Shown here in pieces: positions 1 through 64,000 of a stretch of 64,000 bases of DNA. A program made the translations under genes and the position numbers. Each line of letters opens with the position of its first letter. The first letter of the stretch is position 1. The stretch is from Gracilariopsis chorda. Its lineage: Eukaryota; Rhodophyta; Florideophyceae; Gracilariales; Gracilariaceae. The stretch spans positions 124,001 through 188,000 of the forward strand of contig NBIV01000043.1 in assembly GCA_003194525.1 (NCBI GenBank), written 5' to 3'. The notes beneath the pieces are model-generated. The model made no database searches, had not been told where the DNA came from, and saw only the letters and a program-made list of their open reading frames with translations.

Positions 1-1171
1 AGAGTATGGGCGCTCAATTAGGTCCATCCTGGTCCCAATTCATAAAGTAATGTTACCAGAGGCACACGACAAAAAGGGACAGGGGACATGTCTTAGAGCA
101 TGAAGGTGAGTTATATCGAAGGACGAGCACAGATTACGGGGCACGATCTCTTCGAGTTATCCGTTGTCGCACGAGCTTTTCTGCAGCCTGCCCGACTCGC
201 CAATCAGCACTGCGGGGTTGATTGAGAAATCAAGGCTGTCTCGAATGAAATCACACTTGGTGAAGCGTGATTCGCGTGGACCGCTGGGGTAGCAACGGAA
301 GCAATCTTACCCTCTACCAAATGTAATCAGCACTCGCTCGGTGCAATAACCCGGAGAATTAAACCACTTTTGATGCTGGGCTGCAACTGAGCACATCTTT
401 TAATGACACGTGCACATTCTTACATCGCTCAATCGTCACGATCTAGGTCCGGTTTGTCACGATGCGAGAAAGCGTTGACCCCTGACGTCGGAATTCGCGA
501 TTGTGCCATGACTGCGAACCATGTGTGTGCGCGTCTGTGATAAGCAAACAAAAGGAGGACAATAAGACCAATAGGAATGCTCTCAAAGACGCAAAAAGGA
601 ATATATTTGTGAAGATGCCCGCAGTCAGAGCGTTTCTTCTTTCGCACGACATTACAAGCATGAAGCTCATAGGTCTTTTCTCACCCACTTCCCTTTTTCT
701 CCTACTTAAGCCCTTCGATAACACCCGGATGCAGACTCGATGGCTGATCCATTTAGCTTTCCACTGACGTAGGGTCGGCATAGCTCTACTCACGGGATAA
801 TGCGTGTGCCCTGCGGCTCGCTGGTTGATCCCCCAACAAAGCTGTTGATAATGTTATTGCTTACCGAAAGACTCCTTGCTTCTTGAGAGCAACAAGAAGC
901 AGAATCTGGGAAAAAGTTTGGTAAGAGTATACAACATTCAAAGCAGAGATATCATTTCAGTTGTGTCTTATATGCGTTTGAGCGCGATGATTTATATTCC
1001 TTTTAGGAGAGCTGTTACGCCCAGCTTCAGAGCAATACCCCAAAAGGGCTCTGACACTAGATGGCAGTGGTCACTGGAACCAGCGGTCACAGTGACTTCA
1101 CTAAGTTGCGGCCATGTGCGCTCCTGGTCAGAAAGACAGAAGCTTACATGCCTCGATCTCCCTGTCACAGT
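1..1171. other. Non-coding stretch upstream of the hAT element
   Basis: I see no convincing gene here. The short open frames lack recognisable domains and overlap one another on both strands. No RNA gene or clear repeat was recognised. The stretch ends at the 8-bp target duplication of the hAT transposon (1172-1179). Confidence 0.5.
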
Positions 1172-1179
1172 CTCTGAAC

Positions 1180-3821
1180 CAGGCCCGTAAAGATGACTAA
1201 CTAACAAGTCACAATCCGATCCTACTAGTCATGGCATTGAAGGACATGTTAGTCATTGTAGTCATAGAATCAGTCATCCATCTCCTTCCAGACTAACCTT
1301 GCAATTCTTCGAGAAACTTTCTTGAACATCTCACCCTTCGGATGAACCAAACCGGCCTGGGTCAAATTGATTGCTTCTAACTCACTTCGAACAAACACTC
1401 GAATCATCTCACACATTTCTGCCGTACTAGAAAGTAGAGATTGAGATGTAGATCCTTCCCGCCGTCCGAGATCGCTGAACAAACGTTCAGCAGCAGCAGA
1501 AGATGCCTGAGCAGCCAGAAACGCTCTGGCTATCATATTGAACGGCACAGGACTAACAACACCACTTGATTCATTTGCTGCTTTCCAAAACAACAATGCT
1601 TCGTTTGGATTCCTTCGCCCCTGTCGCTTCAGTTTGGCCCGCATTTGTTGATGAAATAGGCGAAAAAGAACTTTAAGGGAATCCGCAGACAAAATAACAG
1701 ACTCATCGAGTTCCAGAACTTCTCGCACTAGACTGCCATACAAATTAGAAAAGTAAACTACCTTATCTTGGTCACTTTCCCGTAGAAAATACAGTTCGCA
1801 TTCGTTGATATCAAGAATGGCGGCTAAATGAAACAACACCACACGCCTTGCCACATTAAATGCTGCCGGAATACTCATTTCACCACTCGAAATGACTTCC
1901 GAGTTTACATCACGCCACGAAAAGAGATCAGATCTCACAGGTTCCCAAAGATCACCTAGATGAACGTGCAGCGCATGACATAGTTTTTGGCAAAGTTCAC
2001 GAGCCGGCGACTTCACCAAGCGTACTTTCCTTGCCTCATCTCTTCCAGCATCTGACACTGCAGAACTGGGAATCAGTGCCATCGCAGTGCTCTCAGTCTC
2101 AGAAAATAAAGATGCATCTGTAGTGTCCTGAGGTTCATAGAAGCCTCTAGAAGGGGGCACCAAGTCTCCAGACATAATTTGAAGAGTCTCATACAGCTCG
2201 TGCGTTAGTCGTGGAGCGCGTGACATTGTAACATACTTGTCGGCTTCCAGTTGCCGTGACACACCCCTTACTTCCTTTAAGACCGACACTATCTCCACTA
2301 AACATGTAACTTGCTCACTGGAAAGACTCGGAAGATCGGTTGATGATACACCAAGATCCTGAGCAACCTCAGAAATATTTAAAAGCCTGGAGATATATGT
2401 GGTCATAGCACCAAGCCGGGAGTGCCATCTAGTAGGCACATCGTGTTTCAGACGCTGTAGACGATCCTCAGTAATACCCTCACTGCGCTGCTTCTCTCTC
2501 AAAAGCATGTTAGCTTTTGGATGGAAGTTGAAATAGGACGTGATCTTGTTGATATGGTTCATGAAATTCTGCCAGGGAGTGCCATCGACGAAGACATCGT
2601 TGACCACCAATGCCAAGGTATGGACAACGCAGCGAATTGAACCACCAAAACTCGTAAAGAGATCGACAGCCCTTGCTGTGGCTGCCTCGTTATCGGATGT
2701 CACTGTTGATACTACTATATCATCAGACCCCACCACCAGACTAGTAGACATTATCTCTTGCAAGACGGCGCAGAGCTGTTCACTGTTTTTGGGAAGACCG
2801 TTGATGTTCAATGAGGCAATCGGTATCGAACACAGTTTCTAATTTTCGTCAACAAAGTGCCATGTTACGCCCATTATTGGTGCTCCAAGTGCGGCACTCC
2901 AGGCGTCAAATGTCACTGATCCCGTTCTAGCCTTTTTCACCTTATCACGAAGCAGACAGCAAACTGCCTTGTAAGTTGGCAAAGTGTACGAATCAATGCT
3001 CTGAAAGCTGCAGTATTGAACGCGTCCGCCAAAAAGATCTACCAAGCCTTGGAATTCGGGGGAACCAATTTTGGAAAAAGATACCTCACTCAAACATCTA
3101 AAGAGTACGATGGCCACGGTTTGAATCGTTTTGGGAGGCACGAAATGCAACTGGTTTTCACGTACCTGCGTGGCATTTTCAGTGGTGAAAAATCTTTGAA
3201 GTGGATGTAGCGAAGATCTGCGTTCTTGGTTTTCTTTTTCCGTCTTTATAAGCTTTCTTAGTAGTGTTTCCGTACCGTTTCGGGATCCGTGATATTCCAG
3301 TTGATCATATAAACGTTTGTGATATGTCTTGTAATGTAATACAATGTTGCTGTTTGAATAAGATTGATTTATACTGCGTATGAGGCCACAAACCTCACAT
3401 TGAAACTTTGGTCGTTCTGCTTGGATAATCTTGGCAGCAACTGTGCTCCAGATTGAACTCTTTGTGCTTGATCCCTTACCTTTTCCAGGCCCACGCCGTT
3501 CCCTTTGTTGAGCATTTTGTTTGGCAATTACTGCGGAAGCCGAAAGCGTTACTGTCCGGCCTTGTTCTTGCTGGGGCATGTTGCTTGGGTGGTTTTCGGC
3601 TCAAGTAGGACAAGATGTCGGTTCTGAGCGGCCGAGTCACGAGCTCTGACGGAATAACGACTGCTCGATCTCCAAGGTGCAGCACGTGGGACATATCTAT
3701 GAGTTGTTCAACGTGTGCATGTGAACTGACTAATGACTTACAATGACTTTTCTTGCTCTAGTTAGTTAGTTAAGTCAATGCTATCTTTGACGCTAGTTAG
3801 TCAATCATAGTTACGGGCCTG
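1180..3821 (-). mobile_element. hAT superfamily DNA transposon, complete ends, broken transposase
   Basis: The ends are perfect 11-bp terminal inverted repeats, CAGGCCCGTAA at 1180-1190 and its reverse complement at 3811-3821. They are flanked by an exact 8-bp target duplication, CTCTGAAC, at 1172-1179 and 3822-3829. An 8-bp duplication and CAGG-type termini are hallmarks of hAT elements. Beyond the core, both ends carry further inverted similarity (CTAACTA-like runs, and AGTCATTGTA(A)GTCAT at 1251-1265 against 3733-3748 in the opposite orientation), which may be subterminal transposase-binding repeats. The element is 2642 bp and carries one transposase frame on the minus strand. The perfect duplication and intact termini suggest a fairly recent insertion. 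Confidence 0.93.
1270..3579 (-). pseudogene. hAT transposase interrupted by one in-frame TAG
   Basis: The frame starts at an ATG (3577-3579) and runs to a stop at 1270, about 769 codons. A TAG at 2839-2841 interrupts it, and the same frame continues directly afterwards. The N-terminal part has a BED-type zinc finger (C-x2-C followed by H-x4-H, motif CEVCG...HYKTYH) and the start of the RNase H-like fold (TFDAWSA, then GVTWHFVDEN). After the stop come SDNEA, CVVHTLALVVND and, near the C terminus, the hAT dimerisation region (FLAAQASSAAAERLFSDLGR). In hAT transposases a Trp usually follows the Asp-Glu-Asp/Asn stretch where the TAG lies, so a TGG-to-TAG change is the simplest explanation. With that stop the product is likely inactive. 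The TTG at 2811 is not a credible start in a eukaryote. Confidence 0.88.
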
Positions 3822-3829
3822 CTCTGAAC

Positions 3830-4211
3830 AGTCAGAGTCAGAGACAGTGAGAACACAGGGAGACCAAAAACGTAAGGGCATCCCTCGCTGATCGACGATC
3901 AAGGGCCAGCGAAGTAGACGTGCCCTCTCTCCTTTTCCTTTCCCCGTGGATCTGAAACATCCACTCCGCGCACCGAAGGGCTCTGAGCGACTGTCGTAGA
4001 TCCGAACAGGACCGACGCGTTCCCAAGAAGGGTTTTCATGCTCTCTATAATGTATTCACTTGCAGAACAAGACCGTCATGGTATTAGGTTGACAACAATA
4101 TACTCTATGTTGGAATCCAGGTCTTCAGAATGGTACAACTTTCCTCACCTAACTGGAACAAACCGGTTATGTTCTCCGCTTAAAATTGAATACAATACTG
4201 ACCTGCACGGG
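3830..4211. other. Short spacer between hAT and LTR element A
   Basis: About 380 bp with no supported gene. It ends in the GGAGG target duplication of element A (4212-4216). I recognise nothing else in it. Confidence 0.5.
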
Positions 4212-4216
4212 GGAGG

Positions 4217-4432
4217 TGCAACAAGGGATGTAGAATATAGAGGTTCTGTTCTCTGACAGGTCGATGTTCTTTCTGTTTTATGTTTCTATCATTCTACAGC
4301 GGCTTATATGCCGTTCCCCAAAGCTTCTTTCAGCGCTTCTTCTGTGCTGCCCAATTACAATATCGTGCACCTGGTCTATCCTGACGTCCAATTACAAGCA
4401 GGATAATTTCAATTCCAATAAACATCGTTGCA
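4217..4432 (-). repeat. Element A 3' LTR
   Basis: A 216-bp LTR bounded by TGCAAC...GTTGCA, matching 29221-29436 over its whole length by eye. The 5-bp duplication GGAGG lies immediately outside (4212-4216). A purine-rich tract on the minus strand (4433-4447, GATAGAGGGCAATGG) abuts the inner edge and is the likely plus-strand primer. Confidence 0.93.
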
Positions 4433-4463
4433 CCATTGCCCTCTATCTTCATTGACGTCCACG

Positions 4464-5555
4464 TCAATGCAAATGAGAAAGAAGGTTTTTGTCTACAATG
4501 TAGTCGCGAAATGCCTTAGTTAGTGTACCGTCGGCATCGACGAAATCTCTCGTCGGTTGCCACTGAGCCTCGTGAGTGTGAGAATTTTCCAACAGTGTGA
4601 GCCATTGGTATCCTCTACCTCGCTTGCGATGGGCCAAGATGCGATCTACGTTGTACAAATTGCTTCCATACGACTGAGAAATTGGAGAGGGGGTCTGACG
4701 AGGCGACTGCCCAATGCTGGCCGGCTGCTCCTGATGTGGCTTTGTGTGAGAAACATGAACCACCGGGTACGTCCGAATGTTAGCGGGAAACTCCAACCGT
4801 ACTGCATTCTTCCCAACCAGCTCCAGAATTCGAAAAGGCCCAAACCGTCGCGCCGAAAGCTTAGACGAGTCCTGTGCTTTAGAGTATGAGTCACGAAAGA
4901 GCTTTCGCGAGACCCAAACCTTATCTCCCACCTCATACATTGGCTTCTTGAAGTGAACACTGGCTTCTGCTGTTTGGCGCGCCTTTGCTAGCTCATGAGC
5001 ATATGTAGCATCGTCAGCCACAGCTTGGAGGCGGTCTCGGAAGTCTGACAACTCCTCAAGCGATGGCGTAGTCTGAAATAAGGAGTCAAGCGGCCCTTTT
5101 GGCTTCCACCCTAGATCGACTTCAAAAGGCGACAGTCCAATATCCTCAGAAACGGAAGAGTTGTAAGCAAACTCGGCACTAGGTAGCAGTAGGTCCCAAT
5201 CAGTTTGCTCAAACGAACAGAAGCATCGTATATAGTTTTCAACCATGCGATTCATCACTTCGGATGATCCATCCGTTTGAGGATGACGAGCCGAAGACAT
5301 GCGTGTCTTCACGCCGCAGAGCCCCATAAGCTCCTGCCAAAAGGAAGAAATGAACCTTGGGTCACGATCAGAAATAATAGAATCAGGGAGTCCATGATGT
5401 GGAAAGATGTGAGTAAAGAAAGCGTTTGCAACGTCGGATGCTTTGTCAGATTCCTTACATGCAACAAATCTCACTCTTCTTGACAATCTGTCGACCCACG
5501 TAGCAATGGCATCAAATCCACGATCCGTCTTTGGCAGTTTGACAATAAAGTCTGT
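4464..5555 (-). pseudogene. Element A pol, C-terminal part: integrase core and chromodomain
   Basis: This is the last part of element A pol, cut off from the rest by element B. The integrase core shows its three catalytic acidic residues in the contexts ATWVDRLSRR, SDRDPRF and QTDGSSEVMN (D, D, E), followed by a GPFRILELVG integrase C-terminal domain. The final 60 residues (YNVDRILAHRKRGRGYQWLTL and on, with AQWQP) resemble a chromodomain, as in chromoviruses, which use it for targeting to marked chromatin. The frame matches the part at 25891-26481 across the TCTGT duplication, so the two were once continuous. Stop codon at 4464-4466. Confidence 0.9.
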
Positions 5556-6033
5556 TGTAGGATAGTGAGCCAAGTGGGCAAGCTCCTAATGGTCTCGTGG
5601 TAGCGTGGCAGAGCTGGGGGGTCCTAAGGTTAATGAAGCGGCGGCGACACCTCTGGTAATGTTGGCGCAATGGGGTGGCGCTGACTACGCAGTCCTACAG
5701 GTCGGAATTGCGGTAGCGATACCTTGAAGGCCAAAGGGAATTGTGAGTACCGAGTACGGGGGTGCTCAAGACTCACAAGGGTGTCTGAGTTTACTGTCCC
5801 TAGGGGAGGCGCAGCTCGAGGTGCCTAAGTATCGGCACCGAGGCGCCTCGACCCTGTGGCACTGTAAAGTGCCCTACTCTACAGTAGCTATATCTAGTCC
5901 TATGGTTACTAATTCAATAAAATTAAATAAATTATATAAAATACAGATAGCCATCCTTGGGCCAGATACACAACGTGTATCGTCCACATGGGTCTCCAGA
6001 GTTGCGGAATCCACTGGACTTCACTATCTCACA
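5556..6033 (-). repeat. Element B 3' LTR
   Basis: A 478-bp LTR matching 25408-25885 by eye. It contains a 12-bp palindrome CGAGGCGCCTCG and an AT-rich stretch with a TATA-like sequence on the minus strand. The purine tract AAGGAGAGGGCGA on the minus strand (6034-6046) adjoins it and is the likely polypurine primer. Confidence 0.93.
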
Positions 6034-6364
6034 TCGCCCTCTCCTTAGGCTTGACCGTCTCGGTCGAACCGCTTGTCCTCCACGGGTATCTTCAGCCCAT
6101 TGGCCGGTTACCAAGTTTTTCCTTTGGTCTCACCGTTCCTACAACGCACCTGTCCGATTTCAGCTGTCAGCGGCACCCCGCTCCCCTTTGGCCGAGTGCA
6201 TGAGGGCGTTCGCCCCCCTGGAGGAGCCTAGTCCGTACTCTTTCCGACCATATCTCGTCCTAAGGTCGGCACGGCGGGGGAGGCCGGGTGTCCGGTCTCC
6301 GGAGAGGCCAGTGGTAGTGCCACGGTGCTGTTTCCATCGGGCGAGAAGGACCTGAGGAGTCCTA
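6034..6364. other. Element B interior between 3' LTR and antisense ORF
   Basis: This stretch holds the polypurine tract of element B (6034-6046, minus strand) and otherwise non-coding DNA upstream of the antisense ORF. I see no convincing TATA box for the first ATG at 6365; the better TATA-like box lies further down at 6554. Confidence 0.55.
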
Positions 6365-8572
6365 ATGGAGTTCATACAGCGTCGGGGGCGCTCCAAGCGC
6401 CTCGCGATGTCCCATTGGTCGACGCCGTTGATCGGGCGGCACGCGGCATCAGCTGTCCAAGTGGGTTCATCCGTGATCGCGTCCATCGGTCACGTCGGCG
6501 ATCGCGCGCGCCATCGCCTTGTCCACCGGTCACGGCTGCTATCGGCGTCACAGTATAAGTGGCGCTCGGACTCTCCAATGGACGACGCGTTCACCCTTGA
6601 GGTATCGGACATCACTCCTGTGGGTCTGCCGCCTTCCATCGCCCGAATGGCTAGTTCCTCCGGCGCCGGCCGCGGCTCCAGCTGGACCCCTGGCACGCGA
6701 TACGACCACACCCATGGTAGACCGCGCACCAATCGCGAGGTCTCTGTCCCTTGGTCTGTCGAGGAGTACGTAGGGTCCATGAGGGGGCGTTATTTCGACG
6801 CGCGTCGTTTCGAGGCCGTTCCGGACTTCCCGCGACAGAGCAAGAATGCCCGTCCCGTTTCGTGGAAGAACCGTTGGTTGCATCAGCCGATGGACGTCCG
6901 TACTGGAAGGAGGACTCGCGAACTTGTCCCTGTGGATATACCGTTCGTCCGCTGCTCGGAGGAAACGGACTACCAGTGGCGCCTCAATTTCCTTGTGGAC
7001 GAGCTCTTCCGCCACTTCCCAGCGGGCTCTGCGGACCAGTTTCCTCCTAAGGGACATAATCCATTGGGCCTGCTATGTTTCCTCCCGCCGTATGACGGAA
7101 TATACTGGATGACCAACAGGGACTTTTGGGGAGACATCGTGGAGCCGGATTCTCGCATCCGAAGGTCCCTTGGATACTTCTTTGGCTGGCATAACATTGA
7201 GTTTCATGATATGCCAGCCCGTAACCGTGAAGGTCTGTATGCGCCGGTCTACGAGTTTCCCGATGGGTCTGGGTTCCAGTCCTTTTGGCAGGTGTCACCG
7301 CTCCTCTTGGTTCCGACTCCTTCGGTCTTTGCGTATCACACCAAGCAGCTCCTCGATCCCGAGAGCCGCCTGTGGCAGGTTGCATTCGCGGAGTGGGGCG
7401 TGTTCGTCCTGATGGCCTTCTTGCACACCGCGCGCTACGGAGTCCGTGGGAACGTCCGCAGTAAGGATTGGCGTGTGTGGTCCGATGGAATTGGCATGAG
7501 CTGTCCAAAAGGTCGAGTGTGTCCGCTTCCGGTCTCGCTCATTAACTATTTTCGCAACTTCCTTGGGGTTCAGAACGTAGTCCGTGGGACGGAGCTCACC
7601 GTTGAGGACACCGAAGGCCTTTTGGAACATGTCCTGCAGGTCGATTGGGAGAACACCCCTGGCTTCCTTTGGTATGATTATGAGACCGATACCTTCAGGA
7701 ATATTCCCCGCCACCCACAGGGTCATGACAACGGGAAGGCCTACTTGGCGAAGCCGTTGAAGGAGAATCCACCGGTCGTCCCGCGGGGAAGCGTACAGGA
7801 CTACTGGCCTAAGGGTGAGGGCTTCTCTTCAAAGAATTTCCTGGAGGATGAGGCGTTGCCCGAATCTGGGGGTGGTGCGGCTCCATTGGCGATTCCCTTG
7901 GGTCCTTCGGTGGTTACCGATGGGGACGATGGGGACGCCTTCGCAGGTCCGGAGGTCGCGCATGTTCCCGTTGGTCCTTCGGTTCCTTCATCTGCTCCGC
8001 CCCCGGCTGGTCCTCCGGTGGTCGAGCCTACTCCAGCTGGTCCTCCAGTGGAAGAACCTGCTCCTGAGGTCAACCCTTACATCCTTGTGGGTGGGGCGCT
8101 TTCCGTGTCGGTCACCCCGCTGCCGCCTATCCCGGCTATCCCTATGGGCGTAACCAATGCGGCCGAAGCTCTCCGTGAGGTCGCTGGTGCCGCTGGCCTC
8201 AATGTTTCCGGTGGCCTTGAGGACTTATTGCGCCGCGCTAGGTCTTGGGCGCGTCGTGCGTCGCGTTACGGGGCCCTGCTGGAGGAGAATGAGGCCCTAA
8301 AGGACTCGGTGGAGCAGATCCTACAGGAGAACGCTCATGTGCTGTCCAACAAGGTCCTTGCGGACATCGACGCTCGCTATGGGCTCGCTTTGAGCGACAG
8401 TAGCGGCGGTGCAGGCTCCGCGTCCAGTGGTCCGCACAGTCCTCCGCGCAAGCGCCAGCGCACGATGGGTCCCAGTGGTCAGAGTTCCGGTGGTCAGGCG
8501 CCAACCGATGGCGGTGGTGGTGCGTCTGAGGGCCAGGGCGGCGACGCGATCACGCCGGCTCCATCGGCCTGA
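6365..8572 (+). CDS. Antisense accessory ORF of element B, 735 codons, function unknown
   Basis: This long frame runs opposite to element B gag-pol, between pol and the 3' LTR. I do not recognise the protein. Residues about 128-480 are rich in Trp, Phe and Tyr and look like a folded domain (PWSVEEYVG, WRLNFLVDELF, GYFFGWHNIEF, FAEWGVFVLMAFLH). Residues 540-570 are Pro-rich with a twice-repeated PTPAGPPV-type unit. Residues about 619-665 form a likely coiled coil (LLRRARSWARR through EENEALKDSVEQILQEN). A basic cluster PRKRQR at 694-699 resembles a nuclear localisation signal; the tail is Gly/Ser-rich. The first ATG is at 6365, but a TATA-like box at 6554-6559 argues for initiation at Met72 (6578) or Met95 (6647). 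An AATAAA follows at 8603-8608. Antisense extra ORFs are known in some plant LTR elements, but I cannot link this one to any family. Confidence 0.75.
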   Translation: MEFIQRRGRSKRLAMSHWSTPLIGRHAASAVQVGSSVIASIGHVGDRARHRLVHRSRLLSASQYKWRSDSPMDDAFTLEVSDITPVGLPPSIARMASSSGAGRGSSWTPGTRYDHTHGRPRTNREVSVPWSVEEYVGSMRGRYFDARRFEAVPDFPRQSKNARPVSWKNRWLHQPMDVRTGRRTRELVPVDIPFVRCSEETDYQWRLNFLVDELFRHFPAGSADQFPPKGHNPLGLLCFLPPYDGIYWMTNRDFWGDIVEPDSRIRRSLGYFFGWHNIEFHDMPARNREGLYAPVYEFPDGSGFQSFWQVSPLLLVPTPSVFAYHTKQLLDPESRLWQVAFAEWGVFVLMAFLHTARYGVRGNVRSKDWRVWSDGIGMSCPKGRVCPLPVSLINYFRNFLGVQNVVRGTELTVEDTEGLLEHVLQVDWENTPGFLWYDYETDTFRNIPRHPQGHDNGKAYLAKPLKENPPVVPRGSVQDYWPKGEGFSSKNFLEDEALPESGGGAAPLAIPLGPSVVTDGDDGDAFAGPEVAHVPVGPSVPSSAPPPAGPPVVEPTPAGPPVEEPAPEVNPYILVGGALSVSVTPLPPIPAIPMGVTNAAEALREVAGAAGLNVSGGLEDLLRRARSWARRASRYGALLEENEALKDSVEQILQENAHVLSNKVLADIDARYGLALSDSSGGAGSASSGPHSPPRKRQRTMGPSGQSSGGQAPTDGGGGASEGQGGDAITPAPSA
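6554..6559 (+). promoter_or_regulatory. TATA-like box for the antisense ORF
   Basis: The sequence GTATAAGTGGCG around 6553-6564 closely resembles GTATATAAGTGGCGGC in the LTR promoter of element C (TATA at 9754-9760). It lies 24 bp before the ATG at 6578 and 93 bp before the ATG at 6647, so it is a plausible core promoter for plus-strand transcription within element B. Confidence 0.5.
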
Positions 8573-9397
8573 GGGTACTCTTCAATTAGCCTGTTAGGTC
8601 TCAATAAAGTCAAGTTATCCATTGGTTATTACGTCCGTTTCCCTTAGGTCGGCTTGACCGGCCTTCAGGTCAATTAGTGCGGTGGGTTGCCCTCAGGGTG
8701 CACCGCGACGGTTCGCGCTCCAGTGGACTTGCAACAGTTTGCAGTAGCCAATGGAGGCGTAGTGATCTCGCTCGGCGTGGCCGCTTTCTCAGGGCAGCGG
8801 TTTTCCAATGGGCGTGGACACGTGCCCAACGTGGGAGCGCTGGGGCTCGTGCCCATTCTGGACAACACCCTTGGCACTCGAAAAATCAAGCGAAGAAATT
8901 GTCCATTGGAAATTGTTGATTTTTTGAGATGCCAGTGGCCAGCGCGCGCGCTTCTTGCGTGCTCGTCGCACAATGTGCCCGTACGGTGCCGTTTCGGCCG
9001 AAACGAGGAGACTCCGAATCGGCTGTCCGTTGGTCTGTGCGCGGCCTAGAAGCCGAGATATCGGCCGTTCTTTGCTTTGGCCGATTTCGGGGCGTGCAAC
9101 GCCACTTCAAAAAATTGTCCATTTGGCCGACGGCGTTTTTGATCAAGCGCGCGCGCCTTGGCAGGCGCTGCCCGCGCTGTAAGTCCATCGGATGTTTCAT
9201 TGGGCTGATAGTTAGTGCCAAAATTAGTGTGCGCCAGAGGCAGGCCGCACTATAGTTAGACCAGAGGATGGTTAGCGCTCCGCGCCGTGGCCCATGGAAA
9301 GCCAGATCGGCTTAGCGCGCGTAGTGCGCGTGCTTAGTACGTCTGTCCTATGGTCAGCTCAGCGACTTTAGCGCGATAGCTAGCGACGTCCATTGGA
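8573..9397. other. Non-coding spacer between the convergent antisense ORF and pol of element B
   Basis: No supported gene. AATAAA at 8603-8608 on the plus strand can serve the antisense ORF. The stretch has eight copies of CCANTGG within about 0.8 kb (for example near 8619, 8721, 8748, 8805, 8902, 8931 and 9389) and a 14-bp palindrome GTTTCGGCCGAAAC at 8991-9004. The 3' end of element B pol meets it at 9398. Confidence 0.6.
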
Positions 9398-9471
9398 TTA
9401 ATTCGAACCTTGACCATTGGATTTCAATATGTATGCCCCCTCCTTAAGGTCGCGCTCCGTGCGGCCCATGC
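9398..9471 (-). pseudogene. Element B pol, last codons beyond nested element C
   Basis: The pol frame of element B is cut by element C just after the chromodomain. On this side of the insertion the same frame resumes in the CATGC duplication and runs 23 codons (MGRTERDLKEG and on) to a stop at 9398-9400. The phase agrees exactly on both sides of the duplication, which supports a single former ORF. Confidence 0.85.
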
Positions 9472-10341
9472 TGTAGTGCAATGGCCCGTCGAGGGTATGC
9501 CGCACTCGGTCTTCATAAGGATTTGATCCGCTCCCGGCTGCCACAACCGTGGTTATGAATGGTATTAGCTTCACTAGCCCCATTTGGGGGTGTCCCTAGG
9601 AAGGGTAGTAATTGTGGCCACGTGTGCCGATATTGGCCCGATGACGGGTGCGCCGTGGCAAGCCTGCCACGGTTGCACATCTGTACTACAGTAGCCGGCC
9701 TTGCCGGGTGGCTAGATATTTCTAGATATTTATTTTAATATGTTGAAGTGCCGTATATAAGTGGCGGCACTGCCGCCACTGTACGGAGAAGTAAACCTCA
9801 AGGAGGACTGGGCTCTGTTCATCTAGCCGCTTGCGCACGGTCACTAACCCCTCCCGGGGAATACCGCCGCAACACCGGGTTGAGCAACCTGCCTCCGTCT
9901 TTGAGGAGTCCGGAACCGTCGTTACGGCTATTTCTTTATTGTTTCTTTTGCCTATTATAGGTTTCTTCCGTCATACGGCCTCTGTTTCTCTGCCCTGTTA
10001 TACAGGTTGGCCCCCATCGTATAGGGATCTGATTTCCCACTCTCGCGAGTCTGCGCTCCGCAAGTGCGGCTTGTTTGTTGATCATTTGTCCCACAACCGT
10101 TGGGCTGGGTACTGTGCTACCACCTCTCGTGGATTCTCCGACGGAGTCGGCTTGCTTGGCCGGTTCTTACCCTCTGACTGCACGCCCAGTACGGGGTCGC
10201 CCGGATTTACACCCGGCTCGTGTCGACCCTATCAGAGGGCTCTCTCGCTGTGCCGCCTCTCATTGAGAGCAAGCTTGAACACCTTGGTGGTGCTTCCGCG
10301 ACGCGGCTCGTGTCTGTGCCACGTTCGTAGTTTGCACTACA
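9472..10341 (+). repeat. Element C 5' LTR
   Basis: This 870-bp LTR contains a TATATAA box (9754-9760), a perfect 9-bp inverted repeat GTGGCGGCA-C-TGCCGCCAC directly after it (9761-9779), an 8-bp inverted repeat CCGTGGCA/TGCCACGG with a 4-nt loop (9653-9672), and a doubled CTAGATATTT upstream of the TATA. The 174-codon frame at 9831-10355 runs out of the LTR and has no recognisable domain; I treat it as chance. Confidence 0.94.
9754..9779 (+). promoter_or_regulatory. Element C LTR core promoter with hairpin-forming palindrome
   Basis: TATATAA (9754-9760) is followed without a gap by the palindrome at 9761-9779. The transcript start expected 25-30 bp after the TATA would fall just past the palindrome. 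The same arrangement is repeated in the 3' LTR (palindrome 18252-18270). Confidence 0.65.
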
Positions 10342-10344
10342 AAC

Positions 10345-10362
10345 TGGTCTCCTGACTTAGAA
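10345..10362 (+). other. Element C primer-binding site
   Basis: TGGTCTCCTGACTTAGAA begins 3 nt after the 5' LTR. It starts with TGG, the complement of tRNA CCA. Its complement has a C where tRNAs have invariant C61, so a tRNA 3' end is a good fit. It matches the element B site at 16 of 18 positions. I cannot name the tRNA. Confidence 0.7.
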
Positions 10363-10505
10363 CCGGATCTAGTGCCAACATCGTTGGAGTTCGCTTGCCG
10401 TGTTGGTGCCCATTCCGTTGGGAGTACCCGTCTTAACGGTTCTTTTCTTTCGCCCGTCTTGGGAACTGGACTTGGTTGCCATTGGCCGACTGTGTCGGTG
10501 AAGCT

Positions 10506-12545
10506 ATGTCATCCCGTGGTCGGGGTGGCCCTTCGAAGGCCGCTTCGGTCCCCGGATCATCCGGCTTACCGCGTGGTCTGCCCCCGCTTCCGAGGGATAT
10601 TCTCGATATCCCTGGAGAGGGCGACCGAAATCCGGCTCCTCGAGGTGCCCGCTCTGATGCAGGCGCCCCACCCGCTCGTCAACCAGCCTCTCAGCCCGCT
10701 GTTGCGGCTACTTCCGCTTTGGCGGCTAACCCTGCTGTCACGGAGGGCGAGGCAATGTCATCTCGGTCTGACGAGTATACGCTCCGCGACGTGGAGGCAC
10801 ACATGCGAATTCTCCAGAACTCGCATGTGGGCCTACTACAGGAGATGACAAAAATCCGGCAACGGCTGGCTGAAGCCGAAGCTGGGAATGCTACAGAAGA
10901 CGTCCGTGTTCTACGGTCTGATGTCAACCAGATTATGGAACACCGACAAGTGTCGGCTGTCCTGCACGAGCAGGCTGCCACACGTTTAGACCGCTTGGCG
11001 GCCCGTCTTGAGACGGTTGAGCAGACCCTCATCGCAGATGCGGTTGCTCCCGGAGTACCGGTTTCCGAAGGTTCTCGGCACTCACACCGCTCCCGGGACC
11101 GCCCGGCAAAGAAGAAGAAGAAGGTCAAGGTGGAATCGGACTCTTCTTCTTCGTCCTCTTCTGAGGATGAGCCTCATCCAGAGGGTTCTTCTACCGAGTC
11201 GTCGGACGCGGAGAACGAACGCTCTCGTCACCGTGCTTCCCGCTCGCGGGCTACTGAAGTCACGCAGAGTGCTGCGCGAGGCCGTACGAAAGGACGGAGA
11301 CACCTTGGATTAAAGGAATTGAAGCCGACCAATTTGTTGTATCAAAAGTTACTTTCATACCGATACTATCGGCTAGAAGATACCACGCCCCAGAGGACCC
11401 CTCGTGGGACGGGTAAGGTCCGAAACCATCTCCGCCAAATGGAGCTCACAATGAAGGCCCACAAGTTTTCGGGGGAAGATCCAATCCTTGTGTTGGATTT
11501 TCTAAGCCGCTTCGTTGCGGAAGCCGATATCCTTCGGATGAGTGAGGCTCAGGCCTATATTGCGTTGCCGTATTTTCTTACGGGTCTAGCCGAAGATCAG
11601 TTCAATTCGGTGCGGGGCTCTACCCGAGCCTCCGAAGGAGGAGTGACTTGCTGGCCGGAGGCGGTTCAATATCTGTTGCGTTCCTACGCGACAGGAAACG
11701 CCATACAAGGCGCAATACTCGCGCTGCGAGACACGACGCAAAAAGCCGACGAGTCGGAAACTGTCTATTCGACCCGCCTCAATAAGGCTTTCCACCGTTG
11801 TGGCAATGTGTTCTCGGCTGCCGAGCGTTGCACCATGTTCGTCGATGGATTAACCCGAACCATCGGTGGACTAGTGGCCCGATATCGGGAAAACAATCGC
11901 CGGGTTTCTTACCTGGAATTGGTACAGTTTGCCCAAGCAGAGGGAGATGCAGTTCGCGCCCGAGCTGGGATTGGTTCTCGAACCCGCCGCTTGCTTCATG
12001 TAGAAGCGCGGAATGTGCCTCTGCCTCATTCGCGAGGATCAGCCCAGGGGGGTTATGACAACGTCCACCTGTTACAGGGCGACGAGTCTTTGCCGAGTTC
12101 GGAATTGCCGTCGACAACGGAACCGTCTGCCACGGATGTGGACCCCGCATTGTATGTTGGTAGGCAAGTTCCGGCACTGCCGGTGCCGCACTCTAGTGGA
12201 TATCGAGCCCAACGCCCTGGATGGAGGGACCCTTTCCCCCCGCGTCAGGAGCGTCGACCGGCAAACCCGGAGCTTCTTCGACAGTTGATTTGTCACACCT
12301 GTTACAGGCACGGGCATATTGCGCCAAATTGTCTATTGCCCGTTAGGGATATGGCAAAGATTGTCTCTCACTACGAGTCGTTGACGCCCGCCGAGCGGGA
12401 ACGTGTCCCCGAGAAGTCGTACCTTCGCGCGAAGGCGGATACTCAGCCTGAGAGACAGGATACTGTACCACCTCTTGGTGGAAACGTAGCCGCACCTGCG
12501 GAATTGCCACCTCCGCAGACTAGCGGCGAAGCTCAGAAAAACTGA
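10506..12545 (+). CDS. Element C Gag
   Basis: This is the structural capsid protein of element C, 679 residues from the ATG at 10506; the in-frame TTG upstream is not a credible start. The N-terminal third is disordered with a coiled-coil stretch (TLRDVEAHMRILQNSH and on), then a basic KKKKKVKV run and Ser/Glu-rich segment. The retrotransposon capsid domain lies in the middle (AHKFSGEDPILVLDFLSRF, then FLTGLAEDQF). Near the C terminus is a canonical CCHC zinc knuckle, CHTCYRHGHIAPNC. The stop TGA (12543-12545) follows the heptamer GAAAAAC at 12536-12542, where pol can be reached by a -1 shift. Confidence 0.9.
   Translation: MSSRGRGGPSKAASVPGSSGLPRGLPPLPRDILDIPGEGDRNPAPRGARSDAGAPPARQPASQPAVAATSALAANPAVTEGEAMSSRSDEYTLRDVEAHMRILQNSHVGLLQEMTKIRQRLAEAEAGNATEDVRVLRSDVNQIMEHRQVSAVLHEQAATRLDRLAARLETVEQTLIADAVAPGVPVSEGSRHSHRSRDRPAKKKKKVKVESDSSSSSSSEDEPHPEGSSTESSDAENERSRHRASRSRATEVTQSAARGRTKGRRHLGLKELKPTNLLYQKLLSYRYYRLEDTTPQRTPRGTGKVRNHLRQMELTMKAHKFSGEDPILVLDFLSRFVAEADILRMSEAQAYIALPYFLTGLAEDQFNSVRGSTRASEGGVTCWPEAVQYLLRSYATGNAIQGAILALRDTTQKADESETVYSTRLNKAFHRCGNVFSAAERCTMFVDGLTRTIGGLVARYRENNRRVSYLELVQFAQAEGDAVRARAGIGSRTRRLLHVEARNVPLPHSRGSAQGGYDNVHLLQGDESLPSSELPSTTEPSATDVDPALYVGRQVPALPVPHSSGYRAQRPGWRDPFPPRQERRPANPELLRQLICHTCYRHGHIAPNCLLPVRDMAKIVSHYESLTPAERERVPEKSYLRAKADTQPERQDTVPPLGGNVAAPAELPPPQTSGEAQKN
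12536..12542 (+). other. Candidate -1 frameshift site, element C gag-pol
   Basis: In the gag frame the sequence reads CAG AAA AAC TGA, so the heptamer G-AAA-AAC directly precedes the stop. Pol is open in the -1 frame from this point. The heptamer is not a textbook XXXYYYZ site because the first base differs. Confidence 0.5.
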
Positions 12546-15500
12546 GTGCGGGAGCCTCCAGCAATGGAGAGGCGTCCCCAACCTTGGGGCCGAAAACGCC
12601 TGAGGTTGAGAAGCCTCGCTCCCGGGTCACAATCCTTACGAGGAAATTGGCCACAACAGACGTGGACTCAGAGCACCTCGGTGTTCTACGTCGTCCGTGG
12701 ATACGGTCTCGTAACAACCGGATTCCGGATAGAGTCCTGGTCATGGCAAAGCGAAACTATAAAGTTTACGCTGACCTAGGTGTTTCCGACCAGTACATGG
12801 TTCGGCAATTAGCCGTTCTTGACACGGGCGCTGGTCCAAACTTTTTGGTTCAATCAATGATTCCGTCTCACTTACGGCCCCGCATCCGAGCGGCGCCGCA
12901 ATTGGATATCGCGGATGCTAACAATCGGCCACTTTCTACAGTGGGAGTAATCGATTTGCTCGTCCGGCTAGGCCGGTATGTTGTGAAGCTTGACTTTTTG
13001 GTATGCGAGAAGCTGGCAGCGCCAGTTATACTGGGGTGCGACTTCTGCGACCGCTTCGTCGAATCAATTCGACCGCGAACGCGGACTGTCGAGATGGAAG
13101 ACGGCACGACGATTCCGATTGTTCGGCGACCCCTACGGAGGGCTTTGAAGAAGCAGGTACCATTGCCTGCTGCGCAGGAACCAGCCGCTGCTGCGCGGGT
13201 ATCCACGAAGCTCCGAGTAGTTCGGTCTGTGTGCATTCCGCCTGAATCGCAGGTTTGGGTTACAGTTGCTTCTCCACAGTGTGGCCTACAAACGGTTCAA
13301 CCGTTGCCTCATCTACAAGAGAGGAATCAACTTGCCCTTGCCAATGGGATTGTTTTCGTTGAGCCAGATAAACCTTTTAAGGTACTGGTCGCGAACTTCA
13401 GCCGTTATAATCAACGGTTAATGCGCAACCAAGTAATTGGCTCAATGCTTCCGCACCCTGCGGCTATCGTACCGACGAAGGTATCCGCTGCCGAGGTTCT
13501 CGGGATCCTCGACGCTGAGGAGGGGGAGAAAAGCCGAAGTGAATCGGAAATGAGCCCAGTTAAATCGGGAACAGTTAAGCCGAACAGTACGGATAACGCC
13601 GCCGAACCGACTTCGTCGGCTGGAGATAGCCTGTCGAAGGAAGAGACGCCGAATTCACCGGAGAAGGACGTAGCAGCCACTGTGGTGGACAAGCAGGCTG
13701 CCTCGCAGGAACTCGAGTCTCTGGACCTTGATCACGTCCCAGAGACTCACCGCAATAAGCTGCGGCAGATGCTCAAAGAGTTCACGCCCATGTGGGATGG
13801 CTCCCTAGGGAAGATTGGAATTACCGAACATCGGATTGATTTGTTCCCGAACACTCGGCCGATTTCGCAACCCCCTTACAGGGCAGGACCGACAGCTCGA
13901 GAAGAGGAAAAGGCTCAGGTTGAGAAAATGCTCCGAGCCGGAGTTATTGAACCAGCCCAGTCACCTTGGGCCTCACCTGTGGTGCTCGCTCCCAAAGCTG
14001 ATGGGTCTTGGCGATTTTGTATCGACTACCGCAAGTTGAATGCGGCTACGGTGAAGGATGTCTATCCCATCCCACGAATGGATGAATGCATCGATTCATT
14101 GGGCGAAGCGAAAGTTTTCACGACCCTCGACGCTAATTCGGGCTATTGGCAAGTCCCTCTTAGGGCTGAGGACCGTGACAAGACGGCTTTTGTATGCCAT
14201 CAAGGCCTCTACCGATTCATTCGGATGCCCTTTGGGTTAACTAACGCGCCAGCCACATTTCAACGCGCTGTGGACATTTTGCTCGCCCGCTTCAAGTGGA
14301 AGACCTGCCTGGTTTACCTGGACGATGTTATCGTTTATTCCAGCAACCTGGACGAGCACCTGACCCACGTACGGGATGTTATGCGAACGTTACGCGATGC
14401 AGGCATCACCCTGAAGCTCAAGAAGTGTGAGTTCTTTACCGACACTGTGAAATATCTCGGGCATGTCATCCGTCCTGGACGGCTTGCAATTGATGAAGTA
14501 CGAGTGAAGTCCCTCAAGGATGCAAAACACCCGCGAAATCAGACGGAACTCCGATCATTTCTCGGCCTATGTAATGTTTATCGCCGCTTCATCCCGAACT
14601 TTGCGGATATTGCAGCACCACTGAATGAACTCCTTCGAAAAGGCCAGCCAGTTACTCTGGAAGAGTTTGATGACCGGAAGTCAACGGCATTCTCAGCACT
14701 CGTTGAGGCAGTGACATCACCACCGGTGCTATCCCTACCAAGGGCCGGATTGCCATACGCCGTTGACACGGATGCGAGCGACTATCAGGTCGGCTGCGCC
14801 TTGTTCCAAACCACAGAGAGTGGAGATCGATTGCCAATTGGATATTGGTCAAGAAGCCTCAACGTCCACGAGAGGAATTACTCTGTGTCAGAGAAAGAAT
14901 GTCTAGCAGTGGTCTGGGCCCTCCAAACCCTGCGCCCCTACCTGATGGGGAATCATTTCGAAGTCTACACCGATCACTCGGCTTTACGCTGGCTACTCTC
15001 TATAGCGGAGCCATCTGGCCGCCTGATGAGGTGGAGGCTGCGCTTGGCAGAATTTGACTTCGAGATGAAGTATAAAAAGGGACTCCTGAACACTCAGGCT
15101 GACGCACTTTCCCGCTTGGAGACAGCGGCCGAAGCTGAGCCAGTCGATGACCTGGAGATTCCGTGCTTCCTTTTGGAAGACGGCGAGAGCGATGCCGATG
15201 AAGAATCGGAAGGATGGGACATCTACGATGCTGTTTCAGCCGTGTCAGACACGCGACCCGAACCGGGCTCGTTCGTACCAATTACGCCGGAAGAACTCAT
15301 CCGGGAGCAGCATACTGACCCATTTTGTACTGGGATTCGGAGCCGTCTGAACGGTGGAGCTGAGTTGCCCTTCATCACGAACGATCAGGGATTCTTGATC
15401 CGAACCGTCGGAGATAGGCCACAGATTGTGGTTCCGCACTCACTCCAATCTCGGGTGCTGACCCTGTCGCACTATGCGAAATTGGCCGCCCACCCTGGTG

Positions 15501-17542
15501 GTAGGAAGTTCTACTATACCTTAAAGAAGGACTTCTACTGGCCAGCAATGGCTTTTGATGCGTATGCCACTGTTCGTGGATGTTCAGACTGTGCGAAGAA
15601 CCGCGTCAAATTGCGGAAGTACTCCAAGAAGTTGGTACTATTCCCTGCAAGGGCGCCACTAGAGTTTGTGGCAATTGATCTGCTCGGAGAGTTCATCCGG
15701 ACTCGCCGGGGAAACCGGTTTCTACTGGTTATAACCGACCGCTTCTCTAAGCTGGTACGGACAGTGCCTCTCAAAAGGATCACCGCTGCTACGGTCGCCC
15801 AAGCTTTCGTTACACACTGGGTTTTTGTTTATGGACCACCGATTGATCTACTATCGGACAATGGACCGCAGTTCGCGGCTAAGTTCTTTCAAGATGTCTG
15901 CCGCATCTTGCGGATTCATAATTGGTTCACTACGACCTATCATCCGCAGAGTAACGGCCAGGTGGAGCGCTTTAACCGCACAATGCTCAACGCATTGCGG
16001 ACTTTTGTTGCCGATCATCCTTCGGAATGGGATCTCTACAGCGATGCTGTCACTTATGCCTACAATACGCAGGTTCATCGCACTACACAGATCTCGCCAT
16101 TCGAGCTGGTGCTGTCGCGCGCTCCACCACCGGTGGCTATCGAACCGCAGCCTACGCTGGATACGTTTCCTTCACCCCGTCTACACAGGGACGCCTGGAA
16201 GGACTGGCTGAAGAAGATTATCCCGAAAGCTCAGCAGAACCTGGAAAAGGCACAAGCCGCATACAAGCGGAACTTCGATGCTCGCGTACGCCGGAATGCC
16301 CCACAGATCAGGGAAGGGAGCTATGACTTCCTTCGGAAGGAATACTACAACCCGGAAAATGAGAGACGTCATAAGCTCTCTCCGGTTGCGGAAGGCCCTT
16401 TTCGGGTAGTCGCGGTGACCGACACTACGGCTGTCCTTGATATCAAGGGTGCGCATGAGCGTTTATCGCTGGATCGCCTGACGCCCGCACCACCACCTGC
16501 TACGCAGGCAACGCAGCCGAAGGATTCGGAAACCCAGGATGTATCGGATACTACTGCCGTCGAAACGGAATCGGGTGGACTACCAGTAGTCATGCCGCAC
16601 CCGGACCGTGGGTTAGCCGATTTGCCGGTAGCTGAGGAACCTACACAGTCAAAAACTGCTGCCGCTCACGTTCATACGCGGATACTGGCCCCATCGGGGA
16701 TCCTGAGCTCCGCCCCCGTCGTCTCAACTGAGGAGGGGGAGGGGACAGGTCAATCTCGATCGCCACTATCGCCGTCGCGGACGGATAAGCCTTTGGAGGT
16801 CTCTGCGTCACAGCCGGTGACCACGCCTATTGGGGAAGAGCCAGGAGGCCCGCAGAACGGGAGCGACGAACGGGAAACTGTAAAGGACACCGACAATTCG
16901 GACAAGAACAACGCCGGAAACCCGGAAAAGCGATACAGTGAAGATGCTGGAGAAACCGCCCCGCTCGCGGATAGTATCGCACGGCCGCCACAGACGGAAT
17001 CCCAGAACCTGACTCCCAATAGGAGGAACGAAACCGGTACGCCGGAAAGGAGTAGGGTACTCCCCAACCCAGCCGCAGCACAAGCGGAGAACACGAGCTC
17101 GGTACATCTACCACCTTCGCCGTCGTCGACGGAGTCGCCCTCACAGGCCCCCGGGACACGGGATAGTACGCCGAAACATGACGGACAGCCGGAGATCCGG
17201 AAGCTCGCAGTCCGAGAAGACCGACATCAAGATGAAGCCCAGTCGCATGGGAATGAAGACCAGAACTCCGGAAGGCTCAGCTCGAGGAAAACACCATGGT
17301 CAAATGAGACGTTGCCTGGTATACAGGATGCCCTATCACCGGGATTAAGGCCGAAGCTACGCGTGAGCAATGACACTGCCCGGAACGTGAACCACGACAG
17401 CAACACCTCCACAGAGGGCACACTCACCAAGCCGCACACCGAGCGGAGTGTCCTCGACGAGGAATATGTTATTGACCGCCTGGTTAGTCACGGCTTCGCC
17501 CCGGATGGGGAATTGTTGTATCGAGTCCGTTGGTACGGCTAA
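12536..17542 (+). CDS. Element C Pol polyprotein (protease, RT, RNase H, integrase, truncated chromodomain)
   Basis: The pol frame has a retropepsin motif (VLDTGAGPNFLV), reverse transcriptase (FCIDYRKLNA, then the catalytic YLDD in CLVYLDDVIVYSS), RNase H (DTDASDYQVGCALFQ), the integrase zinc-binding HHCC region (HYAKLAAHPGG ... CSDCAK), and integrase core residues D, D, E in VAIDLLGEF, LSDNGPQF and NGQVERFNRT. A Pro/Glu/Ser/Thr-rich linker of about 300 residues follows, much longer than in element B. The chromodomain begins (YVIDRLVSHGF, YRVRWYG), but TAA at 17540-17542 stops it. The frame reopens at once (APSEDTHEP and on) to a TGA at 17660-17662. The full enzymatic part is intact, so the copy may still transpose. 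Confidence 0.92.
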   Translation, partial: EKLSAGASSNGEASPTLGPKTPEVEKPRSRVTILTRKLATTDVDSEHLGVLRRPWIRSRNNRIPDRVLVMAKRNYKVYADLGVSDQYMVRQLAVLDTGAGPNFLVQSMIPSHLRPRIRAAPQLDIADANNRPLSTVGVIDLLVRLGRYVVKLDFLVCEKLAAPVILGCDFCDRFVESIRPRTRTVEMEDGTTIPIVRRPLRRALKKQVPLPAAQEPAAAARVSTKLRVVRSVCIPPESQVWVTVASPQCGLQTVQPLPHLQERNQLALANGIVFVEPDKPFKVLVANFSRYNQRLMRNQVIGSMLPHPAAIVPTKVSAAEVLGILDAEEGEKSRSESEMSPVKSGTVKPNSTDNAAEPTSSAGDSLSKEETPNSPEKDVAATVVDKQAASQELESLDLDHVPETHRNKLRQMLKEFTPMWDGSLGKIGITEHRIDLFPNTRPISQPPYRAGPTAREEEKAQVEKMLRAGVIEPAQSPWASPVVLAPKADGSWRFCIDYRKLNAATVKDVYPIPRMDECIDSLGEAKVFTTLDANSGYWQVPLRAEDRDKTAFVCHQGLYRFIRMPFGLTNAPATFQRAVDILLARFKWKTCLVYLDDVIVYSSNLDEHLTHVRDVMRTLRDAGITLKLKKCEFFTDTVKYLGHVIRPGRLAIDEVRVKSLKDAKHPRNQTELRSFLGLCNVYRRFIPNFADIAAPLNELLRKGQPVTLEEFDDRKSTAFSALVEAVTSPPVLSLPRAGLPYAVDTDASDYQVGCALFQTTESGDRLPIGYWSRSLNVHERNYSVSEKECLAVVWALQTLRPYLMGNHFEVYTDHSALRWLLSIAEPSGRLMRWRLRLAEFDFEMKYKKGLLNTQADALSRLETAAEAEPVDDLEIPCFLLEDGESDADEESEGWDIYDAVSAVSDTRPEPGSFVPITPEELIREQHTDPFCTGIRSRLNGGAELPFITNDQGFLIRTVGDRPQIVVPHSLQSRVLTLSHYAKLAAHPGGRKFYYTLKKDFYWPAMAFDAYATVRGCSDCAKNRVKLRKYSKKLVLFPARAPLEFVAIDLLGEFIRTRRGNRFLLVITDRFSKLVRTVPLKRITAATVAQAFVTHWVFVYGPPIDLLSDNGPQFAAKFFQDVCRILRIHNWFTTTYHPQSNGQVERFNRTMLNALRTFVADHPSEWDLYSDAVTYAYNTQVHRTTQISPFELVLSRAPPPVAIEPQPTLDTFPSPRLHRDAWKDWLKKIIPKAQQNLEKAQAAYKRNFDARVRRNAPQIREGSYDFLRKEYYNPENERRHKLSPVAEGPFRVVAVTDTTAVLDIKGAHERLSLDRLTPAPPPATQATQPKDSETQDVSDTTAVETESGGLPVVMPHPDRGLADLPVAEEPTQSKTAAAHVHTRILAPSGILSSAPVVSTEEGEGTGQSRSPLSPSRTDKPLEVSASQPVTTPIGEEPGGPQNGSDERETVKDTDNSDKNNAGNPEKRYSEDAGETAPLADSIARPPQTESQNLTPNRRNETGTPERSRVLPNPAAAQAENTSSVHLPPSPSSTESPSQAPGTRDSTPKHDGQPEIRKLAVREDRHQDEAQSHGNEDQNSGRLSSRKTPWSNETLPGIQDALSPGLRPKLRVSNDTARNVNHDSNTSTEGTLTKPHTERSVLDEEYVIDRLVSHGFAPDGELLYRVRWYG

Positions 17543-17962
17543 GCCCCTTCGGAGGACACTCACGAACCAATTGAGCATTTGCCTCGTTCGAAGGTTCTCC
17601 AGTATCACCGTCGTACACGGACACCGATACCGGCTACGCTGGACAAAGCCCAAGTGGGTTGACCATCCATGGTACCGGCCGAGCCGGGATGGAAAGGAGC
17701 CGATTGCGGAAGAGGTGCCGTTCGGAACGGAGGGTTGGAGACTTGCATGCGAGCCGTCGAGGACGGAGGTGCGCTAGGGGTGTTTGAGTTGCGGGACATG
17801 GCGGGTGACTCTGGTAGTGAAGACGGGGGTGAGTTGTTCGTTGGTGTGCGTGGTTCCGAGCAGTTGTCGGCAGACCCGTCGAGGGAGGTACGCTTATATC
17901 CACTCATGGTGGCGGGGTCGCGAACCGCTTGGCACGGTTGTTCCAGCCTGAGAAGGGGGAGA
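17543..17962 (+). other. Element C 3' region: chromodomain remainder and polypurine tract
   Basis: The first 120 bp encode, in the pol frame, the second half of the chromodomain after the premature TAA, ending with a TGA at 17660-17662. The rest is non-coding. AGAAGGGGGAGA at 17951-17962, immediately before the 3' LTR, is a strong polypurine tract. Confidence 0.8.
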
Positions 17963-18832
17963 TGTAGTGCAATGGCCCGTCGAGGGTATGCCGCACTCGG
18001 TCTTCATAAGGATTTGATCCGCTCCCGGCTGCCACAACCGTGGTTATGAATGGTATTAGCTTCACTAGCCCCATTTGGGGGTGTCCCTAGGAAGGGTAGT
18101 AATTGTGGCCACGTGTGCCGATATTGGCCCGATGACGGGTGCGCCGTGGCAAGCCTGCCACGGTTGCACATCTGTACTACAGTAGCCGGCCTTGCCGGGT
18201 GGCTAGATATTTCTAGATATTTATTTTAATATGTTGAAGTGCCGTATATAAGTGGCGGCACTGCCGCCACTGTACGGAGAAGTAAACCTCAAGGAGGACT
18301 GGGCTCTGTTCATCTAGCCGCTTGCGCACGGTCACTAACCCCTCCCGGGGAATACCGCCGCAACACCGGGTTGAGCAACCTGCCTCCGTCTTTGAGGAGT
18401 CCGGAACCGTCGTTACGGCTATTTCTTTATTGTTTCTTTTGCCTATTATAGGTTTCTTCCGTCATACGGCCTCTGTTTCTCTGCCCTGTTATACAGGTTG
18501 GCCCCCATCGTATAGGGATCTGATTTCCCACTCTCGCGAGTCTGCGCTCCGCAAGTGCGGCTTGTTTGTTGATCATTTGTCCCACAACCGTTGGGCTGGG
18601 TACTGTGCTACCACCTCTCGTGGATTCTCCGACGGAGTCGGCTTGCTTGGCCGGTTCTTACCCTCTGACTGCACGCCCAGTACGGGGTCGCCCGGATTTA
18701 CACCCGGCTCGTGTCGACCCTATCAGAGGGCTCTCTCGCTGTGCCGCCTCTCATTGAGAGCAAGCTTGAACACCTTGGTGGTGCTTCCGCGACGCGGCTC
18801 GTGTCTGTGCCACGTTCGTAGTTTGCACTACA
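17963..18832 (+). repeat. Element C 3' LTR
   Basis: An 870-bp copy of 9472-10341; I found no difference by eye. It is followed by the CATGC duplication at 18833-18837. Confidence 0.94.
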
Positions 18833-18837
18833 CATGC

Positions 18838-21800
18838 GGCGCCAAAACCTAAGGACAAAGTTCTCCGGGATGTTCTCCCGGGGTTCCCATGTGTCCTCAG
18901 AGGGTTTGTAGCCGTACCAATGGACACGGTATTTGACGACGCCGTCGTCGTCAATGCCGGCATTGACCACACGGTCTATAGCGCTTTCCTTAGGAAGTGA
19001 AGATACGTCCTTCGGAACATCCACAGGCCACTCCTCGGGGAGATCCATCTCGTCCAAAGGGGCGTAACCATCATTGGCCAACTGGGACGGTACTCCGTCG
19101 TTGTGTTCCTCTTGGGATGAGGGGGCCAGTGGGTCAGCCGAGACGGCCTTTGGAAGTGGTGTAGCGATCAATGGATCTGCCGTAACTACCTTAGGGCGGG
19201 ACGAAAGCTGCTCGTCCGTAGGTGTAGAGTCCTGTACGGCGGAATTGGGAGCATCTGAAGGGGCGTCCTCAGGAGTTTCCAAAGGGGAACCAGTGGGCTT
19301 CGGCGGCATAGGCGCGGCCGTAACGCGGTCAATTGCGACGGTGTCCTGTAGGCCATCGATTTCAATAGTGACCGTATGGGACGTAGCTGAGAGAACCTTA
19401 TAGGGACCAGTGGACCGTGGGAGGAGCTTTCGAGTGATGACCTCGATATCGTCCTGCGGCTTATCCGATGGAGCGCGGTCTAAGTAGACCATGTCACCGG
19501 CCTTAAAGGATAGCGTAAACCTGACGGACTTATCGAAGTCATCCTTGTACCTCCGTTGGGACTTGTTCAACCGTGCTCTGGCCGTACGGATGATATCGTC
19601 AATCCGCTTCCGGGTGTACCGTTTGGCCTGGGCAGGGGTCATTTCTGCCGTGAAGTCCTGTGGTATCCAGCTGTCCTTAAGGTCAACCGCAAAGTGCGGG
19701 GGCTGTCGCGTGAGCGTTAGGTCGAAGGGTGTAGTCCCCGTGGACCGATGGACTTGCGTGTTATACGCATAGACCAGTGGTCCGACGTAGTCATCCCAAT
19801 CGGCCTGGTGCTCTGCAACATAATGCACCAACCTGTCCTTAATGGTTCTATTGAAGCGCTCAGCCTGTCCATTGGTCTGCGGATGATAAGCCGTTGTGGT
19901 GACGTGCTTAATTCCTAAGGTCGAACAGACGTGAGCGAAGAATTTCGACACGAATTGTGGCCCGTTGTCCGATAGGAGATAAAGTGGCAGACCATATGGA
20001 TACACCCAATGGGTCAAGAACGCCATTGCTACGTCAGTGGCCGTAGTGGACCTCATGGGAATAGCTCTGGTGAGCTTGGTGAACCGATCGGTAAGCACCA
20101 ATATAAATTTGTTCCCATAGGTCGTTGACGGTAATGGCCCTAGGATATCCGTAGCGATAAACTCCAGTGGTCCTGCGGCTGGGAACAGCTTCAACTTGGC
20201 CTGATGGATGGTTTTCGAGCCGCGTGCTTTCACGCACGAAGCGCATGTCCTAGAGGTTTGCCAGAGGTCATTAGCCATAAAGGGCCAGTAGAAATGTTTC
20301 CTTAAGGACTGATACATTCTTGTTCCGCCAGGATGGCCGGCCAACCGGGGGTAATGGGCGAGGTATAGAACCCGTGCCCTGAGGACCTTGGGAATGACCC
20401 GCTGGATTGCTCCGTCCAGAGGGGCTCTGCGACAGAGCAGTCCGAATCGGTCGTAGTCGAACAGACAGCCAGGGGTCCCGACGAGGTCAGCCTGGTTTTT
20501 GCAGTACTCGTCGTCCTTTTGGGCCTGAAGGAGCTCATCCAGCGTGATGGGCAAGAGCTCCTTTTCCTCTGGTTGAACCGCATGAACCTCAAGGGTCCGC
20601 GCTTCGCTGTCGTCATCCATAGGCCAGTCCACAAGGTAAACTGCATTCACGTCCACATCGGAGTCATCGCAATTAACGCGTCCTAGAAGGAAGTCATCCT
20701 CATGGTCAGATTCATAACCTGAAAGGTCCGGCGTGGGTAGCTCGTCGTCCAGTGGGGATTCGTCGGTGCCGTCGGTTAGGATCCTAGAGAGGGCATCCGC
20801 TGCTCGGTGCTTGATCCCCGGCCTATAGGCAACGTCGAAATCAAACTCCGACAGGCGCAATCTCCATCGGGCGAGCCTGCTGGACGCGTCGGTCATGTTC
20901 ATAAGCCACCTGAGGGAATGATGATCAGTCCTAATGGTAAAGCGGACTCCTTCCAAGTATGGCCTTAAGGTTAATACTGACCAGACAATGGCTAAGCACT
21001 CCTTCTCGGACGTGCTATAATTCCGCTCTGGGCTCGTTAGCGAGCGGCTCCAATATCCAATTGGTCTATAGTCCTTCGGAGATTCTTGTTCCTGGAGGAG
21101 AACACATCCAATTTGGCCATCGGACGCATCCGTATCAAGGATGTACGGTTTGTCCGGTTTAGGCAAGGCCAATATAGGAGGGTTCAGAAGCTTATCCCGC
21201 AGGGCCTCAAAAGCTTCGTATTGTTCGTCCGTCAGGCAATCGAACTCCGATGGGGTCCCTTTGCGCAGCATGTCGTTAAGCGGCGCAGCGATCTTTGCAA
21301 ACCCTTGGACAAAGCGACGATAGACGTTGCACAGACCTAAAAAAGAACGCAACTCCGTATGGGTCCTGGGGGGCTTAGCTTGCCGTATGGCGTCAGTCGT
21401 CCTCGAGGCAACCTGTAGGCAGCCAGGGCGGACCACATGGCCAAGATAATCCACAGAGGACTGGAAAAAGAAGCACTTGGGGAGCTTCAAAGTTATTCCG
21501 GCCTCACGGAGAATCCTCAGGACTGTTCTAACATGGGAGAAATGTTCACCAATGGTCTTCGAAAAGATGATAACGTCATCCAAGTAGACCAGCGCGAACT
21601 TCCATTTGACCCTAGATAGGATAATGTCCATTGCCCTCTGGAACGTCGCGGGTGCGTTCATTAATCCAAAGGGCATCCGAATGAATCGGAAAAGTCCCTC
21701 GTGGGTCGTAAACGTGGTCAGCGGCTTCGCGTCATCGTCCAGTGGTATTTGCCAATATCCCCAATTGGCGTCCAAGGTGGTAAAGACAGCTGCCTCTCCT

Positions 21801-23140
21801 AAGGAATCGAGACAGTCGTCCATCCGGGGGATAGGGTACGAATCCCGTTTGGTCATAGCGTTGAGCTTCCTATAGTCAACGCAAAACCTGACGGAGCCAT
21901 CCTTCTTGGCCACAAGGACAAAAGGGCTTGCCCATTCGGACTGATGAGGAGGAGCTGGCTCGATGACGTTGGCCCTCCTCATCTTGTCCATCTGTTCGGC
22001 CACGATGGTTCTCTCTTTTAGGCCCGTCCTATAGGGGTGCTGGTACACTGGCTTCGCGTCGTCCTTAAGGTCAATTCGGTGCTTTGTCGCCCGAATCTCG
22101 CCTAGCTGGCCAGACCACATGGATTTGAATTCCCGAAGGAGCTCTATAACCTGAGGCCTATAGGATTCGAATTCGTCGCCCATGTTGACGTCCCCCTCCC
22201 AGGACTCGACGTCCTCGTCGTCGTCCGGTTGGGAGTTGTCCATATTGGTTTCCATAATGGCCACAGGAGCTGGCAGGGCGATGCCAACTACTGTTCCTTT
22301 AGGTAATCGAACCGGGTGGTCAGTGAAGTTACTGATACTGACCACAAAGGGCTGCCGCGGACGGATGTCCATAACTCCATTGGCCATAAGGGTGAGTTGA
22401 CGCCGGATCGTCTTGGGATGATTCTGCAGCGTCAAAAGACCAGAGGACTCGCACTGAACCCAAGCGGTGGTCTGAGTCATCGCAGGGATGACCAGGGCTT
22501 TTGTGAGCCTGACCTTATTGGACACAGTGTTCGTCGCCAGTGGAGGTTTCCGCGGGTTTGCCTCAGGTCCCGGCTTGGAACCTATCAGGGCCACAGGATG
22601 TGCGCGATAGAACGCGACTTTCCGAAGGCCAGGGTAGATGGCCTTCACGTAGCGGTCGATGAAGGAAGTCCCAAGGATACATTCCGCTCCCAAGTTTGGA
22701 CATACGAGGAACCACGTGCGGACTCGCAAACTGCCCAGTTGGACAAATAAAGAAATGATTCCTTTAATGGCCATTGGTCTGCGCGAAGCATCAGTGATCC
22801 TAGGGGTCTTCCTCACCTGAACCTTGTCTTCCCAACCACTCGGTAGGACCTTAGGATGTACCAAATTGGGCCCAGCGCCCGTGTCCAGCACACTCGTAGC
22901 CACTCTAGAGTGTGAGGGGCGGAGTCCTATGGTCATTCGAACTTTATAGTTCTCCTTCCTCAGGACACAAATAGGGTCCTGGTCATCCAGCGACGGCTCC
23001 AAAGGGTCGTCGATCCATTCGTCCATTGGTTGGTGAGACTCCGAAGGACTTCTGGAGTCAGATGACTCCTGTCCATCGGGGTTGAGGCAGGGATTCTCAG
23101 AGGGGCGGCTTGCCTCAGGTCGCTCCTCTACGCGTTTTCC
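18838..23140 (-). CDS. Element B Pol polyprotein (protease, RT, RNase H, integrase, chromodomain)
   Basis: The pol frame is open from the end of gag (about 23140); the first ATG is at 23026. Counted from that ATG: retropepsin VLDTGAG near residue 47, reverse transcriptase about 360-540 with YLDD at 481-484, RNase H about 625-750 (DTDASDGQIG, SEKECLAI, RTDHHSLRW), the integrase HHCC region (HYPRLAGHPGG ... CASCVK), and the core D, D, E in IATDILGPLP, LSDNGPQF and NGQAERFNRT. A chromodomain follows (AIDRVVNAGI, YRVHWYGYKPSEDTWEP) with the aromatic residues expected for a methyl-lysine cage. Element C is inserted 12 codons after the chromodomain core; beyond 18833 the frame runs artificially into the LTR of C, and the true end is at 9398. 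I see no internal stop. Confidence 0.93.
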
Positions 23141-25302
23141 TGTTCGGTCTTTCCGTGACGGTCCACTGGAGCTTCCACGGGGGTCACCTGAGGGACAGTA
23201 TCCGTATCGGAAATATCGACAGCGTTGACCTGAGAGGCTGGAGCCTCCCGCGGCGTGGCGTATCGACTAGACCCTGAGGACTGATTCCGCTGGTACTGAC
23301 GAGGGTAATTTCCCTCCGCCCTCCTGGCCTGGAAGTTCTGATCCCTTAGGGCCAACAGGTTCTTGCGAACGTCCTCCGGCATGAACTTCATGCAATCACA
23401 CGGCCTGGCCGTGGAAAGGCAGAGGTAGCAAGGGGGCCCGCGGGTGAATACGTCCTTCCTAGGTTGGACGAAAGTATACCGCGGCGTCGTTTGTCCAGAT
23501 GGAGTAGTAGTAGTTCCAGTGGCCGATATGGATGGAGCACCAGACGGAGCGGAAGAAAAAGAGACCGCAAGGATATCTCCTTCTTCCGAACGGATGTTAC
23601 CAGTGGACTCGCTTTCAGAAGAGTTGACCATATGGACTTTGGAACTCTTCCTTAAGGGTGATGCTCGGCCTCTGGTATCCAAGTCAGCCGCTCGGCGGGA
23701 TGTCCTATAGGTCTTGCCGTATCCTTCGGCATATGTGACCAGCTGTCGGAACGAGAGGCGTTGGTTGTCCGAGTGGTGATTACGCACGTGAGTCCTAATG
23801 GCCGGCAGCAATCCAGCGATGAAGTGCTGCTTGAGTCGCCCTTCGGAAAACACATTCCCACAGCGGTACGCCTTCTTCCACAGTTGGTCAGCAAAGTCCG
23901 TTTCGGTTACGTTAGTGCTTTGCCTAAAGGAAATCACGTCCTGATGGGCATCCATGATTACGTCATCAGTGGCGTACGTCTCCAAAAGGTAATGGACGAC
24001 CTCTGGGTAGGACCTAAGGAGCTCCCTATCGGTCGCATCCATTGGGTCACTGGAACCGGAGATCTTCGAAACCACATGGTCACGCGCTTGTCCACTGAGG
24101 AAAAACTGAAACAGATACAGAGCGGCTCCCTCGTGGACGCCGTTCTGGTCGCAGGCCGTACGGAATTGAGACAGAAACCTAAGGACAGCAATCGGGTCAG
24201 CGCCCGAGAATTTGTCCGTGACGGTAAGCTGCATCCGTTTGGCCCACTTGGTGACTCGTCGAGCCACCGAACCGGAATACCTTGAGGACCTGTTGTCCAG
24301 TCGGTAAGTCCGATAGTCCAACACTTTCTTAAAAAGTTCGTTGGTGGTTGCCAGCGGCCTGAGGCGTCGAACAGCCGCCTCATCCGCGTCCGTATCGGTC
24401 GAAACTGACGAGTCCGAACTGGACCCGTCATCGCTCTCGTCCGAATGGTCTCTCCTCTTCCTCGACTTCTTGTTCCTTCTAGGTCTTCTATTCTTCCTTC
24501 GGTCAGCACTTCGCTCGTCCAATGGAGCGATCTCGACATCGCCAAATCCGATGGGTCTGCGGGCCTGCTGGGAGCCCTGGTACCTCATGGGTCGTGCAGT
24601 CATTAGGCCTTCTTGCCGGGGAGGCTCTCTTCCACTCCCTGGGTGCACTTCCATTTGGTCGTCCTGTTGGTTTACCCGGCGAGGGGCTGGTAAAGCAGCC
24701 ACTCCCGGGGGTTCGGAGTGTGGTTGCCACACGGAGGCCGAAGGAATACTTTGAATATTGGCCGCGAGGGCCGGGGTGCCTACCTGGCGTGTGACCTCCG
24801 TCCGTATGGTCGAGGCCATGGCTTCCACGAAGGTCGTGGATTCCAGGACCTGAGGAACGAGGCGAGTAATCCGTTGGTCAATCATTCCGTCAAGGACCTC
24901 TGGAACACGCGTATCCAAAAGGGACTGGACGTGCTCCTCACAGAGCCGTTTCAGCTGCGGCCAAAGGACATCTGCGAGACCCCTGGAGAGGTCTTCCCTC
25001 ACATCTGGAGAAGCTTCCTGTAGGTCTTGCGTCGGCGTGGCCGGCTGGGAATTGATCCTGTTAAGGCGTGAGCGGAGATGAGCGGCCAAATTGGACTCTC
25101 TCGCAATCCGTTCAGGATTATCCACGGGGGTCAATGGACGCCCTAAAGGTTGACTGCGCGTACTCCGTCGGTCACTGCTCGCATCGGCCGCGAGGCCAAT
25201 GGTTTCAGGAACCGTCGACAGTCCACTGGGGCCAGCCTGTGGCGTCCTCTGGTCATCTGGTCGGTTGTTATTTTCGGTATCCATGGGGCGGTTGCTTGTC
25301 AT
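23128..25302 (-). CDS. Element B Gag
   Basis: This Gag of 724 residues starts at ATG 25300-25302. The N terminus is disordered, then a helical segment (VREDLSRGLADVLWPQLKRL) and a basic, Asp/Ser-rich region. The capsid domain shares KFSGADPIAVLRFLSQF with element C Gag. The usual CCHC zinc knuckle is missing; only an irregular Cys cluster (CYLCLSTARPCDC) lies where the knuckle would be. The stop TAG (23128-23130) lies one codon after the heptamer GGAAAAC (23134-23140), where pol can be entered in the -1 frame. Confidence 0.9.
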   Translation of the reverse strand: MTSNRPMDTENNNRPDDQRTPQAGPSGLSTVPETIGLAADASSDRRSTRSQPLGRPLTPVDNPERIARESNLAAHLRSRLNRINSQPATPTQDLQEASPDVREDLSRGLADVLWPQLKRLCEEHVQSLLDTRVPEVLDGMIDQRITRLVPQVLESTTFVEAMASTIRTEVTRQVGTPALAANIQSIPSASVWQPHSEPPGVAALPAPRRVNQQDDQMEVHPGSGREPPRQEGLMTARPMRYQGSQQARRPIGFGDVEIAPLDERSADRRKNRRPRRNKKSRKRRDHSDESDDGSSSDSSVSTDTDADEAAVRRLRPLATTNELFKKVLDYRTYRLDNRSSRYSGSVARRVTKWAKRMQLTVTDKFSGADPIAVLRFLSQFRTACDQNGVHEGAALYLFQFFLSGQARDHVVSKISGSSDPMDATDRELLRSYPEVVHYLLETYATDDVIMDAHQDVISFRQSTNVTETDFADQLWKKAYRCGNVFSEGRLKQHFIAGLLPAIRTHVRNHHSDNQRLSFRQLVTYAEGYGKTYRTSRRAADLDTRGRASPLRKSSKVHMVNSSESESTGNIRSEEGDILAVSFSSAPSGAPSISATGTTTTPSGQTTPRYTFVQPRKDVFTRGPPCYLCLSTARPCDCMKFMPEDVRKNLLALRDQNFQARRAEGNYPRQYQRNQSSGSSRYATPREAPASQVNAVDISDTDTVPQVTPVEAPVDRHGKTEQENA
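23134..23140 (-). other. Candidate -1 frameshift site, element B gag-pol
   Basis: In the gag frame the minus strand reads CAG GAA AAC GCG TAG. The heptamer G-GAA-AAC ends one codon before the gag stop, and pol is open in the -1 frame from here. Confidence 0.5.
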
Positions 25303-25387
25303 TACCAGTCCGTCGGTCCAAAGTCCAAAGGTAGAATCCCGTAAATTCTTCTTTCCTAAAGGTCTGTATCGAAACGTCCAAAGGGGA

Positions 25388-25407
25388 TTCTAGGTCGGGA
25401 GACCAAA
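25388..25407 (-). other. Element B primer-binding site
   Basis: On the minus strand, directly after the 5' LTR, the sequence is TTTGGTCTCCCGACCTAGAA. From its TGG onward it matches the element C site except at two C/T positions, so both elements probably prime from the same tRNA. Confidence 0.7.
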
Positions 25408-25885
25408 TGTAGGATAGTGAGCCAAGTGGGCAAGCTCCTAATGGTCTCGTGGTAGCGTGGCAGAGCTGGGGGGTCCTAAGGTTAATGAAGCGGCGGCGAC
25501 ACCTCTGGTAATGTTGGCGCAATGGGGTGGCGCTGACTACGCAGTCCTACAGGTCGGAATTGCGGTAGCGATACCTTGAAGGCCAAAGGGAATTGTGAGT
25601 ACCGAGTACGGGGGTGCTCAAGACTCACAAGGGTGTCTGAGTTTACTGTCCCTAGGGGAGGCGCAGCTCGAGGTGCCTAAGTATCGGCACCGAGGCGCCT
25701 CGACCCTGTGGCACTGTAAAGTGCCCTACTCTACAGTAGCTATATCTAGTCCTATGGTTACTAATTCAATAAAATTAAATAAATTATATAAAATACAGAT
25801 AGCCATCCTTGGGCCAGATACACAACGTGTATCGTCCACATGGGTCTCCAGAGTTGCGGAATCCACTGGACTTCACTATCTCACA
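25408..25885 (-). repeat. Element B 5' LTR
   Basis: A 478-bp LTR, the 5' one for this minus-strand element. A TATATAAT-like box lies on the minus strand at 25784-25791. The duplication TCTGT follows at 25886-25890. Confidence 0.93.
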
Positions 25886-25890
25886 TCTGT

Positions 25891-26481
25891 GGAAAGCATG
25901 CCCCATCGTCGCGTCGGAACTGGGAGAGGTGTAGGATCATTCAACATCTGTCCCGAATAGTCTTTCTGTTGCTGACAAATGCCACAACCAGCACAATATC
26001 GCTTCACATCCTTGGCCTTTTGTTTCCAATGAAATTCAGCCAATCTCGCAAGTGTCTTGGAGAATGCAAAATGGCCTCCTATCCTTGAGTCATGGGCCAG
26101 TTCCAGGACTTTGCGACGACAATGAGAGGGCACACAAAGCTTTCCCTTATACAGTAGGCGCCAACCATCCTTCGAAAACGAGGGCAACATGAGTTCCAGT
26201 CGTTTGCGTAGCTTAGCGTCCTCAGGCCACTTGCCGGCAATAGCTGCAACTATTCGTCCAAAGAATTGATCTTTTTCATACTCGGAAATGACTTCTTCGA
26301 GCTCCGAAAAAGATGGGGTCACACACTGTATCTGTTGGAGCACCGCACGATCGGGGATTCGTGACAATGAGTCACCCAAGACATGCAATTTCCCGCTGAC
26401 CAAGTTGACCTGGCGAATGTTGAACGTAGCCAGTACATCCAACCATCTGGCTTCACGACGATTTAACGACTTCTTCGTCAA
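25891..26481 (-). pseudogene. Element A pol, middle part: end of RNase H and integrase zinc-binding domain
   Basis: In this frame the RNase H tail (LNRREARWLDVLATFNIRQV, then LGDSLSRIPD) is followed by a spacer and the integrase zinc-binding domain (HDSRIGGHFAFSKTLARLAEFHW, then CAGCGICQQQK). It overlaps the end of the preceding pol ORF in a different phase, and a one-base change in an A7/T7 run near 26480 would join them. It is cut at 25891 by the TCTGT duplication of element B; the frame continues at 5555 on the far side. Confidence 0.88.
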
Positions 26482-28384
26482 AAAAATGCTCTACCACTTG
26501 GTTGTCCGTGAAGGCATCAAAAGTAGATCCTTCAAGATAACAACGGAAACGTTGCAATCCAAAAACGAGTGCCAGAAGCTCCCGGTCATTCGCGGTGTAG
26601 TTCTGCTCCGCGGAGGTCAATTTCCGGGATATATAAGCTATGACACGGTCATGATTATGATCATCCAACTGCGTAAGAGTGGCGCCAACTGCCATCTGTG
26701 ACGCATCAATGTGAATTCGAAACGGCTTAGACCAATCCGGCGGGACCAGAATAGGAGCAGAGATGAGGGCCTGTTTCAGTTCCGAAAACGTACGTTGACA
26801 CTCCTCGTTCCAATCTCTGATAGTTGCGCCTTTTCGCGTGAGAAAGGTGAGTGGAGCCGCTCTCAGCGAGAACTGAGGAATAAAACGACGGAAGAACTGT
26901 ACAAGCCCAAGAAAGCTGCGAAGCTCCGTAATATTGACAGGTCTCGGCCAATTCTTGATGACCTCAATTTTGCCAGGGTGCACAGCGAGCCCATCCCGAC
27001 CAACTTTCAATCCGAGAAATTCCGTTTCGGGTGACATGAAGGAGCATTTCTTTGGAGAAGCATACAGCTTATGCTTGCGCAGTCGCTCCAAAACGGAACG
27101 AATGTGTTCTAAATGTTCCTGTCGGGTCCGGCTGTAAATCAAGATATCATCAATATACACGACGAGGAAGCGGTCGATGTAATCATGCAAAACGGAATTC
27201 ATGAGTGATTGGAAGGATGCCGGAGCATTGCAGAGTCCCATGGGCATGACCATATATTCAAACTGGCCATACTTAGTGTTGAAAGCCGTCTTTTCAACAT
27301 CAGATGGCCTGAGGCGGATCTGATGAAACCCGGTTTTCAGGTCCAACTTTGAAAAGTAGCGAGCTTGCCCCAGACGATCAAACATTTCGTCACAACGGGG
27401 AAGTGGAGCATTATTGCGCTTTGTGATGCGATTCAATGCGCGGTAATCCACAACACCACGTAGAGCTCGCCCCGGTTCCTTGACAAAAAATAAAGGAGCA
27501 CCATATGGCGAACGACTGGGACGGATCTTACCAGACTTTAAAAGTTTGTCCACATATTCGCGGGCAGCCAGCAGCTCGGCAGGAGACATCTGATAAGGGG
27601 CACGGTGCGGGGGAGTAGAATCGGGGAAGACTTCAATGGCGTGGTCAACATCCCGCGTGGGAGGGAGGCCAGGAGGTAACTCGTTCTGAAACACATCCTC
27701 AAACTCGCAGAGTATGTCGCGTAGATCCTCATCTTCGTTGTTCAGGAGATCGACCTTTGGATCCGGTGTTGAATCTACACTCTCAGAAAATTCTGAGCTG
27801 CTCACCTGAGCTACGCGAAAGACCTGCATACCCGGTCTACCACGGCGAAGGCGCCGCCGAAACTGCTTAACTGACATAGGTGTCACACTGGATGGTTCTT
27901 GCCTTTCCACGGAGTCTGCTGTCAACATTCTGCCGTTAACCGTCACTGTACGAGCCTCGTAATCCGTGTGAGGTTTGCAGTCTGCATGCCAAGGCATGCC
28001 CAACAGTACGTCATACCGTGCATCTGCTACTATCCAATTGCCTGTGTACACATGCTGCTCAATGCAAATAGTGCCATTAACCACCATTTCGGTAGCTACT
28101 TCACTGGAACCCTTCTTAGAATGGCAAACCTCCAGTCCGATCGGATGAAACTCAAACTCATCTCTATGTGATTCAGCAAACTCCCTCGAAACCACATTAG
28201 AGGTACATCCATCGTCTTTGAGTATTCGAACGGAAATATCATTGAACGTTCCCGACATGACCATCAAGGGAACGCAACGAATACCCAGCGAACTCTGAGC
28301 CGAGTCAGAGTGATACGACACGTTACTGCAACAATGTCCTTTCGACGTGCTCTTATTATTTTCGAAAAGACGCTTTAGTTTTCC
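26453..28384 (-). pseudogene. Element A pol, N-terminal part: protease, reverse transcriptase, most of RNase H
   Basis: The frame is open from the gag stop. The protease active site reads LKDDGCTSNVVS, with Asp-Asp-Gly instead of the usual Asp-Ser/Thr-Gly. Reverse transcriptase motifs include GVVDYRALN, then YIDDILIYS with the catalytic Asp pair. RNase H begins at FRIHIDASQMAVGATLTQLD and reaches the third acidic residue (FDAFTDNQ). The frame then runs off into a short nonsense tail ending at 26453, because a run of seven T residues on the minus strand appears to carry one base too many relative to the continuation at 25891-26481. Pol lies in the -1 frame relative to gag. Confidence 0.88.
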
Positions 28385-29202
28385 GAGCTATCAGAACTAT
28401 CGTCGCAAGCGCTCTCTTCTAATTGCAATGCTGTTTCAATGTTGGAAACAGATGCCTGACGGTGCGAAGGTGTGCGATGTTTCCATGGACGACACCCCGG
28501 TTTGTGGCACTTGAAACAGGCATTATTGCGAATGTCGAGAAGACGCTGCTTCGACCGGTCGGTACGACGAAATTCGGCGTTGTCGACCTCCATTGGCGTA
28601 TACTGTGCATGAGAGCCTCTCGAAGATCCTGCACCGGAAGACTTCTCATCAATTGAAACCCCAGCAAAGGCAGCTTCCACACGCATTGCGATTTTCGTAG
28701 CTTCCTCAAATTCGACACAGTTTGATTTCCTTACTTCAAACTGAATTTTGGACTTGAGTCCGCTAACAAACTTATCCCACTTTTCGCTGGAGCTCATATC
28801 GGGGATAGTGAGTACAATGTTACGGAATTCCGAGAGATAAGTGGCAACTGTGCCGGTCTGTTTGCAGGTTCTCAAAGAATCTCTTGCTCGACGTTCATGA
28901 TCTTCCGGGACAAATTCACGTCTGATAGCTGAGACAAAACTGTCCCATGACTGTGGAACGTTGTTTGCTTTCAAAACTGTATACCACCAAATAGCCGCTG
29001 TGCCAGTTAACAAGGTCGTTGCAAAAGATATGCGATTAGCATCAGATAGCACTACGTTTGCGTTGGCGACTTGAATTAGCACAAAATACTGCTCCACTTT
29101 GTAGAGCCAGGTGTTAACGACAAGAAAATCACGTTTGCCGCTGAAACATTCCGGCTTATTTGGTTTAAGGTTGATCGACACAGAAGAACCAGTTGCTTCC
29201 AT
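28375..29202 (-). CDS. Element A Gag with rearranged zinc knuckle
   Basis: This Gag of 275 residues starts at ATG 29200-29202, 18 nt after the LTR edge. The capsid region (FSGKRDFLVVNTWLYKVEQYF, cut here to its core) with TGTAAIWWY is typical of short Ty3/gypsy Gags. The C-terminal knuckle reads CFKCHKPGCRPWKH, that is C-x2-C-x4-C-x4-H, whereas the normal retroviral-type knuckle is C-x2-C-x4-H-x4-C; the His and last Cys have changed places. The protein ends in an acidic Ser/Asp tail. The stop TAA (28375-28377) follows the heptamer GGAAAAC directly. Confidence 0.9.
   Translation of the reverse strand: MEATGSSVSINLKPNKPECFSGKRDFLVVNTWLYKVEQYFVLIQVANANVVLSDANRISFATTLLTGTAAIWWYTVLKANNVPQSWDSFVSAIRREFVPEDHERRARDSLRTCKQTGTVATYLSEFRNIVLTIPDMSSSEKWDKFVSGLKSKIQFEVRKSNCVEFEEATKIAMRVEAAFAGVSIDEKSSGAGSSRGSHAQYTPMEVDNAEFRRTDRSKQRLLDIRNNACFKCHKPGCRPWKHRTPSHRQASVSNIETALQLEESACDDSSDSSEN
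28378..28384 (-). other. Candidate -1 frameshift site, element A gag-pol
   Basis: The gag frame reads TCG GAA AAC TAA on the minus strand. The heptamer G-GAA-AAC abuts the gag stop, and pol is open in the -1 frame from here. Confidence 0.5.
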
Positions 29203-29205
29203 TGC

Positions 29206-29220
29206 AGCGATGCTTACCAG
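29206..29220 (-). other. Element A primer-binding site candidate
   Basis: The minus strand reads CTGGTAAGCATCGCT directly after the 5' LTR. TGG at the second position is right for a PBS, but the sequence differs from that of B and C, and its complement lacks the C expected at tRNA position 61, so the assignment is weak. Confidence 0.4.
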
Positions 29221-29436
29221 TGCAACAAGGGATGTAGAATATAGAGGTTCTGTTCTCTGACAGGTCGATGTTCTTTCTGTTTTATGTTTCTATCATTCTA
29301 CAGCGGCTTATATGCCGTTCCCCAAAGCTTCTTTCAGCGCTTCTTCTGTGCTGCCCAATTACAATATCGTGCACCTGGTCTATCCTGACGTCCAATTACA
29401 AGCAGGATAATTTCAATTCCAATAAACATCGTTGCA
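29221..29436 (-). repeat. Element A 5' LTR
   Basis: A 216-bp LTR identical by eye to 4217-4432. On the minus strand it has a GCATATAAGC TATA box (TTATAT on plus near 29308-29313). GGAGG duplication at 29437-29441. Confidence 0.93.
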
Positions 29437-29441
29437 GGAGG

Positions 29442-30515
29442 CATGTTTTTGAATGCAAAGGCCTTGAAAACTTTCTAAAGTGGTAAACAGGGAGAATGTG
29501 AAGCCTGCGTTTAACCGTGGTGACGAAGAGCGGATGGCACGGCAGAAACGGGAGTGAATATGTACAGAACGCCGATGAAGTTTAGAAAGCAACTGAAGCA
29601 AAGTTGTCCTTGGACATAATTGTCCGGATGATTTGGGGCATCAAACCCGCTGCGAACTTGAGTTACAGTGCGAGGTTTGGTGTATTCGAAGTGCCGGTAT
29701 CAGTACTGAAGAGATAAAAGGTTAGCCCAGAGGATAAAGGGATAACCAAATTGGTGCCATCAATGATCTTCACTTTGTTTGGTCACCTGCTGCACTATCG
29801 CGGCACTCATGCAATCAAGCGCTTGACTTGATATGAGTGCCGGTGAGGGTATCGTTGTGCCATTGTACACCGTGCTTTCTTTTATTGGGCTGTGGACAAG
29901 TGAACTTGTCGTTTTGCAAATGATCGGTCAAGAGATGTTGAAGTTAGATAGGTTAGATAACAACTCCGCTAAGGGGTGGCCACGTGTTACGCTGTGGCTG
30001 CCTCGCTTGTGGCATCGGTAACTCAACCTAACTTATCTACAAAACCTATTCTCGACGGCAGTAAGAGTTGACAGAAATATGCAGTAGAACTACCAAGGGT
30101 AGCGGTAACCCTTTAACCCTTAGACTACTGTAGTCTATCATACTTGCAGCTAGAAACGGACAAAGGAACGTACGGCAGTGGAAAACGTGAGAGCTAAAAA
30201 ATCTGGGAGGGAAATGGTGCAACCCAATCTGGATTCAGGTCCGGAGCGCAATCTGGAGAGTGAGCAGAATTGGCAGCCGCTTATCTCAGGGTTTTTCCGC
30301 ATCTGCTCCGTTGCACCGCGCAGATTAGGCGCGTCGTCATCCGAGTCGTTGAACACAATACCCCACTTTTGCTCCAGTCGCCAAGGTCTTTTTACCGAAC
30401 GCTATCTTGGATTACCCCCTCCCATCATCTCTCCGACTTGCTCTCCTCCCTTCTCGCCGCTTCGCTTCCTTTGCTAGCTTTTCTTTCTTCGTGCTCACTA
30501 ACACAACATCTCGCA
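29442..30515. other. Non-coding region upstream of the phycoerythrin gamma gene
   Basis: No supported gene. It holds TAACCCTTTAACCCT at 30106-30120, beside a perfect palindrome TAGACTAC-T-GTAGTCTA at 30121-30137. The last 100 bp before the ATG are pyrimidine-rich and probably the 5' leader of the downstream gene. Confidence 0.5.
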
Positions 30516-31472
30516 ATGGACTCCGCCGCTTTTGCCGTAAACGGAATGTTCTCTGCCGTCAACGTCGGAACCTCTTCCTTCACCAAGAACAATGTCACCT
30601 CGCAAAGAACCACAGCCTCCCCCGCCGCCGTCCGCATGGCCGTCGATCCTTTCCAGAAGCAATTCCAGTCCCCCGGAAAGATAAACGTTGACTACTCCCG
30701 TCCCAAGAAGCTCGCCACCTACAAGCGAAGTGGCTACTCCGCCATCCTCGACTACCCGACCCAACCCTCCATGGCCGGTCACTACTCCATCTCCAACTGC
30801 AACATCACCAGCGGCGCCAAGAAGATTCTCATGAAGTACGACGAGTACTGCGCAAAGGGAATGATGCAGGTCTACAAGCGTTCAGCCGTGCCGTACGGAG
30901 AGTACACCACCAAGTGCACCGAGGGAACCCTTCCGCAACAAGCTTTTGACAAGCGCGTTTTCAACCGCACCCAGGCATTCCGCCAGGCTCAGAAGCCCAT
31001 CAATGTTCGCCTTGGTGAGCAGTACGAGAACCGTCGTCTTGCATTCATTTTCACCAACGGCTGCCACCGTGAGGAACAGCAGTTCAAGGAAATGCCCATG
31101 TCCACTGCCACCTACCTGGCCGGACGTTCCGAAGCTCTTGGAACCTGCTACAGACTCGTCACTCCAACTACCGTTGCAGAGGATTATATGGCCGACAGTG
31201 TGCGCTCCCAGATCACTCAAAAGGCTCACCCGACCGGTGTCTACCGCGTCGGAGTCTGCGAAGATGGTTACGCCAAGGGTGACGCTGAGAACAGACGTGT
31301 CGCCGCTCTTGCCTCCGAGTTCCGTACCAGCCAGCAATCCGCCTCTGCTATCACTGGTCAGCAGTACGAATCTGCGCGCACTGCACGCAAGCTCTATGCC
31401 AGCTCTTGCCACCACGAGGAAACTCAAATCTACCAGTACCCGGCTGTTGCCGCTGCTATGTGCCGCGATTAA
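30516..31472 (+). CDS. cpeC: R-phycoerythrin gamma subunit, plastid-targeted
   Basis: This is the linker-type gamma subunit of phycoerythrin, a nuclear-encoded, bilin-carrying polypeptide in the central hole of the phycoerythrin hexamer at the tip of red algal phycobilisomes. The product is 318 residues, the usual length for the precursor. Residues 1 to about 40 form a Ser/Thr/Ala-rich transit peptide with likely cleavage near AAVRM-AVDP. The mature protein shows the internal duplication typical of the family: RLGEQYENRRLAFIF ... CHREEQQF in the first half against TGQQYESARTARKLY ... CHHEETQ in the second. Several Cys are available for bilin attachment. I chose the ATG at 30516 because the frame upstream reads through pyrimidine-rich leader. 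No intron. Gamma subunits are known mainly from red algae, so this gene is the best clue to the organism. Confidence 0.93.
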   Translation: MDSAAFAVNGMFSAVNVGTSSFTKNNVTSQRTTASPAAVRMAVDPFQKQFQSPGKINVDYSRPKKLATYKRSGYSAILDYPTQPSMAGHYSISNCNITSGAKKILMKYDEYCAKGMMQVYKRSAVPYGEYTTKCTEGTLPQQAFDKRVFNRTQAFRQAQKPINVRLGEQYENRRLAFIFTNGCHREEQQFKEMPMSTATYLAGRSEALGTCYRLVTPTTVAEDYMADSVRSQITQKAHPTGVYRVGVCEDGYAKGDAENRRVAALASEFRTSQQSASAITGQQYESARTARKLYASSCHHEETQIYQYPAVAAAMCRD

Positions 31473-31937
31473 GCGTTTGTGCGCACCCACTTTCTGGGAT
31501 TGCGCATCCGTCCTCAGCTGCATGCCTCTTGTCAACTTTCAGTAGTTCTTTCCCCTTTTTTTTGGTACATGCTTGACACAGTTCACCCCATTGCTCCCGT
31601 AAACCTCCATTAAAGAGTTGTGTTACACCCTCATCTACCACATCGTGGAGTCGTGCTGCAATTGATTCTTGTAGTTCCATTTGCCTGCCCTCCTGACGCT
31701 CATCCTTAGGAAAAGATTGCCTTCGGCACGTCTTTTTACTTCTCATCAATGATCGAAGGATCATGTTAAAACCTACTCCTGTATGTTTGAACCGCGGTGC
31801 CTTCGCAAAAGTTGCGGAGATGAGAAATGTGAAATGGTGTTCTGAAATGAAACATGTTTTACGAAGTTTGGAGTGCGGAACTCTTTTTCTTTTTAACAAC
31901 AACACTACCAAGAAAGTACATGTGAAAGGCCAACGGA
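31473..31937. other. Spacer between convergent genes
   Basis: This holds the 3' ends of the phycoerythrin gamma gene (plus) and the disordered-protein gene (minus). I see no canonical AATAAA or other feature in it. Confidence 0.5.
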
Positions 31938-33308
31938 CTAGCGATTCTTTCCCCGCTCTCCTTTCTTTAATTGTCTTGTTTGGTATGAAATGAAATCGTC
32001 TTCCGCAAGTGATCGAACGTTAGCCCCGGCTTCAATCTCATCTTCTTCGCTATCAAAGTAGTCATCAACCGCAAAGTCAACCACTTTGTCCAAACCCTTC
32101 GGAGATCTCTTCTTGGTGAGCCCAGATGCGCTCGCATCCCCTATTTTCTGAGGACTTGAGAAAGCTCGCACTCGTGATTTGCCCCGTTTGTGGCCACCTC
32201 CTCTTTCTTTTTCTCCATCATGTACGTCGTCGCGCCCCAGTCCAAACCAAGACGATCTTGTTTTCCGTGGTTTCTGTTCATTATCCTTTCGAGATTTCTT
32301 TGTATCATTGTTATTGTTTCCCTTGGCAAAAGTCGGTGCCCTGGTTTTGTCTTTTCCGATCTCCAGAGGCGTTCTTGCTACGGATGAGATGCTTTTGGCC
32401 AGTCCCTTTGTCATCTCAACCGCAGCTCTGCTCTTGTTCTGGGCGATATTCTGCTGCTTTTGGGGAGTCACGAGTGCCTTGTTCTTGTTTCTTCTCATGC
32501 TTTGCTTTACTGCATCTCGATGTAGCCCCAAGCCCAGAGAAGAACGCTGTTCTCTAGGACTTGGTTTAGCGTCAAATTCGTTCTCACATTCATCTGATAC
32601 TGGGGACACGCCCGATTTAGAGGAACTCTTTTCTTGTGGATCAGAGGAAGGGGTAGACTTATCCTCCTCGTCACCACCTCCACCTCGAAATATCAGTTTC
32701 GAAACTCCTCGCATAAGAAACGCAGTACTAAAGGGTCCAGATTTGCCCTTCTTCAAGTCACCCCCCGCTGTTGGGGACACAGTTGAAGATGCGTCTGTCA
32801 TGTTCGGTGCATCTGCATGTCGAGTACCTCTTTTAGACGTTGACTTGACCATTCCAGGTCCATGCTGGTTTTCAGATTTGTCTCCTTCCGTACTAGACTT
32901 CCTGTGTACAGTCCCAGAAATATTTGTGGTCTTCCTTCTCCGGATGCTTCTGTCTACGTCCGTGAGGGTTTCTTGTTGGGAGCTGTTTGAAAGAGGAGAA
33001 GTGGTGAAGGTTGATTTCCGTCCCTTTGGAGAAAACTTCTTCTTTCCTGCGTTGCTATCGTCGAGATGGCATTCTGAAATCCTCAGTCCTTTTGGTGTTG
33101 CATCACTCCCCACACCCCATGGGGATGTATTTCTGTGCTGTTCTTCTTCCTTTCCCCGTGCTAAGATGGACGCGGGAATCTTGGAAAGTCCAGACGATCT
33201 GACGCGAGAGGCAACACGTCCCACAGCCACTAAGGGCTGCCGTGAGGGTGTTACTCGAGTCCTAGATCTGTCGCGTGGCGAAGGAGCGAGAGTTTCTTCA
33301 TCGCTCAT
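31938..33308 (-). CDS. Basic, intrinsically disordered protein, unknown function
   Basis: I do not recognise this protein of 456 residues (ATG at 33306-33308; the TTG further upstream is not a plausible start). It is Ser/Lys/Arg/Thr-rich and lacks predicted folded segments, apart from a short hydrophobic patch (GPFSTAFLMRGVSKLIFRGGGG). Short dibasic clusters (RSIRRRKTT, KKSRKDNEQKPRKTR) could serve nuclear import. The C terminus is acidic (VDFAVDDYFDSEEDEIEAG) and then basic. The uninterrupted length, a normal ATG and biased composition support a real gene; the long plus-strand frame opposite (32179-33333) is a shadow. It converges on the phycoerythrin gamma gene. Confidence 0.65.
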   Translation of the reverse strand: MSDEETLAPSPRDRSRTRVTPSRQPLVAVGRVASRVRSSGLSKIPASILARGKEEEQHRNTSPWGVGSDATPKGLRISECHLDDSNAGKKKFSPKGRKSTFTTSPLSNSSQQETLTDVDRSIRRRKTTNISGTVHRKSSTEGDKSENQHGPGMVKSTSKRGTRHADAPNMTDASSTVSPTAGGDLKKGKSGPFSTAFLMRGVSKLIFRGGGGDEEDKSTPSSDPQEKSSSKSGVSPVSDECENEFDAKPSPREQRSSLGLGLHRDAVKQSMRRNKNKALVTPQKQQNIAQNKSRAAVEMTKGLAKSISSVARTPLEIGKDKTRAPTFAKGNNNNDTKKSRKDNEQKPRKTRSSWFGLGRDDVHDGEKERGGGHKRGKSRVRAFSSPQKIGDASASGLTKKRSPKGLDKVVDFAVDDYFDSEEDEIEAGANVRSLAEDDFISYQTRQLKKGERGKNR

Positions 33309-35386
33309 GTTCCAAGAAAAAAGATATAGGTAAGGCAAAGTTGGTAGCTTTTCGGCTACCTCTTTATCAGAGTTTGTCGAGACTTGTCCAAGTAGATGGT
33401 CAGTAAAGCTTGGGCTGCTTTGCGCAACGGAGAACGGATAGAGCTTTCAAAAGTAACTCTTTGACGAATGTAAGTTTCGGTCGCGGCACCTCTGAAGTGC
33501 AGCATTTGCTCTCGATACCAGTGAATTAAGTACGAAGATGTGAAACAACAGCAAGATAACGACAATTTCTTATCCTTGTTGAGTTTAAACGCTTGCAGGT
33601 AGCAATGGCTGCTTTTCCCTTGTTTTCTTTGTAAACGGAAGCACGACGCATGCCAAGTTCAGGGATATTACATGGCACCGAACTAGCGCGCTTCAGTAGA
33701 AATGACCGTAAATGCAGTCCAAACAGATGGGCATACAGGATTTACGGGAGCTCCAGACCTAAAAGGGATGCACGGTAAAAAAGAGTATCCTCACAAGTAC
33801 GTTCCCGCAAAAACTGTGGTGCGGGTACGGAACAGCTTTCTCAGCAACCCCCCTTTGAATTCTGTATAGCTGTGAGGCTGTTTTTAGCATAAGCTGGGAC
33901 GAATAAGGGATGTGTGGTTGTCGATGTGTTTACGGGAGCAACTAGTTTGCTTGAAGACTTGGGAACCATTAACAATAATAATGGTTGATATCCGTGGTTG
34001 AGGACTTGCAAGAAGGAACTGACGATGGCGCACCTCAGCGTTTCATAGCAACGACGGGCCGCCATGAGTAGCGAAGCGGAAAACTGACTGTTGCAGGGGG
34101 TTTCCGCTTCCCATTGCGTTCAGTGTAGAACGCCTCAAGGAGCAATCTGCTATTGACGAAACAAGTGTTGATCAGTTCTGGACGAAGAGCATAGAGCTTT
34201 TCGCGACCTTGTTGAAGCGAAACCAAGACAAGAAACGCGTTGTAGACTACGCTACGGATACAGGGGTAAAGGCAACGCAGAACGGGACGTACAAAACACG
34301 CATGCAGTGTTCTTGTTGCCTGGGTTCGATATGCTACGTTGCGTTTACCGAGTCGGTCAAGTGTTTGCGGACCGATGACGGCTACACGTAGAAGGCTGGC
34401 TCTGGATAGCTGCAGTTAGAGTATAGCTTGCTTTGTCATTGTTGGTCCCCGTCCGAGACCTGATTGCTAATCTATTTTGATTCTACGCACAAGCACATCC
34501 GGGAAGCCCGCGTGGTGTGCCGACCTGCCTTAGATGCGACTCTGGGGAAAGCGAAATGGAAAAGCCAATAGGTCTGCATTGGGGTACTAAGCCGACGACG
34601 CAGAGACTATCTCCTAGAGTAAATAGCGCCCAGGAACAAGCCCATGTATACAAACACAAACACACACACACACATCGGGTATCTTTGAAGGGGAGAGAAG
34701 CCACATGACGGGAAGGGGGGTTGTGTGTTCTTAGTTTGTTGTTGGCTGGCGAAAACGGCTTTCAACTTCAAAGTACACTCTCTGCGAGCAGCTTTCTGCT
34801 TCGAGGGCTTAGTTCCAAATTCAGGCTTAGGGGCCCGTTCATTCCGCTTTCGCCCTGCTTCGCGTCGGCAGAAAAGGCCGACCCAGCACGACGGGCAGAT
34901 GGAGGCATTCTCGTCTTCGTCGTGATCGCATACAAAGAGGAAAACGTAAAAGCTGCAACCTATAGACCAGCTAAGACAGCTGTGACCTGGACCTCGGTTT
35001 CCCTTTTTGGCTAGCAGCGATAATGGAATCGTTGTTCTCCTTCAGGGAGAGCACATGGTTCTACAACAAAGTTTCCGAGCGTAACGGAGCATGTCCAGTA
35101 ATGAAGGTATCGGAGAACGAATGAGTACGCAAGGCAGAGAGGTGCTGCGGGGGTATCAAACTATGCTCGCGTTGATTCAGTATCGTTGTCAATGCACTGA
35201 AGCGTAACACAAACATTCACGTCAGCCCACGGGAGCTGTAAGTAATGCTCTAGGACAGAGCGATCGAACAGTATAGTAGCGTCGTACACTCTGTTCGGAG
35301 ACACACGAGAGAAGCCAGCCAGCATGGGGTGGTGATAGGGTGTCCAACGCAGGACCGCAACTCCAAACAGGTGGTACCAAACAGGG
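33309..35386. other. Gene-poor stretch of 2.1 kb
   Basis: No frame here shows a recognisable domain. It includes an (AC)n tract near 34658-34674, preceded by a sequence (about 34590-34657) that weakly resembles the dispersed repeat found at 48920, 50121 and 51365. Confidence 0.5.
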
Positions 35387-36259
35387 TCAAGCATGCGGAT
35401 CAACAAAGTAAAGCGGTTGTCCCAAGCCCTTCAAATAGCGCTCCAGTCTAGAAACATTATCATCGGGTGCGTTGGGAGTGCGAGCGGGAAGAATGCGGGT
35501 AGCGTCCGGAACGAGTCGCAATGCAATAGCGCGATGCCTTCTAGAATGCTGATCAGCGTCTGTAGAATCATCATGAACAAGCACATTCAAGCGAACATTA
35601 GTGGCACTTTGGAAGTTCACACGCGCATTACAAGTAGCCATAAACGCGCACCGAGCAGCGTGAACGCCCGAGAACACGACCCAGAAATTGCGAGATGCGG
35701 ACTGTTTGGCTTCGGCACATCGGACTCGAAGCACGTTGCAAACGGAGGTGAATCCAGATGTTGCAAACGTATCGGAGAGCATTTTTGAGAACTGAGCGAG
35801 ATCAACTTGAAGAGGAACGTTGCGAAACATCAAAGTATTTCCAATAGCGCCTCGTCGACACACTCTAGACAAGCGTTGGTCGAACAGATGAGCGTTTTGT
35901 TGAAACTGACGGTTTCGTTGATATGTGGGCTGTGAGGCGTTTTGGTTATGAAAGCTTGCTGAGAGATTCGGATGCACGGTGCGGAGGTGTAACAAAGCGT
36001 CCATGCAATCTTGCTCCGAGCAAAAGGTTAACCACGCAATGCGGTTTCCAGCAGTGGATGTGATGAGCTTGAAAGAGTGCACGGGGGTAGTGAGAATGGC
36101 TTGAATGTGGGCTTCATGCTGAATATGTTGCGGCACAGACGGGAGGAAGATGGTGTTTGGGGAAATGCCATTTCGACGCAGTTGGTTAGCTTGCTGCGCT
36201 ACTTGGGCGCGCAGCTGGGCGGTGGAAGGGGCGCTTCGCGCCTTCTTGGCGGAGTGCAT
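35387..36259 (-). CDS. Putative RNA-binding protein with two RRM-like domains
   Basis: This protein of 290 residues begins at the ATG at 36257-36259; the frame upstream has the composition of an untranslated leader. Two stretches look like divergent RRM folds. The first has an RNP2-like NTIFLPSVP and an RNP1-like RIAWLTFCSEQDCMDALL. The second has NTLMFRNVP as RNP2 and SRNFWVVFSGVHAARCAFMA as RNP1. The linker is Gln/Asn-rich. The order beta1-alpha-beta3 and the spacing are right, but the aromatic residues that contact RNA are only partly conserved, so RNA binding is an inference. It is third in a same-strand run after peroxiredoxin and bL19. Confidence 0.6.
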   Translation of the reverse strand: MHSAKKARSAPSTAQLRAQVAQQANQLRRNGISPNTIFLPSVPQHIQHEAHIQAILTTPVHSFKLITSTAGNRIAWLTFCSEQDCMDALLHLRTVHPNLSASFHNQNASQPTYQRNRQFQQNAHLFDQRLSRVCRRGAIGNTLMFRNVPLQVDLAQFSKMLSDTFATSGFTSVCNVLRVRCAEAKQSASRNFWVVFSGVHAARCAFMATCNARVNFQSATNVRLNVLVHDDSTDADQHSRRHRAIALRLVPDATRILPARTPNAPDDNVSRLERYLKGLGQPLYFVDPHA

Positions 36260-36580
36260 GTGGGGGGTTGTTAAAGGGTGGAGGAGTATGGGGTGCGGAG
36301 TTTGTGGACTCGGTTTGATGGGTGGAATGAGTGATTGATGATGGGTATGTGTTGTCTGGTGTCGGTGCGATGCGAACAAACTGCCTGTAGGGTACAGGAC
36401 GACGCACGAGCTGATGGCGGAGCAGTGACCAGTCACAAGAGGGGTGGGTTGTCTCCGCCCGCGTGCACACGCAAGGGCGCTGCGCGCCGACGACGGTGGT
36501 GCGAGCCACTGCGCAGCAGCTCGGCGCAGCGAACGGCGTCGACAGCGAAGGGCAAAAAAACAACAACGCTGTTGGACATT
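36260..36580. other. Spacer between bL19 and RRM-like gene
   Basis: The 320-bp spacer holds the 3' end of the bL19 gene and the leader of the RRM-like gene, both on the minus strand. I see no other feature. Confidence 0.5.
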
Positions 36581-37319
36581 TTATTGAGGTCGCTGCGTGG
36601 CCTTTCCAACGTTCGACTGGCGCAGCGGCTTTCGTCGCAGATAATACAACTTTGACTTGCGCACGTTGCGCTGCGCCAAGACGGTGGCGTCCCTGACGAG
36701 CGGCGAGTAGCAAGCAAAGGCGCGTTCCACGGCAACGCCATCCACCACGTTTCTCAGCACGACGCACGAGCCCAGGCCGCGTCGCGCGGCGGCGATGCAG
36801 ATGCCGGTGAAGTAATGCACGGGCGCCTCGGGCGCCAGCGACGGGGCGTAGGCGACGCGAATGAGCATGCCTGCGCGCGGGGCGGGGATTCTCTGGGCGA
36901 GGACGGCGCGGCTGGAGCGGATGAGACGGAGCGCCTCTTCGTGGCGAAGCGAGCTGATGAGGGCGGAGGAGCGGTGGTAGGGGTTTTGGCGCTTCGGCAA
37001 GTGCGGGCGGCGTCGTGTTGGCACGTGGTACGGGCCGGCGTTGTTCGGCAGCGTTGCGTGCGCGGAGACGGCGGCGGCGCGCTTGACGGGCGGCGCGCCT
37101 TTCGTGGGGTGGGCGCACTCGCGAGGTGGCGGCGGTGGCGGGCGAGGCCGTGTAGGCGTAGGCGGGGAAGCACGGATGGCCACATGACTCAAGAGCCGGG
37201 CGCGACGCGCGAGCAGCAACAAGCGAGGCAGCGGCGGCGTCGGGGACGCACCGAAAGCGGGGGGGGGGGGGGGGAAGGTGGAGGAGGGAGGGAGAGGGTG
37301 CACTCGCGATCAAAAGCAT
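36581..37319 (-). CDS. Organellar ribosomal protein bL19, frame broken at a G16 tract near the start
   Basis: The C-terminal half matches bacterial-type ribosomal protein L19 of the large subunit: GICIAAARRGLGSCVVLRNVVDG (trimmed: VVLRNVVDGVAVERAF), then CYSPLVRDATVLAQRNVRKSKLYYLR, whose VERxF, SP and KLYYLR positions are the family signature. The N-terminal half is Pro/Arg/Ala-rich and probably a targeting and extension sequence; mitochondrial location is likely but a plastid cannot be excluded. The L19 frame has no ATG: it opens at GTG 37303 after an in-frame TGA. An ATG at 37317-37319 lies in another frame, and the two meet in a 16-base G run (37259-37274). A one-base length error or polymorphism there would join them into a normal presequence. 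Confidence 0.72.
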
Positions 37320-37402
37320 GACAGCTAAAAAAAAGAGTTTACCAAGGGAAAGTCAAGAGACAGCTATAGTAGCGCTGAGCACAGCACGGGGCAGGGGGGC
37401 GA

Positions 37403-37990
37403 TCAGAGCTGGGCAAGAAGCGTTTCCGGCTTGGAAGGGCCGCTATAGCCCGTTCCGTCCGGTTCAACGTTAACCTGAGTAAAGACGCCATTGTCGACCA
37501 AGAAGCAGGCGCGTTTGGCGCGCACGCCTCCAAAGGCGCCCGTGTCGACATCATTGCCAATAGCCTTAGTGAGGACGGCGCCGCCATCGGCCACAAAGGT
37601 GATCTCGCCCTTCGCGCGCAGGGCGGTTTCAAACGCCGCCATGACGAACGGATCGTTGACGGCCAGACACACGACGTCGTGCACGCCCTTGGCGCGCATG
37701 GCCGGGGCGGCGGCGATCCACTGCGGAATGTGAGAGTTCTGACAGGTGCTGGTCATGGCGCCCGGAATGGTGACAAGCGCAACCTTCTTGCCGCCAAAGA
37801 CGGCCGACGTAGACACGGTAGAAGGGTTGCCGTCCACCAAAGTCATGAGGTCCACGTCAAGTGGAAGCTTATCTCCCTTGGCCACCATGGCCAGAGCGCG
37901 CACTGGCGCAGAACGAGCGCAAACTTTGGGCGCGCCGCGCACACAAGAGAAGAAGGACGAGCGAGAAGCACCGACACTGACAAACGCCAT
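37403..37990 (-). CDS. Type II (PRX5-like) peroxiredoxin, plastid-targeted
   Basis: A thiol peroxidase that reduces hydrogen and alkyl peroxides with electrons from glutaredoxin or thioredoxin. The ATG at 37988-37990 gives 195 residues. Residues 1 to about 35 (Ser/Arg/Ala-rich, no acidic residues) look like a transit peptide, so the mature enzyme begins near MVAKGDKLP. The active site is PGAMTSTCQNSHIP with peroxidatic Cys83; the family norm is PGAFTPTCS, so Phe-Thr-Pro is replaced by Met-Thr-Ser. The second conserved Cys of type II enzymes is Cys108 in VCLAVNDPFVM. A C-terminal PDGTGYSGPSKPETLL is typical. It is divergent from the RING gene across a 311-bp spacer. Confidence 0.9.
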   Translation of the reverse strand: MAFVSVGASRSSFFSCVRGAPKVCARSAPVRALAMVAKGDKLPLDVDLMTLVDGNPSTVSTSAVFGGKKVALVTIPGAMTSTCQNSHIPQWIAAAPAMRAKGVHDVVCLAVNDPFVMAAFETALRAKGEITFVADGGAVLTKAIGNDVDTGAFGGVRAKRACFLVDNGVFTQVNVEPDGTGYSGPSKPETLLAQL

Positions 37991-38301
37991 TCCTCGCAGG
38001 TTTTTCCTCCGCTGGTAGCGGAGCCAAAAAAGTAAGGGCGCGCCCTCAAGTACCGTTTGTGCGCGACGCTCTCCAGCCGCGGCGGCCGACGAGATCGCGC
38101 GCTGGCGGCTCGCACCCGACACAAGCTGTAAGCGCGCGTGCGTCGCGCGTGGCGCGTTGCGCCACCGATCGCGCTATATAAATACCGCGCCACGCACCCC
38201 CCAACCCACCGCACACACACACACCCCCCACCACCACCCCCACCACCACCACCACCACCACCCACCGCCCCCTCCAACCACCGACTCCCCCCCCCAAAAA
38301 C
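37991..38301. promoter_or_regulatory. Shared divergent promoter region, peroxiredoxin/RING gene
   Basis: This 311-bp spacer separates the minus-strand peroxiredoxin from the plus-strand RING gene. A strong TATATAAAT lies on the plus strand at about 38173-38181. It is followed by a CA- and CCA-rich microsatellite (about 38209-38275), which should be in the 5' untranslated leader of the RING gene. Confidence 0.65.
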
Positions 38302-39018
38302 ATGCCTCCGCCCTCCTCCTCCACCCCACCCGCCTCCAACGCCCGCCTGCACCGACACCGATCGCACAGGCCCCGCATCCGTTCCCGCCATCGCCACCAG
38401 CCGCAACCCCAGCAGCAGCAGCAGCAGCCGCAGCAGCAGCAGCCGCAGCAGCAGCCGCAGCAGCAGCCCCAGCAGCCCCAGCAGCCGCAGACGCAACAGC
38501 GGCACCAGCAACGCCGTCGCGACCAAGACCAATCGCAGTCGCTTCGCAATCTGCTCTCCATCCAGCAGCAACCCGCCGCGCCCTGCGCCCTAGACCTGGA
38601 CGAACCAAGAACGCTCCAACGCGTCCCCACCCCTCCCGGCGATCACGCCCCCATCTGCACCATTTGTACAGACCGAATCCGCGTCAACCAACGCCAGACC
38701 GTGTTGCCATGTCGCCACTTCTTCCACAGACGCTGCGTTCTGCGCTGGTTGCGCGCTTCCGAACAATGCCCCAACTGTAGAGCTGTCGTCGATGACCAGT
38801 CCATCTTCGCCCCGGATCCCATAGACTACATGGAGCCCGCCTCCTCCTCCTCTCTCCTCGCCATGCGCACTCGTCGTCCCAACCGTCTCCCCCCCATAAC
38901 TCCCGCATCACATCTCACATCCAACAATCCTCCGACCCCACCCCCAACCAACCCGACAGTGTCCAACAACCCCATTGCCCCATCCGACGCCCCTCCGCCG
39001 CCTTGCTCCGCACTTTAG
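38302..39018 (+). CDS. RING-H2 finger protein, putative E3 ubiquitin ligase
   Basis: 238 residues from the ATG at 38302. The N terminus is Pro/His/Arg-rich and then a Gln-rich tract encoded by CAG/CCG repeats (residues about 34-70). A complete RING-H2 finger spans Cys119 to Cys159 with ligands C-x2-C-x14-C-x-H-x2-H-x2-C-x10-C-x2-C (CTIC ... LPCRHFFHRRC ... QCPNC) and the Trp (RWLR) that usually contacts the E2. The tail is Pro/Asn-rich and disordered. No membrane segment is seen. Substrate unknown. It converges on the AAA+ gene with an 80-bp gap. Confidence 0.85.
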   Translation: MPPPSSSTPPASNARLHRHRSHRPRIRSRHRHQPQPQQQQQQPQQQQPQQQPQQQPQQPQQPQTQQRHQQRRRDQDQSQSLRNLLSIQQQPAAPCALDLDEPRTLQRVPTPPGDHAPICTICTDRIRVNQRQTVLPCRHFFHRRCVLRWLRASEQCPNCRAVVDDQSIFAPDPIDYMEPASSSSLLAMRTRRPNRLPPITPASHLTSNNPPTPPPTNPTVSNNPIAPSDAPPPPCSAL

Positions 39019-39098
39019 AACGTGCCGTACTCATCGATCGAATGGCATCATCCGCCAACCACCCCCGTTGATACCGCACACTCCGCCGCCCTCCTTTT

Positions 39099-41280
39099 TC
39101 ACACATACAACCCCCTCATCCATACTCCGCTCCCATCCGCCTCTCGTTCCAGTTCCACTTCCGCTTCACACGCAAGTCGAATATCTTCAATTGTAACCTT
39201 CTCACTTTCTTCTGCCTCACCGCCATCACCTCCCTCAATCGCGCTGGCCCCGCCCACAAGCGCGCGTCTGTTCCGTCTCATCGCTGCAGCAGCAGCAGCC
39301 CGTCGGATACACGCCGCAACCTTTGCCCCTGTAAATTCATATTTCTTAGCCACCCCCTCCAACTTGCCCTCCACCTCGGCGTGCACCGGCGTCTTGCTCG
39401 GCATAAGCTGCTTCCATAACCGCAGCCTAGCCTCCCGCTGCGGCGCCCTTAGCAATACAATGTAGCTCAACAGCCGGCTCACCCGCTCCGGCACAGGCAC
39501 GTGTACGGGCCACCCAGCCTGTGAACAGCTCTCAGCAGTAGTGCAGCACAGCACCACAAGCCCGTCAAAAGACTGCATGTGGAACAGCAATTCCAGTCCA
39601 GCTGAACCGTGGTTATCCGCGTTGCCAGCCTCCATCAGCAGTTGTTCCGCATGTTCCACAACCACCACAGCGCCTGCAACAGCCGCCTGTCCAAACACTT
39701 CTCCCATTTGCGAGGCGCTGTCTCGCCACCCGTGCAGTTCGGTCGCCGCAAGTCGTTGCAATGGTCGACCAGTTTCATACCCCAGACAACCGGCTGCAAA
39801 ACTCTTTCCGCACCCGCTGGGACCCAGCATCAACACGCAGTTACAACGTGCCTGTCGCTCCTTGAAGCCCCACCGCGTGCCAATCAATCCGCGCACCTTC
39901 TCCACCATCACGATGTTTCGCAGCGTCTTCATCGCCTCCTCGGTCGCCACCAGACGGTCCAGTCCGTGTTCGGGCAGCACGCGACGCTCCAGCTTTGCTC
40001 GTTTCAGGTCGCCGCGCGCTTGCAGACGGCACGCTTGTCGCAGTTCCTCCATCGTCACCACCACATCCTCGGGCTTCAGTGCCTCCAATGGCTTGTTGTC
40101 TGCCTTCTTCTTCTGCGCCGCTTTACGCCGCTCCTGCACCCGACTCACCGCCTGCGCCAACGCCTGGAACACCGCGTTCTTGATGAAGCCGCCCGTTAGT
40201 TCGAACTCAAGCGCGAGCACTCGCACATCCACGTCCTTGTCAAGGCGCAGTCGTTTCGGGATATGCTTCTGCCAAATGGACAGTCGCAGTTTCGCATCAG
40301 GCGGTTCAAACATCAGTGACAGTGCAATGCGACGGTGCATGGCTTCATCCAGCATTTGTGGTCGGTTCGTTGCCAGAATCATGATACCGTCAAACGTCTC
40401 CATTTCACGCAGTGCCACGGTTACACCTTTGCCTCCGCGGTCCCGACTCTCGAACAATTCGTCGCATTCGTCCATGAATACAATTGCGCCGTGCACTTTG
40501 GCTTCGCGGAACACAATGCGGTACGCTTCTTCATTGGAGTGTTTCGAGTTGTTGAGCGATGCAAAATCTACCACGAGCAACTTCTTGTTCAGGTACGACG
40601 CTAGCGCGTTGGCAAAGAGCGTTTTCCCAGTGCCGGACTTGCCGTGGAAGAACAACGTCAGCCCCTTTCCGTATCTCACGATATCATCAAATCCAATCTG
40701 TGTACATAAAACGAGCCCCCAAAAAAAAAGAGAGGGGTGTTAGCAATTGCTCAAAAAACATACAAAACAGAACAACAACAAGCAATAAGAAAAAAGAATA
40801 AACGTGCCTCCTTCCGTAGCTTGCGGAACACTTCAAAGTTCTCTACTCGTTGCAGCACCAGCTGCTTCATCTTCTCCGGCAGAATCACCGAGTCCATATC
40901 AATCTTCGGCGAGTAGCATCGCGCACTGTCCATAATCTCGTCCAGCTCCGTGCTCAAGCCAGCCACGTAGTCCAGCACCATGTGGTCCAGTTCGCAGCAA
41001 AAATCGCCCAGGTCCGAGTACGTCATGTTATACGGCACGTCGATTGTGACGATACCCGACCGAATCAAGGTGGCGTTGCGGTAGAAATATGAGCGCGACT
41101 TGATTTCTTCGCGCAACTCCCCACCGCAGTGCAATCGCAAAAGCTTGGACACCGTGATTCCAGTATCGTAATTGGCCGACGGGTCGGAGCGAAGCGTCTT
41201 TCGAATGGTTTGACTCAACACCGCACCAACTGCAATGAAACGCACACAAAGCGCACCAAACAAAGATGATGATGAGTTAG

Positions 41281-41316
<36 letters not shown>

Positions 41317-42652
41317 CATACCTAGTGTGAGAATAACCATGCGCTCAAAGTGGGCCAACTTGAGCTTTCCAACCAGCAACTCAAGTCGAGGCAGAAAGGC
41401 TCCAGCCTGAGTGGTGTTGGTAAGTCTACGCGTGAAAAGGTTCATAGCCTTTCTGAGCTTTGCGTTAGCCTCGCGTTGCAACGCCTCCACAGGCCGTTTT
41501 GTGCTGGTGTATCGATCCTCCTCGTTGCTCTTCTCGCGAAAATTGTGCACCTTACAAGCCTCCTGCACGACATCAAAGCCATCCTTGAGGTAGTCCATGT
41601 CGTCTTTGAAGGGCTTGACGTCGGCTTCGACGACAGTTTCCTCCTCGTCGCCATCAGACTTTTGGCCGTTTTCCAGGGCCATAGGCTTTGGAGACTGAGA
41701 CGAGGGCGGGTGTTGGGCGGAAGGCGGGGCATGTTTTTCTCTTTCAGCAAGTCGCTTCTCATCCTCGATGCGGAGCTCCGACAAGAAGTCGAGCATGCTG
41801 GAGTCGTCGGTGGTTCGGTCACGATTGGTGACGTTGCGGAAGGTATCCGAGAGGTGGACGTCGGCGATGCCCGGGATAGGCTTTGCCAGCGTGGCGGGGG
41901 TGAACTGCGCATCAGCGCCAATTATGCTGCCAGGTTCTTCTGACAGCACTTGAGCAATAGCGGAAGAGCCCAGCGTCATGGCCTCGTCAACGGTGAGCGT
42001 GCATCCGTAGACGGCCTTCAAAACCTCCCTCGGGGCGCGAAACTTGTTTTCGTTGTACATGGCGGCAAACTCCTCATCCACCTCCAGCAAGCCCTGCGTG
42101 AAGTGGTTGCGGCTGGGCGAGAGAAAGTGCAGCATCTGGTCGCCGGTCATGGCGGCGAATTTGCGGCAGTTATAAAGATCCGAACGGTGTCGCGAGGAGG
42201 AGCGTCTCTCGCAGGGCAGCGGGCCTTCCACGCCGGCGCAGTTGAGAATGATGAAGACGAAGGCTCGCATCTCGGGGGGGGAGAGATGCAGTCGTTGTGC
42301 GAGTCGGTACAGGCGCGGCTTGAAGAGCATTTGGCGCACGCGCGCATCGAGAGCGCTCTGAATTTTGCGCTGCATGTTGTGCATGGAGTGCAGCAACTCG
42401 GTGCGGGAGGCGGGGGTGACTGGGGCGGAATTGGGGCGGCGTTATGGAGGGGGGATGTTAAAGCGAGTGTAGAAAGTTGGAGGGCGTGGTGGGCGATGGA
42501 ATCGGCGAGCACGACGGCATGGGCGTGTAGTGCAAAGTCTGCCTCCCAAGCGCGCATGACCTCTGTGTCAGAGACGGGCTCTTGTGGAGCGAACAGCAAC
42601 GCCTTCATGACGGCGATGGCGGCGGGCAGACCGAGCGCAATCTGCTCGTCCA
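39099..42652 (-). CDS. Tandem AAA+ ATPase, at least three exons
   Basis: Exons read on the minus strand: 42652 to about 42490 (start ATG at 42650-42652), then to 41322; 41229-40808; 40697-39099. The first AAA module has Walker A GKSGTGKT, Walker B AIVFMDECDE, sensor LATNRP and an arginine-finger context MHRRIALSLMFEPP. The second has Walker A LGPSGCGKS but a degenerate Walker B (VVVVEHAE, with Glu-His in place of Asp-Glu), so it probably binds ATP without hydrolysing it. The N-terminal region LHLSPPEMRAFVFIILNC resembles the winged-helix part of some bacterial AAA+ proteins, and a disordered linker follows. The junction near 42400-42490 is unresolved: the frame changes there, and either an intron of about 95 bp or a base error would explain it. 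Substrate and cellular role are unknown. Divergent from POLA2. Confidence 0.8.
40698..40807 (-). other. GC-AG intron in the AAA+ gene
   Basis: The protein context demands joining RKLRKE to IGFDDIVRYGKG. The only in-frame solution I find uses a GC donor (AAGGAG-GCACGT) and a CAG acceptor (GTACACAG), giving 110 bp with a TTGCTAACACC branch-point-like sequence. The nearby GT donor would create an immediate stop. Confidence 0.65.
41230..41321 (-). other. GT-AG intron in the AAA+ gene
   Basis: Donor CTAG-GTATGC and acceptor TTTCATTGCAG-TT give a 92-bp intron and a clean join (VILTL to VGAVLSQ). It contains a run of 31 T on the minus strand (41281-41311) and a TTCTAACTCAT branch-point-like sequence. 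Confidence 0.85.
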
Positions 42653-43118
42653 TGGCGGGGGGGGGAGGGGGGGGGGGAAGGGGAAGGGGAGTTTTGGGGG
42701 GGGGGGGGAGCTGCGGGTGGGGGTGCTGAAGGGGGGGAGGACGGGAGGGGAGCGGGTGCGCTTTAAAGATGGATAGGGACGGGCGGAGATTGGCGGCGCG
42801 AGCGGGCGGACGAATGCGATGGACGCATGGAGTGGACGGCTGCACGTGTTGCCGATGTGGGGAAGGTGCGGTCGGAGGGCGCGCCGCGCTCGTGGACACG
42901 TTCCACCGCGCCGCACGTGCGCGCACAACGCGCGGCCGCGCTCGCTGCGCTTGTTGCCGCCAAAACGCGCGCGCGCTTGGCGCAACCGAAACGCTGTTGC
43001 CGTTCGGAAACGAAAGCGCCTTTTGACGCGTCTCCACCCCTCCACCCCTCCATCCCTCCATCCCTCCGCCCCGCCCCCCCCCTCCGCCCCTCCGCCCCTC
43101 CGCCCCTCCACCGGCAAC
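42653..43118. promoter_or_regulatory. Shared divergent promoter region, AAA+ ATPase/POLA2
   Basis: A 466-bp spacer between divergent genes, extremely strand-asymmetric in places: long G runs at 42658-42710 and a tandem CCCCTCCG-type octamer array at about 43033-43110. No TATA box is obvious. Confidence 0.6.
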
Positions 43119-45095
43119 ATGAGCGCTTCCTTCCGCCTCGGCGAGCTGCAGCTGCCCGCCGCGCACGCCGTCATCGCGCGCAACATCTGCGCCGAGAACG
43201 CGCTCTCCGCCGAGCAGCTGTACTGCAAGTGGGAGGCGTGGGCGCTCGCCAACCACAAGTCCACCCACCTTCCCGCCGAGCAAGACCTCCACGCCCTCGC
43301 CGCTCACATTCGCTCCAAGTCGCGTTCCAAACCGCCCGTGCACCGCATCCCCTCCCCCACCTCGTCCCGTCTGCTGCGCCCCCCGGCGCCCACCCCCACC
43401 CGCATCGACATCGATGACTTCTTCACCTACGTCGACCACCCCGCTCAACATCCCGCCCAACTGCCCGAACGGCCCCTCCCGAAGCGCACCCGCATGCACC
43501 CCCCTTCCGCGCCCGACGCGCAGCGCCAGCAGCTCAGCGACCCCGCCCCCTCCAACCCCAACCTCATGCTCGATCACCTCCCACCGCTCCCAGGTGACCA
43601 TACCCCAGACAGCACCTACGCCCAGCGCCACGCCTCCGGTCGCGTGGAAGCGCACTTCAGCAATCAGCACTCCACGCCTCACAACCCCATGGCGCGCTCC
43701 GATCGCGGCCCGCTGCAGATCGCCCCCTATCCGCGCGCAAAGCGCACCCAGTTCAGATACATGAACGACACCGTTGCGCAAAGAATCGCCGCGGTGCGAC
43801 ACCGACTGCGCACGGTGGGCGACCGCATTCTACAACGCGTCAAACAAAGTCGCGCTCATGATATGCCGCCCTTGTCGCCTTCAGCGTTCGTAGAGGGTAG
43901 TCCGACGCCCGTCTTGCTCGTTGGCCGAATTCGAACTGAGCTCGATGAACTTGATTCCAAGCACGGAGCTCGCATTAACGCCAACTCGGTGCTCTTGGAG
44001 AGTGAGGATGGTCATCGCATCAAACTTGATCTCGGTAGAATGCTTGCCAATAAGCTCCCCTTCTTCCTTGCGCCTGGCATGATTGTCCTTGTCGAGGGAG
44101 TTAATACAAATGGCCGTTTGCTTCATGTACATGCCATTTATGATAACGCCATGCCACCCGCAGAACAGCGCCACCAACCCAAAAGTGAAAGTCACCAACA
44201 ACCCGATGCACAGCACAATATGGAGCCCACTCCCTCTGCACAACATCACTCGCAGCCGTATGCCCGTACTATCATCGCGGCGGGGCCGTTCTCATGTTCC
44301 ACAAATCTCAAGTACGAGCCGCTCACCGATTTGCTCCACATTGTGAAGAGAGAGAAACCAGACATGGTAATTCTCACCGGTCCGTTTGTAGAGCAATCTC
44401 ATCCGCACATCTCGGAGAAAACCCCGCTCTCTTTTGAGCACTTGTTCGTTCATCGCGTATTCGCCCTGCTGGCAAACACGCTTTCAGAAATGAGGCAGCA
44501 GCATGAAACCACCCTTCCACACTTCGTTATCATTCCTGCTTTGGAAGACGTTCACCATAGCTTTGTCTGTCCGCAGCCGCCGTTCCACTGGCCGAACGAT
44601 GAGCCACTCGACCCCAATATTCTACTATGTCCGAATCCGTGCGTCTTGAAGGTGAGCACAAGTGATGCACGTTTCTCGTCCTTTATTGGTTCATCATCGC
44701 TGCCAACCCTGCTAGATATATCCGCAGATAGTTTGTGCGCGAACAAGGCCGATCGTCTTGGCGCTATTGTATCGCACATGCTCAGGCAGAAGTCGTTCTA
44801 TCCAACGTTCCCACCTAGCAGCTCGGTTCCATTGGACACTACCTTCCTGGAACGTTTGGATATTTGCGATGTTGACACTGGTCCCACTGTTGATTTAATC
44901 GTTGTTCCATCCAAGCTCAAGGCGTTTGCCAAGAGCGTGGATGGTGGTGCCATAGCTGTCAACCCTGGAATGGCGTGCCGTGGTAGCACTGGCGGTACTT
45001 ATGCGGAGGTTGCGCTTCCCTTGCATGAGTCGGGACGACACCGATCGCTCCAGGACAATGAACACAAGATGGAAGTTAGTGTAGTCCGGTTGTAA
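43119..45095 (+). CDS. POLA2: DNA polymerase alpha subunit B
   Basis: The regulatory B subunit of the DNA polymerase alpha-primase complex, which starts RNA-DNA primers at replication origins and on the lagging strand. The ATG at 43119 gives 658 residues, close to the usual 600-700. Residues 1 to about 70 resemble the N-terminal helical domain. A disordered, Pro-rich linker follows. An OB-fold lies near residues 255-345 (TPVLLVGRIRTELDELD ... GMIVLVEGVNTNGRLLHV). The inactive phosphodiesterase-like domain follows, with AAGPFSCSTNLKYEPL, KPDMVILTGPFVEQSH, HFVIIPALEDVHH and the C-terminal GGTYAEV. No intron. It shares its upstream region with the AAA+ gene. Confidence 0.93.
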   Translation: MSASFRLGELQLPAAHAVIARNICAENALSAEQLYCKWEAWALANHKSTHLPAEQDLHALAAHIRSKSRSKPPVHRIPSPTSSRLLRPPAPTPTRIDIDDFFTYVDHPAQHPAQLPERPLPKRTRMHPPSAPDAQRQQLSDPAPSNPNLMLDHLPPLPGDHTPDSTYAQRHASGRVEAHFSNQHSTPHNPMARSDRGPLQIAPYPRAKRTQFRYMNDTVAQRIAAVRHRLRTVGDRILQRVKQSRAHDMPPLSPSAFVEGSPTPVLLVGRIRTELDELDSKHGARINANSVLLESEDGHRIKLDLGRMLANKLPFFLAPGMIVLVEGVNTNGRLLHVHAIYDNAMPPAEQRHQPKSESHQQPDAQHNMEPTPSAQHHSQPYARTIIAAGPFSCSTNLKYEPLTDLLHIVKREKPDMVILTGPFVEQSHPHISEKTPLSFEHLFVHRVFALLANTLSEMRQQHETTLPHFVIIPALEDVHHSFVCPQPPFHWPNDEPLDPNILLCPNPCVLKVSTSDARFSSFIGSSSLPTLLDISADSLCANKADRLGAIVSHMLRQKSFYPTFPPSSSVPLDTTFLERLDICDVDTGPTVDLIVVPSKLKAFAKSVDGGAIAVNPGMACRGSTGGTYAEVALPLHESGRHRSLQDNEHKMEVSVVRL

Positions 45096-45505
45096 AGTTC
45101 TCTAGTCATCTCTTTTTTTGGTAAATCCGTGGTCACATCTTTCGCACTGAAAATTGTTCAAGCACACTCCCTCCTCATGGAAACGAAACCAGATACGTTG
45201 ATATCATAGGGTGCTGTTCTATGCGGCGGGGGTGCTCAAGAAGACGCAGATCTGAGAGAGAGAGAGACAGTTCGTCTCAAATGTAGCGAGAAAACTAAAA
45301 AGCAAACATCTCCTTACCCCTCGCCCGGCCCTACTAATTTTTTTACCGCTACAGACTGACGACTACACTGCAAGAGTAGCCTACCCTTGGGAATACGTAC
45401 ATAGCAGCCCCTTTTATCTCGTTGCTTGATCTTCGCCAAGCCCCTTCGCCGCATTGACAGTTACGGGCGAAAGAACCACGTAAGGGTCTTCGTACCACTC
45501 ACAGC
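45096..45505. other. Spacer between POLA2 and the AT-hook gene
   Basis: No gene. It has a short (GA)n tract near 45256-45268 and otherwise nothing I recognise. Confidence 0.5.
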
Positions 45506-47050
45506 ATGTTCCTCTTTGTCCTCTCACCATATTTTGTCGAAAAAAGGGCTACGAGGCATGTCGAAACAACTCGTGCGGCGGCAATCAGGCTACAGCTGCG
45601 TACGAGCTTCGTCGTGAGAACAAATTTGTCCTGCGTGCGTCAAACAACACCGGACGAGAGCTCCTCGTCACATGTTGTTTTTGGTGCGCAGCCTCGAGAA
45701 GAATCAGGGAGTGCAGATGTATACGATTACAAAACTCTCGCGCGCCCAGACGCATCCGATAAGCACATATTGACGACAGCGAGAAATGCAACAAATGCAA
45801 ATGACAAGCCCCCTCCATCATCCGCAACAAACAGAGACCCCGATGCTGAGGTTGATTCTGTAAATAAGCAACAACTAAATGATAAGCGAGCTCCCTCAGG
45901 AAACAAGAATGGAGCTCAGAACTCGAATCCACGTGCACAACGAGACAATAGCTTGGGGGCTTCTGAAGGAGCGCATGTTCCTGGTGAACATACCATGAAC
46001 GGCGCTTCTAATACATCGAATGAAGAAAGCTCTTCTGAGCTTGATGTCCATAAGACAGGTCTGGAAGAACATCAGGGGATCAGTAAGGTCCGACGGAAAA
46101 GCACTTCAAGAACTCGAACGACTACAATATCAGATAAGAAGCCGACACCTCTCACCCGACGACGCAAAACTGCAAGAAAGGACTCTGTGGAAAAAGAAAC
46201 CGCGCGTGTTGCTTCTGATAAAGAGAAGGAGAGCACTAAGCGTACATCCAAGAATGCTGTCTCCTCAAACGAAGCACTCGGCACTGACTCTACATCTAGT
46301 TCGCGCCGACGCCGAGGGAGGCCACGAAAGGCTAAGCCAGTAAGCCCACAACAGGTTTCACACCTACAAGCATTGGAGGACGACTCCTCAAAGAGTATCA
46401 AAGCTGAGGGTGGTCGTGGAACTGTGAAAGGGAAAGAGATTTCGAAGCCTGGAAGTCAGCCGCTACTTAGCTCAAGGCAGGGCATAGACTCCTTGGAAGG
46501 GAAGAAGATAAGTGTCGATAAACAGCGAACGGACCGAGCCTCTCATTACGTGCGAGAGATTGACACTCAGTCCACCAGGTCCAACAGCATTCTGAACTCT
46601 GATGGGACAACCGACTATAGTGGAGGCAGTGGAAGTGTAAAGAGTAGTGCCACTACTGCGCCTGTCGACCATACTGACAAAATTTCTGGAAGCGATCTGA
46701 CCACACAACAGCATATGCCCAGTGATGATCCTATTCTGCTCTCTAAGGAGCACGCAGGTACTGGTCATGCAGCGAAGGTTAAAGCTGAGACCGATGACAA
46801 AGAAGATAGGAACGTACAAGACTTCACTTGCACTGAAGAATCAGAGGGAGGACCCAAGTTGCAGCCAAGGCCACTTGCAGAACAGCTTGTTCTCAAGGAA
46901 ACCAGTTTCCGAGACGGTCGATATGGCACTTGTTTCAGCTGTGGGCAGCCGGTTGTTATACCAGGCTTGGCACAATTCTATTGCGAGAACTGTGGGTGGA
47001 TTCGGCGGCCCATCGAGGCGAAGGCAATTATCCCTGGCCACCATGATTGA
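45506..47050 (+). CDS. AT-hook protein with C-terminal zinc ribbon, unknown function
   Basis: 514 residues from the ATG at 45506. Most of it is disordered and rich in Ser, Thr, Lys and Asp. A classical AT-hook, RRRRGRPRKAKP, lies near residue 270 and suggests binding in the minor groove of AT-rich DNA. Near the C terminus CFSCGQPVVIPG and, 11 residues on, CENCGW form a C-x2-C/C-x2-C zinc ribbon. The start (MFLFVLSPYFVEKRATRHVETTRAAAIRLQLR) has amphipathic, Arg-rich character and might be an organelle presequence, so nuclear and plastid-nucleoid roles are both possible. I cannot name a family. Confidence 0.7.
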   Translation: MFLFVLSPYFVEKRATRHVETTRAAAIRLQLRTSFVVRTNLSCVRQTTPDESSSSHVVFGAQPREESGSADVYDYKTLARPDASDKHILTTARNATNANDKPPPSSATNRDPDAEVDSVNKQQLNDKRAPSGNKNGAQNSNPRAQRDNSLGASEGAHVPGEHTMNGASNTSNEESSSELDVHKTGLEEHQGISKVRRKSTSRTRTTTISDKKPTPLTRRRKTARKDSVEKETARVASDKEKESTKRTSKNAVSSNEALGTDSTSSSRRRRGRPRKAKPVSPQQVSHLQALEDDSSKSIKAEGGRGTVKGKEISKPGSQPLLSSRQGIDSLEGKKISVDKQRTDRASHYVREIDTQSTRSNSILNSDGTTDYSGGSGSVKSSATTAPVDHTDKISGSDLTTQQHMPSDDPILLSKEHAGTGHAAKVKAETDDKEDRNVQDFTCTEESEGGPKLQPRPLAEQLVLKETSFRDGRYGTCFSCGQPVVIPGLAQFYCENCGWIRRPIEAKAIIPGHHD

Positions 47051-48919
47051 CCACTCAAATGCAGGACATAGCCGAGGCTGTTTGTTAAAGGGTACCTTTG
47101 TACCAAGGGTACGATTCGAAAGTCAAGAGAGTGGCAATATGAAACGATCTTGTATCAAGAAGTTCACATATATGTATCGTGCTAATTCTGAACGTAAGCT
47201 GAATCTAGGTTTGACGCCGGTCGAGGCTTGTGAAGGGCGGAACACGCCTTTCGACCTTTGTAACGTGTCATGTGTCATTCGCAGTTATCATAACGCCAGA
47301 ACCGATGCACACAACACCTACAGAAACGAAACGAGGCAACAGGTTATCCCCGTACAATGGTAAAAGACTAACCCTTTACCTCTTCTTTCGTGTATTTGTA
47401 TCTCAAGCTCACACCAGATCTTCACCTTCGCATAGTGCGTTCGTATACACATAAAAATGTGCATACAAATAATTTATATAATACACATCGTTACAATCCC
47501 ACAGTTCCGTTGGTACCGTTTACCATGGAGCACACAAGACCTGGATTCAATAAGAGGTGTATGAAAGTTGTTCTATTTTACATCTGCCCATGACAACTAT
47601 CCGCCATGGCGTGGAAGAAGGCTCAAAACAATGTGATTTGCGACATCGACTACGGCTATGAAGTAACATAAACGACTTGGGAGTGAACCAAGTGCTCCCA
47701 AACTGACTTTGTATAATGTCTCGAGAACTTCCGAACAAGTACTCTGCGACAAACATCGGTGCTGGAACTGGGCCTATGTATTCCTTTGCTAATATAGAGT
47801 TTAAACGAAAAAAGGGAATTGGTCATTGACCCCACGGTGACGCGCCCATTGGGTATATTCCTTTACAGCACGTACTCCAAGACAAGACGCAGCCGGCTGA
47901 CATATATGGAACTTTAGCCAGGTAAGGTCCATCGCTTGAGCCACGTCAACAGCTCTTGGTTAAACTACTCAGAAGCTCACATCAGAGAAAAAATGTTATG
48001 TCTCATAAAGTATGTGTTGATTCGGTTCATATATATTGTCAAAGGCTCGCGATAGTTTTGGCTGCCCAACGTGGCCTGCAAAATTGTAATGGACTCTAGG
48101 AAGCAAGGGAATGAGAGATACCTCAACGTCCTTCTCGAGGTCCGAACTTACGTGCACATGCGTTGTCCTCCCCATTTCTCCCGCCATGCCGTACTGAGTC
48201 AGCACCTGGCGCGGCAAATCCTCGATAGTGTGTGGTTTCAGAGCAATGTCAGTTTTTACACAGATTCTGAATTGCAATGGGCTACAGCGCGACCAAGATT
48301 TGTACTTTCGGTCAGCACGGCTGACCTCCCAGGATAGAGATTATACTCGTTCAACGGCATCCAAAATGATTAGCTACATGTACTTGTGCCACCACTATGA
48401 AAGCCTAGGTGAGGACTAAAATAACTATAGTATCTGACCTAGTACCACGATCTCGCCTGCAAAGAAGCAAGCCTTTCTAAAAACAACGTGAATAAAGACA
48501 CGGCGAAGCGGTTTGCCGTAAAAAGAAAAGTCACCATCCTGAAGAGAACATAGACAACAAAGTTCACAATGCAATGCAATTCTCAGCGTGAAGAGATCTT
48601 GGGAGAATCTCTACTGCAAGACTGTAATTGGAGTCATCAAAACCCTATGGAAGAAGATTGCATCACATGCTTCTAATGTACCTTTTCTCATGTCATCTGG
48701 GCACAATTTAGATTCCCAAATGGAACCCATACGGAAACAATATGTATGAGACTTCGCGCAGTTGGTCTAGTTTGGAGACCCGATTGCAAGTCCATTTCGC
48801 TTCCCTTACATGACTAGAGGGGAAGACGGCCACACCTCATGACGGCTGATCAGGTTGCACCTCTCTCTAAAACACTAAAACTTGCCGATCCATTGTCGTC
48901 ATTCAAGTTGGTCTATCAG

Positions 48920-49003
48920 GAGAGAGAGGCGATTTCTCAGATCAACCTCCACCACAGTCTCGGATTAGGGACAAGAGCCCACATAACTTACACACACACA
49001 CAT
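48920..49003 (+). repeat. Degenerate dispersed repeat, copy 1
   Basis: It starts with a GAGAGAGAG run, continues through a CTCA..AACC block and GTCTCGGATTAGGGACAAG, and ends in an ACACAC microsatellite. The order of blocks matches the copies at 50121 and 51365. Confidence 0.55.
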
Positions 49004-50120
49004 CCTCGAGTCACGTGGACTACTCAAGGCCTCACTACAATTATCTACCATTTGCTATATTCGCAGTCGTTTGCTGCTGCATATTAACATTTGCATCAAT
49101 ATTTGCATCAACAATATCGTCATCCTCTCCGAATAAGGAAAATCACATGCGTGGCGCAACAGATATGAAGCATTTATATGGGAGAAAATTTCAAACCCGT
49201 CTTCCTCTCCTTGCCGAAGCAAAATGGACTTTGTCCATCCACGCATTCTCTCAAAGCTTCCGTTCAACGGCCACAGTGCAGTTAGGTCCAATTAAACCAC
49301 GTGTCATCGAGGAACAAACCAGCGTGCCGGCACGCACCGATTTCGCAAGTTGGCAATCACACGACTGTACGGAGCTTGAAGCGCTCATCCACGCCTGCAA
49401 AGAGATGCAATGTCCGCACATACAAGGGCACAGCCATGGAACGGGGGTAGGGTTACGGATACTCCACGTGGAGATAGAAGCGATACAATGAATTGAGCTA
49501 AACTCTAGAAAAGTGTACGTGGATGGAAGTTGGTTTAACAGGGACTGTTAACCCTTTACCCTGGTCCTTCTAAGAAGGCTAGATTGCTCTGGTTATTGGC
49601 GGCATCCATATTTAAGAGTAACCCTTTAACTCTTCGTATTGATTAACGATCAAACTGCGGATTTGCGCAGCTATTTTCAGTTTGTGGTCTGGTCCTTTCT
49701 GCAATCAACAGCTGTCCCTCCAAGAAAGCCATGGAGGCTGTGCTCATCGTGACATGACGATTGCTCACATATCACAAGAGACCTAATACGTTACAGATTT
49801 TGAAGCTCGCCAGAACCACAGCTTTAGCCGACAACTGTACGGCAACGGTTAGCAATCCCTTTACCTCTGGAAAGTCTGGACTGCACACTGTGGAGTGGAC
49901 AGAATTATGGCTCTGGAACCGGTCGCTAGCGTGTCTCGTGAAAGTTGCTTTTGTTTGGGGTCTCAAGAGATCGCGAGCTAGGTATCGTTGTGGTTTACAA
50001 AACAGCTCGCAGGTGAAACAGTGCCTTCCCAAACAACATCAACCCCCACCTCTCCGAGAGAGGCAAGGTTCTGGAGCCGAATCAATATTAAGGGCATGGC
50101 CAGAAAAGCTTTTTGTTTTT

Positions 50121-50203
50121 CTAGAGAGAGAGCGCTTCTTCTCAATGTAACCCCTACCGTTGTCTTGGAATTAGACACGAGCTCATATAAACACAAACAC
50201 ACA
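50121..50203 (+). repeat. Degenerate dispersed repeat, copy 2
   Basis: GAGAGAGAG, then TCTCAATGTAACCCCTACC, TCTTGGAATTAGACACGAG, CTCATATAAACACA. It is about 80 percent similar by eye to copy 3 in the opposite orientation. Confidence 0.6.
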
Positions 50204-51364
50204 ACATCAACCGTGCAGCCCTTAGTGGTGCTCCGGCTCATGGCCATGAGAGGAGGACCGAAGAAGTCAGGGAAAAGGCAGAAGCATTTGCAAGTAGAAA
50301 AAAATTGCAATCTGATGGGCTCCTGTATGGCGGGCACAGGCTGATCCTCCTACACGAGGTGTGCCCGTCTTCCCTCTCGCCGAGCAAGGGAAGCGAAATG
50401 GACGGGCAATTGGGTCTCCAAGAGAGATCAACATCCGACCCACCGTATATGGCAATCCTCCACTCAGCTTGCTTGAGAGTGATATCGTGGGGCTGCATCA
50501 AAGCTCCCTACATGTTGTTTCGATCAACTTGATAGCATTACCCTAATACATAGCATGAAATTCGTAGTATGAATGTGCAAAATACCACGTTCTACAACAA
50601 GGGCTCTAGTCATCTGACCCGTACGCATTCTGCTTCAACATGTTGAACTACACTTCACCGGAAACCATGTTAATCTGTTTTGAAAGATCTCACTAGATAA
50701 GATCATGCTCAAAAACTGTGAATGGCCCTTATTAATACGCTGAAGTAGTTCAGAACGCGATTAGTTTGGCAGAGGCAGGTGGAAACTGGATGTAAGGTCA
50801 AAGATTGGACTGCAATTGAGTCGATACTTGAAGTTTACAATCGGATTGCGATGAAGTAAAGCGCTAGCAAGTGGGTTTGCAACTCAGGAACAAGATGGCA
50901 ATCGTGTGAAAGACTACAACCTTGAATCGCAATTTCCTCCCCCTCGGATTGGTTCCATCCCCGAAAGGAAGGCGAGACAAGAAGGCATGGTGGTCCTGAG
51001 GTTTCTCCACCGTGTGTTGTCATCTGGGCTGCCCAGTCCCAAATGCACTCACCCACGCCGCAGTCTATACGCACAGCTGATCCAGACTGAATGTAGGTTA
51101 AAGAGACACCAACTGGCAAGAGTTAGTAACATGTCGATATAATACTGTATATCGACTATCTCTTACTGTCCGTCGTAGGAGATATAATCGGCTGCGTCGC
51201 AGGGCGCGCAGCAGACCGTCACAGGACTGCAAATGTTTCAGTCAATTATCAGAAGTACACACGCGTATCGGCAACTTCACAAAGAAATCTTCAGCGCCGT
51301 TGGAACGTTCTCGGGGTACACGAGCACTTTTCTTTCCTCGTCATCTCCTGAACAAAAACAGCGC

Positions 51365-51455
51365 GGGAATTGTGTGTATATGAGCTCGTGTCTCTAATTC
51401 CAAGACTACGGTAGCGGTTACATTAAGATGAACCCCTCTCTCTCTCGATAAACCA
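51365..51455 (-). repeat. Degenerate dispersed repeat, copy 3 (inverted)
   Basis: On the minus strand it reads GAGAGAGAG, TCTTAATGTAACCGCTACC, TCTTGGAATTAGAGACGAG, CTCATATACACACAA. The similarity to copy 2 extends some 30 bp upstream (GGAAAAGCT). Confidence 0.6.
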
Positions 51456-51756
51456 ACAGCTTTTCCTGGCTGGAAGTCATGCCAGAACAGTAGGGGCCGT
51501 TTACGAAACAAGCACATGCGACAACTGCGGAGCAGTAGAAACATCTCAGCGAAGAGGAAAGGCGGCAGCAGAATCAATAGCAGAATATACGATTGCACAA
51601 GAACAAGCAAGGTTTCAAACACTATCTGTTTCTTCTTACTTGTCGCAAGCCTCCCAGTATGGAGGGTTATTTCACTTCGAAGGTCGGTCGTAGAGTATTC
51701 ATGCCTAAGGAGACCGTCCATAAGCACAAACGCATTTCACTGTTGGGCTGTTAGAT

Positions 51757-52375
51757 TTGGATTACAATGTGCTATATTATGTTCCTAGTAGTGTCGCTAT
51801 ATGGTGGAATGACAGTGAAGAACCCCAAACAAACACAACTGCATGGTACTGTAGGAGTGTGCTCATACTGTACACTGCAGAAATAGCAGCAGTAAGAAGA
51901 GCCCTTTTTCTGAAGTATCTATATCAGTCTGCGTTAGGTGGAAGGTTTCAGTGGCGCTAATCACTTACGAGTTACCCAAAGAGCGTTGTGGACGGACTGC
52001 AGAAATCTCAACGACGTCAAACACGTCATGTATCATACAAGACGTTACAGAGCTGCTGACAATCATCGGCAACCGTTGCCCAATAGATGTTGTTTGGGTA
52101 CCAATGGTACCTGGACATTGCGGAATTGATCGAAACGAGATCGCTGACAAGACGGCCGAAGAAGGTCTTTCCATACCGTTGTCAGACCAAGAGAAGGTCC
52201 CGTTGGACCTTTTGGAGGTTCGCATGTTCCTAGTACAGTATTTGTTTCGGAGTGATGATTACAGTAGTGGTAACGCAGATCCCGATACGTCGAGTAAGCG
52301 CATTGCACGCCGATCAAGGGCGTGCAATCCGCTTACTGATGGAACGCATTTGCTACAAAGAAGAGTTTGGACTTG
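51757..52375 (+). pseudogene. Decayed LINE-type RNase H relic
   Basis: Two overlapping frames together read as the RNase H domain found at the end of many non-LTR retrotransposon ORFs: YTAEIAAVRRAL (with the catalytic Glu) in the first frame, then in another frame VWVPMVPGHCGIDRNEIADKTAEEG, which holds the conserved PGHxGI-x-x-NE-x-AD motif (quoted here only as PGHCGIDRNEIAD). The frames are shifted relative to each other and the central Asp segment is not clear, so the copy is dead. No reverse transcriptase was found upstream, so the element is 5'-truncated or eroded. Confidence 0.75.
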
Positions 52376-53175
52376 ACAGTCACTCTTATCTTCTCATCGG
52401 AAACACACGGGTACCCTCAGACTTGATGATGGCTATTTGTGTACGCGCAGTGCTTGGTACCCTTGTGCAATCCCCCTCTCCAAGAAAGCATTACAAAGTT
52501 TCCAACACCCGTTTGGAGACGGAAGATACATCTTCAGATATTCGACAAAGATGTGCCTACCATGAGCAAAGATGATACGCCCTGCGCTCAAAAGGACTTA
52601 AAAGCTGTTCAGCCAAAGCAACATAGCAGCCCTTTGATATACGCTGCAACAAGGCTAGAAGGTAGGTCGGCCACAACGTAGGCATTGAAGCAGAGATCAT
52701 GTTTGGTACCTGAGCTTGTATGCCTACACTATGTAGGAATTAGACTAGTGTACCCGTAAAAGAGAGAGAGAGAGAGCTTGTATGCGTAGTGTACAGTATG
52801 CACTTGAACGATGGTTACGTTTAGCATATGTATGATGCACCATTTGTTCTGCGCCACCGACGCTGTAAGGCAATGCAGCAGGTTCCTTCCGACAAGCCTA
52901 AGCAAAGGAGCACCATCATCGCTGCAGGAGGTGCTGAGGTTGGTTGTCAAGAGAGCTTGAAGCCACGGTCGACTATTAGGATTGTACCACGAAAGAAGGA
53001 ATCGGTTCTCACATGACAGTTGTTTATCGTCTTGTAGCCACATCGCTGTTGCAAACTCAACAAGCAAATTCACTACGTGTAGTGGACACAAGAACAGCGC
53101 CCCCTCAAAAACAGAACAAAACTGGGATCTTCACACTGCTGCGCACCTACCGCAACGCACGAACGCTCAACCCGT
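52376..53175. other. Non-coding stretch downstream of the LINE relic
   Basis: It may include the eroded 3' end of the LINE relic (frame fragment HSYLLIGNTRVPSD near 52380). A (GA)n tract lies near 52762-52775. Nothing else recognised before the aldolase stop codon. Confidence 0.45.
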
Positions 53176-54411
53176 CTACACAAGTCGCAACGGTTGGAAG
53201 TTGCGCGTCTTTCCGCCCGGCGAAGGGTGAGGGCCCGTATACTTTCCGAGCTGCGCCTCTCCATTCGCCTTTGCAAGTGCCGCCAGCAACTGTTGCGCCT
53301 TGTCCTTATTCGCGTCATCGCCCGCCCAGGTCCTCAGCACCGCCATTTGCAAAGCGCGCCCGTACGAGAAGTTGAGGCTCCACGGGGCGTTTTCAGATCC
53401 TGGAATACTATTAAGCAAGTTGAGATTCTCCGTGGCTTCCTGATCACTCATTCCGCCCGACAGGAAGTGAATGCCCGGCATGGCGGGGGGAACTCCACGC
53501 ATCATGGTTTGCAAAGTGTATTTGGCAACAGTTTGAGCGTCAACTTGTTGCGTGCTATCAGTGCCAGGGTTGACCATGTTCGGCTTGAGCAGAGCGGCAT
53601 CCAGACAGACGTCATACTCATTGAGAGCGCGGAAAGTGAAGCTGAGAACTCGTTCAGTGTAATACGCGGTCTCCTCAATCGGGTGATCACCATCCAACAA
53701 AACCTCCGGCTCCACAATGGGCACGAGTCCATTTGCCTGCGAGATGTGGGCGTATCGCGCAAGTGCATGGGCGTTCTCAAGAATGGCGGCGTCTGACGGG
53801 GCGCCATCAGCCTTACCAATTCGCATGACAGCTCGCCACTTAGCGAAGCGGGCACCCTGTTGGTAGTACTTTTTGCAGCGCTCTGGAAGGCCATCGAGTC
53901 CGGTGGTAGCGGTCTCACCCTTTGTACGAGGCAGGGCAGTTAGCCCGGTATCGACTTTGATTCCGGGCACGATTCCCTTTGCCCTGAGAATGTCGACAAA
54001 CGGGGTTCCATCTTCCGCGCTCTGGTACAGGGTCTCTTCGAACATGATGGCGCCGGAGATGTAGTCGCCTATGTCGGCGGTGTACAACAACTGCCTCCAT
54101 CGACGACGGTTTTGTTCGGTGTTCTCCAGTCCGATGGTGGCCAGACGTTTTCCGGTGGTGGAGTTGGACTCGTCACTGGCGAGAATTCCCGAGCCTCTGG
54201 ACGCGATGTACTGGGCAGTCTGCTTGAGTTGCGCAGCGTAGGGGTTTTCAGTTTCGAAGAGGCCCGCCTCGAAGGTCATTCGCAGGGAGCATCGCTGCGA
54301 GCGGGGCTGCAGGGCGGGCACATTGGAGGGGACGAAGGACGACGCGGAGAGCGGCGATGCATGCGGGGTGAGGGCGGTGAGGGCGACGGAAGGCGCGAAA
54401 CACGGAGCCAT
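53176..54411 (-). CDS. Class I fructose-bisphosphate aldolase, plastid-targeted
   Basis: It cleaves fructose-1,6-bisphosphate or joins triose phosphates in the Calvin cycle and glycolysis through a Schiff base. The ATG at 54409-54411 gives 411 residues. Residues 1 to about 50 are a Ser/Ala/Arg transit peptide; the mature enzyme starts near MTFEAGLFETENPY. Family landmarks are ILASDESNSTTGKRL, GIVPGIKVDTGL, VPIVEPEVLLDGDH (acid residue) and the Schiff-base lysine in ALLKPNMVNPG. After LGKYTG the C terminus (PHPSPGGKTRNFQPLRLV) differs from the usual tail that ends in an essential Tyr, so full FBP activity is uncertain, or a 3' exon has been missed. Divergent from the HECT gene. Confidence 0.93.
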   Translation of the reverse strand: MAPCFAPSVALTALTPHASPLSASSFVPSNVPALQPRSQRCSLRMTFEAGLFETENPYAAQLKQTAQYIASRGSGILASDESNSTTGKRLATIGLENTEQNRRRWRQLLYTADIGDYISGAIMFEETLYQSAEDGTPFVDILRAKGIVPGIKVDTGLTALPRTKGETATTGLDGLPERCKKYYQQGARFAKWRAVMRIGKADGAPSDAAILENAHALARYAHISQANGLVPIVEPEVLLDGDHPIEETAYYTERVLSFTFRALNEYDVCLDAALLKPNMVNPGTDSTQQVDAQTVAKYTLQTMMRGVPPAMPGIHFLSGGMSDQEATENLNLLNSIPGSENAPWSLNFSYGRALQMAVLRTWAGDDANKDKAQQLLAALAKANGEAQLGKYTGPHPSPGGKTRNFQPLRLV

Positions 54412-54835
54412 GTTTGCGGCGCGAGGAAGAGCAGACGTGAGCAAGACGGACGGCAGCGGCAGCGGGCGGCGCGAGACGCGGGCGATGCAATGAAGACGTG
54501 CAGAGATTTGGTGGCGCAAAGCTCAACGGAAGCGTCGCCCAATGAAACGGCGACAGGTGCACGGCGCGTGATCGCTCACGACCACCAAAGCAAAGCGCCG
54601 GCTTACAGCACATTCGCACCACGTTGTGCAATTTGATTGGCGGCTGGCTCGCGCTTACAGCGGCGCGCGCTGCGTGCAGCTCAGCGCAGCGGCGGGTGGC
54701 ACACTCCAGTTGGAGCGCGTCACGAGGCGTCTGAAACGCCCGGCGCACCTTCCAGAAGCGCGCCGCATTGTTCGTGTACAAAGTCGCTATCGTCCTCGCC
54801 CGCCCGTCTTCGCAGCCTCCCTCGCCAGCCGCCTC

Positions 54836-54869
<34 letters not shown>

Positions 54870-54885
54870 GCACCCGTCGCCTCCC
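54412..54885. promoter_or_regulatory. Shared divergent promoter region, aldolase/HECT ligase
   Basis: A 474-bp spacer between two divergent start codons. Near the HECT start is a (GCC)n trinucleotide run at about 54840-54868. No clear TATA box. Confidence 0.6.
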
Positions 54886-57800
54886 ATGCAGTTCTTCGAT
54901 CGCCCGCGAACCAGAATCGCGCTAAGAGGCTCGTCCACGCGCTCCGCCACCTCGCAGCAGCTCGTGGCAGAGGCGAAGAAGGCGCGTCTGCAGCGCGCCC
55001 ACTTACGCGAACAGCACGCCGCTGCAACCACCATTCAATCCGCCTCCAGGGCGCAACACGCCTTGCATGCGCTCGCGAATGAACTGCTGCTCCAACCCCG
55101 TCTGCGAAATGATGCGCCTGCTGCCGCCTCCGCGCTGCTTTTTGTGGGCGGCATGTTGACCGATTTGCCGCCCTCACTTGCGCACTCCGTCTCGCTCGTC
55201 AAACGTCGCGTCGCGGCGCGCGTCTTCCTGCCCAGCTTTGTTGAGTTGCTTGCAGACGCGTTGCGAAATCACCCTGCCCGTGCTCGCTTGCACCCTCTTT
55301 CAGACCCCATGCTGGTCGATGCCGTCGTGCTTATCGTTGCTGTACTTGACAACCACCTTCGCTCACACGCCCCGCTCCACCCTCATACCGACCGTGCCGA
55401 CGATGCGCATACCGCCACTCACACTTTTTACAAAGCAGCACTTTCTGCAGCGCTTACTCTAGCAAATCGACTTACCCCTAACTCACTTTTGCATCTAGCA
55501 AAGTCAGCTCTTTTCATCCACATTTCCAATCTCTTTCAATCCTCCGCCCAACAACAACTGCAACCACAACAACAACAACATCTCGTCAAACTCACTGCAA
55601 CCCTCTTACGTTTACTATTGAAGCCTCACAATTCCCCCGTTCTCTGCAACGTTATCTACACACAATTCGCCATCTCCGCTCTGTGCGACCCCCACTTTCT
55701 CAACGTCTTCCCGCTAGTAGCTCATCCTCGTTTGCGCGATACACTGGTTCACGCCCTTGCCCATGCCCCCAAACCCTCTCAAATCCCCTTCGAGTTTGAC
55801 ACCGCCAACAGTCTGGGTGCTCTCTCCGATACGCACGCCACCATAATGCTTTCCAATATTCTGCAGGTGCATCATAACTCTTGGAATGTGTCTGATCGCG
55901 ATGCGTTGGGTTCGCTCACTATGGTTGTTTCTTCGCTTCTGTCCGCCTTGCCGAAAGACGTCATTCTTGTAGACCCGTCCAAGCCTAACGACGACGATGA
56001 AGAAGATGATCACGTCTATCATCACATCGCAGACGAGCAGCAACGGCAAAAGAACGCCGCAGAAGCCCTCCAAATGAGGCTCGTCGTCAAACAACTCAGT
56101 GCCTCTATGACCCAGATTGTGTCTGAAGAAAACGTACGCGCACTCATGGGCGTTGCCGTCACCCAGGGCTCAGATGCCGTTATAAGCGTGTGCAAACTCT
56201 TCAGCTTTCTTCTTAGAAAGCATCCCACAATGACCAACAACTTTCAAACCGCTCTGGCATGCTGGCGAAGACCCACGTCCGGACCTAACGAGCACATTCT
56301 CAGATCCTTGTGGCGGATATGTCGCCATTCGTCTGCGGATGGAAACCCTGCTCAAAGCTCGGATAGGGTTTCTGTCGTTCGACCTGAGACCACTCCTGTT
56401 CTTTTAGTGTTTGCTACTGTTTATTCTTATCTATTGTACATACAAGATGCGGATGAAATGTTCGACTCGGAGTGGCCGTTCAGAATTGACCAAGTTCGTG
56501 AAATTTCAACCATTATGAAGCATTATCTGTACATTGCTACCTTTGTCAGACCAATTGGTTCTTTACCAGGGGGTACTGATATTCAGAACGCCTCCGTCTT
56601 GCGGGAGGAACCCGGTCTTACTGATCAGATTTCACGCTTGTTATCTCGTTTGTATGCGTGCGATTCGCAACGTCCCTTCAGAACGGATGAATCTTTCTGG
56701 CTTGCTGGCAGGGGCGCCTTGTCTTCTGATGCGTTTTTGCAGGATGCTATTGAGGCGGGACCGGAGGCGCTTTTGCGCGCGCCGAGTGTCACCTCTATCA
56801 ACGGCGTCAAACAAGCGTCGTTTGGCACGAATAGGAAGCCTATGATAAACGGCGCGGCGGAGCTTCTTCGCATAGCTCCGTTCCTCATCCCGTTCTCGTC
56901 GCGAGCTAAGATTTTTCAGAGCTGGATTGCAGATGAGAGGAGAAGGGCGAATGGCGGAGAATTCTTTTTTCCAGTTGCGGCTCACCGCGTGTCCGTGCGT
57001 AGAAACTTGATCTTTGAAGACGCTTACGCGGTACTGAATGGCCTGGGGCATTCGCTCAAGTCTACAATCCGGGTTAAGTTCATTGATGAACATGGGATTG
57101 AGGAAGCGGGTATTGATGGTGGTGGTGTGTTCAAAGAGTTCATGCATGAAGTACTGAAGAGAGGGTTCTCACCTTATTCTTATGGGTTGTTTAAGGAAAC
57201 TCCAGACGGGCGACTTTATCCGAATCCAGATGCGCCTGTCGGAAACGAAAATTTCAAGTCCCAGTTTGCGTTCCTTGGTCGTCTTCTTGGGAAAGCTGTA
57301 TTTGATGGCGTGCTCGTGAATATTCCCTTGGCCAAGTTCTTTTTGTCCAAGATGCTTGGTCATTTCAACTATCCTATTGACCTCGGTTCTTTGGATCCGG
57401 AGTTGTACAAGAACATGAAATTCCTTAAGAGTTGTGACCCAGCCCTGGTTGAAGATTTGGGATTGAACTTCACGATTGCAAACAATGCGTATGGTGCGGT
57501 CAATGAACTTGAGCTTGTCAAGAATGGCAGGAATATTCCAGTAACGGCTGCCAACAGAATTGAATACATGCATCGCGTCGCCAATTATCGAATGAATACT
57601 CAAATAAGGGAGCAGAGTGAAGCTTTTCTGAGAGGGTTTTCTGAAGTTGTTCCATCACATTTCATTCGGCTCTTCTCGCATGAGGAGCTACAGCTTCTTA
57701 TTTCCGGGAAGAAAGGAAAGATTGATCTGGAGGATTTGAGAAATCATACAAACTACTCTGGTGGATACAGTGAGGAAACCCCGGTCATCAAGTGGTTCTG

Positions 57801-58059
57801 GAGAGTGATGGAGGAACTGAACCCTGACGAGCAAAGCAAAATGCTGCAGTTTGTCACGTCGTCCCCACGAGCTCCACTGCTCGGATTCTCGTATCTTGTT
57901 CCGAGCTTTTGTATCCATCGTTCCGAGGGACATGTGCGTCTACCAACTGCATCAACTTGTATGAATTTGTTGAAGTTGCCTGAGTACAAGTCCTTAGATA
58001 TGGTTCGCAAGAAGATTCGCTATGCGCTGGAGTCTAACGCTGGTTTCGACTTAAGTTAA
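54886..58059 (+). CDS. HECT-type E3 ubiquitin ligase, UBE3C/UPL6-7-like
   Basis: It transfers ubiquitin from an E2 to a Cys of its own and then to substrates. The ATG at 54886 gives 1057 residues, the usual size of this group. The N terminus (FFDRPRTRIAL ... RLQRAHLREQHAAATTIQSASRAQ) matches the UBE3C/UPL6-7 pattern with an IQ motif that may bind calmodulin. The middle is helical with an acidic insert (DDDEEDD). The HECT domain covers about the last 360 residues: NLIFEDAYAVLNGL, GIDGGGVFKEF, FLGRLLGKAVFDGVLV, VPSHFIRLFSHEELQLLISG, and the catalytic Cys1025 in LPTASTCMNLLKLPEY. No intron. It begins 474 bp from the aldolase start on the other strand. Confidence 0.93.
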   Translation: MQFFDRPRTRIALRGSSTRSATSQQLVAEAKKARLQRAHLREQHAAATTIQSASRAQHALHALANELLLQPRLRNDAPAAASALLFVGGMLTDLPPSLAHSVSLVKRRVAARVFLPSFVELLADALRNHPARARLHPLSDPMLVDAVVLIVAVLDNHLRSHAPLHPHTDRADDAHTATHTFYKAALSAALTLANRLTPNSLLHLAKSALFIHISNLFQSSAQQQLQPQQQQHLVKLTATLLRLLLKPHNSPVLCNVIYTQFAISALCDPHFLNVFPLVAHPRLRDTLVHALAHAPKPSQIPFEFDTANSLGALSDTHATIMLSNILQVHHNSWNVSDRDALGSLTMVVSSLLSALPKDVILVDPSKPNDDDEEDDHVYHHIADEQQRQKNAAEALQMRLVVKQLSASMTQIVSEENVRALMGVAVTQGSDAVISVCKLFSFLLRKHPTMTNNFQTALACWRRPTSGPNEHILRSLWRICRHSSADGNPAQSSDRVSVVRPETTPVLLVFATVYSYLLYIQDADEMFDSEWPFRIDQVREISTIMKHYLYIATFVRPIGSLPGGTDIQNASVLREEPGLTDQISRLLSRLYACDSQRPFRTDESFWLAGRGALSSDAFLQDAIEAGPEALLRAPSVTSINGVKQASFGTNRKPMINGAAELLRIAPFLIPFSSRAKIFQSWIADERRRANGGEFFFPVAAHRVSVRRNLIFEDAYAVLNGLGHSLKSTIRVKFIDEHGIEEAGIDGGGVFKEFMHEVLKRGFSPYSYGLFKETPDGRLYPNPDAPVGNENFKSQFAFLGRLLGKAVFDGVLVNIPLAKFFLSKMLGHFNYPIDLGSLDPELYKNMKFLKSCDPALVEDLGLNFTIANNAYGAVNELELVKNGRNIPVTAANRIEYMHRVANYRMNTQIREQSEAFLRGFSEVVPSHFIRLFSHEELQLLISGKKGKIDLEDLRNHTNYSGGYSEETPVIKWFWRVMEELNPDEQSKMLQFVTSSPRAPLLGFSYLVPSFCIHRSEGHVRLPTASTCMNLLKLPEYKSLDMVRKKIRYALESNAGFDLS

Positions 58060-58885
58060 GACTGCTATTCAGAAAAATTTATTATGGCTCGGTACCGACA
58101 GGGACAGCGTCGGCACGCTAATCATTATCGCTATCAGCCGAATATGGAACTCGAATTGTAACACACGTCGTTATATACTGTGCACCACGACCACCGTTGG
58201 TGTCGGCTGGCCGTTACAATGGACTGGACCACCGCTTATTCTTAGTGCATCGCCTTTGCGAACTTGTCATCAGCTTCTTGCGCAAAGAACACCGTTCTGC
58301 GTCGTGTGTGACATGTTTTGGACGACACCAACAAGAAGTATTGAACCCAATCGCAGAGTGTGCGGTGCACCGAGTCCACCGGGCTTCCTTTGCTGTCTGA
58401 GGCGATACTCTAACTCAAACCCGACGTTTTATGTATGTGTCTGTTTTATTCAAGTATTTGAACGCCTGACGTGATGTCGAGAGTTTGGCCGAAGCGGACG
58501 AGCCTCTACGGTCGCAATCATAAGAAGCTGCCCGCGTAGCTTAACGGACGTGTGCTGGAGTATTTTTGTGAGGAATATACGTAGCGAACATGTAGATGCA
58601 CAGTGACAGAAATGAATGAAGTCGGTAGTGTAGCATACGCATCTCGATTTGAACAAAACAATCTCAGGTCGGTTACTATGCGACCGGTTATCATTTTCAT
58701 TGGTTTGTAGCTTTTTAGAAAGAGTGCTCTCGTCCCACATTTCGTTCGTGCAAACGACGAATGCCGGGCAGTTTTTGTTTGCTTGAACTTGCAAAGTTTG
58801 TCAGTACGCCTTCTCAAAATTGAAACCTGTTCTACAGATTCCCTCGTTTGCGAGCGAACAAGGTCAGCACACTAGGTACGCGGAT
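58060..58885. other. Spacer downstream of the HECT gene
   Basis: No gene recognised. It should hold the HECT 3' end and the promoter of the next gene; I see no clear TATA or polyadenylation signal. Confidence 0.5.
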
Positions 58886-60784
58886 ATGTCGACGCCTAAC
58901 AGACGACACCCGCAACCGTGGCCAATGCCGCCCAAGAGAGAGGACATGGAATCATCAAGTTCGAATCTTTCGAGTGTCGTCAGATTGGACGAATCTGACG
59001 GCGATTATAAGACGCCTTCCACCTCTCTTTTTGGAGGTCAAGGGGAAGATGGTTCTGATTCTGAAGGAAGGGAGTCAGGTCCTCTTGAAATATCGCCGGT
59101 GCAGCAGTTGTTATTCGATGATATTGACATACCTTCCGCTATAGATAGTTTGAAAAAGAGGTCTAAGGGTGAGAAGGTTGAAAAAGATGCAGAGGTGGTG
59201 TATGAGAGGGAGAAAAGGCGACCAAGACGGACGAACGACCGTTTTGAATCTGATAGTATCTCAAACGCTCTAGGAATCATCCCGATAGAGGAAGAAACTG
59301 CAGTCGAGCCACACAGTGAGGACTTTGTACAATTTTCCGAAGATGACGAAAGCGAGGAAGAAGCAAAGAGCGTACGCGTAATACCCGGCTTGCAAGGGCT
59401 GTTCTCAGAAAACGACGAGAGCAGCCATGAAGAACGAACTTCGCGGAAAAGTCGTACTCCCAAAGCGCCTGATTCGGAGCTTGAGATGTTTTCCCCACGT
59501 TTATCAAACGACGAACTCGATAGACACGAAAGAACGAGTCGTGGTCCTCTCCCCAGGCTGCCGCTAATATACGAACCTAAAGCAAAGAAGACTGCAAAGC
59601 GGACCACAACCGATCCATCCGCTGGCCCTCTACCAAAGCTTCCTCAAAAAGTGGACCCTAAAGCAAATCAGAAGACAAGGCAGACCACAACCGATCCATC
59701 TGCTGGTCGCCTACCCAGGCGTCTCCAATTGCCCGAAACTAAAGCAGAGAAGACAGCCAAGAAGACTACGACAGATTCATCCGCTCGACCTCTCATTCGG
59801 CGTCCGCTTGGAAGTCGGAGAAAGACCCTCATTGACCTCTCGGTGAAAGAGTCGGTAATCGAAGACTCCAACGGTGATGAGGAAAAAAAAAGTCGGCACA
59901 GAGCTCCACGTGTTCAAGAGGAAAAGGTTTCAGAAAAGTCGCCGGAGAGCAGGAGTTCTGCAACCATCGAATCAGATATCAAAGTAGTTTCCCCACCCAG
60001 GAAAGGGGTCATCATGCGCGCTAATACGCATAAGACGAACGTGAACGGAATCCGCAAGGCGGAAACAGGCAAGATCATGAGCCGAGATGAGCTTTTGACG
60101 GAGCAAAAATCGATGCTGCTGAAAGAAAACCCCATCCCAAAGTCGCTCAACCCGGCGGCGTTCAGCGAGGAGGACGACGTAATGAGCAGAAGACCGTCCA
60201 CTCTGTTTAATTTCTCAAGCTCGGAAAGCGACGGAGTGACTTCTGGGCAGCGAGGGAAGCTCGGGTCGCAAACGGATGACGGCTCGTTTCTGGAAGGCGG
60301 GTTGTTGGACAAGGCGAGCGCAAGTTACACGTACCATGAAGTTCACAGCGGAAGCAGTTCAAAGTTCTCTGAAAACGGCAGCTCATCCGGGATTGTGAAT
60401 CGTCTCGGGTCGAGTTTCAAAAAGGCCAAGAACGCAGTAGCTCGAAAGTCAGTGACGGAGCTTCCGGACGTGGGCGGCACGGATTTGTTACTTGCTGGAA
60501 CGGTTGATGAAGCGGTGCTACGGATCTGTTACGTGTGTCGGAAAAAGCTGAAATGCAAAGTGTTTGTGAAGAACACGGGAAGGAAAATCAAGGTTGAGTG
60601 TGATGAAGATCGAAAGGCGGGACGATACTTGAGGGCGACTCTTGTGTTAAAGGCGGTTGGAGGGGATAATAGTGCCTGTGCGGTGAATATCCGACAGAGT
60701 CGGCACGACGGGATGAAGACTACGTTTGCGCGGTTGTGGGAGTTTTACCAGGAGCTGGAAAAGGGACTGCAGGAGCTGGGATAA
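58886..60784 (+). CDS. Disordered protein with tandem repeats and a KA1-like C-terminal domain
   Basis: 632 residues from the ATG at 58886; the frame is open upstream but only from TTG. The first 500 residues are disordered and rich in Ser, Glu, Lys and Arg. About residues 230-320 hold three tandem repeats of 26-30 residues with the core TTTDPSAGxLP (TTTDPSAGPLPKLP, TTTDPSAGRLPRRL, TTTDSSARPLIRRP). The last 90 residues fold differently (LRICYVCRKKLKCKVFVKN ... AVNIRQSRHDGMKTTFARLW ... LEKGLQEL). The pattern IRQSRHDGMKTTFARL followed by a helix resembles the KA1 domain that ends CHK1-like and AMPK-family kinases and binds membranes or kinase domains, but no kinase domain is attached. Function unknown. 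Confidence 0.65.
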   Translation: MSTPNRRHPQPWPMPPKREDMESSSSNLSSVVRLDESDGDYKTPSTSLFGGQGEDGSDSEGRESGPLEISPVQQLLFDDIDIPSAIDSLKKRSKGEKVEKDAEVVYEREKRRPRRTNDRFESDSISNALGIIPIEEETAVEPHSEDFVQFSEDDESEEEAKSVRVIPGLQGLFSENDESSHEERTSRKSRTPKAPDSELEMFSPRLSNDELDRHERTSRGPLPRLPLIYEPKAKKTAKRTTTDPSAGPLPKLPQKVDPKANQKTRQTTTDPSAGRLPRRLQLPETKAEKTAKKTTTDSSARPLIRRPLGSRRKTLIDLSVKESVIEDSNGDEEKKSRHRAPRVQEEKVSEKSPESRSSATIESDIKVVSPPRKGVIMRANTHKTNVNGIRKAETGKIMSRDELLTEQKSMLLKENPIPKSLNPAAFSEEDDVMSRRPSTLFNFSSSESDGVTSGQRGKLGSQTDDGSFLEGGLLDKASASYTYHEVHSGSSSKFSENGSSSGIVNRLGSSFKKAKNAVARKSVTELPDVGGTDLLLAGTVDEAVLRICYVCRKKLKCKVFVKNTGRKIKVECDEDRKAGRYLRATLVLKAVGGDNSACAVNIRQSRHDGMKTTFARLWEFYQELEKGLQELG

Positions 60785-61089
60785 GGGGGGTGTGCGTTTA
60801 ACACACACGGCGAGGATGGCAGGCGCCGTGGGAAATGTGTTATGATGTATTTACAAGTATGAACCAATGTGTGGTGGATTGGATGGATGATGATGAGGCG
60901 TATATAAGGATAGCGTTGTAGACGGGGTGACGAATATGGTCTATATGTATTATAAAAAAAGGAAGCGCGTGCAAGCAACGCAAAGCAGTTAAAACAAAAA
61001 AGCACATGCAAAACGAGAGCAGCAAACAAAACTGAAACGCGGCGAAGCGCGCAAAGAGGCGAGAGGGAGAGAAATGGGCAAGGCGGCAG
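60785..61089. other. Spacer between convergent genes
   Basis: It holds the 3' ends of the KA1-like gene (plus) and the syntaxin gene (minus). Nothing else recognised. Confidence 0.5.
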
Positions 61090-61935
61090 TTAGTTGAACA
61101 CCAAAATGAGCAGGACGGCAACGACAGCCGCCACCGACAGCAACGAAACGAAGAAGAAGCGCTTATTTCGTTCGTGTCGCCGTTTAGTTTTTTCCAGTTC
61201 ATTGCGAGCGCGTTGTACATCACGCGTCGAGTCGGAGAGAGCCACTTCGACATACTCCAGCTGCGGTCGTTGATCGGCCACCATGACGGCGAGATCTTTG
61301 AAAATGGAGTTGACATCGTGGATGGAAGATTGCATCTCAGTCAAAACGGTGTTTTGTTCGCGCGCCAAACTGTGCGTTGTGTGCAGCTCTCGAAGCGTTG
61401 CGCGTTCCGCGGCCGTGCGTTGCGAGGCCGGCAACAGCGGTTGAGACTCTGTGGGTGTCACAAACAGCAGTTGTTTTTCTTCTTCCACGAGCGCGGTTTG
61501 CGACTCCGTAAGCGCGTGCGGTTCATGTGGCGCAGGCTGTTGCTGAAGGCGCTGCAAGTAGGCGTTCTCCGCGGCGGCGCTGTGGTGCACGAGGCGCGAA
61601 AAGTCATGGAGCAGGGTCTGAAAGCGCGCCTTAGCGTCGGCGGCGCGGCGAAGCAGCGGTGCGGAGGCGTTGGGCAAGAGGGCATCAAGCGCGACGACGA
61701 GGTTGGAAGCGGCGCGCACAATGTGACGGTTCTGCTCCCTCAGGGCGCGCACGCGGCGAAGCAGCGGCGCGTTGGGCAGCGGCGAGGCGTCGCTGGACAG
61801 CTGCGCGGCAGCGTGTTGCAGGGCGGTGTTGTTGGCGGCGAGCGGCTTGAGGAGGCGCTGAAGCTCGGCGACGGCGGGGGCGGAGTGGACGTCGGCGGCG
61901 ACGGGCAGCTTGTGCGCCACGTCGGCGAAGGACAT
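61090..61935 (-). CDS. Syntaxin, Qa-SNARE
   Basis: A membrane-anchored SNARE that drives vesicle fusion. The ATG at 61933-61935 gives 281 residues. Residues 1 to about 150 form the Ala/Leu-rich Habc three-helix region. The SNARE motif spans about 200-255 (EQNTVLTEMQSSIHDVNSIF, then KDLAVMVADQRPQLEYVEVA) with a central-layer Gln in the ADQ position matching the EQG of Qa-SNAREs. The C terminus is a single membrane anchor (FFFVSLLSVAAVVAVLLILVF) after a KTKRRHERNKR basic stretch. The overall pattern is closest to syntaxins of the endosomal/vacuolar class (SYP2-like), but I cannot fix the compartment. Confidence 0.88.
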   Translation of the reverse strand: MSFADVAHKLPVAADVHSAPAVAELQRLLKPLAANNTALQHAAAQLSSDASPLPNAPLLRRVRALREQNRHIVRAASNLVVALDALLPNASAPLLRRAADAKARFQTLLHDFSRLVHHSAAAENAYLQRLQQQPAPHEPHALTESQTALVEEEKQLLFVTPTESQPLLPASQRTAAERATLRELHTTHSLAREQNTVLTEMQSSIHDVNSIFKDLAVMVADQRPQLEYVEVALSDSTRDVQRARNELEKTKRRHERNKRFFFVSLLSVAAVVAVLLILVFN

Positions 61936-61987
61936 TTTCGGCGGCGCTTGCGGGCGGCGAAGGGGGAGCGCGGCGGCGCCATTGCGC

Positions 61988-62025
61988 CGTTCATCATTCG
62001 TCGCTCGAGCGACGAATGATGAACG
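61988..62025. repeat. Perfect 38-bp palindrome upstream of the syntaxin gene
   Basis: The half-site CGTTCATCATTCGTCGCTC (61988-62006) is followed directly by its exact reverse complement (62007-62025), with no spacer. It lies 53 bp before the syntaxin start codon and 135 bp past the P4-ATPase stop. Confidence 0.95.
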
Positions 62026-62160
62026 TTGGGCCTCGCGGCGGAAGGGCCGGTGGAGGCGCGCGAGCGCGCGCACGCACGCGCAACAGCGCCACGTGTGCAA
62101 CTGCAACAAGCGCTAATTGTTCATTTAACTTTACTCCGTACCTGTACTGCTCTTCTCCGC

Positions 62161-64000
62161 TCATGCAGCTTTGTTCCGCCGCACGTCGCGTTCCCACACG
62201 CGTAGCCGGTCCACCATGTTCGGCTTCACCAGTTGGCGGATCGACAAAACCGTGAAGTCCAGCACGAAGCCGCCCACCATGATGACCGCAGCGCTCAGAT
62301 AGAACAGCGGCGAGCTGAACAACGCCACCAACTGCCCCTCCATCGGGTAGTCCTGGAACAGCGAAATCGACAACGGCACCACCGCCACGTACACCCCCAG
62401 CGACAGCGCCATGAACAACAGCACAATCCAATTCAGCGTGTGCGAATGCAGCAGAATCTTAAACAGCGTCATCAACGTCACAATCGTCGAGTTTGCCAGT
62501 CCAACCAGAAACAGCCCACTGTCCCTTCCGTCCGAGAACCCAATTCTCAAGTACCCGAACAACAGGTACACCCCAAAGAACACCACCACCGCATGCCACA
62601 GTCCGTACAACATGGTGTACTCCAGAAAGCTCTTAATCGAAAACAACTTCTTATCCCGGTTCGACCCATACACAGACGGGAAGCGCAACGCAGTGCCCTC
62701 ATCAACATCGCGTTCGAAAATCCCGTACAGAAACGGCGAAGCCGACGTCACAATCACATTAAACGCCGCCGAAATCCACTGATTATTGAACGTAACCCCG
62801 CTAACAAACGCAAACGGCTGGAACAGCACCTGAGTCAGCGTGAAGAAAATGTTCTTGTAAAAGCTAAGGTTGATCATCCCAGCCGTTCGAACCACGGAGA
62901 ACCGCCCATGCAAAGCGGTCAGTCTCAGCAGATGCTTGAATTCACCCACTGCATAGTCCGCCGATCGCGCCGCCTGAGTGCCTTCCTTCCCATAGATCCC
63001 AACCCCGACATGCGCTTCCTGAATCATCGACACGTCGTTTCCACCATCCCCAATCGCAAGCGTCACAGCCTTCCTCTCCTCGCGCACAAGACGAACAACA
63101 AGCGCCTTTTGCAGCGGCGTCACGCGACAGCAGATCACCACCTTGGCATGGTCAGACAGCGCCATGAACAATTCGGCATGATCTTCAATCGCAAAGCTCA
63201 GCGATTTGCCGTCGATAATAATTCCAACTTCCTTTTCCTCCACCTTCTTCTTATCTCGCAGCGAGAGCCGACGAGCAAAGTTCGCAATAGAGGAGCTTCG
63301 AGCTCGTTCAAACGAGCGAGGTTCCTCATCGAGAATGTGGTCATCCAACGTACCACTCAGCTGACTTCGAACCTCCTTCGACGTCGCGCCCTTGATATGA
63401 CGCACGTCCATGTCGCGGTCAAGTAGATTCGCAGAGTACCCAATATTCTCCGCAGTTTCACGCTTGTCACCCGTCAGCACCCACAGTTTCACTCCAGCCT
63501 CGCGCATGAACTTGATTGTTTCGGGTACCTTGTCCTGCAGCTTATCCTCCACAGCCGTGGTAGCAATGAATTCAAGATCGGTCTCAATTTCCGCACTCAA
63601 GGCAGACACCTTGGCTTCACGATCGTCCAGCGAGTTACTGGCCTCCTGGAACCTCGCAAACCACGGTTCAAACTCCTGCGGTGTAAAATCACGTTTCGCA
63701 AACACAAGCGTTCGCAACCCCTCTTTGGCAAACTCGTCAATGTGGTCTTGTACCAGTTGCATGTCAAGGTTGTTCCTCAACAGGGGAAGCATGATGGTAT
63801 CCGCGCCCTTGGTGTACATTCTGATCTTCCTGTCGGGACATTTGAAAATCATGCTCATCCTCTTACGGTCAGAATTGAACTCCAGTTCGGCCAGCGCGGT
63901 GTACTCTTCCTCCGTGCCAAAGTGGTCGATCACAAGGGTGTCAATTGTGCGTCTGAGCAGGCCGATACCGTACTTGCGAGCAGAGGTGACCAACGCGACT
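62161..64000 (-). CDS. P4-type ATPase (phospholipid flippase), C-terminal part, cut by the window
   Basis: P4-ATPases move aminophospholipids to the cytosolic leaflet. Only the C-terminal 613 codons or so are in the window; the phosphorylated DKTGT motif and the N-terminal half lie beyond 64000. Present are the end of the nucleotide-binding domain (RMSMIFKCPDRKIRMYTKGAD), the P-domain motifs VLTGDKRETAENIGYS and IGDGGNDVSMI, and six hydrophobic segments for M5-M10 (from SFYKNIFFTLTQVLFQPFAF to VALFSSPLFYLSAAVIMVGG). A charged loop (SFERARSSSIANFARRLSLRDKKKVEEKE) sits in the P domain. The stop TGA is at 62161-62163. It is upstream of syntaxin on the same strand. Confidence 0.93.
   Translation of the reverse strand, partial: VALVTSARKYGIGLLRRTIDTLVIDHFGTEEEYTALAELEFNSDRKRMSMIFKCPDRKIRMYTKGADTIMLPLLRNNLDMQLVQDHIDEFAKEGLRTLVFAKRDFTPQEFEPWFARFQEASNSLDDREAKVSALSAEIETDLEFIATTAVEDKLQDKVPETIKFMREAGVKLWVLTGDKRETAENIGYSANLLDRDMDVRHIKGATSKEVRSQLSGTLDDHILDEEPRSFERARSSSIANFARRLSLRDKKKVEEKEVGIIIDGKSLSFAIEDHAELFMALSDHAKVVICCRVTPLQKALVVRLVREERKAVTLAIGDGGNDVSMIQEAHVGVGIYGKEGTQAARSADYAVGEFKHLLRLTALHGRFSVVRTAGMINLSFYKNIFFTLTQVLFQPFAFVSGVTFNNQWISAAFNVIVTSASPFLYGIFERDVDEGTALRFPSVYGSNRDKKLFSIKSFLEYTMLYGLWHAVVVFFGVYLLFGYLRIGFSDGRDSGLFLVGLANSTIVTLMTLFKILLHSHTLNWIVLLFMALSLGVYVAVVPLSISLFQDYPMEGQLVALFSSPLFYLSAAVIMVGGFVLDFTVLSIRQLVKPNMVDRLRVWERDVRRNKAA

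What the first reader, a model, noticed from the sequence alone, without database searches (positions are those of the whole stretch)
5556..25885. Element-wide saturation with short palindromes CCANTGG and CCTNAGG
Seen: I counted by eye about 40 CCANTGG and about 30 CCTNAGG in the 11 kb of element B, in LTR, gag, pol, antisense ORF and non-coding DNA, in more than one codon phase. Elements A and C (4.9 and 9.4 kb) have only one to three of each. Chance expectation for either motif in 11 kb of even composition is about 3. Known: in Arabidopsis, VANDAL transposons encode VANC proteins that bind a short motif over-represented in their own sequence and relieve silencing. Inference: element B could be a retrotransposon counterpart, with the antisense ORF product as the factor. 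Alternatives are unusual mutation or codon bias, or CCAAT-box recruitment (CCAAT is inside two of the four CCANTGG variants).
Basis: partly seen in the sequence, partly recalled or inferred. Interest (0 to 1): 0.92.

Follow-up and report, generated by a model that had tools for sequence, protein, structure and literature searches.

The report
Hairpin-saturated retrotransposons in a red alga
A lineage of mobile elements in what looks like a red-algal genome carries hundreds of tiny mirror-like CC...GG signals along its whole length, with a spacing that differs between families, as if each family wrote a recognition code over its own genome.

Summary
Confirmed and widened. Element B (5556-25885, interrupted by element C, 9472-18832) holds 42 CCANTGG and 32 CCTNAGG; 3.6 each are expected. 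They belong to a broader rule: CC and GG lie 3-5 nt apart far too often in LTR, gag, pol, antisense ORF and spacer, beyond synonymous-codon shuffles. C, thought to lack the feature, has its own version: 192 perfect hairpins of 4 bp or more starting 5'-CC and ending GG-3', about 20 per kb (coding z 17-22). Six further C-clade loci exceed their shuffles; element A and two host stretches do not. Stem pairs co-vary: 39 of 58 doubly changed pairs stay Watson-Crick, against 47 of 180 slid controls. Sites turn over while density persists. The antisense ORF is not the common factor: C has none, and 18 places in the genome keep only its last fifth. Best reading (0.36): dispersed self-recognition sites on the element's own genome, read by Gag or another element-encoded protein and sharpened by competition between copies. 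Reader and nucleic acid are unproven; absence of G.U wobble argues against simple RNA folding.

The parts
5556..25885 (-). Element B: Ty3/gypsy LTR retrotransposon with chromodomain, about 10.96 kb, split by element C; TSD TCTGT
   Evidence: identical LTRs and flanks; Pfam RT, RNase H, integrase, chromo
5556..6033 (-). B LTR (3' in element sense); 21 CC-N3..5-GG dyads against 7.4 in dinucleotide shuffles
25408..25885 (-). B LTR (5' in element sense), identical to the other
23128..25389 (-). B gag; CC-N3..5-GG 122 against 57 after synonymous shuffle (23267-25389)
   Evidence: weak Retrotrans_gag match below cut-off; homologous to C ORF1
18838..23266 (-). B pol up to the C insertion; CC-N3..5-GG 234 against 105
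6356..8572 (+). B antisense ORF, 738 aa, no Pfam match; CC-N3..5-GG 124 against 82
8573..9471 (.). B spacer between pol and antisense ORF, taken as non-coding; 36 CC-N3..5-GG dyads against 12.9 in dinucleotide shuffles
9472..18832 (+). Element C: Ty3/gypsy element inserted in B (TSD CATGC), carrying 192 CC..GG hairpins of 4 bp or more (a few overlapping frames included)
9472..10341 (+). C 5' LTR; 20 hairpins; CC-stem4 (k 7-10) 17 against 1.4 in dinucleotide shuffles
10437..12545 (+). C ORF1 (gag) with one CCHC zinc knuckle; CC-stem4 hairpins 43 against 5.8
12524..17542 (+). C pol; CC-stem4 hairpins 74 against 9.1
10486..10498 (+). example hairpin CCGAC-tgt-GTCGG in C gag
17963..18832 (+). C 3' LTR, identical to the 5' LTR
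4217..29436 (-). Element A: small Ty3/gypsy element that holds B; more distant in Pol and without the feature (0 hairpins of this kind)

Best explanation
B and C belong to one lineage of Ty3/gypsy elements that saturates its whole genome with short CC..GG signals. In C and its relatives the signal is a mini-hairpin: any 4-5 bp Watson-Crick stem whose foot is 5'-CC/GG-3', with a short loop. In B and its relatives it is shortened to CC-N3..5-GG, mostly with A or T next to CC and GG. I propose that these are dispersed, redundant self-recognition sites on the element's single-stranded genome (RNA, or first-strand cDNA in the particle), read by an element-encoded nucleic-acid-binding protein, most likely Gag. 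Copies compete for a shared pool of that protein, so copies with more sites are favoured, and total density is maintained while single sites come and go. Shown: the enrichment, its independence from codon choice, Watson-Crick covariation in the C clade, different prevailing geometry in the two clades, turnover with persisting density, absence from element A and from the host stretches tested. Inferred: that a protein reads it, that the protein is Gag, that the function is genome selection or packaging, the competition between copies, and which nucleic acid is read.
For: Synonymous-shuffle excess in both elements and in non-coding parts. C hairpins in LTR, ORFs and spacer and in all codon phases. 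Of 16 dinucleotide inverted repeats CC..GG stands out in B and C; 159 of 406 perfect 4-bp stems with loops of 3-6 in C start with CC. Covariation 39/58 against 47/180 slid. Partial conservation of sites between families (15 of 40 hairpins kept at 64% identity, 8 of 34 at 55%) with densities of 8.8-24.1 per kb in nine C-clade loci. Prevailing spacing differs: B N3-5, C N6-10, L042 N8-11, L054 N7-9. B and C Gags are homologous (32% over 265 aa), but C Gag has a CCHC knuckle and B Gag none by pattern. By Pol identity (BLAST, no tree) B and the C clade are closer to each other than to A. Variable sites among ten young C copies: 20/852 in stems, 22/442 in loops. Model precedent: multiple dispersed packaging stem-loops in RNA viruses (PMC6281560, abstract and one section).
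Against: No excess of G.U pairs in the sense strand (GT 49 against 44.5, TG 34 against 29.1) nor of the antisense wobble, and one-sided changes do not prefer G.U; ordinary RNA folding should tolerate wobble. B's signal cannot form a stable hairpin (2 bp), so one mechanism must cover two shapes. Geometry is not cleanly split by clade: L061, in the C clade, also has an excess of short CC-N3..5-GG (95 against 61.4, z 4.7) and a broad spacing peak, and L062 a weak one (z 2.0). RNA folding energy of C is only about 1 kcal/mol per 60 nt below shuffles. In B, dyad CC/GG are only slightly better kept than other CC/GG (13 of 13 comparisons in that direction, 1 of 13 below p 0.05, not independent), and B copies show no polymorphism difference. 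In C the stem-outside difference is small (20/852 against 103/3115) and hairpins were defined on one of the copies compared. No binding data; the link to Gag is by correlation over two clades only.
Confidence: 0.36

Rival explanations
1. DNA-level recognition by an element-encoded or host DNA-binding factor (anti-silencing, nuclear tethering or similar) other than the antisense ORF product. Centre-to-centre CC-GG distances are 5-7 bp in B and mostly 10-12 bp in C, L042 and L054, near half and one helical turn.
For: Strict Watson-Crick pairing without wobble; near-equal loop composition on both strands in C; spacing classes.
Against: A dimer reading fixed half-sites cannot demand complementarity at positions where all four Watson-Crick pairs are enriched (1.7-2.8 times in C). 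The base after GG is A more often than the mirrored T before CC, also in stretches taken as non-coding (B 34 against 18; C, L042, L049, L052, L054 together 33 against 20), a modest strand asymmetry.
Confidence: 0.2
2. Mutational origin: reverse transcriptase jumps between CC and GG and copies the opposite arm, writing short inverted repeats and correcting their arms.
For: Inward complementarity bounded by CC/GG, lack of wobble, and Watson-Crick double changes all fit arm-to-arm copying.
Against: Among 10 young C copies only 3 of 145 variable sites have a neighbour within 4 nt in the same carriers, so multi-base events are hardly seen. Hairpin density is nearly as high in pol (19.1 per kb) as in LTRs (23.0 per kb). 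It does not explain B, which has the CC..GG excess without stems, nor why GG..CC shows no comparable peak.
Confidence: 0.15
3. Selection on RNA structure as such (stability, RNAi evasion, translation or export), without a dedicated reader.
For: Perfect stems and covariation; sense and antisense RNA of C, L042 and L054 fold 1-2 kcal/mol per 60 nt better than shuffles.
Against: No wobble tolerance, mainly one orientation of one base-pair step, no dominant loop sequence, 2-bp 'stems' in B.
Confidence: 0.12
4. VANC-like system with the antisense ORF product as reader of CCANTGG/CCTNAGG.
For: The 30 loci with the antisense ORF all peak at spacing 3 or 4, and the strongest short-spacing excess is in B.
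Against: C has an analogous feature without the ORF; 18 amplified places without most of it; L061 of the C clade has some short-spacing excess; features of VANC motifs not met. Structure model too poor to judge DNA binding (mean pLDDT 39.5).
Confidence: 0.08
5. Landing pads: the elements' integrases prefer CC..GG dyads, and elements enriched in them attract insertions away from host genes.
For: C sits in B exactly at CC-CATGC-GG. LTR retrotransposons of plants show a weak preference for palindromes (PMC6911290, passages).
Against: CC precedes the TSD in 2 of 10 C copies (one of them the window's), and GG follows it in 0 of 14 B copies. Few flanks are hairpin-rich: 3 of 9 C and 1 of 9 B flanks exceed 15 hairpins per kb. 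Only one side of each site was available outside the window.
Confidence: 0.05
6. Composition or codon bias.
For: B is 56% GC.
Against: Synonymous and dinucleotide nulls; C, of the same GC, lacks B's pattern and the reverse.
Confidence: 0.01

Closest known systems
Dispersed packaging signals of single-stranded RNA viruses (MS2 and others; PMC6281560, abstract and one section)
   Same: Many short stem-loops with a shared recognition feature spread over a genome, individually redundant
   Different: In C about 20 per kb, the shared feature at the stem foot (CC/GG) and not in the loop, strict Watson-Crick, in LTR retrotransposons, with spacing that differs between families; no binding data
VANC/VANDAL anti-silencing motifs (Arabidopsis; PMC5735166, passages)
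   Same: Short motif over-represented in the element itself, differing between families
   Different: Not confined to non-coding DNA, no tandem repeats, no fixed sequence in C, retrotransposon rather than VANDAL DNA transposon, reader not identified
Bacterial DNA uptake sequences (PMC1939737, PMC2397512; search listing with abstract starts only)
   Same: Short signals scattered over a genome that mark self
   Different: Uptake sequences are specific short words; the C signal is a shape with variable bases. Drive by competition between copies is my inference here
Plant Retand Ty3/gypsy elements with antisense ORFs between pol and 3' LTR (PMC11963269, passages)
   Same: B has the same layout
   Different: No TRP28 (PF04195) match in B's ORF; B has a chromodomain, whereas Retand is described as a non-chromovirus lineage; no tandem repeats in B
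Ty1 Gag recognition of its RNA (PMC8396678, passages)
   Same: Gag selects element RNA by structural motifs
   Different: [quoted passage not shown] no element-wide signal appears in the passages seen

Membership tests
Ty3/gypsy LTR retrotransposon (B and C) | identical LTRs with 5-bp target site duplication | tested here: met
   B TCTGT, C CATGC
Ty3/gypsy LTR retrotransposon (B and C) | pol order RT, RNase H, integrase | tested here: met
VANC/VANDAL-type anti-silencing | motif mainly in non-coding regions | tested here: not met
   gag, pol and antisense ORF also enriched
VANC/VANDAL-type anti-silencing | motif accumulates in tandem repeats | tested here: not met
   0 arrays in 5556-25885
VANC/VANDAL-type anti-silencing | element-encoded protein binds the motif and removes silencing | not testable with these tools
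   needs DAP-seq or expression; copies without most of the candidate ORF have amplified
Dispersed packaging signals | many dispersed stem-loops in the genome with a shared recognition feature | tested here: met
   C clade; B only as CC..GG dyads
Dispersed packaging signals | stem-loops form in genomic RNA | tested here: inconclusive
   covariation yes, wobble no
Dispersed packaging signals | coat protein binds them and assembly depends on them | not testable with these tools
   no binding data
DNA uptake sequence-like word | one fixed over-represented word | tested here: not met
   C stems use all four pair types at inner positions
Retand lineage | antisense ORF between pol and 3' LTR | tested here: met
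   6356-8572
Retand lineage | TRP28 domain in that ORF | tested here: not met
   no Pfam family up to E 1
Known structured RNA family | Rfam match at gathering threshold | tested here: not met
   0 matches in 4200-29500

The most novel reading that the evidence does not exclude
A lineage of retrotransposons writes a family-specific recognition code, a shape rather than a word, over its entire genome: base-paired mini-hairpins with a CC/GG foot in one clade, a shortened CC-N3..5-GG form in its sister. The code is read by the element's own Gag and kept dense by competition among copies, so that code and reader diverge together. It would be a eukaryotic, retroelement counterpart of packaging-signal and uptake-sequence systems, written through coding sequence in all frames.
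Probability: 0.33. Interest if true: 0.93.

Novelty: categorically new. Interest (0 to 1): 0.88.

Why it matters
How retrotransposons tell their own genome from host RNA, and one family from another, is to my knowledge largely open. Here the sequence itself carries a quantitative, family-specific signal of unusual strength, so the question becomes testable: recode the hairpins synonymously and measure packaging, cDNA synthesis or silencing. If the cause is mutational instead, it would show a reverse transcriptase that writes inverted repeats. It also warns that coding sequence of mobile elements can be heavily constrained by a second code, which affects dating and selection tests. The listings of my nine literature searches (open-access PMC papers only) showed no title or abstract start that reports it; papers outside that library were not searched.

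Tried and rejected
Antisense ORF as sole reader: rejected as common cause. CCAAT box: rejected. Integration target: one-sided flank test negative (2 of 10 C copies with CC, 0 of 14 B copies with GG) and few flanks hairpin-rich. RNA stability: wobble test negative. An apparent C.A excess (98 against 47) vanished when the arms' own composition was used (98 against 88). Template-switch mutation: 3 of 145 variable sites clustered. Structure of the antisense ORF product: AlphaFold2 with 19 sequences gave mean pLDDT 39.5, so no fold search was made. Relatives in viral contigs: none for two queries. Homologues of the antisense ORF: one distant protein among the 7994 candidates scored. Rfam: none.

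Errors of mine: loci from the genome search are not turned to the match strand. I noticed this. The strand-dependent parts for L042, L020 and L023, the comparisons that used minus-strand loci, and the copy comparisons are void or unreliable; what I use was redone. Counts of CC..GG dyads and hairpins do not depend on strand. The six comparisons pooled share families and are not independent. Hairpin counts include overlapping frames of the same stem in a few cases.
Full report
WHAT WAS CHECKED. The window holds three nested Ty3/gypsy elements: A (4217-29436), B inside A (5556-25885), C inside B (9472-18832), each with identical LTR pairs (about 217, 478 and 870 bp). B and A lie on the minus strand, C on the plus strand.

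THE SIGNAL IN B IS BROADER. CC followed by GG after 3, 4 or 5 bases occurs 222, 212 and 147 times against about 77, ratios 2.9, 2.8 and 1.9; at the other spacings tested (0-2 and 6-19) the ratio is about 1 or below, and GG..CC shows no such peak. The first base after CC and the last before GG are mostly A or T for spacers of 3 and 4. Every part of B carries it. Synonymous shuffles give 57, 105 and 82 where 122, 234 and 124 are seen in gag, the pol piece and the antisense ORF (z 9.6, 14.6, 5.8). Non-coding parts exceed dinucleotide shuffles: LTR 21 against 7.4 (z 3.8), 3' non-coding 20 against 11.4 (z 2.1), spacer 36 against 12.9 (z 5.6). A pol and three host ORFs show no excess.

C HAS A SISTER SIGNAL. 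In C the CC..GG peak is at 6-10 bases, and the bases inside pair: at spacing 8 the first and second inner pairs are Watson-Crick in 62% and 56% of cases against 27% and 26% expected, while the pair just outside CC/GG is complementary in only 15% against 25%. C holds 192 perfect hairpins with stems of at least 4 bp and this foot: 20 in each LTR, 3 in the leader, 47 in ORF1, 96 in pol, 6 between pol and LTR. Of 406 perfect 4-bp stems with loops of 3 to 6, 159 start with CC; the next classes are CG 48 and CT 39. Synonymous shuffles give 5.8 and 9.1 where 43 and 74 are seen in ORF1 and pol (z 16.6 and 22.1). The LTR has 17 against 1.4.

RELATIVES. The genome (91.3 Mb, G000; window at C43:124001-188000) was searched. 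For the antisense ORF 94 match pieces were listed and 30 loci taken, one of them the window. All 30 peak at spacing 3 or 4, with peak ratios of 1.7 to 3.1. Of these, ORF pieces of seven relatives were shuffled, and all seven exceed the null (z 2.6 to 5.1). For C ORF1 64 match pieces were listed and 30 loci taken, one the window. Subfamilies differ in spacing: C 6-10, L042 8-11, L054 7-9; L049 is weak. CC hairpins per kb: C 20.3, L047 19.3, L042 15.4, L052 11.8, L051 16.2, L049 10.1, L054 24.1, L061 10.3, L062 8.8, B 1.9, A 0.0, host 1.1. L061 and L062 are about 70% identical to C in Pol; B is 42-46% identical to those three and A about 34-36% to all four (BLAST). L042 to L054 are placed in the C clade by ORF1 only. 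Six loci exceed synonymous shuffles: L061 34 against 5.7, L062 27 against 5.0, L054 54 against 5.8, L042 16 against 3.2, L052 9 against 2.4, L051 10 against 3.1. L061 also has a short-spacing excess (95 against 61.4, z 4.7) and L062 a weak one (z 2.0), so the two geometries are not strictly exclusive. A 1.9-kb Copia piece shows 2 against 0.6 (z 2.0): little or none, but a weak control because it is short and 38% GC.

EVOLUTION. Between C and L042 (64% identity in ORF1) 15 of 40 comparable hairpins are kept; between C and L054 (55%) 8 of 34. Where both bases of an inner pair changed, the new pair is Watson-Crick in 39 of 58 cases over six comparisons that share families, against 47 of 180 for partners slid by one or two bases. 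Among ten young C copies variable sites number 20 of 852 in stems, 22 of 442 in loops and 103 of 3115 outside; among ten B copies there is no difference between dyad CC/GG and the rest. In B, dyad CC/GG are kept slightly more often than other CC/GG in 13 of 13 comparisons, 1 of 13 below p 0.05; at 51-53% identity they are kept no better (37-43% against 34-41%), yet the density stays. So density, more than position, is what persists.

RNA OR DNA. If stems were selected as RNA, G.U pairs should be favoured. With each arm's own composition as null, GT 49 against 44.5, TG 34 against 29.1, AC 42 against 41.8, CA 98 against 87.9 (eight C-clade loci): no wobble excess on either strand. The base after GG is A in 51% of B dyads (24% overall) and is the commonest base in eight of nine C-clade loci (28-45%). 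In stretches taken as non-coding A after GG exceeds T before CC 34 to 18 in B and 33 to 20 in the C clade. That hints at a single-stranded or directional reader but is not decisive.

ROLE OF THE ANTISENSE ORF. It has no Pfam match, one distant homologue in a capped protein search and no usable model. Besides 12 places at 98-100% DNA identity over the whole ORF, 18 places carry only nt 1758-2217, at 98-100% identity (40 of 64 candidates scored). Thirteen of those 18 contigs also hold a full-length gag at 99-100% identity, 5359-5362 bases from the remnant (places, distances worked out by hand), so they are the same elements with most of the ORF missing. The deleted form has thus amplified at least as well as the full one among the places scored. 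Together with C, this rules the ORF out as the common cause, though help in trans is possible.

HOST. The named hits to C ORF1 are proteins of Agarophyton chilense, a red alga of the Gracilariales. That the window comes from a red alga of that kind is inferred, not shown.

VERDICT. Best reading: element-encoded self-recognition sites, reader probably Gag, with competition between copies as the driving force (0.36). DNA-level recognition, RT-driven mutation and plain RNA structure remain open.

Noticed in passing
G000 contigs listed (C216, C101, C37, C28 and others): A deletion derivative of element B that lacks nt 1-1757 of the antisense ORF is at least as numerous (18 places) as the full-length form (12 places) among the places scored, at near-identical sequence.
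   Followed up: partly
window 23128-25389 and 10437-12545: B Gag lacks the CCHC zinc knuckle that C Gag has at residues 619-632; B has CYLC...CDC towards its C-terminus instead. Both have a basic, serine-rich middle part (sequences, by eye).
   Followed up: partly
window 9460-9476 and 18833-18844: C is inserted in B exactly at a CC-CATGC-GG dyad, with the TSD as the spacer; other C and B copies do not show a consistent CC or GG there.
   Followed up: yes
window 12524-17542: The reading frame of C pol ends with what looks like the start of a chromodomain (YRVRWYG), so the domain seems cut short in this copy; judged by eye, no Pfam chromo match.
   Followed up: no
window 4217-29436: All three nested insertions have identical LTR pairs, which suggests that A, B and C all inserted recently.
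   Followed up: no
window 39099-40739, 42777-45095, 54637-58059: Host genes match AAA ATPase, DNA polymerase alpha subunit B and a HECT ubiquitin ligase; CC..GG dyads in the latter two are below their synonymous-shuffle expectation.
   Followed up: no
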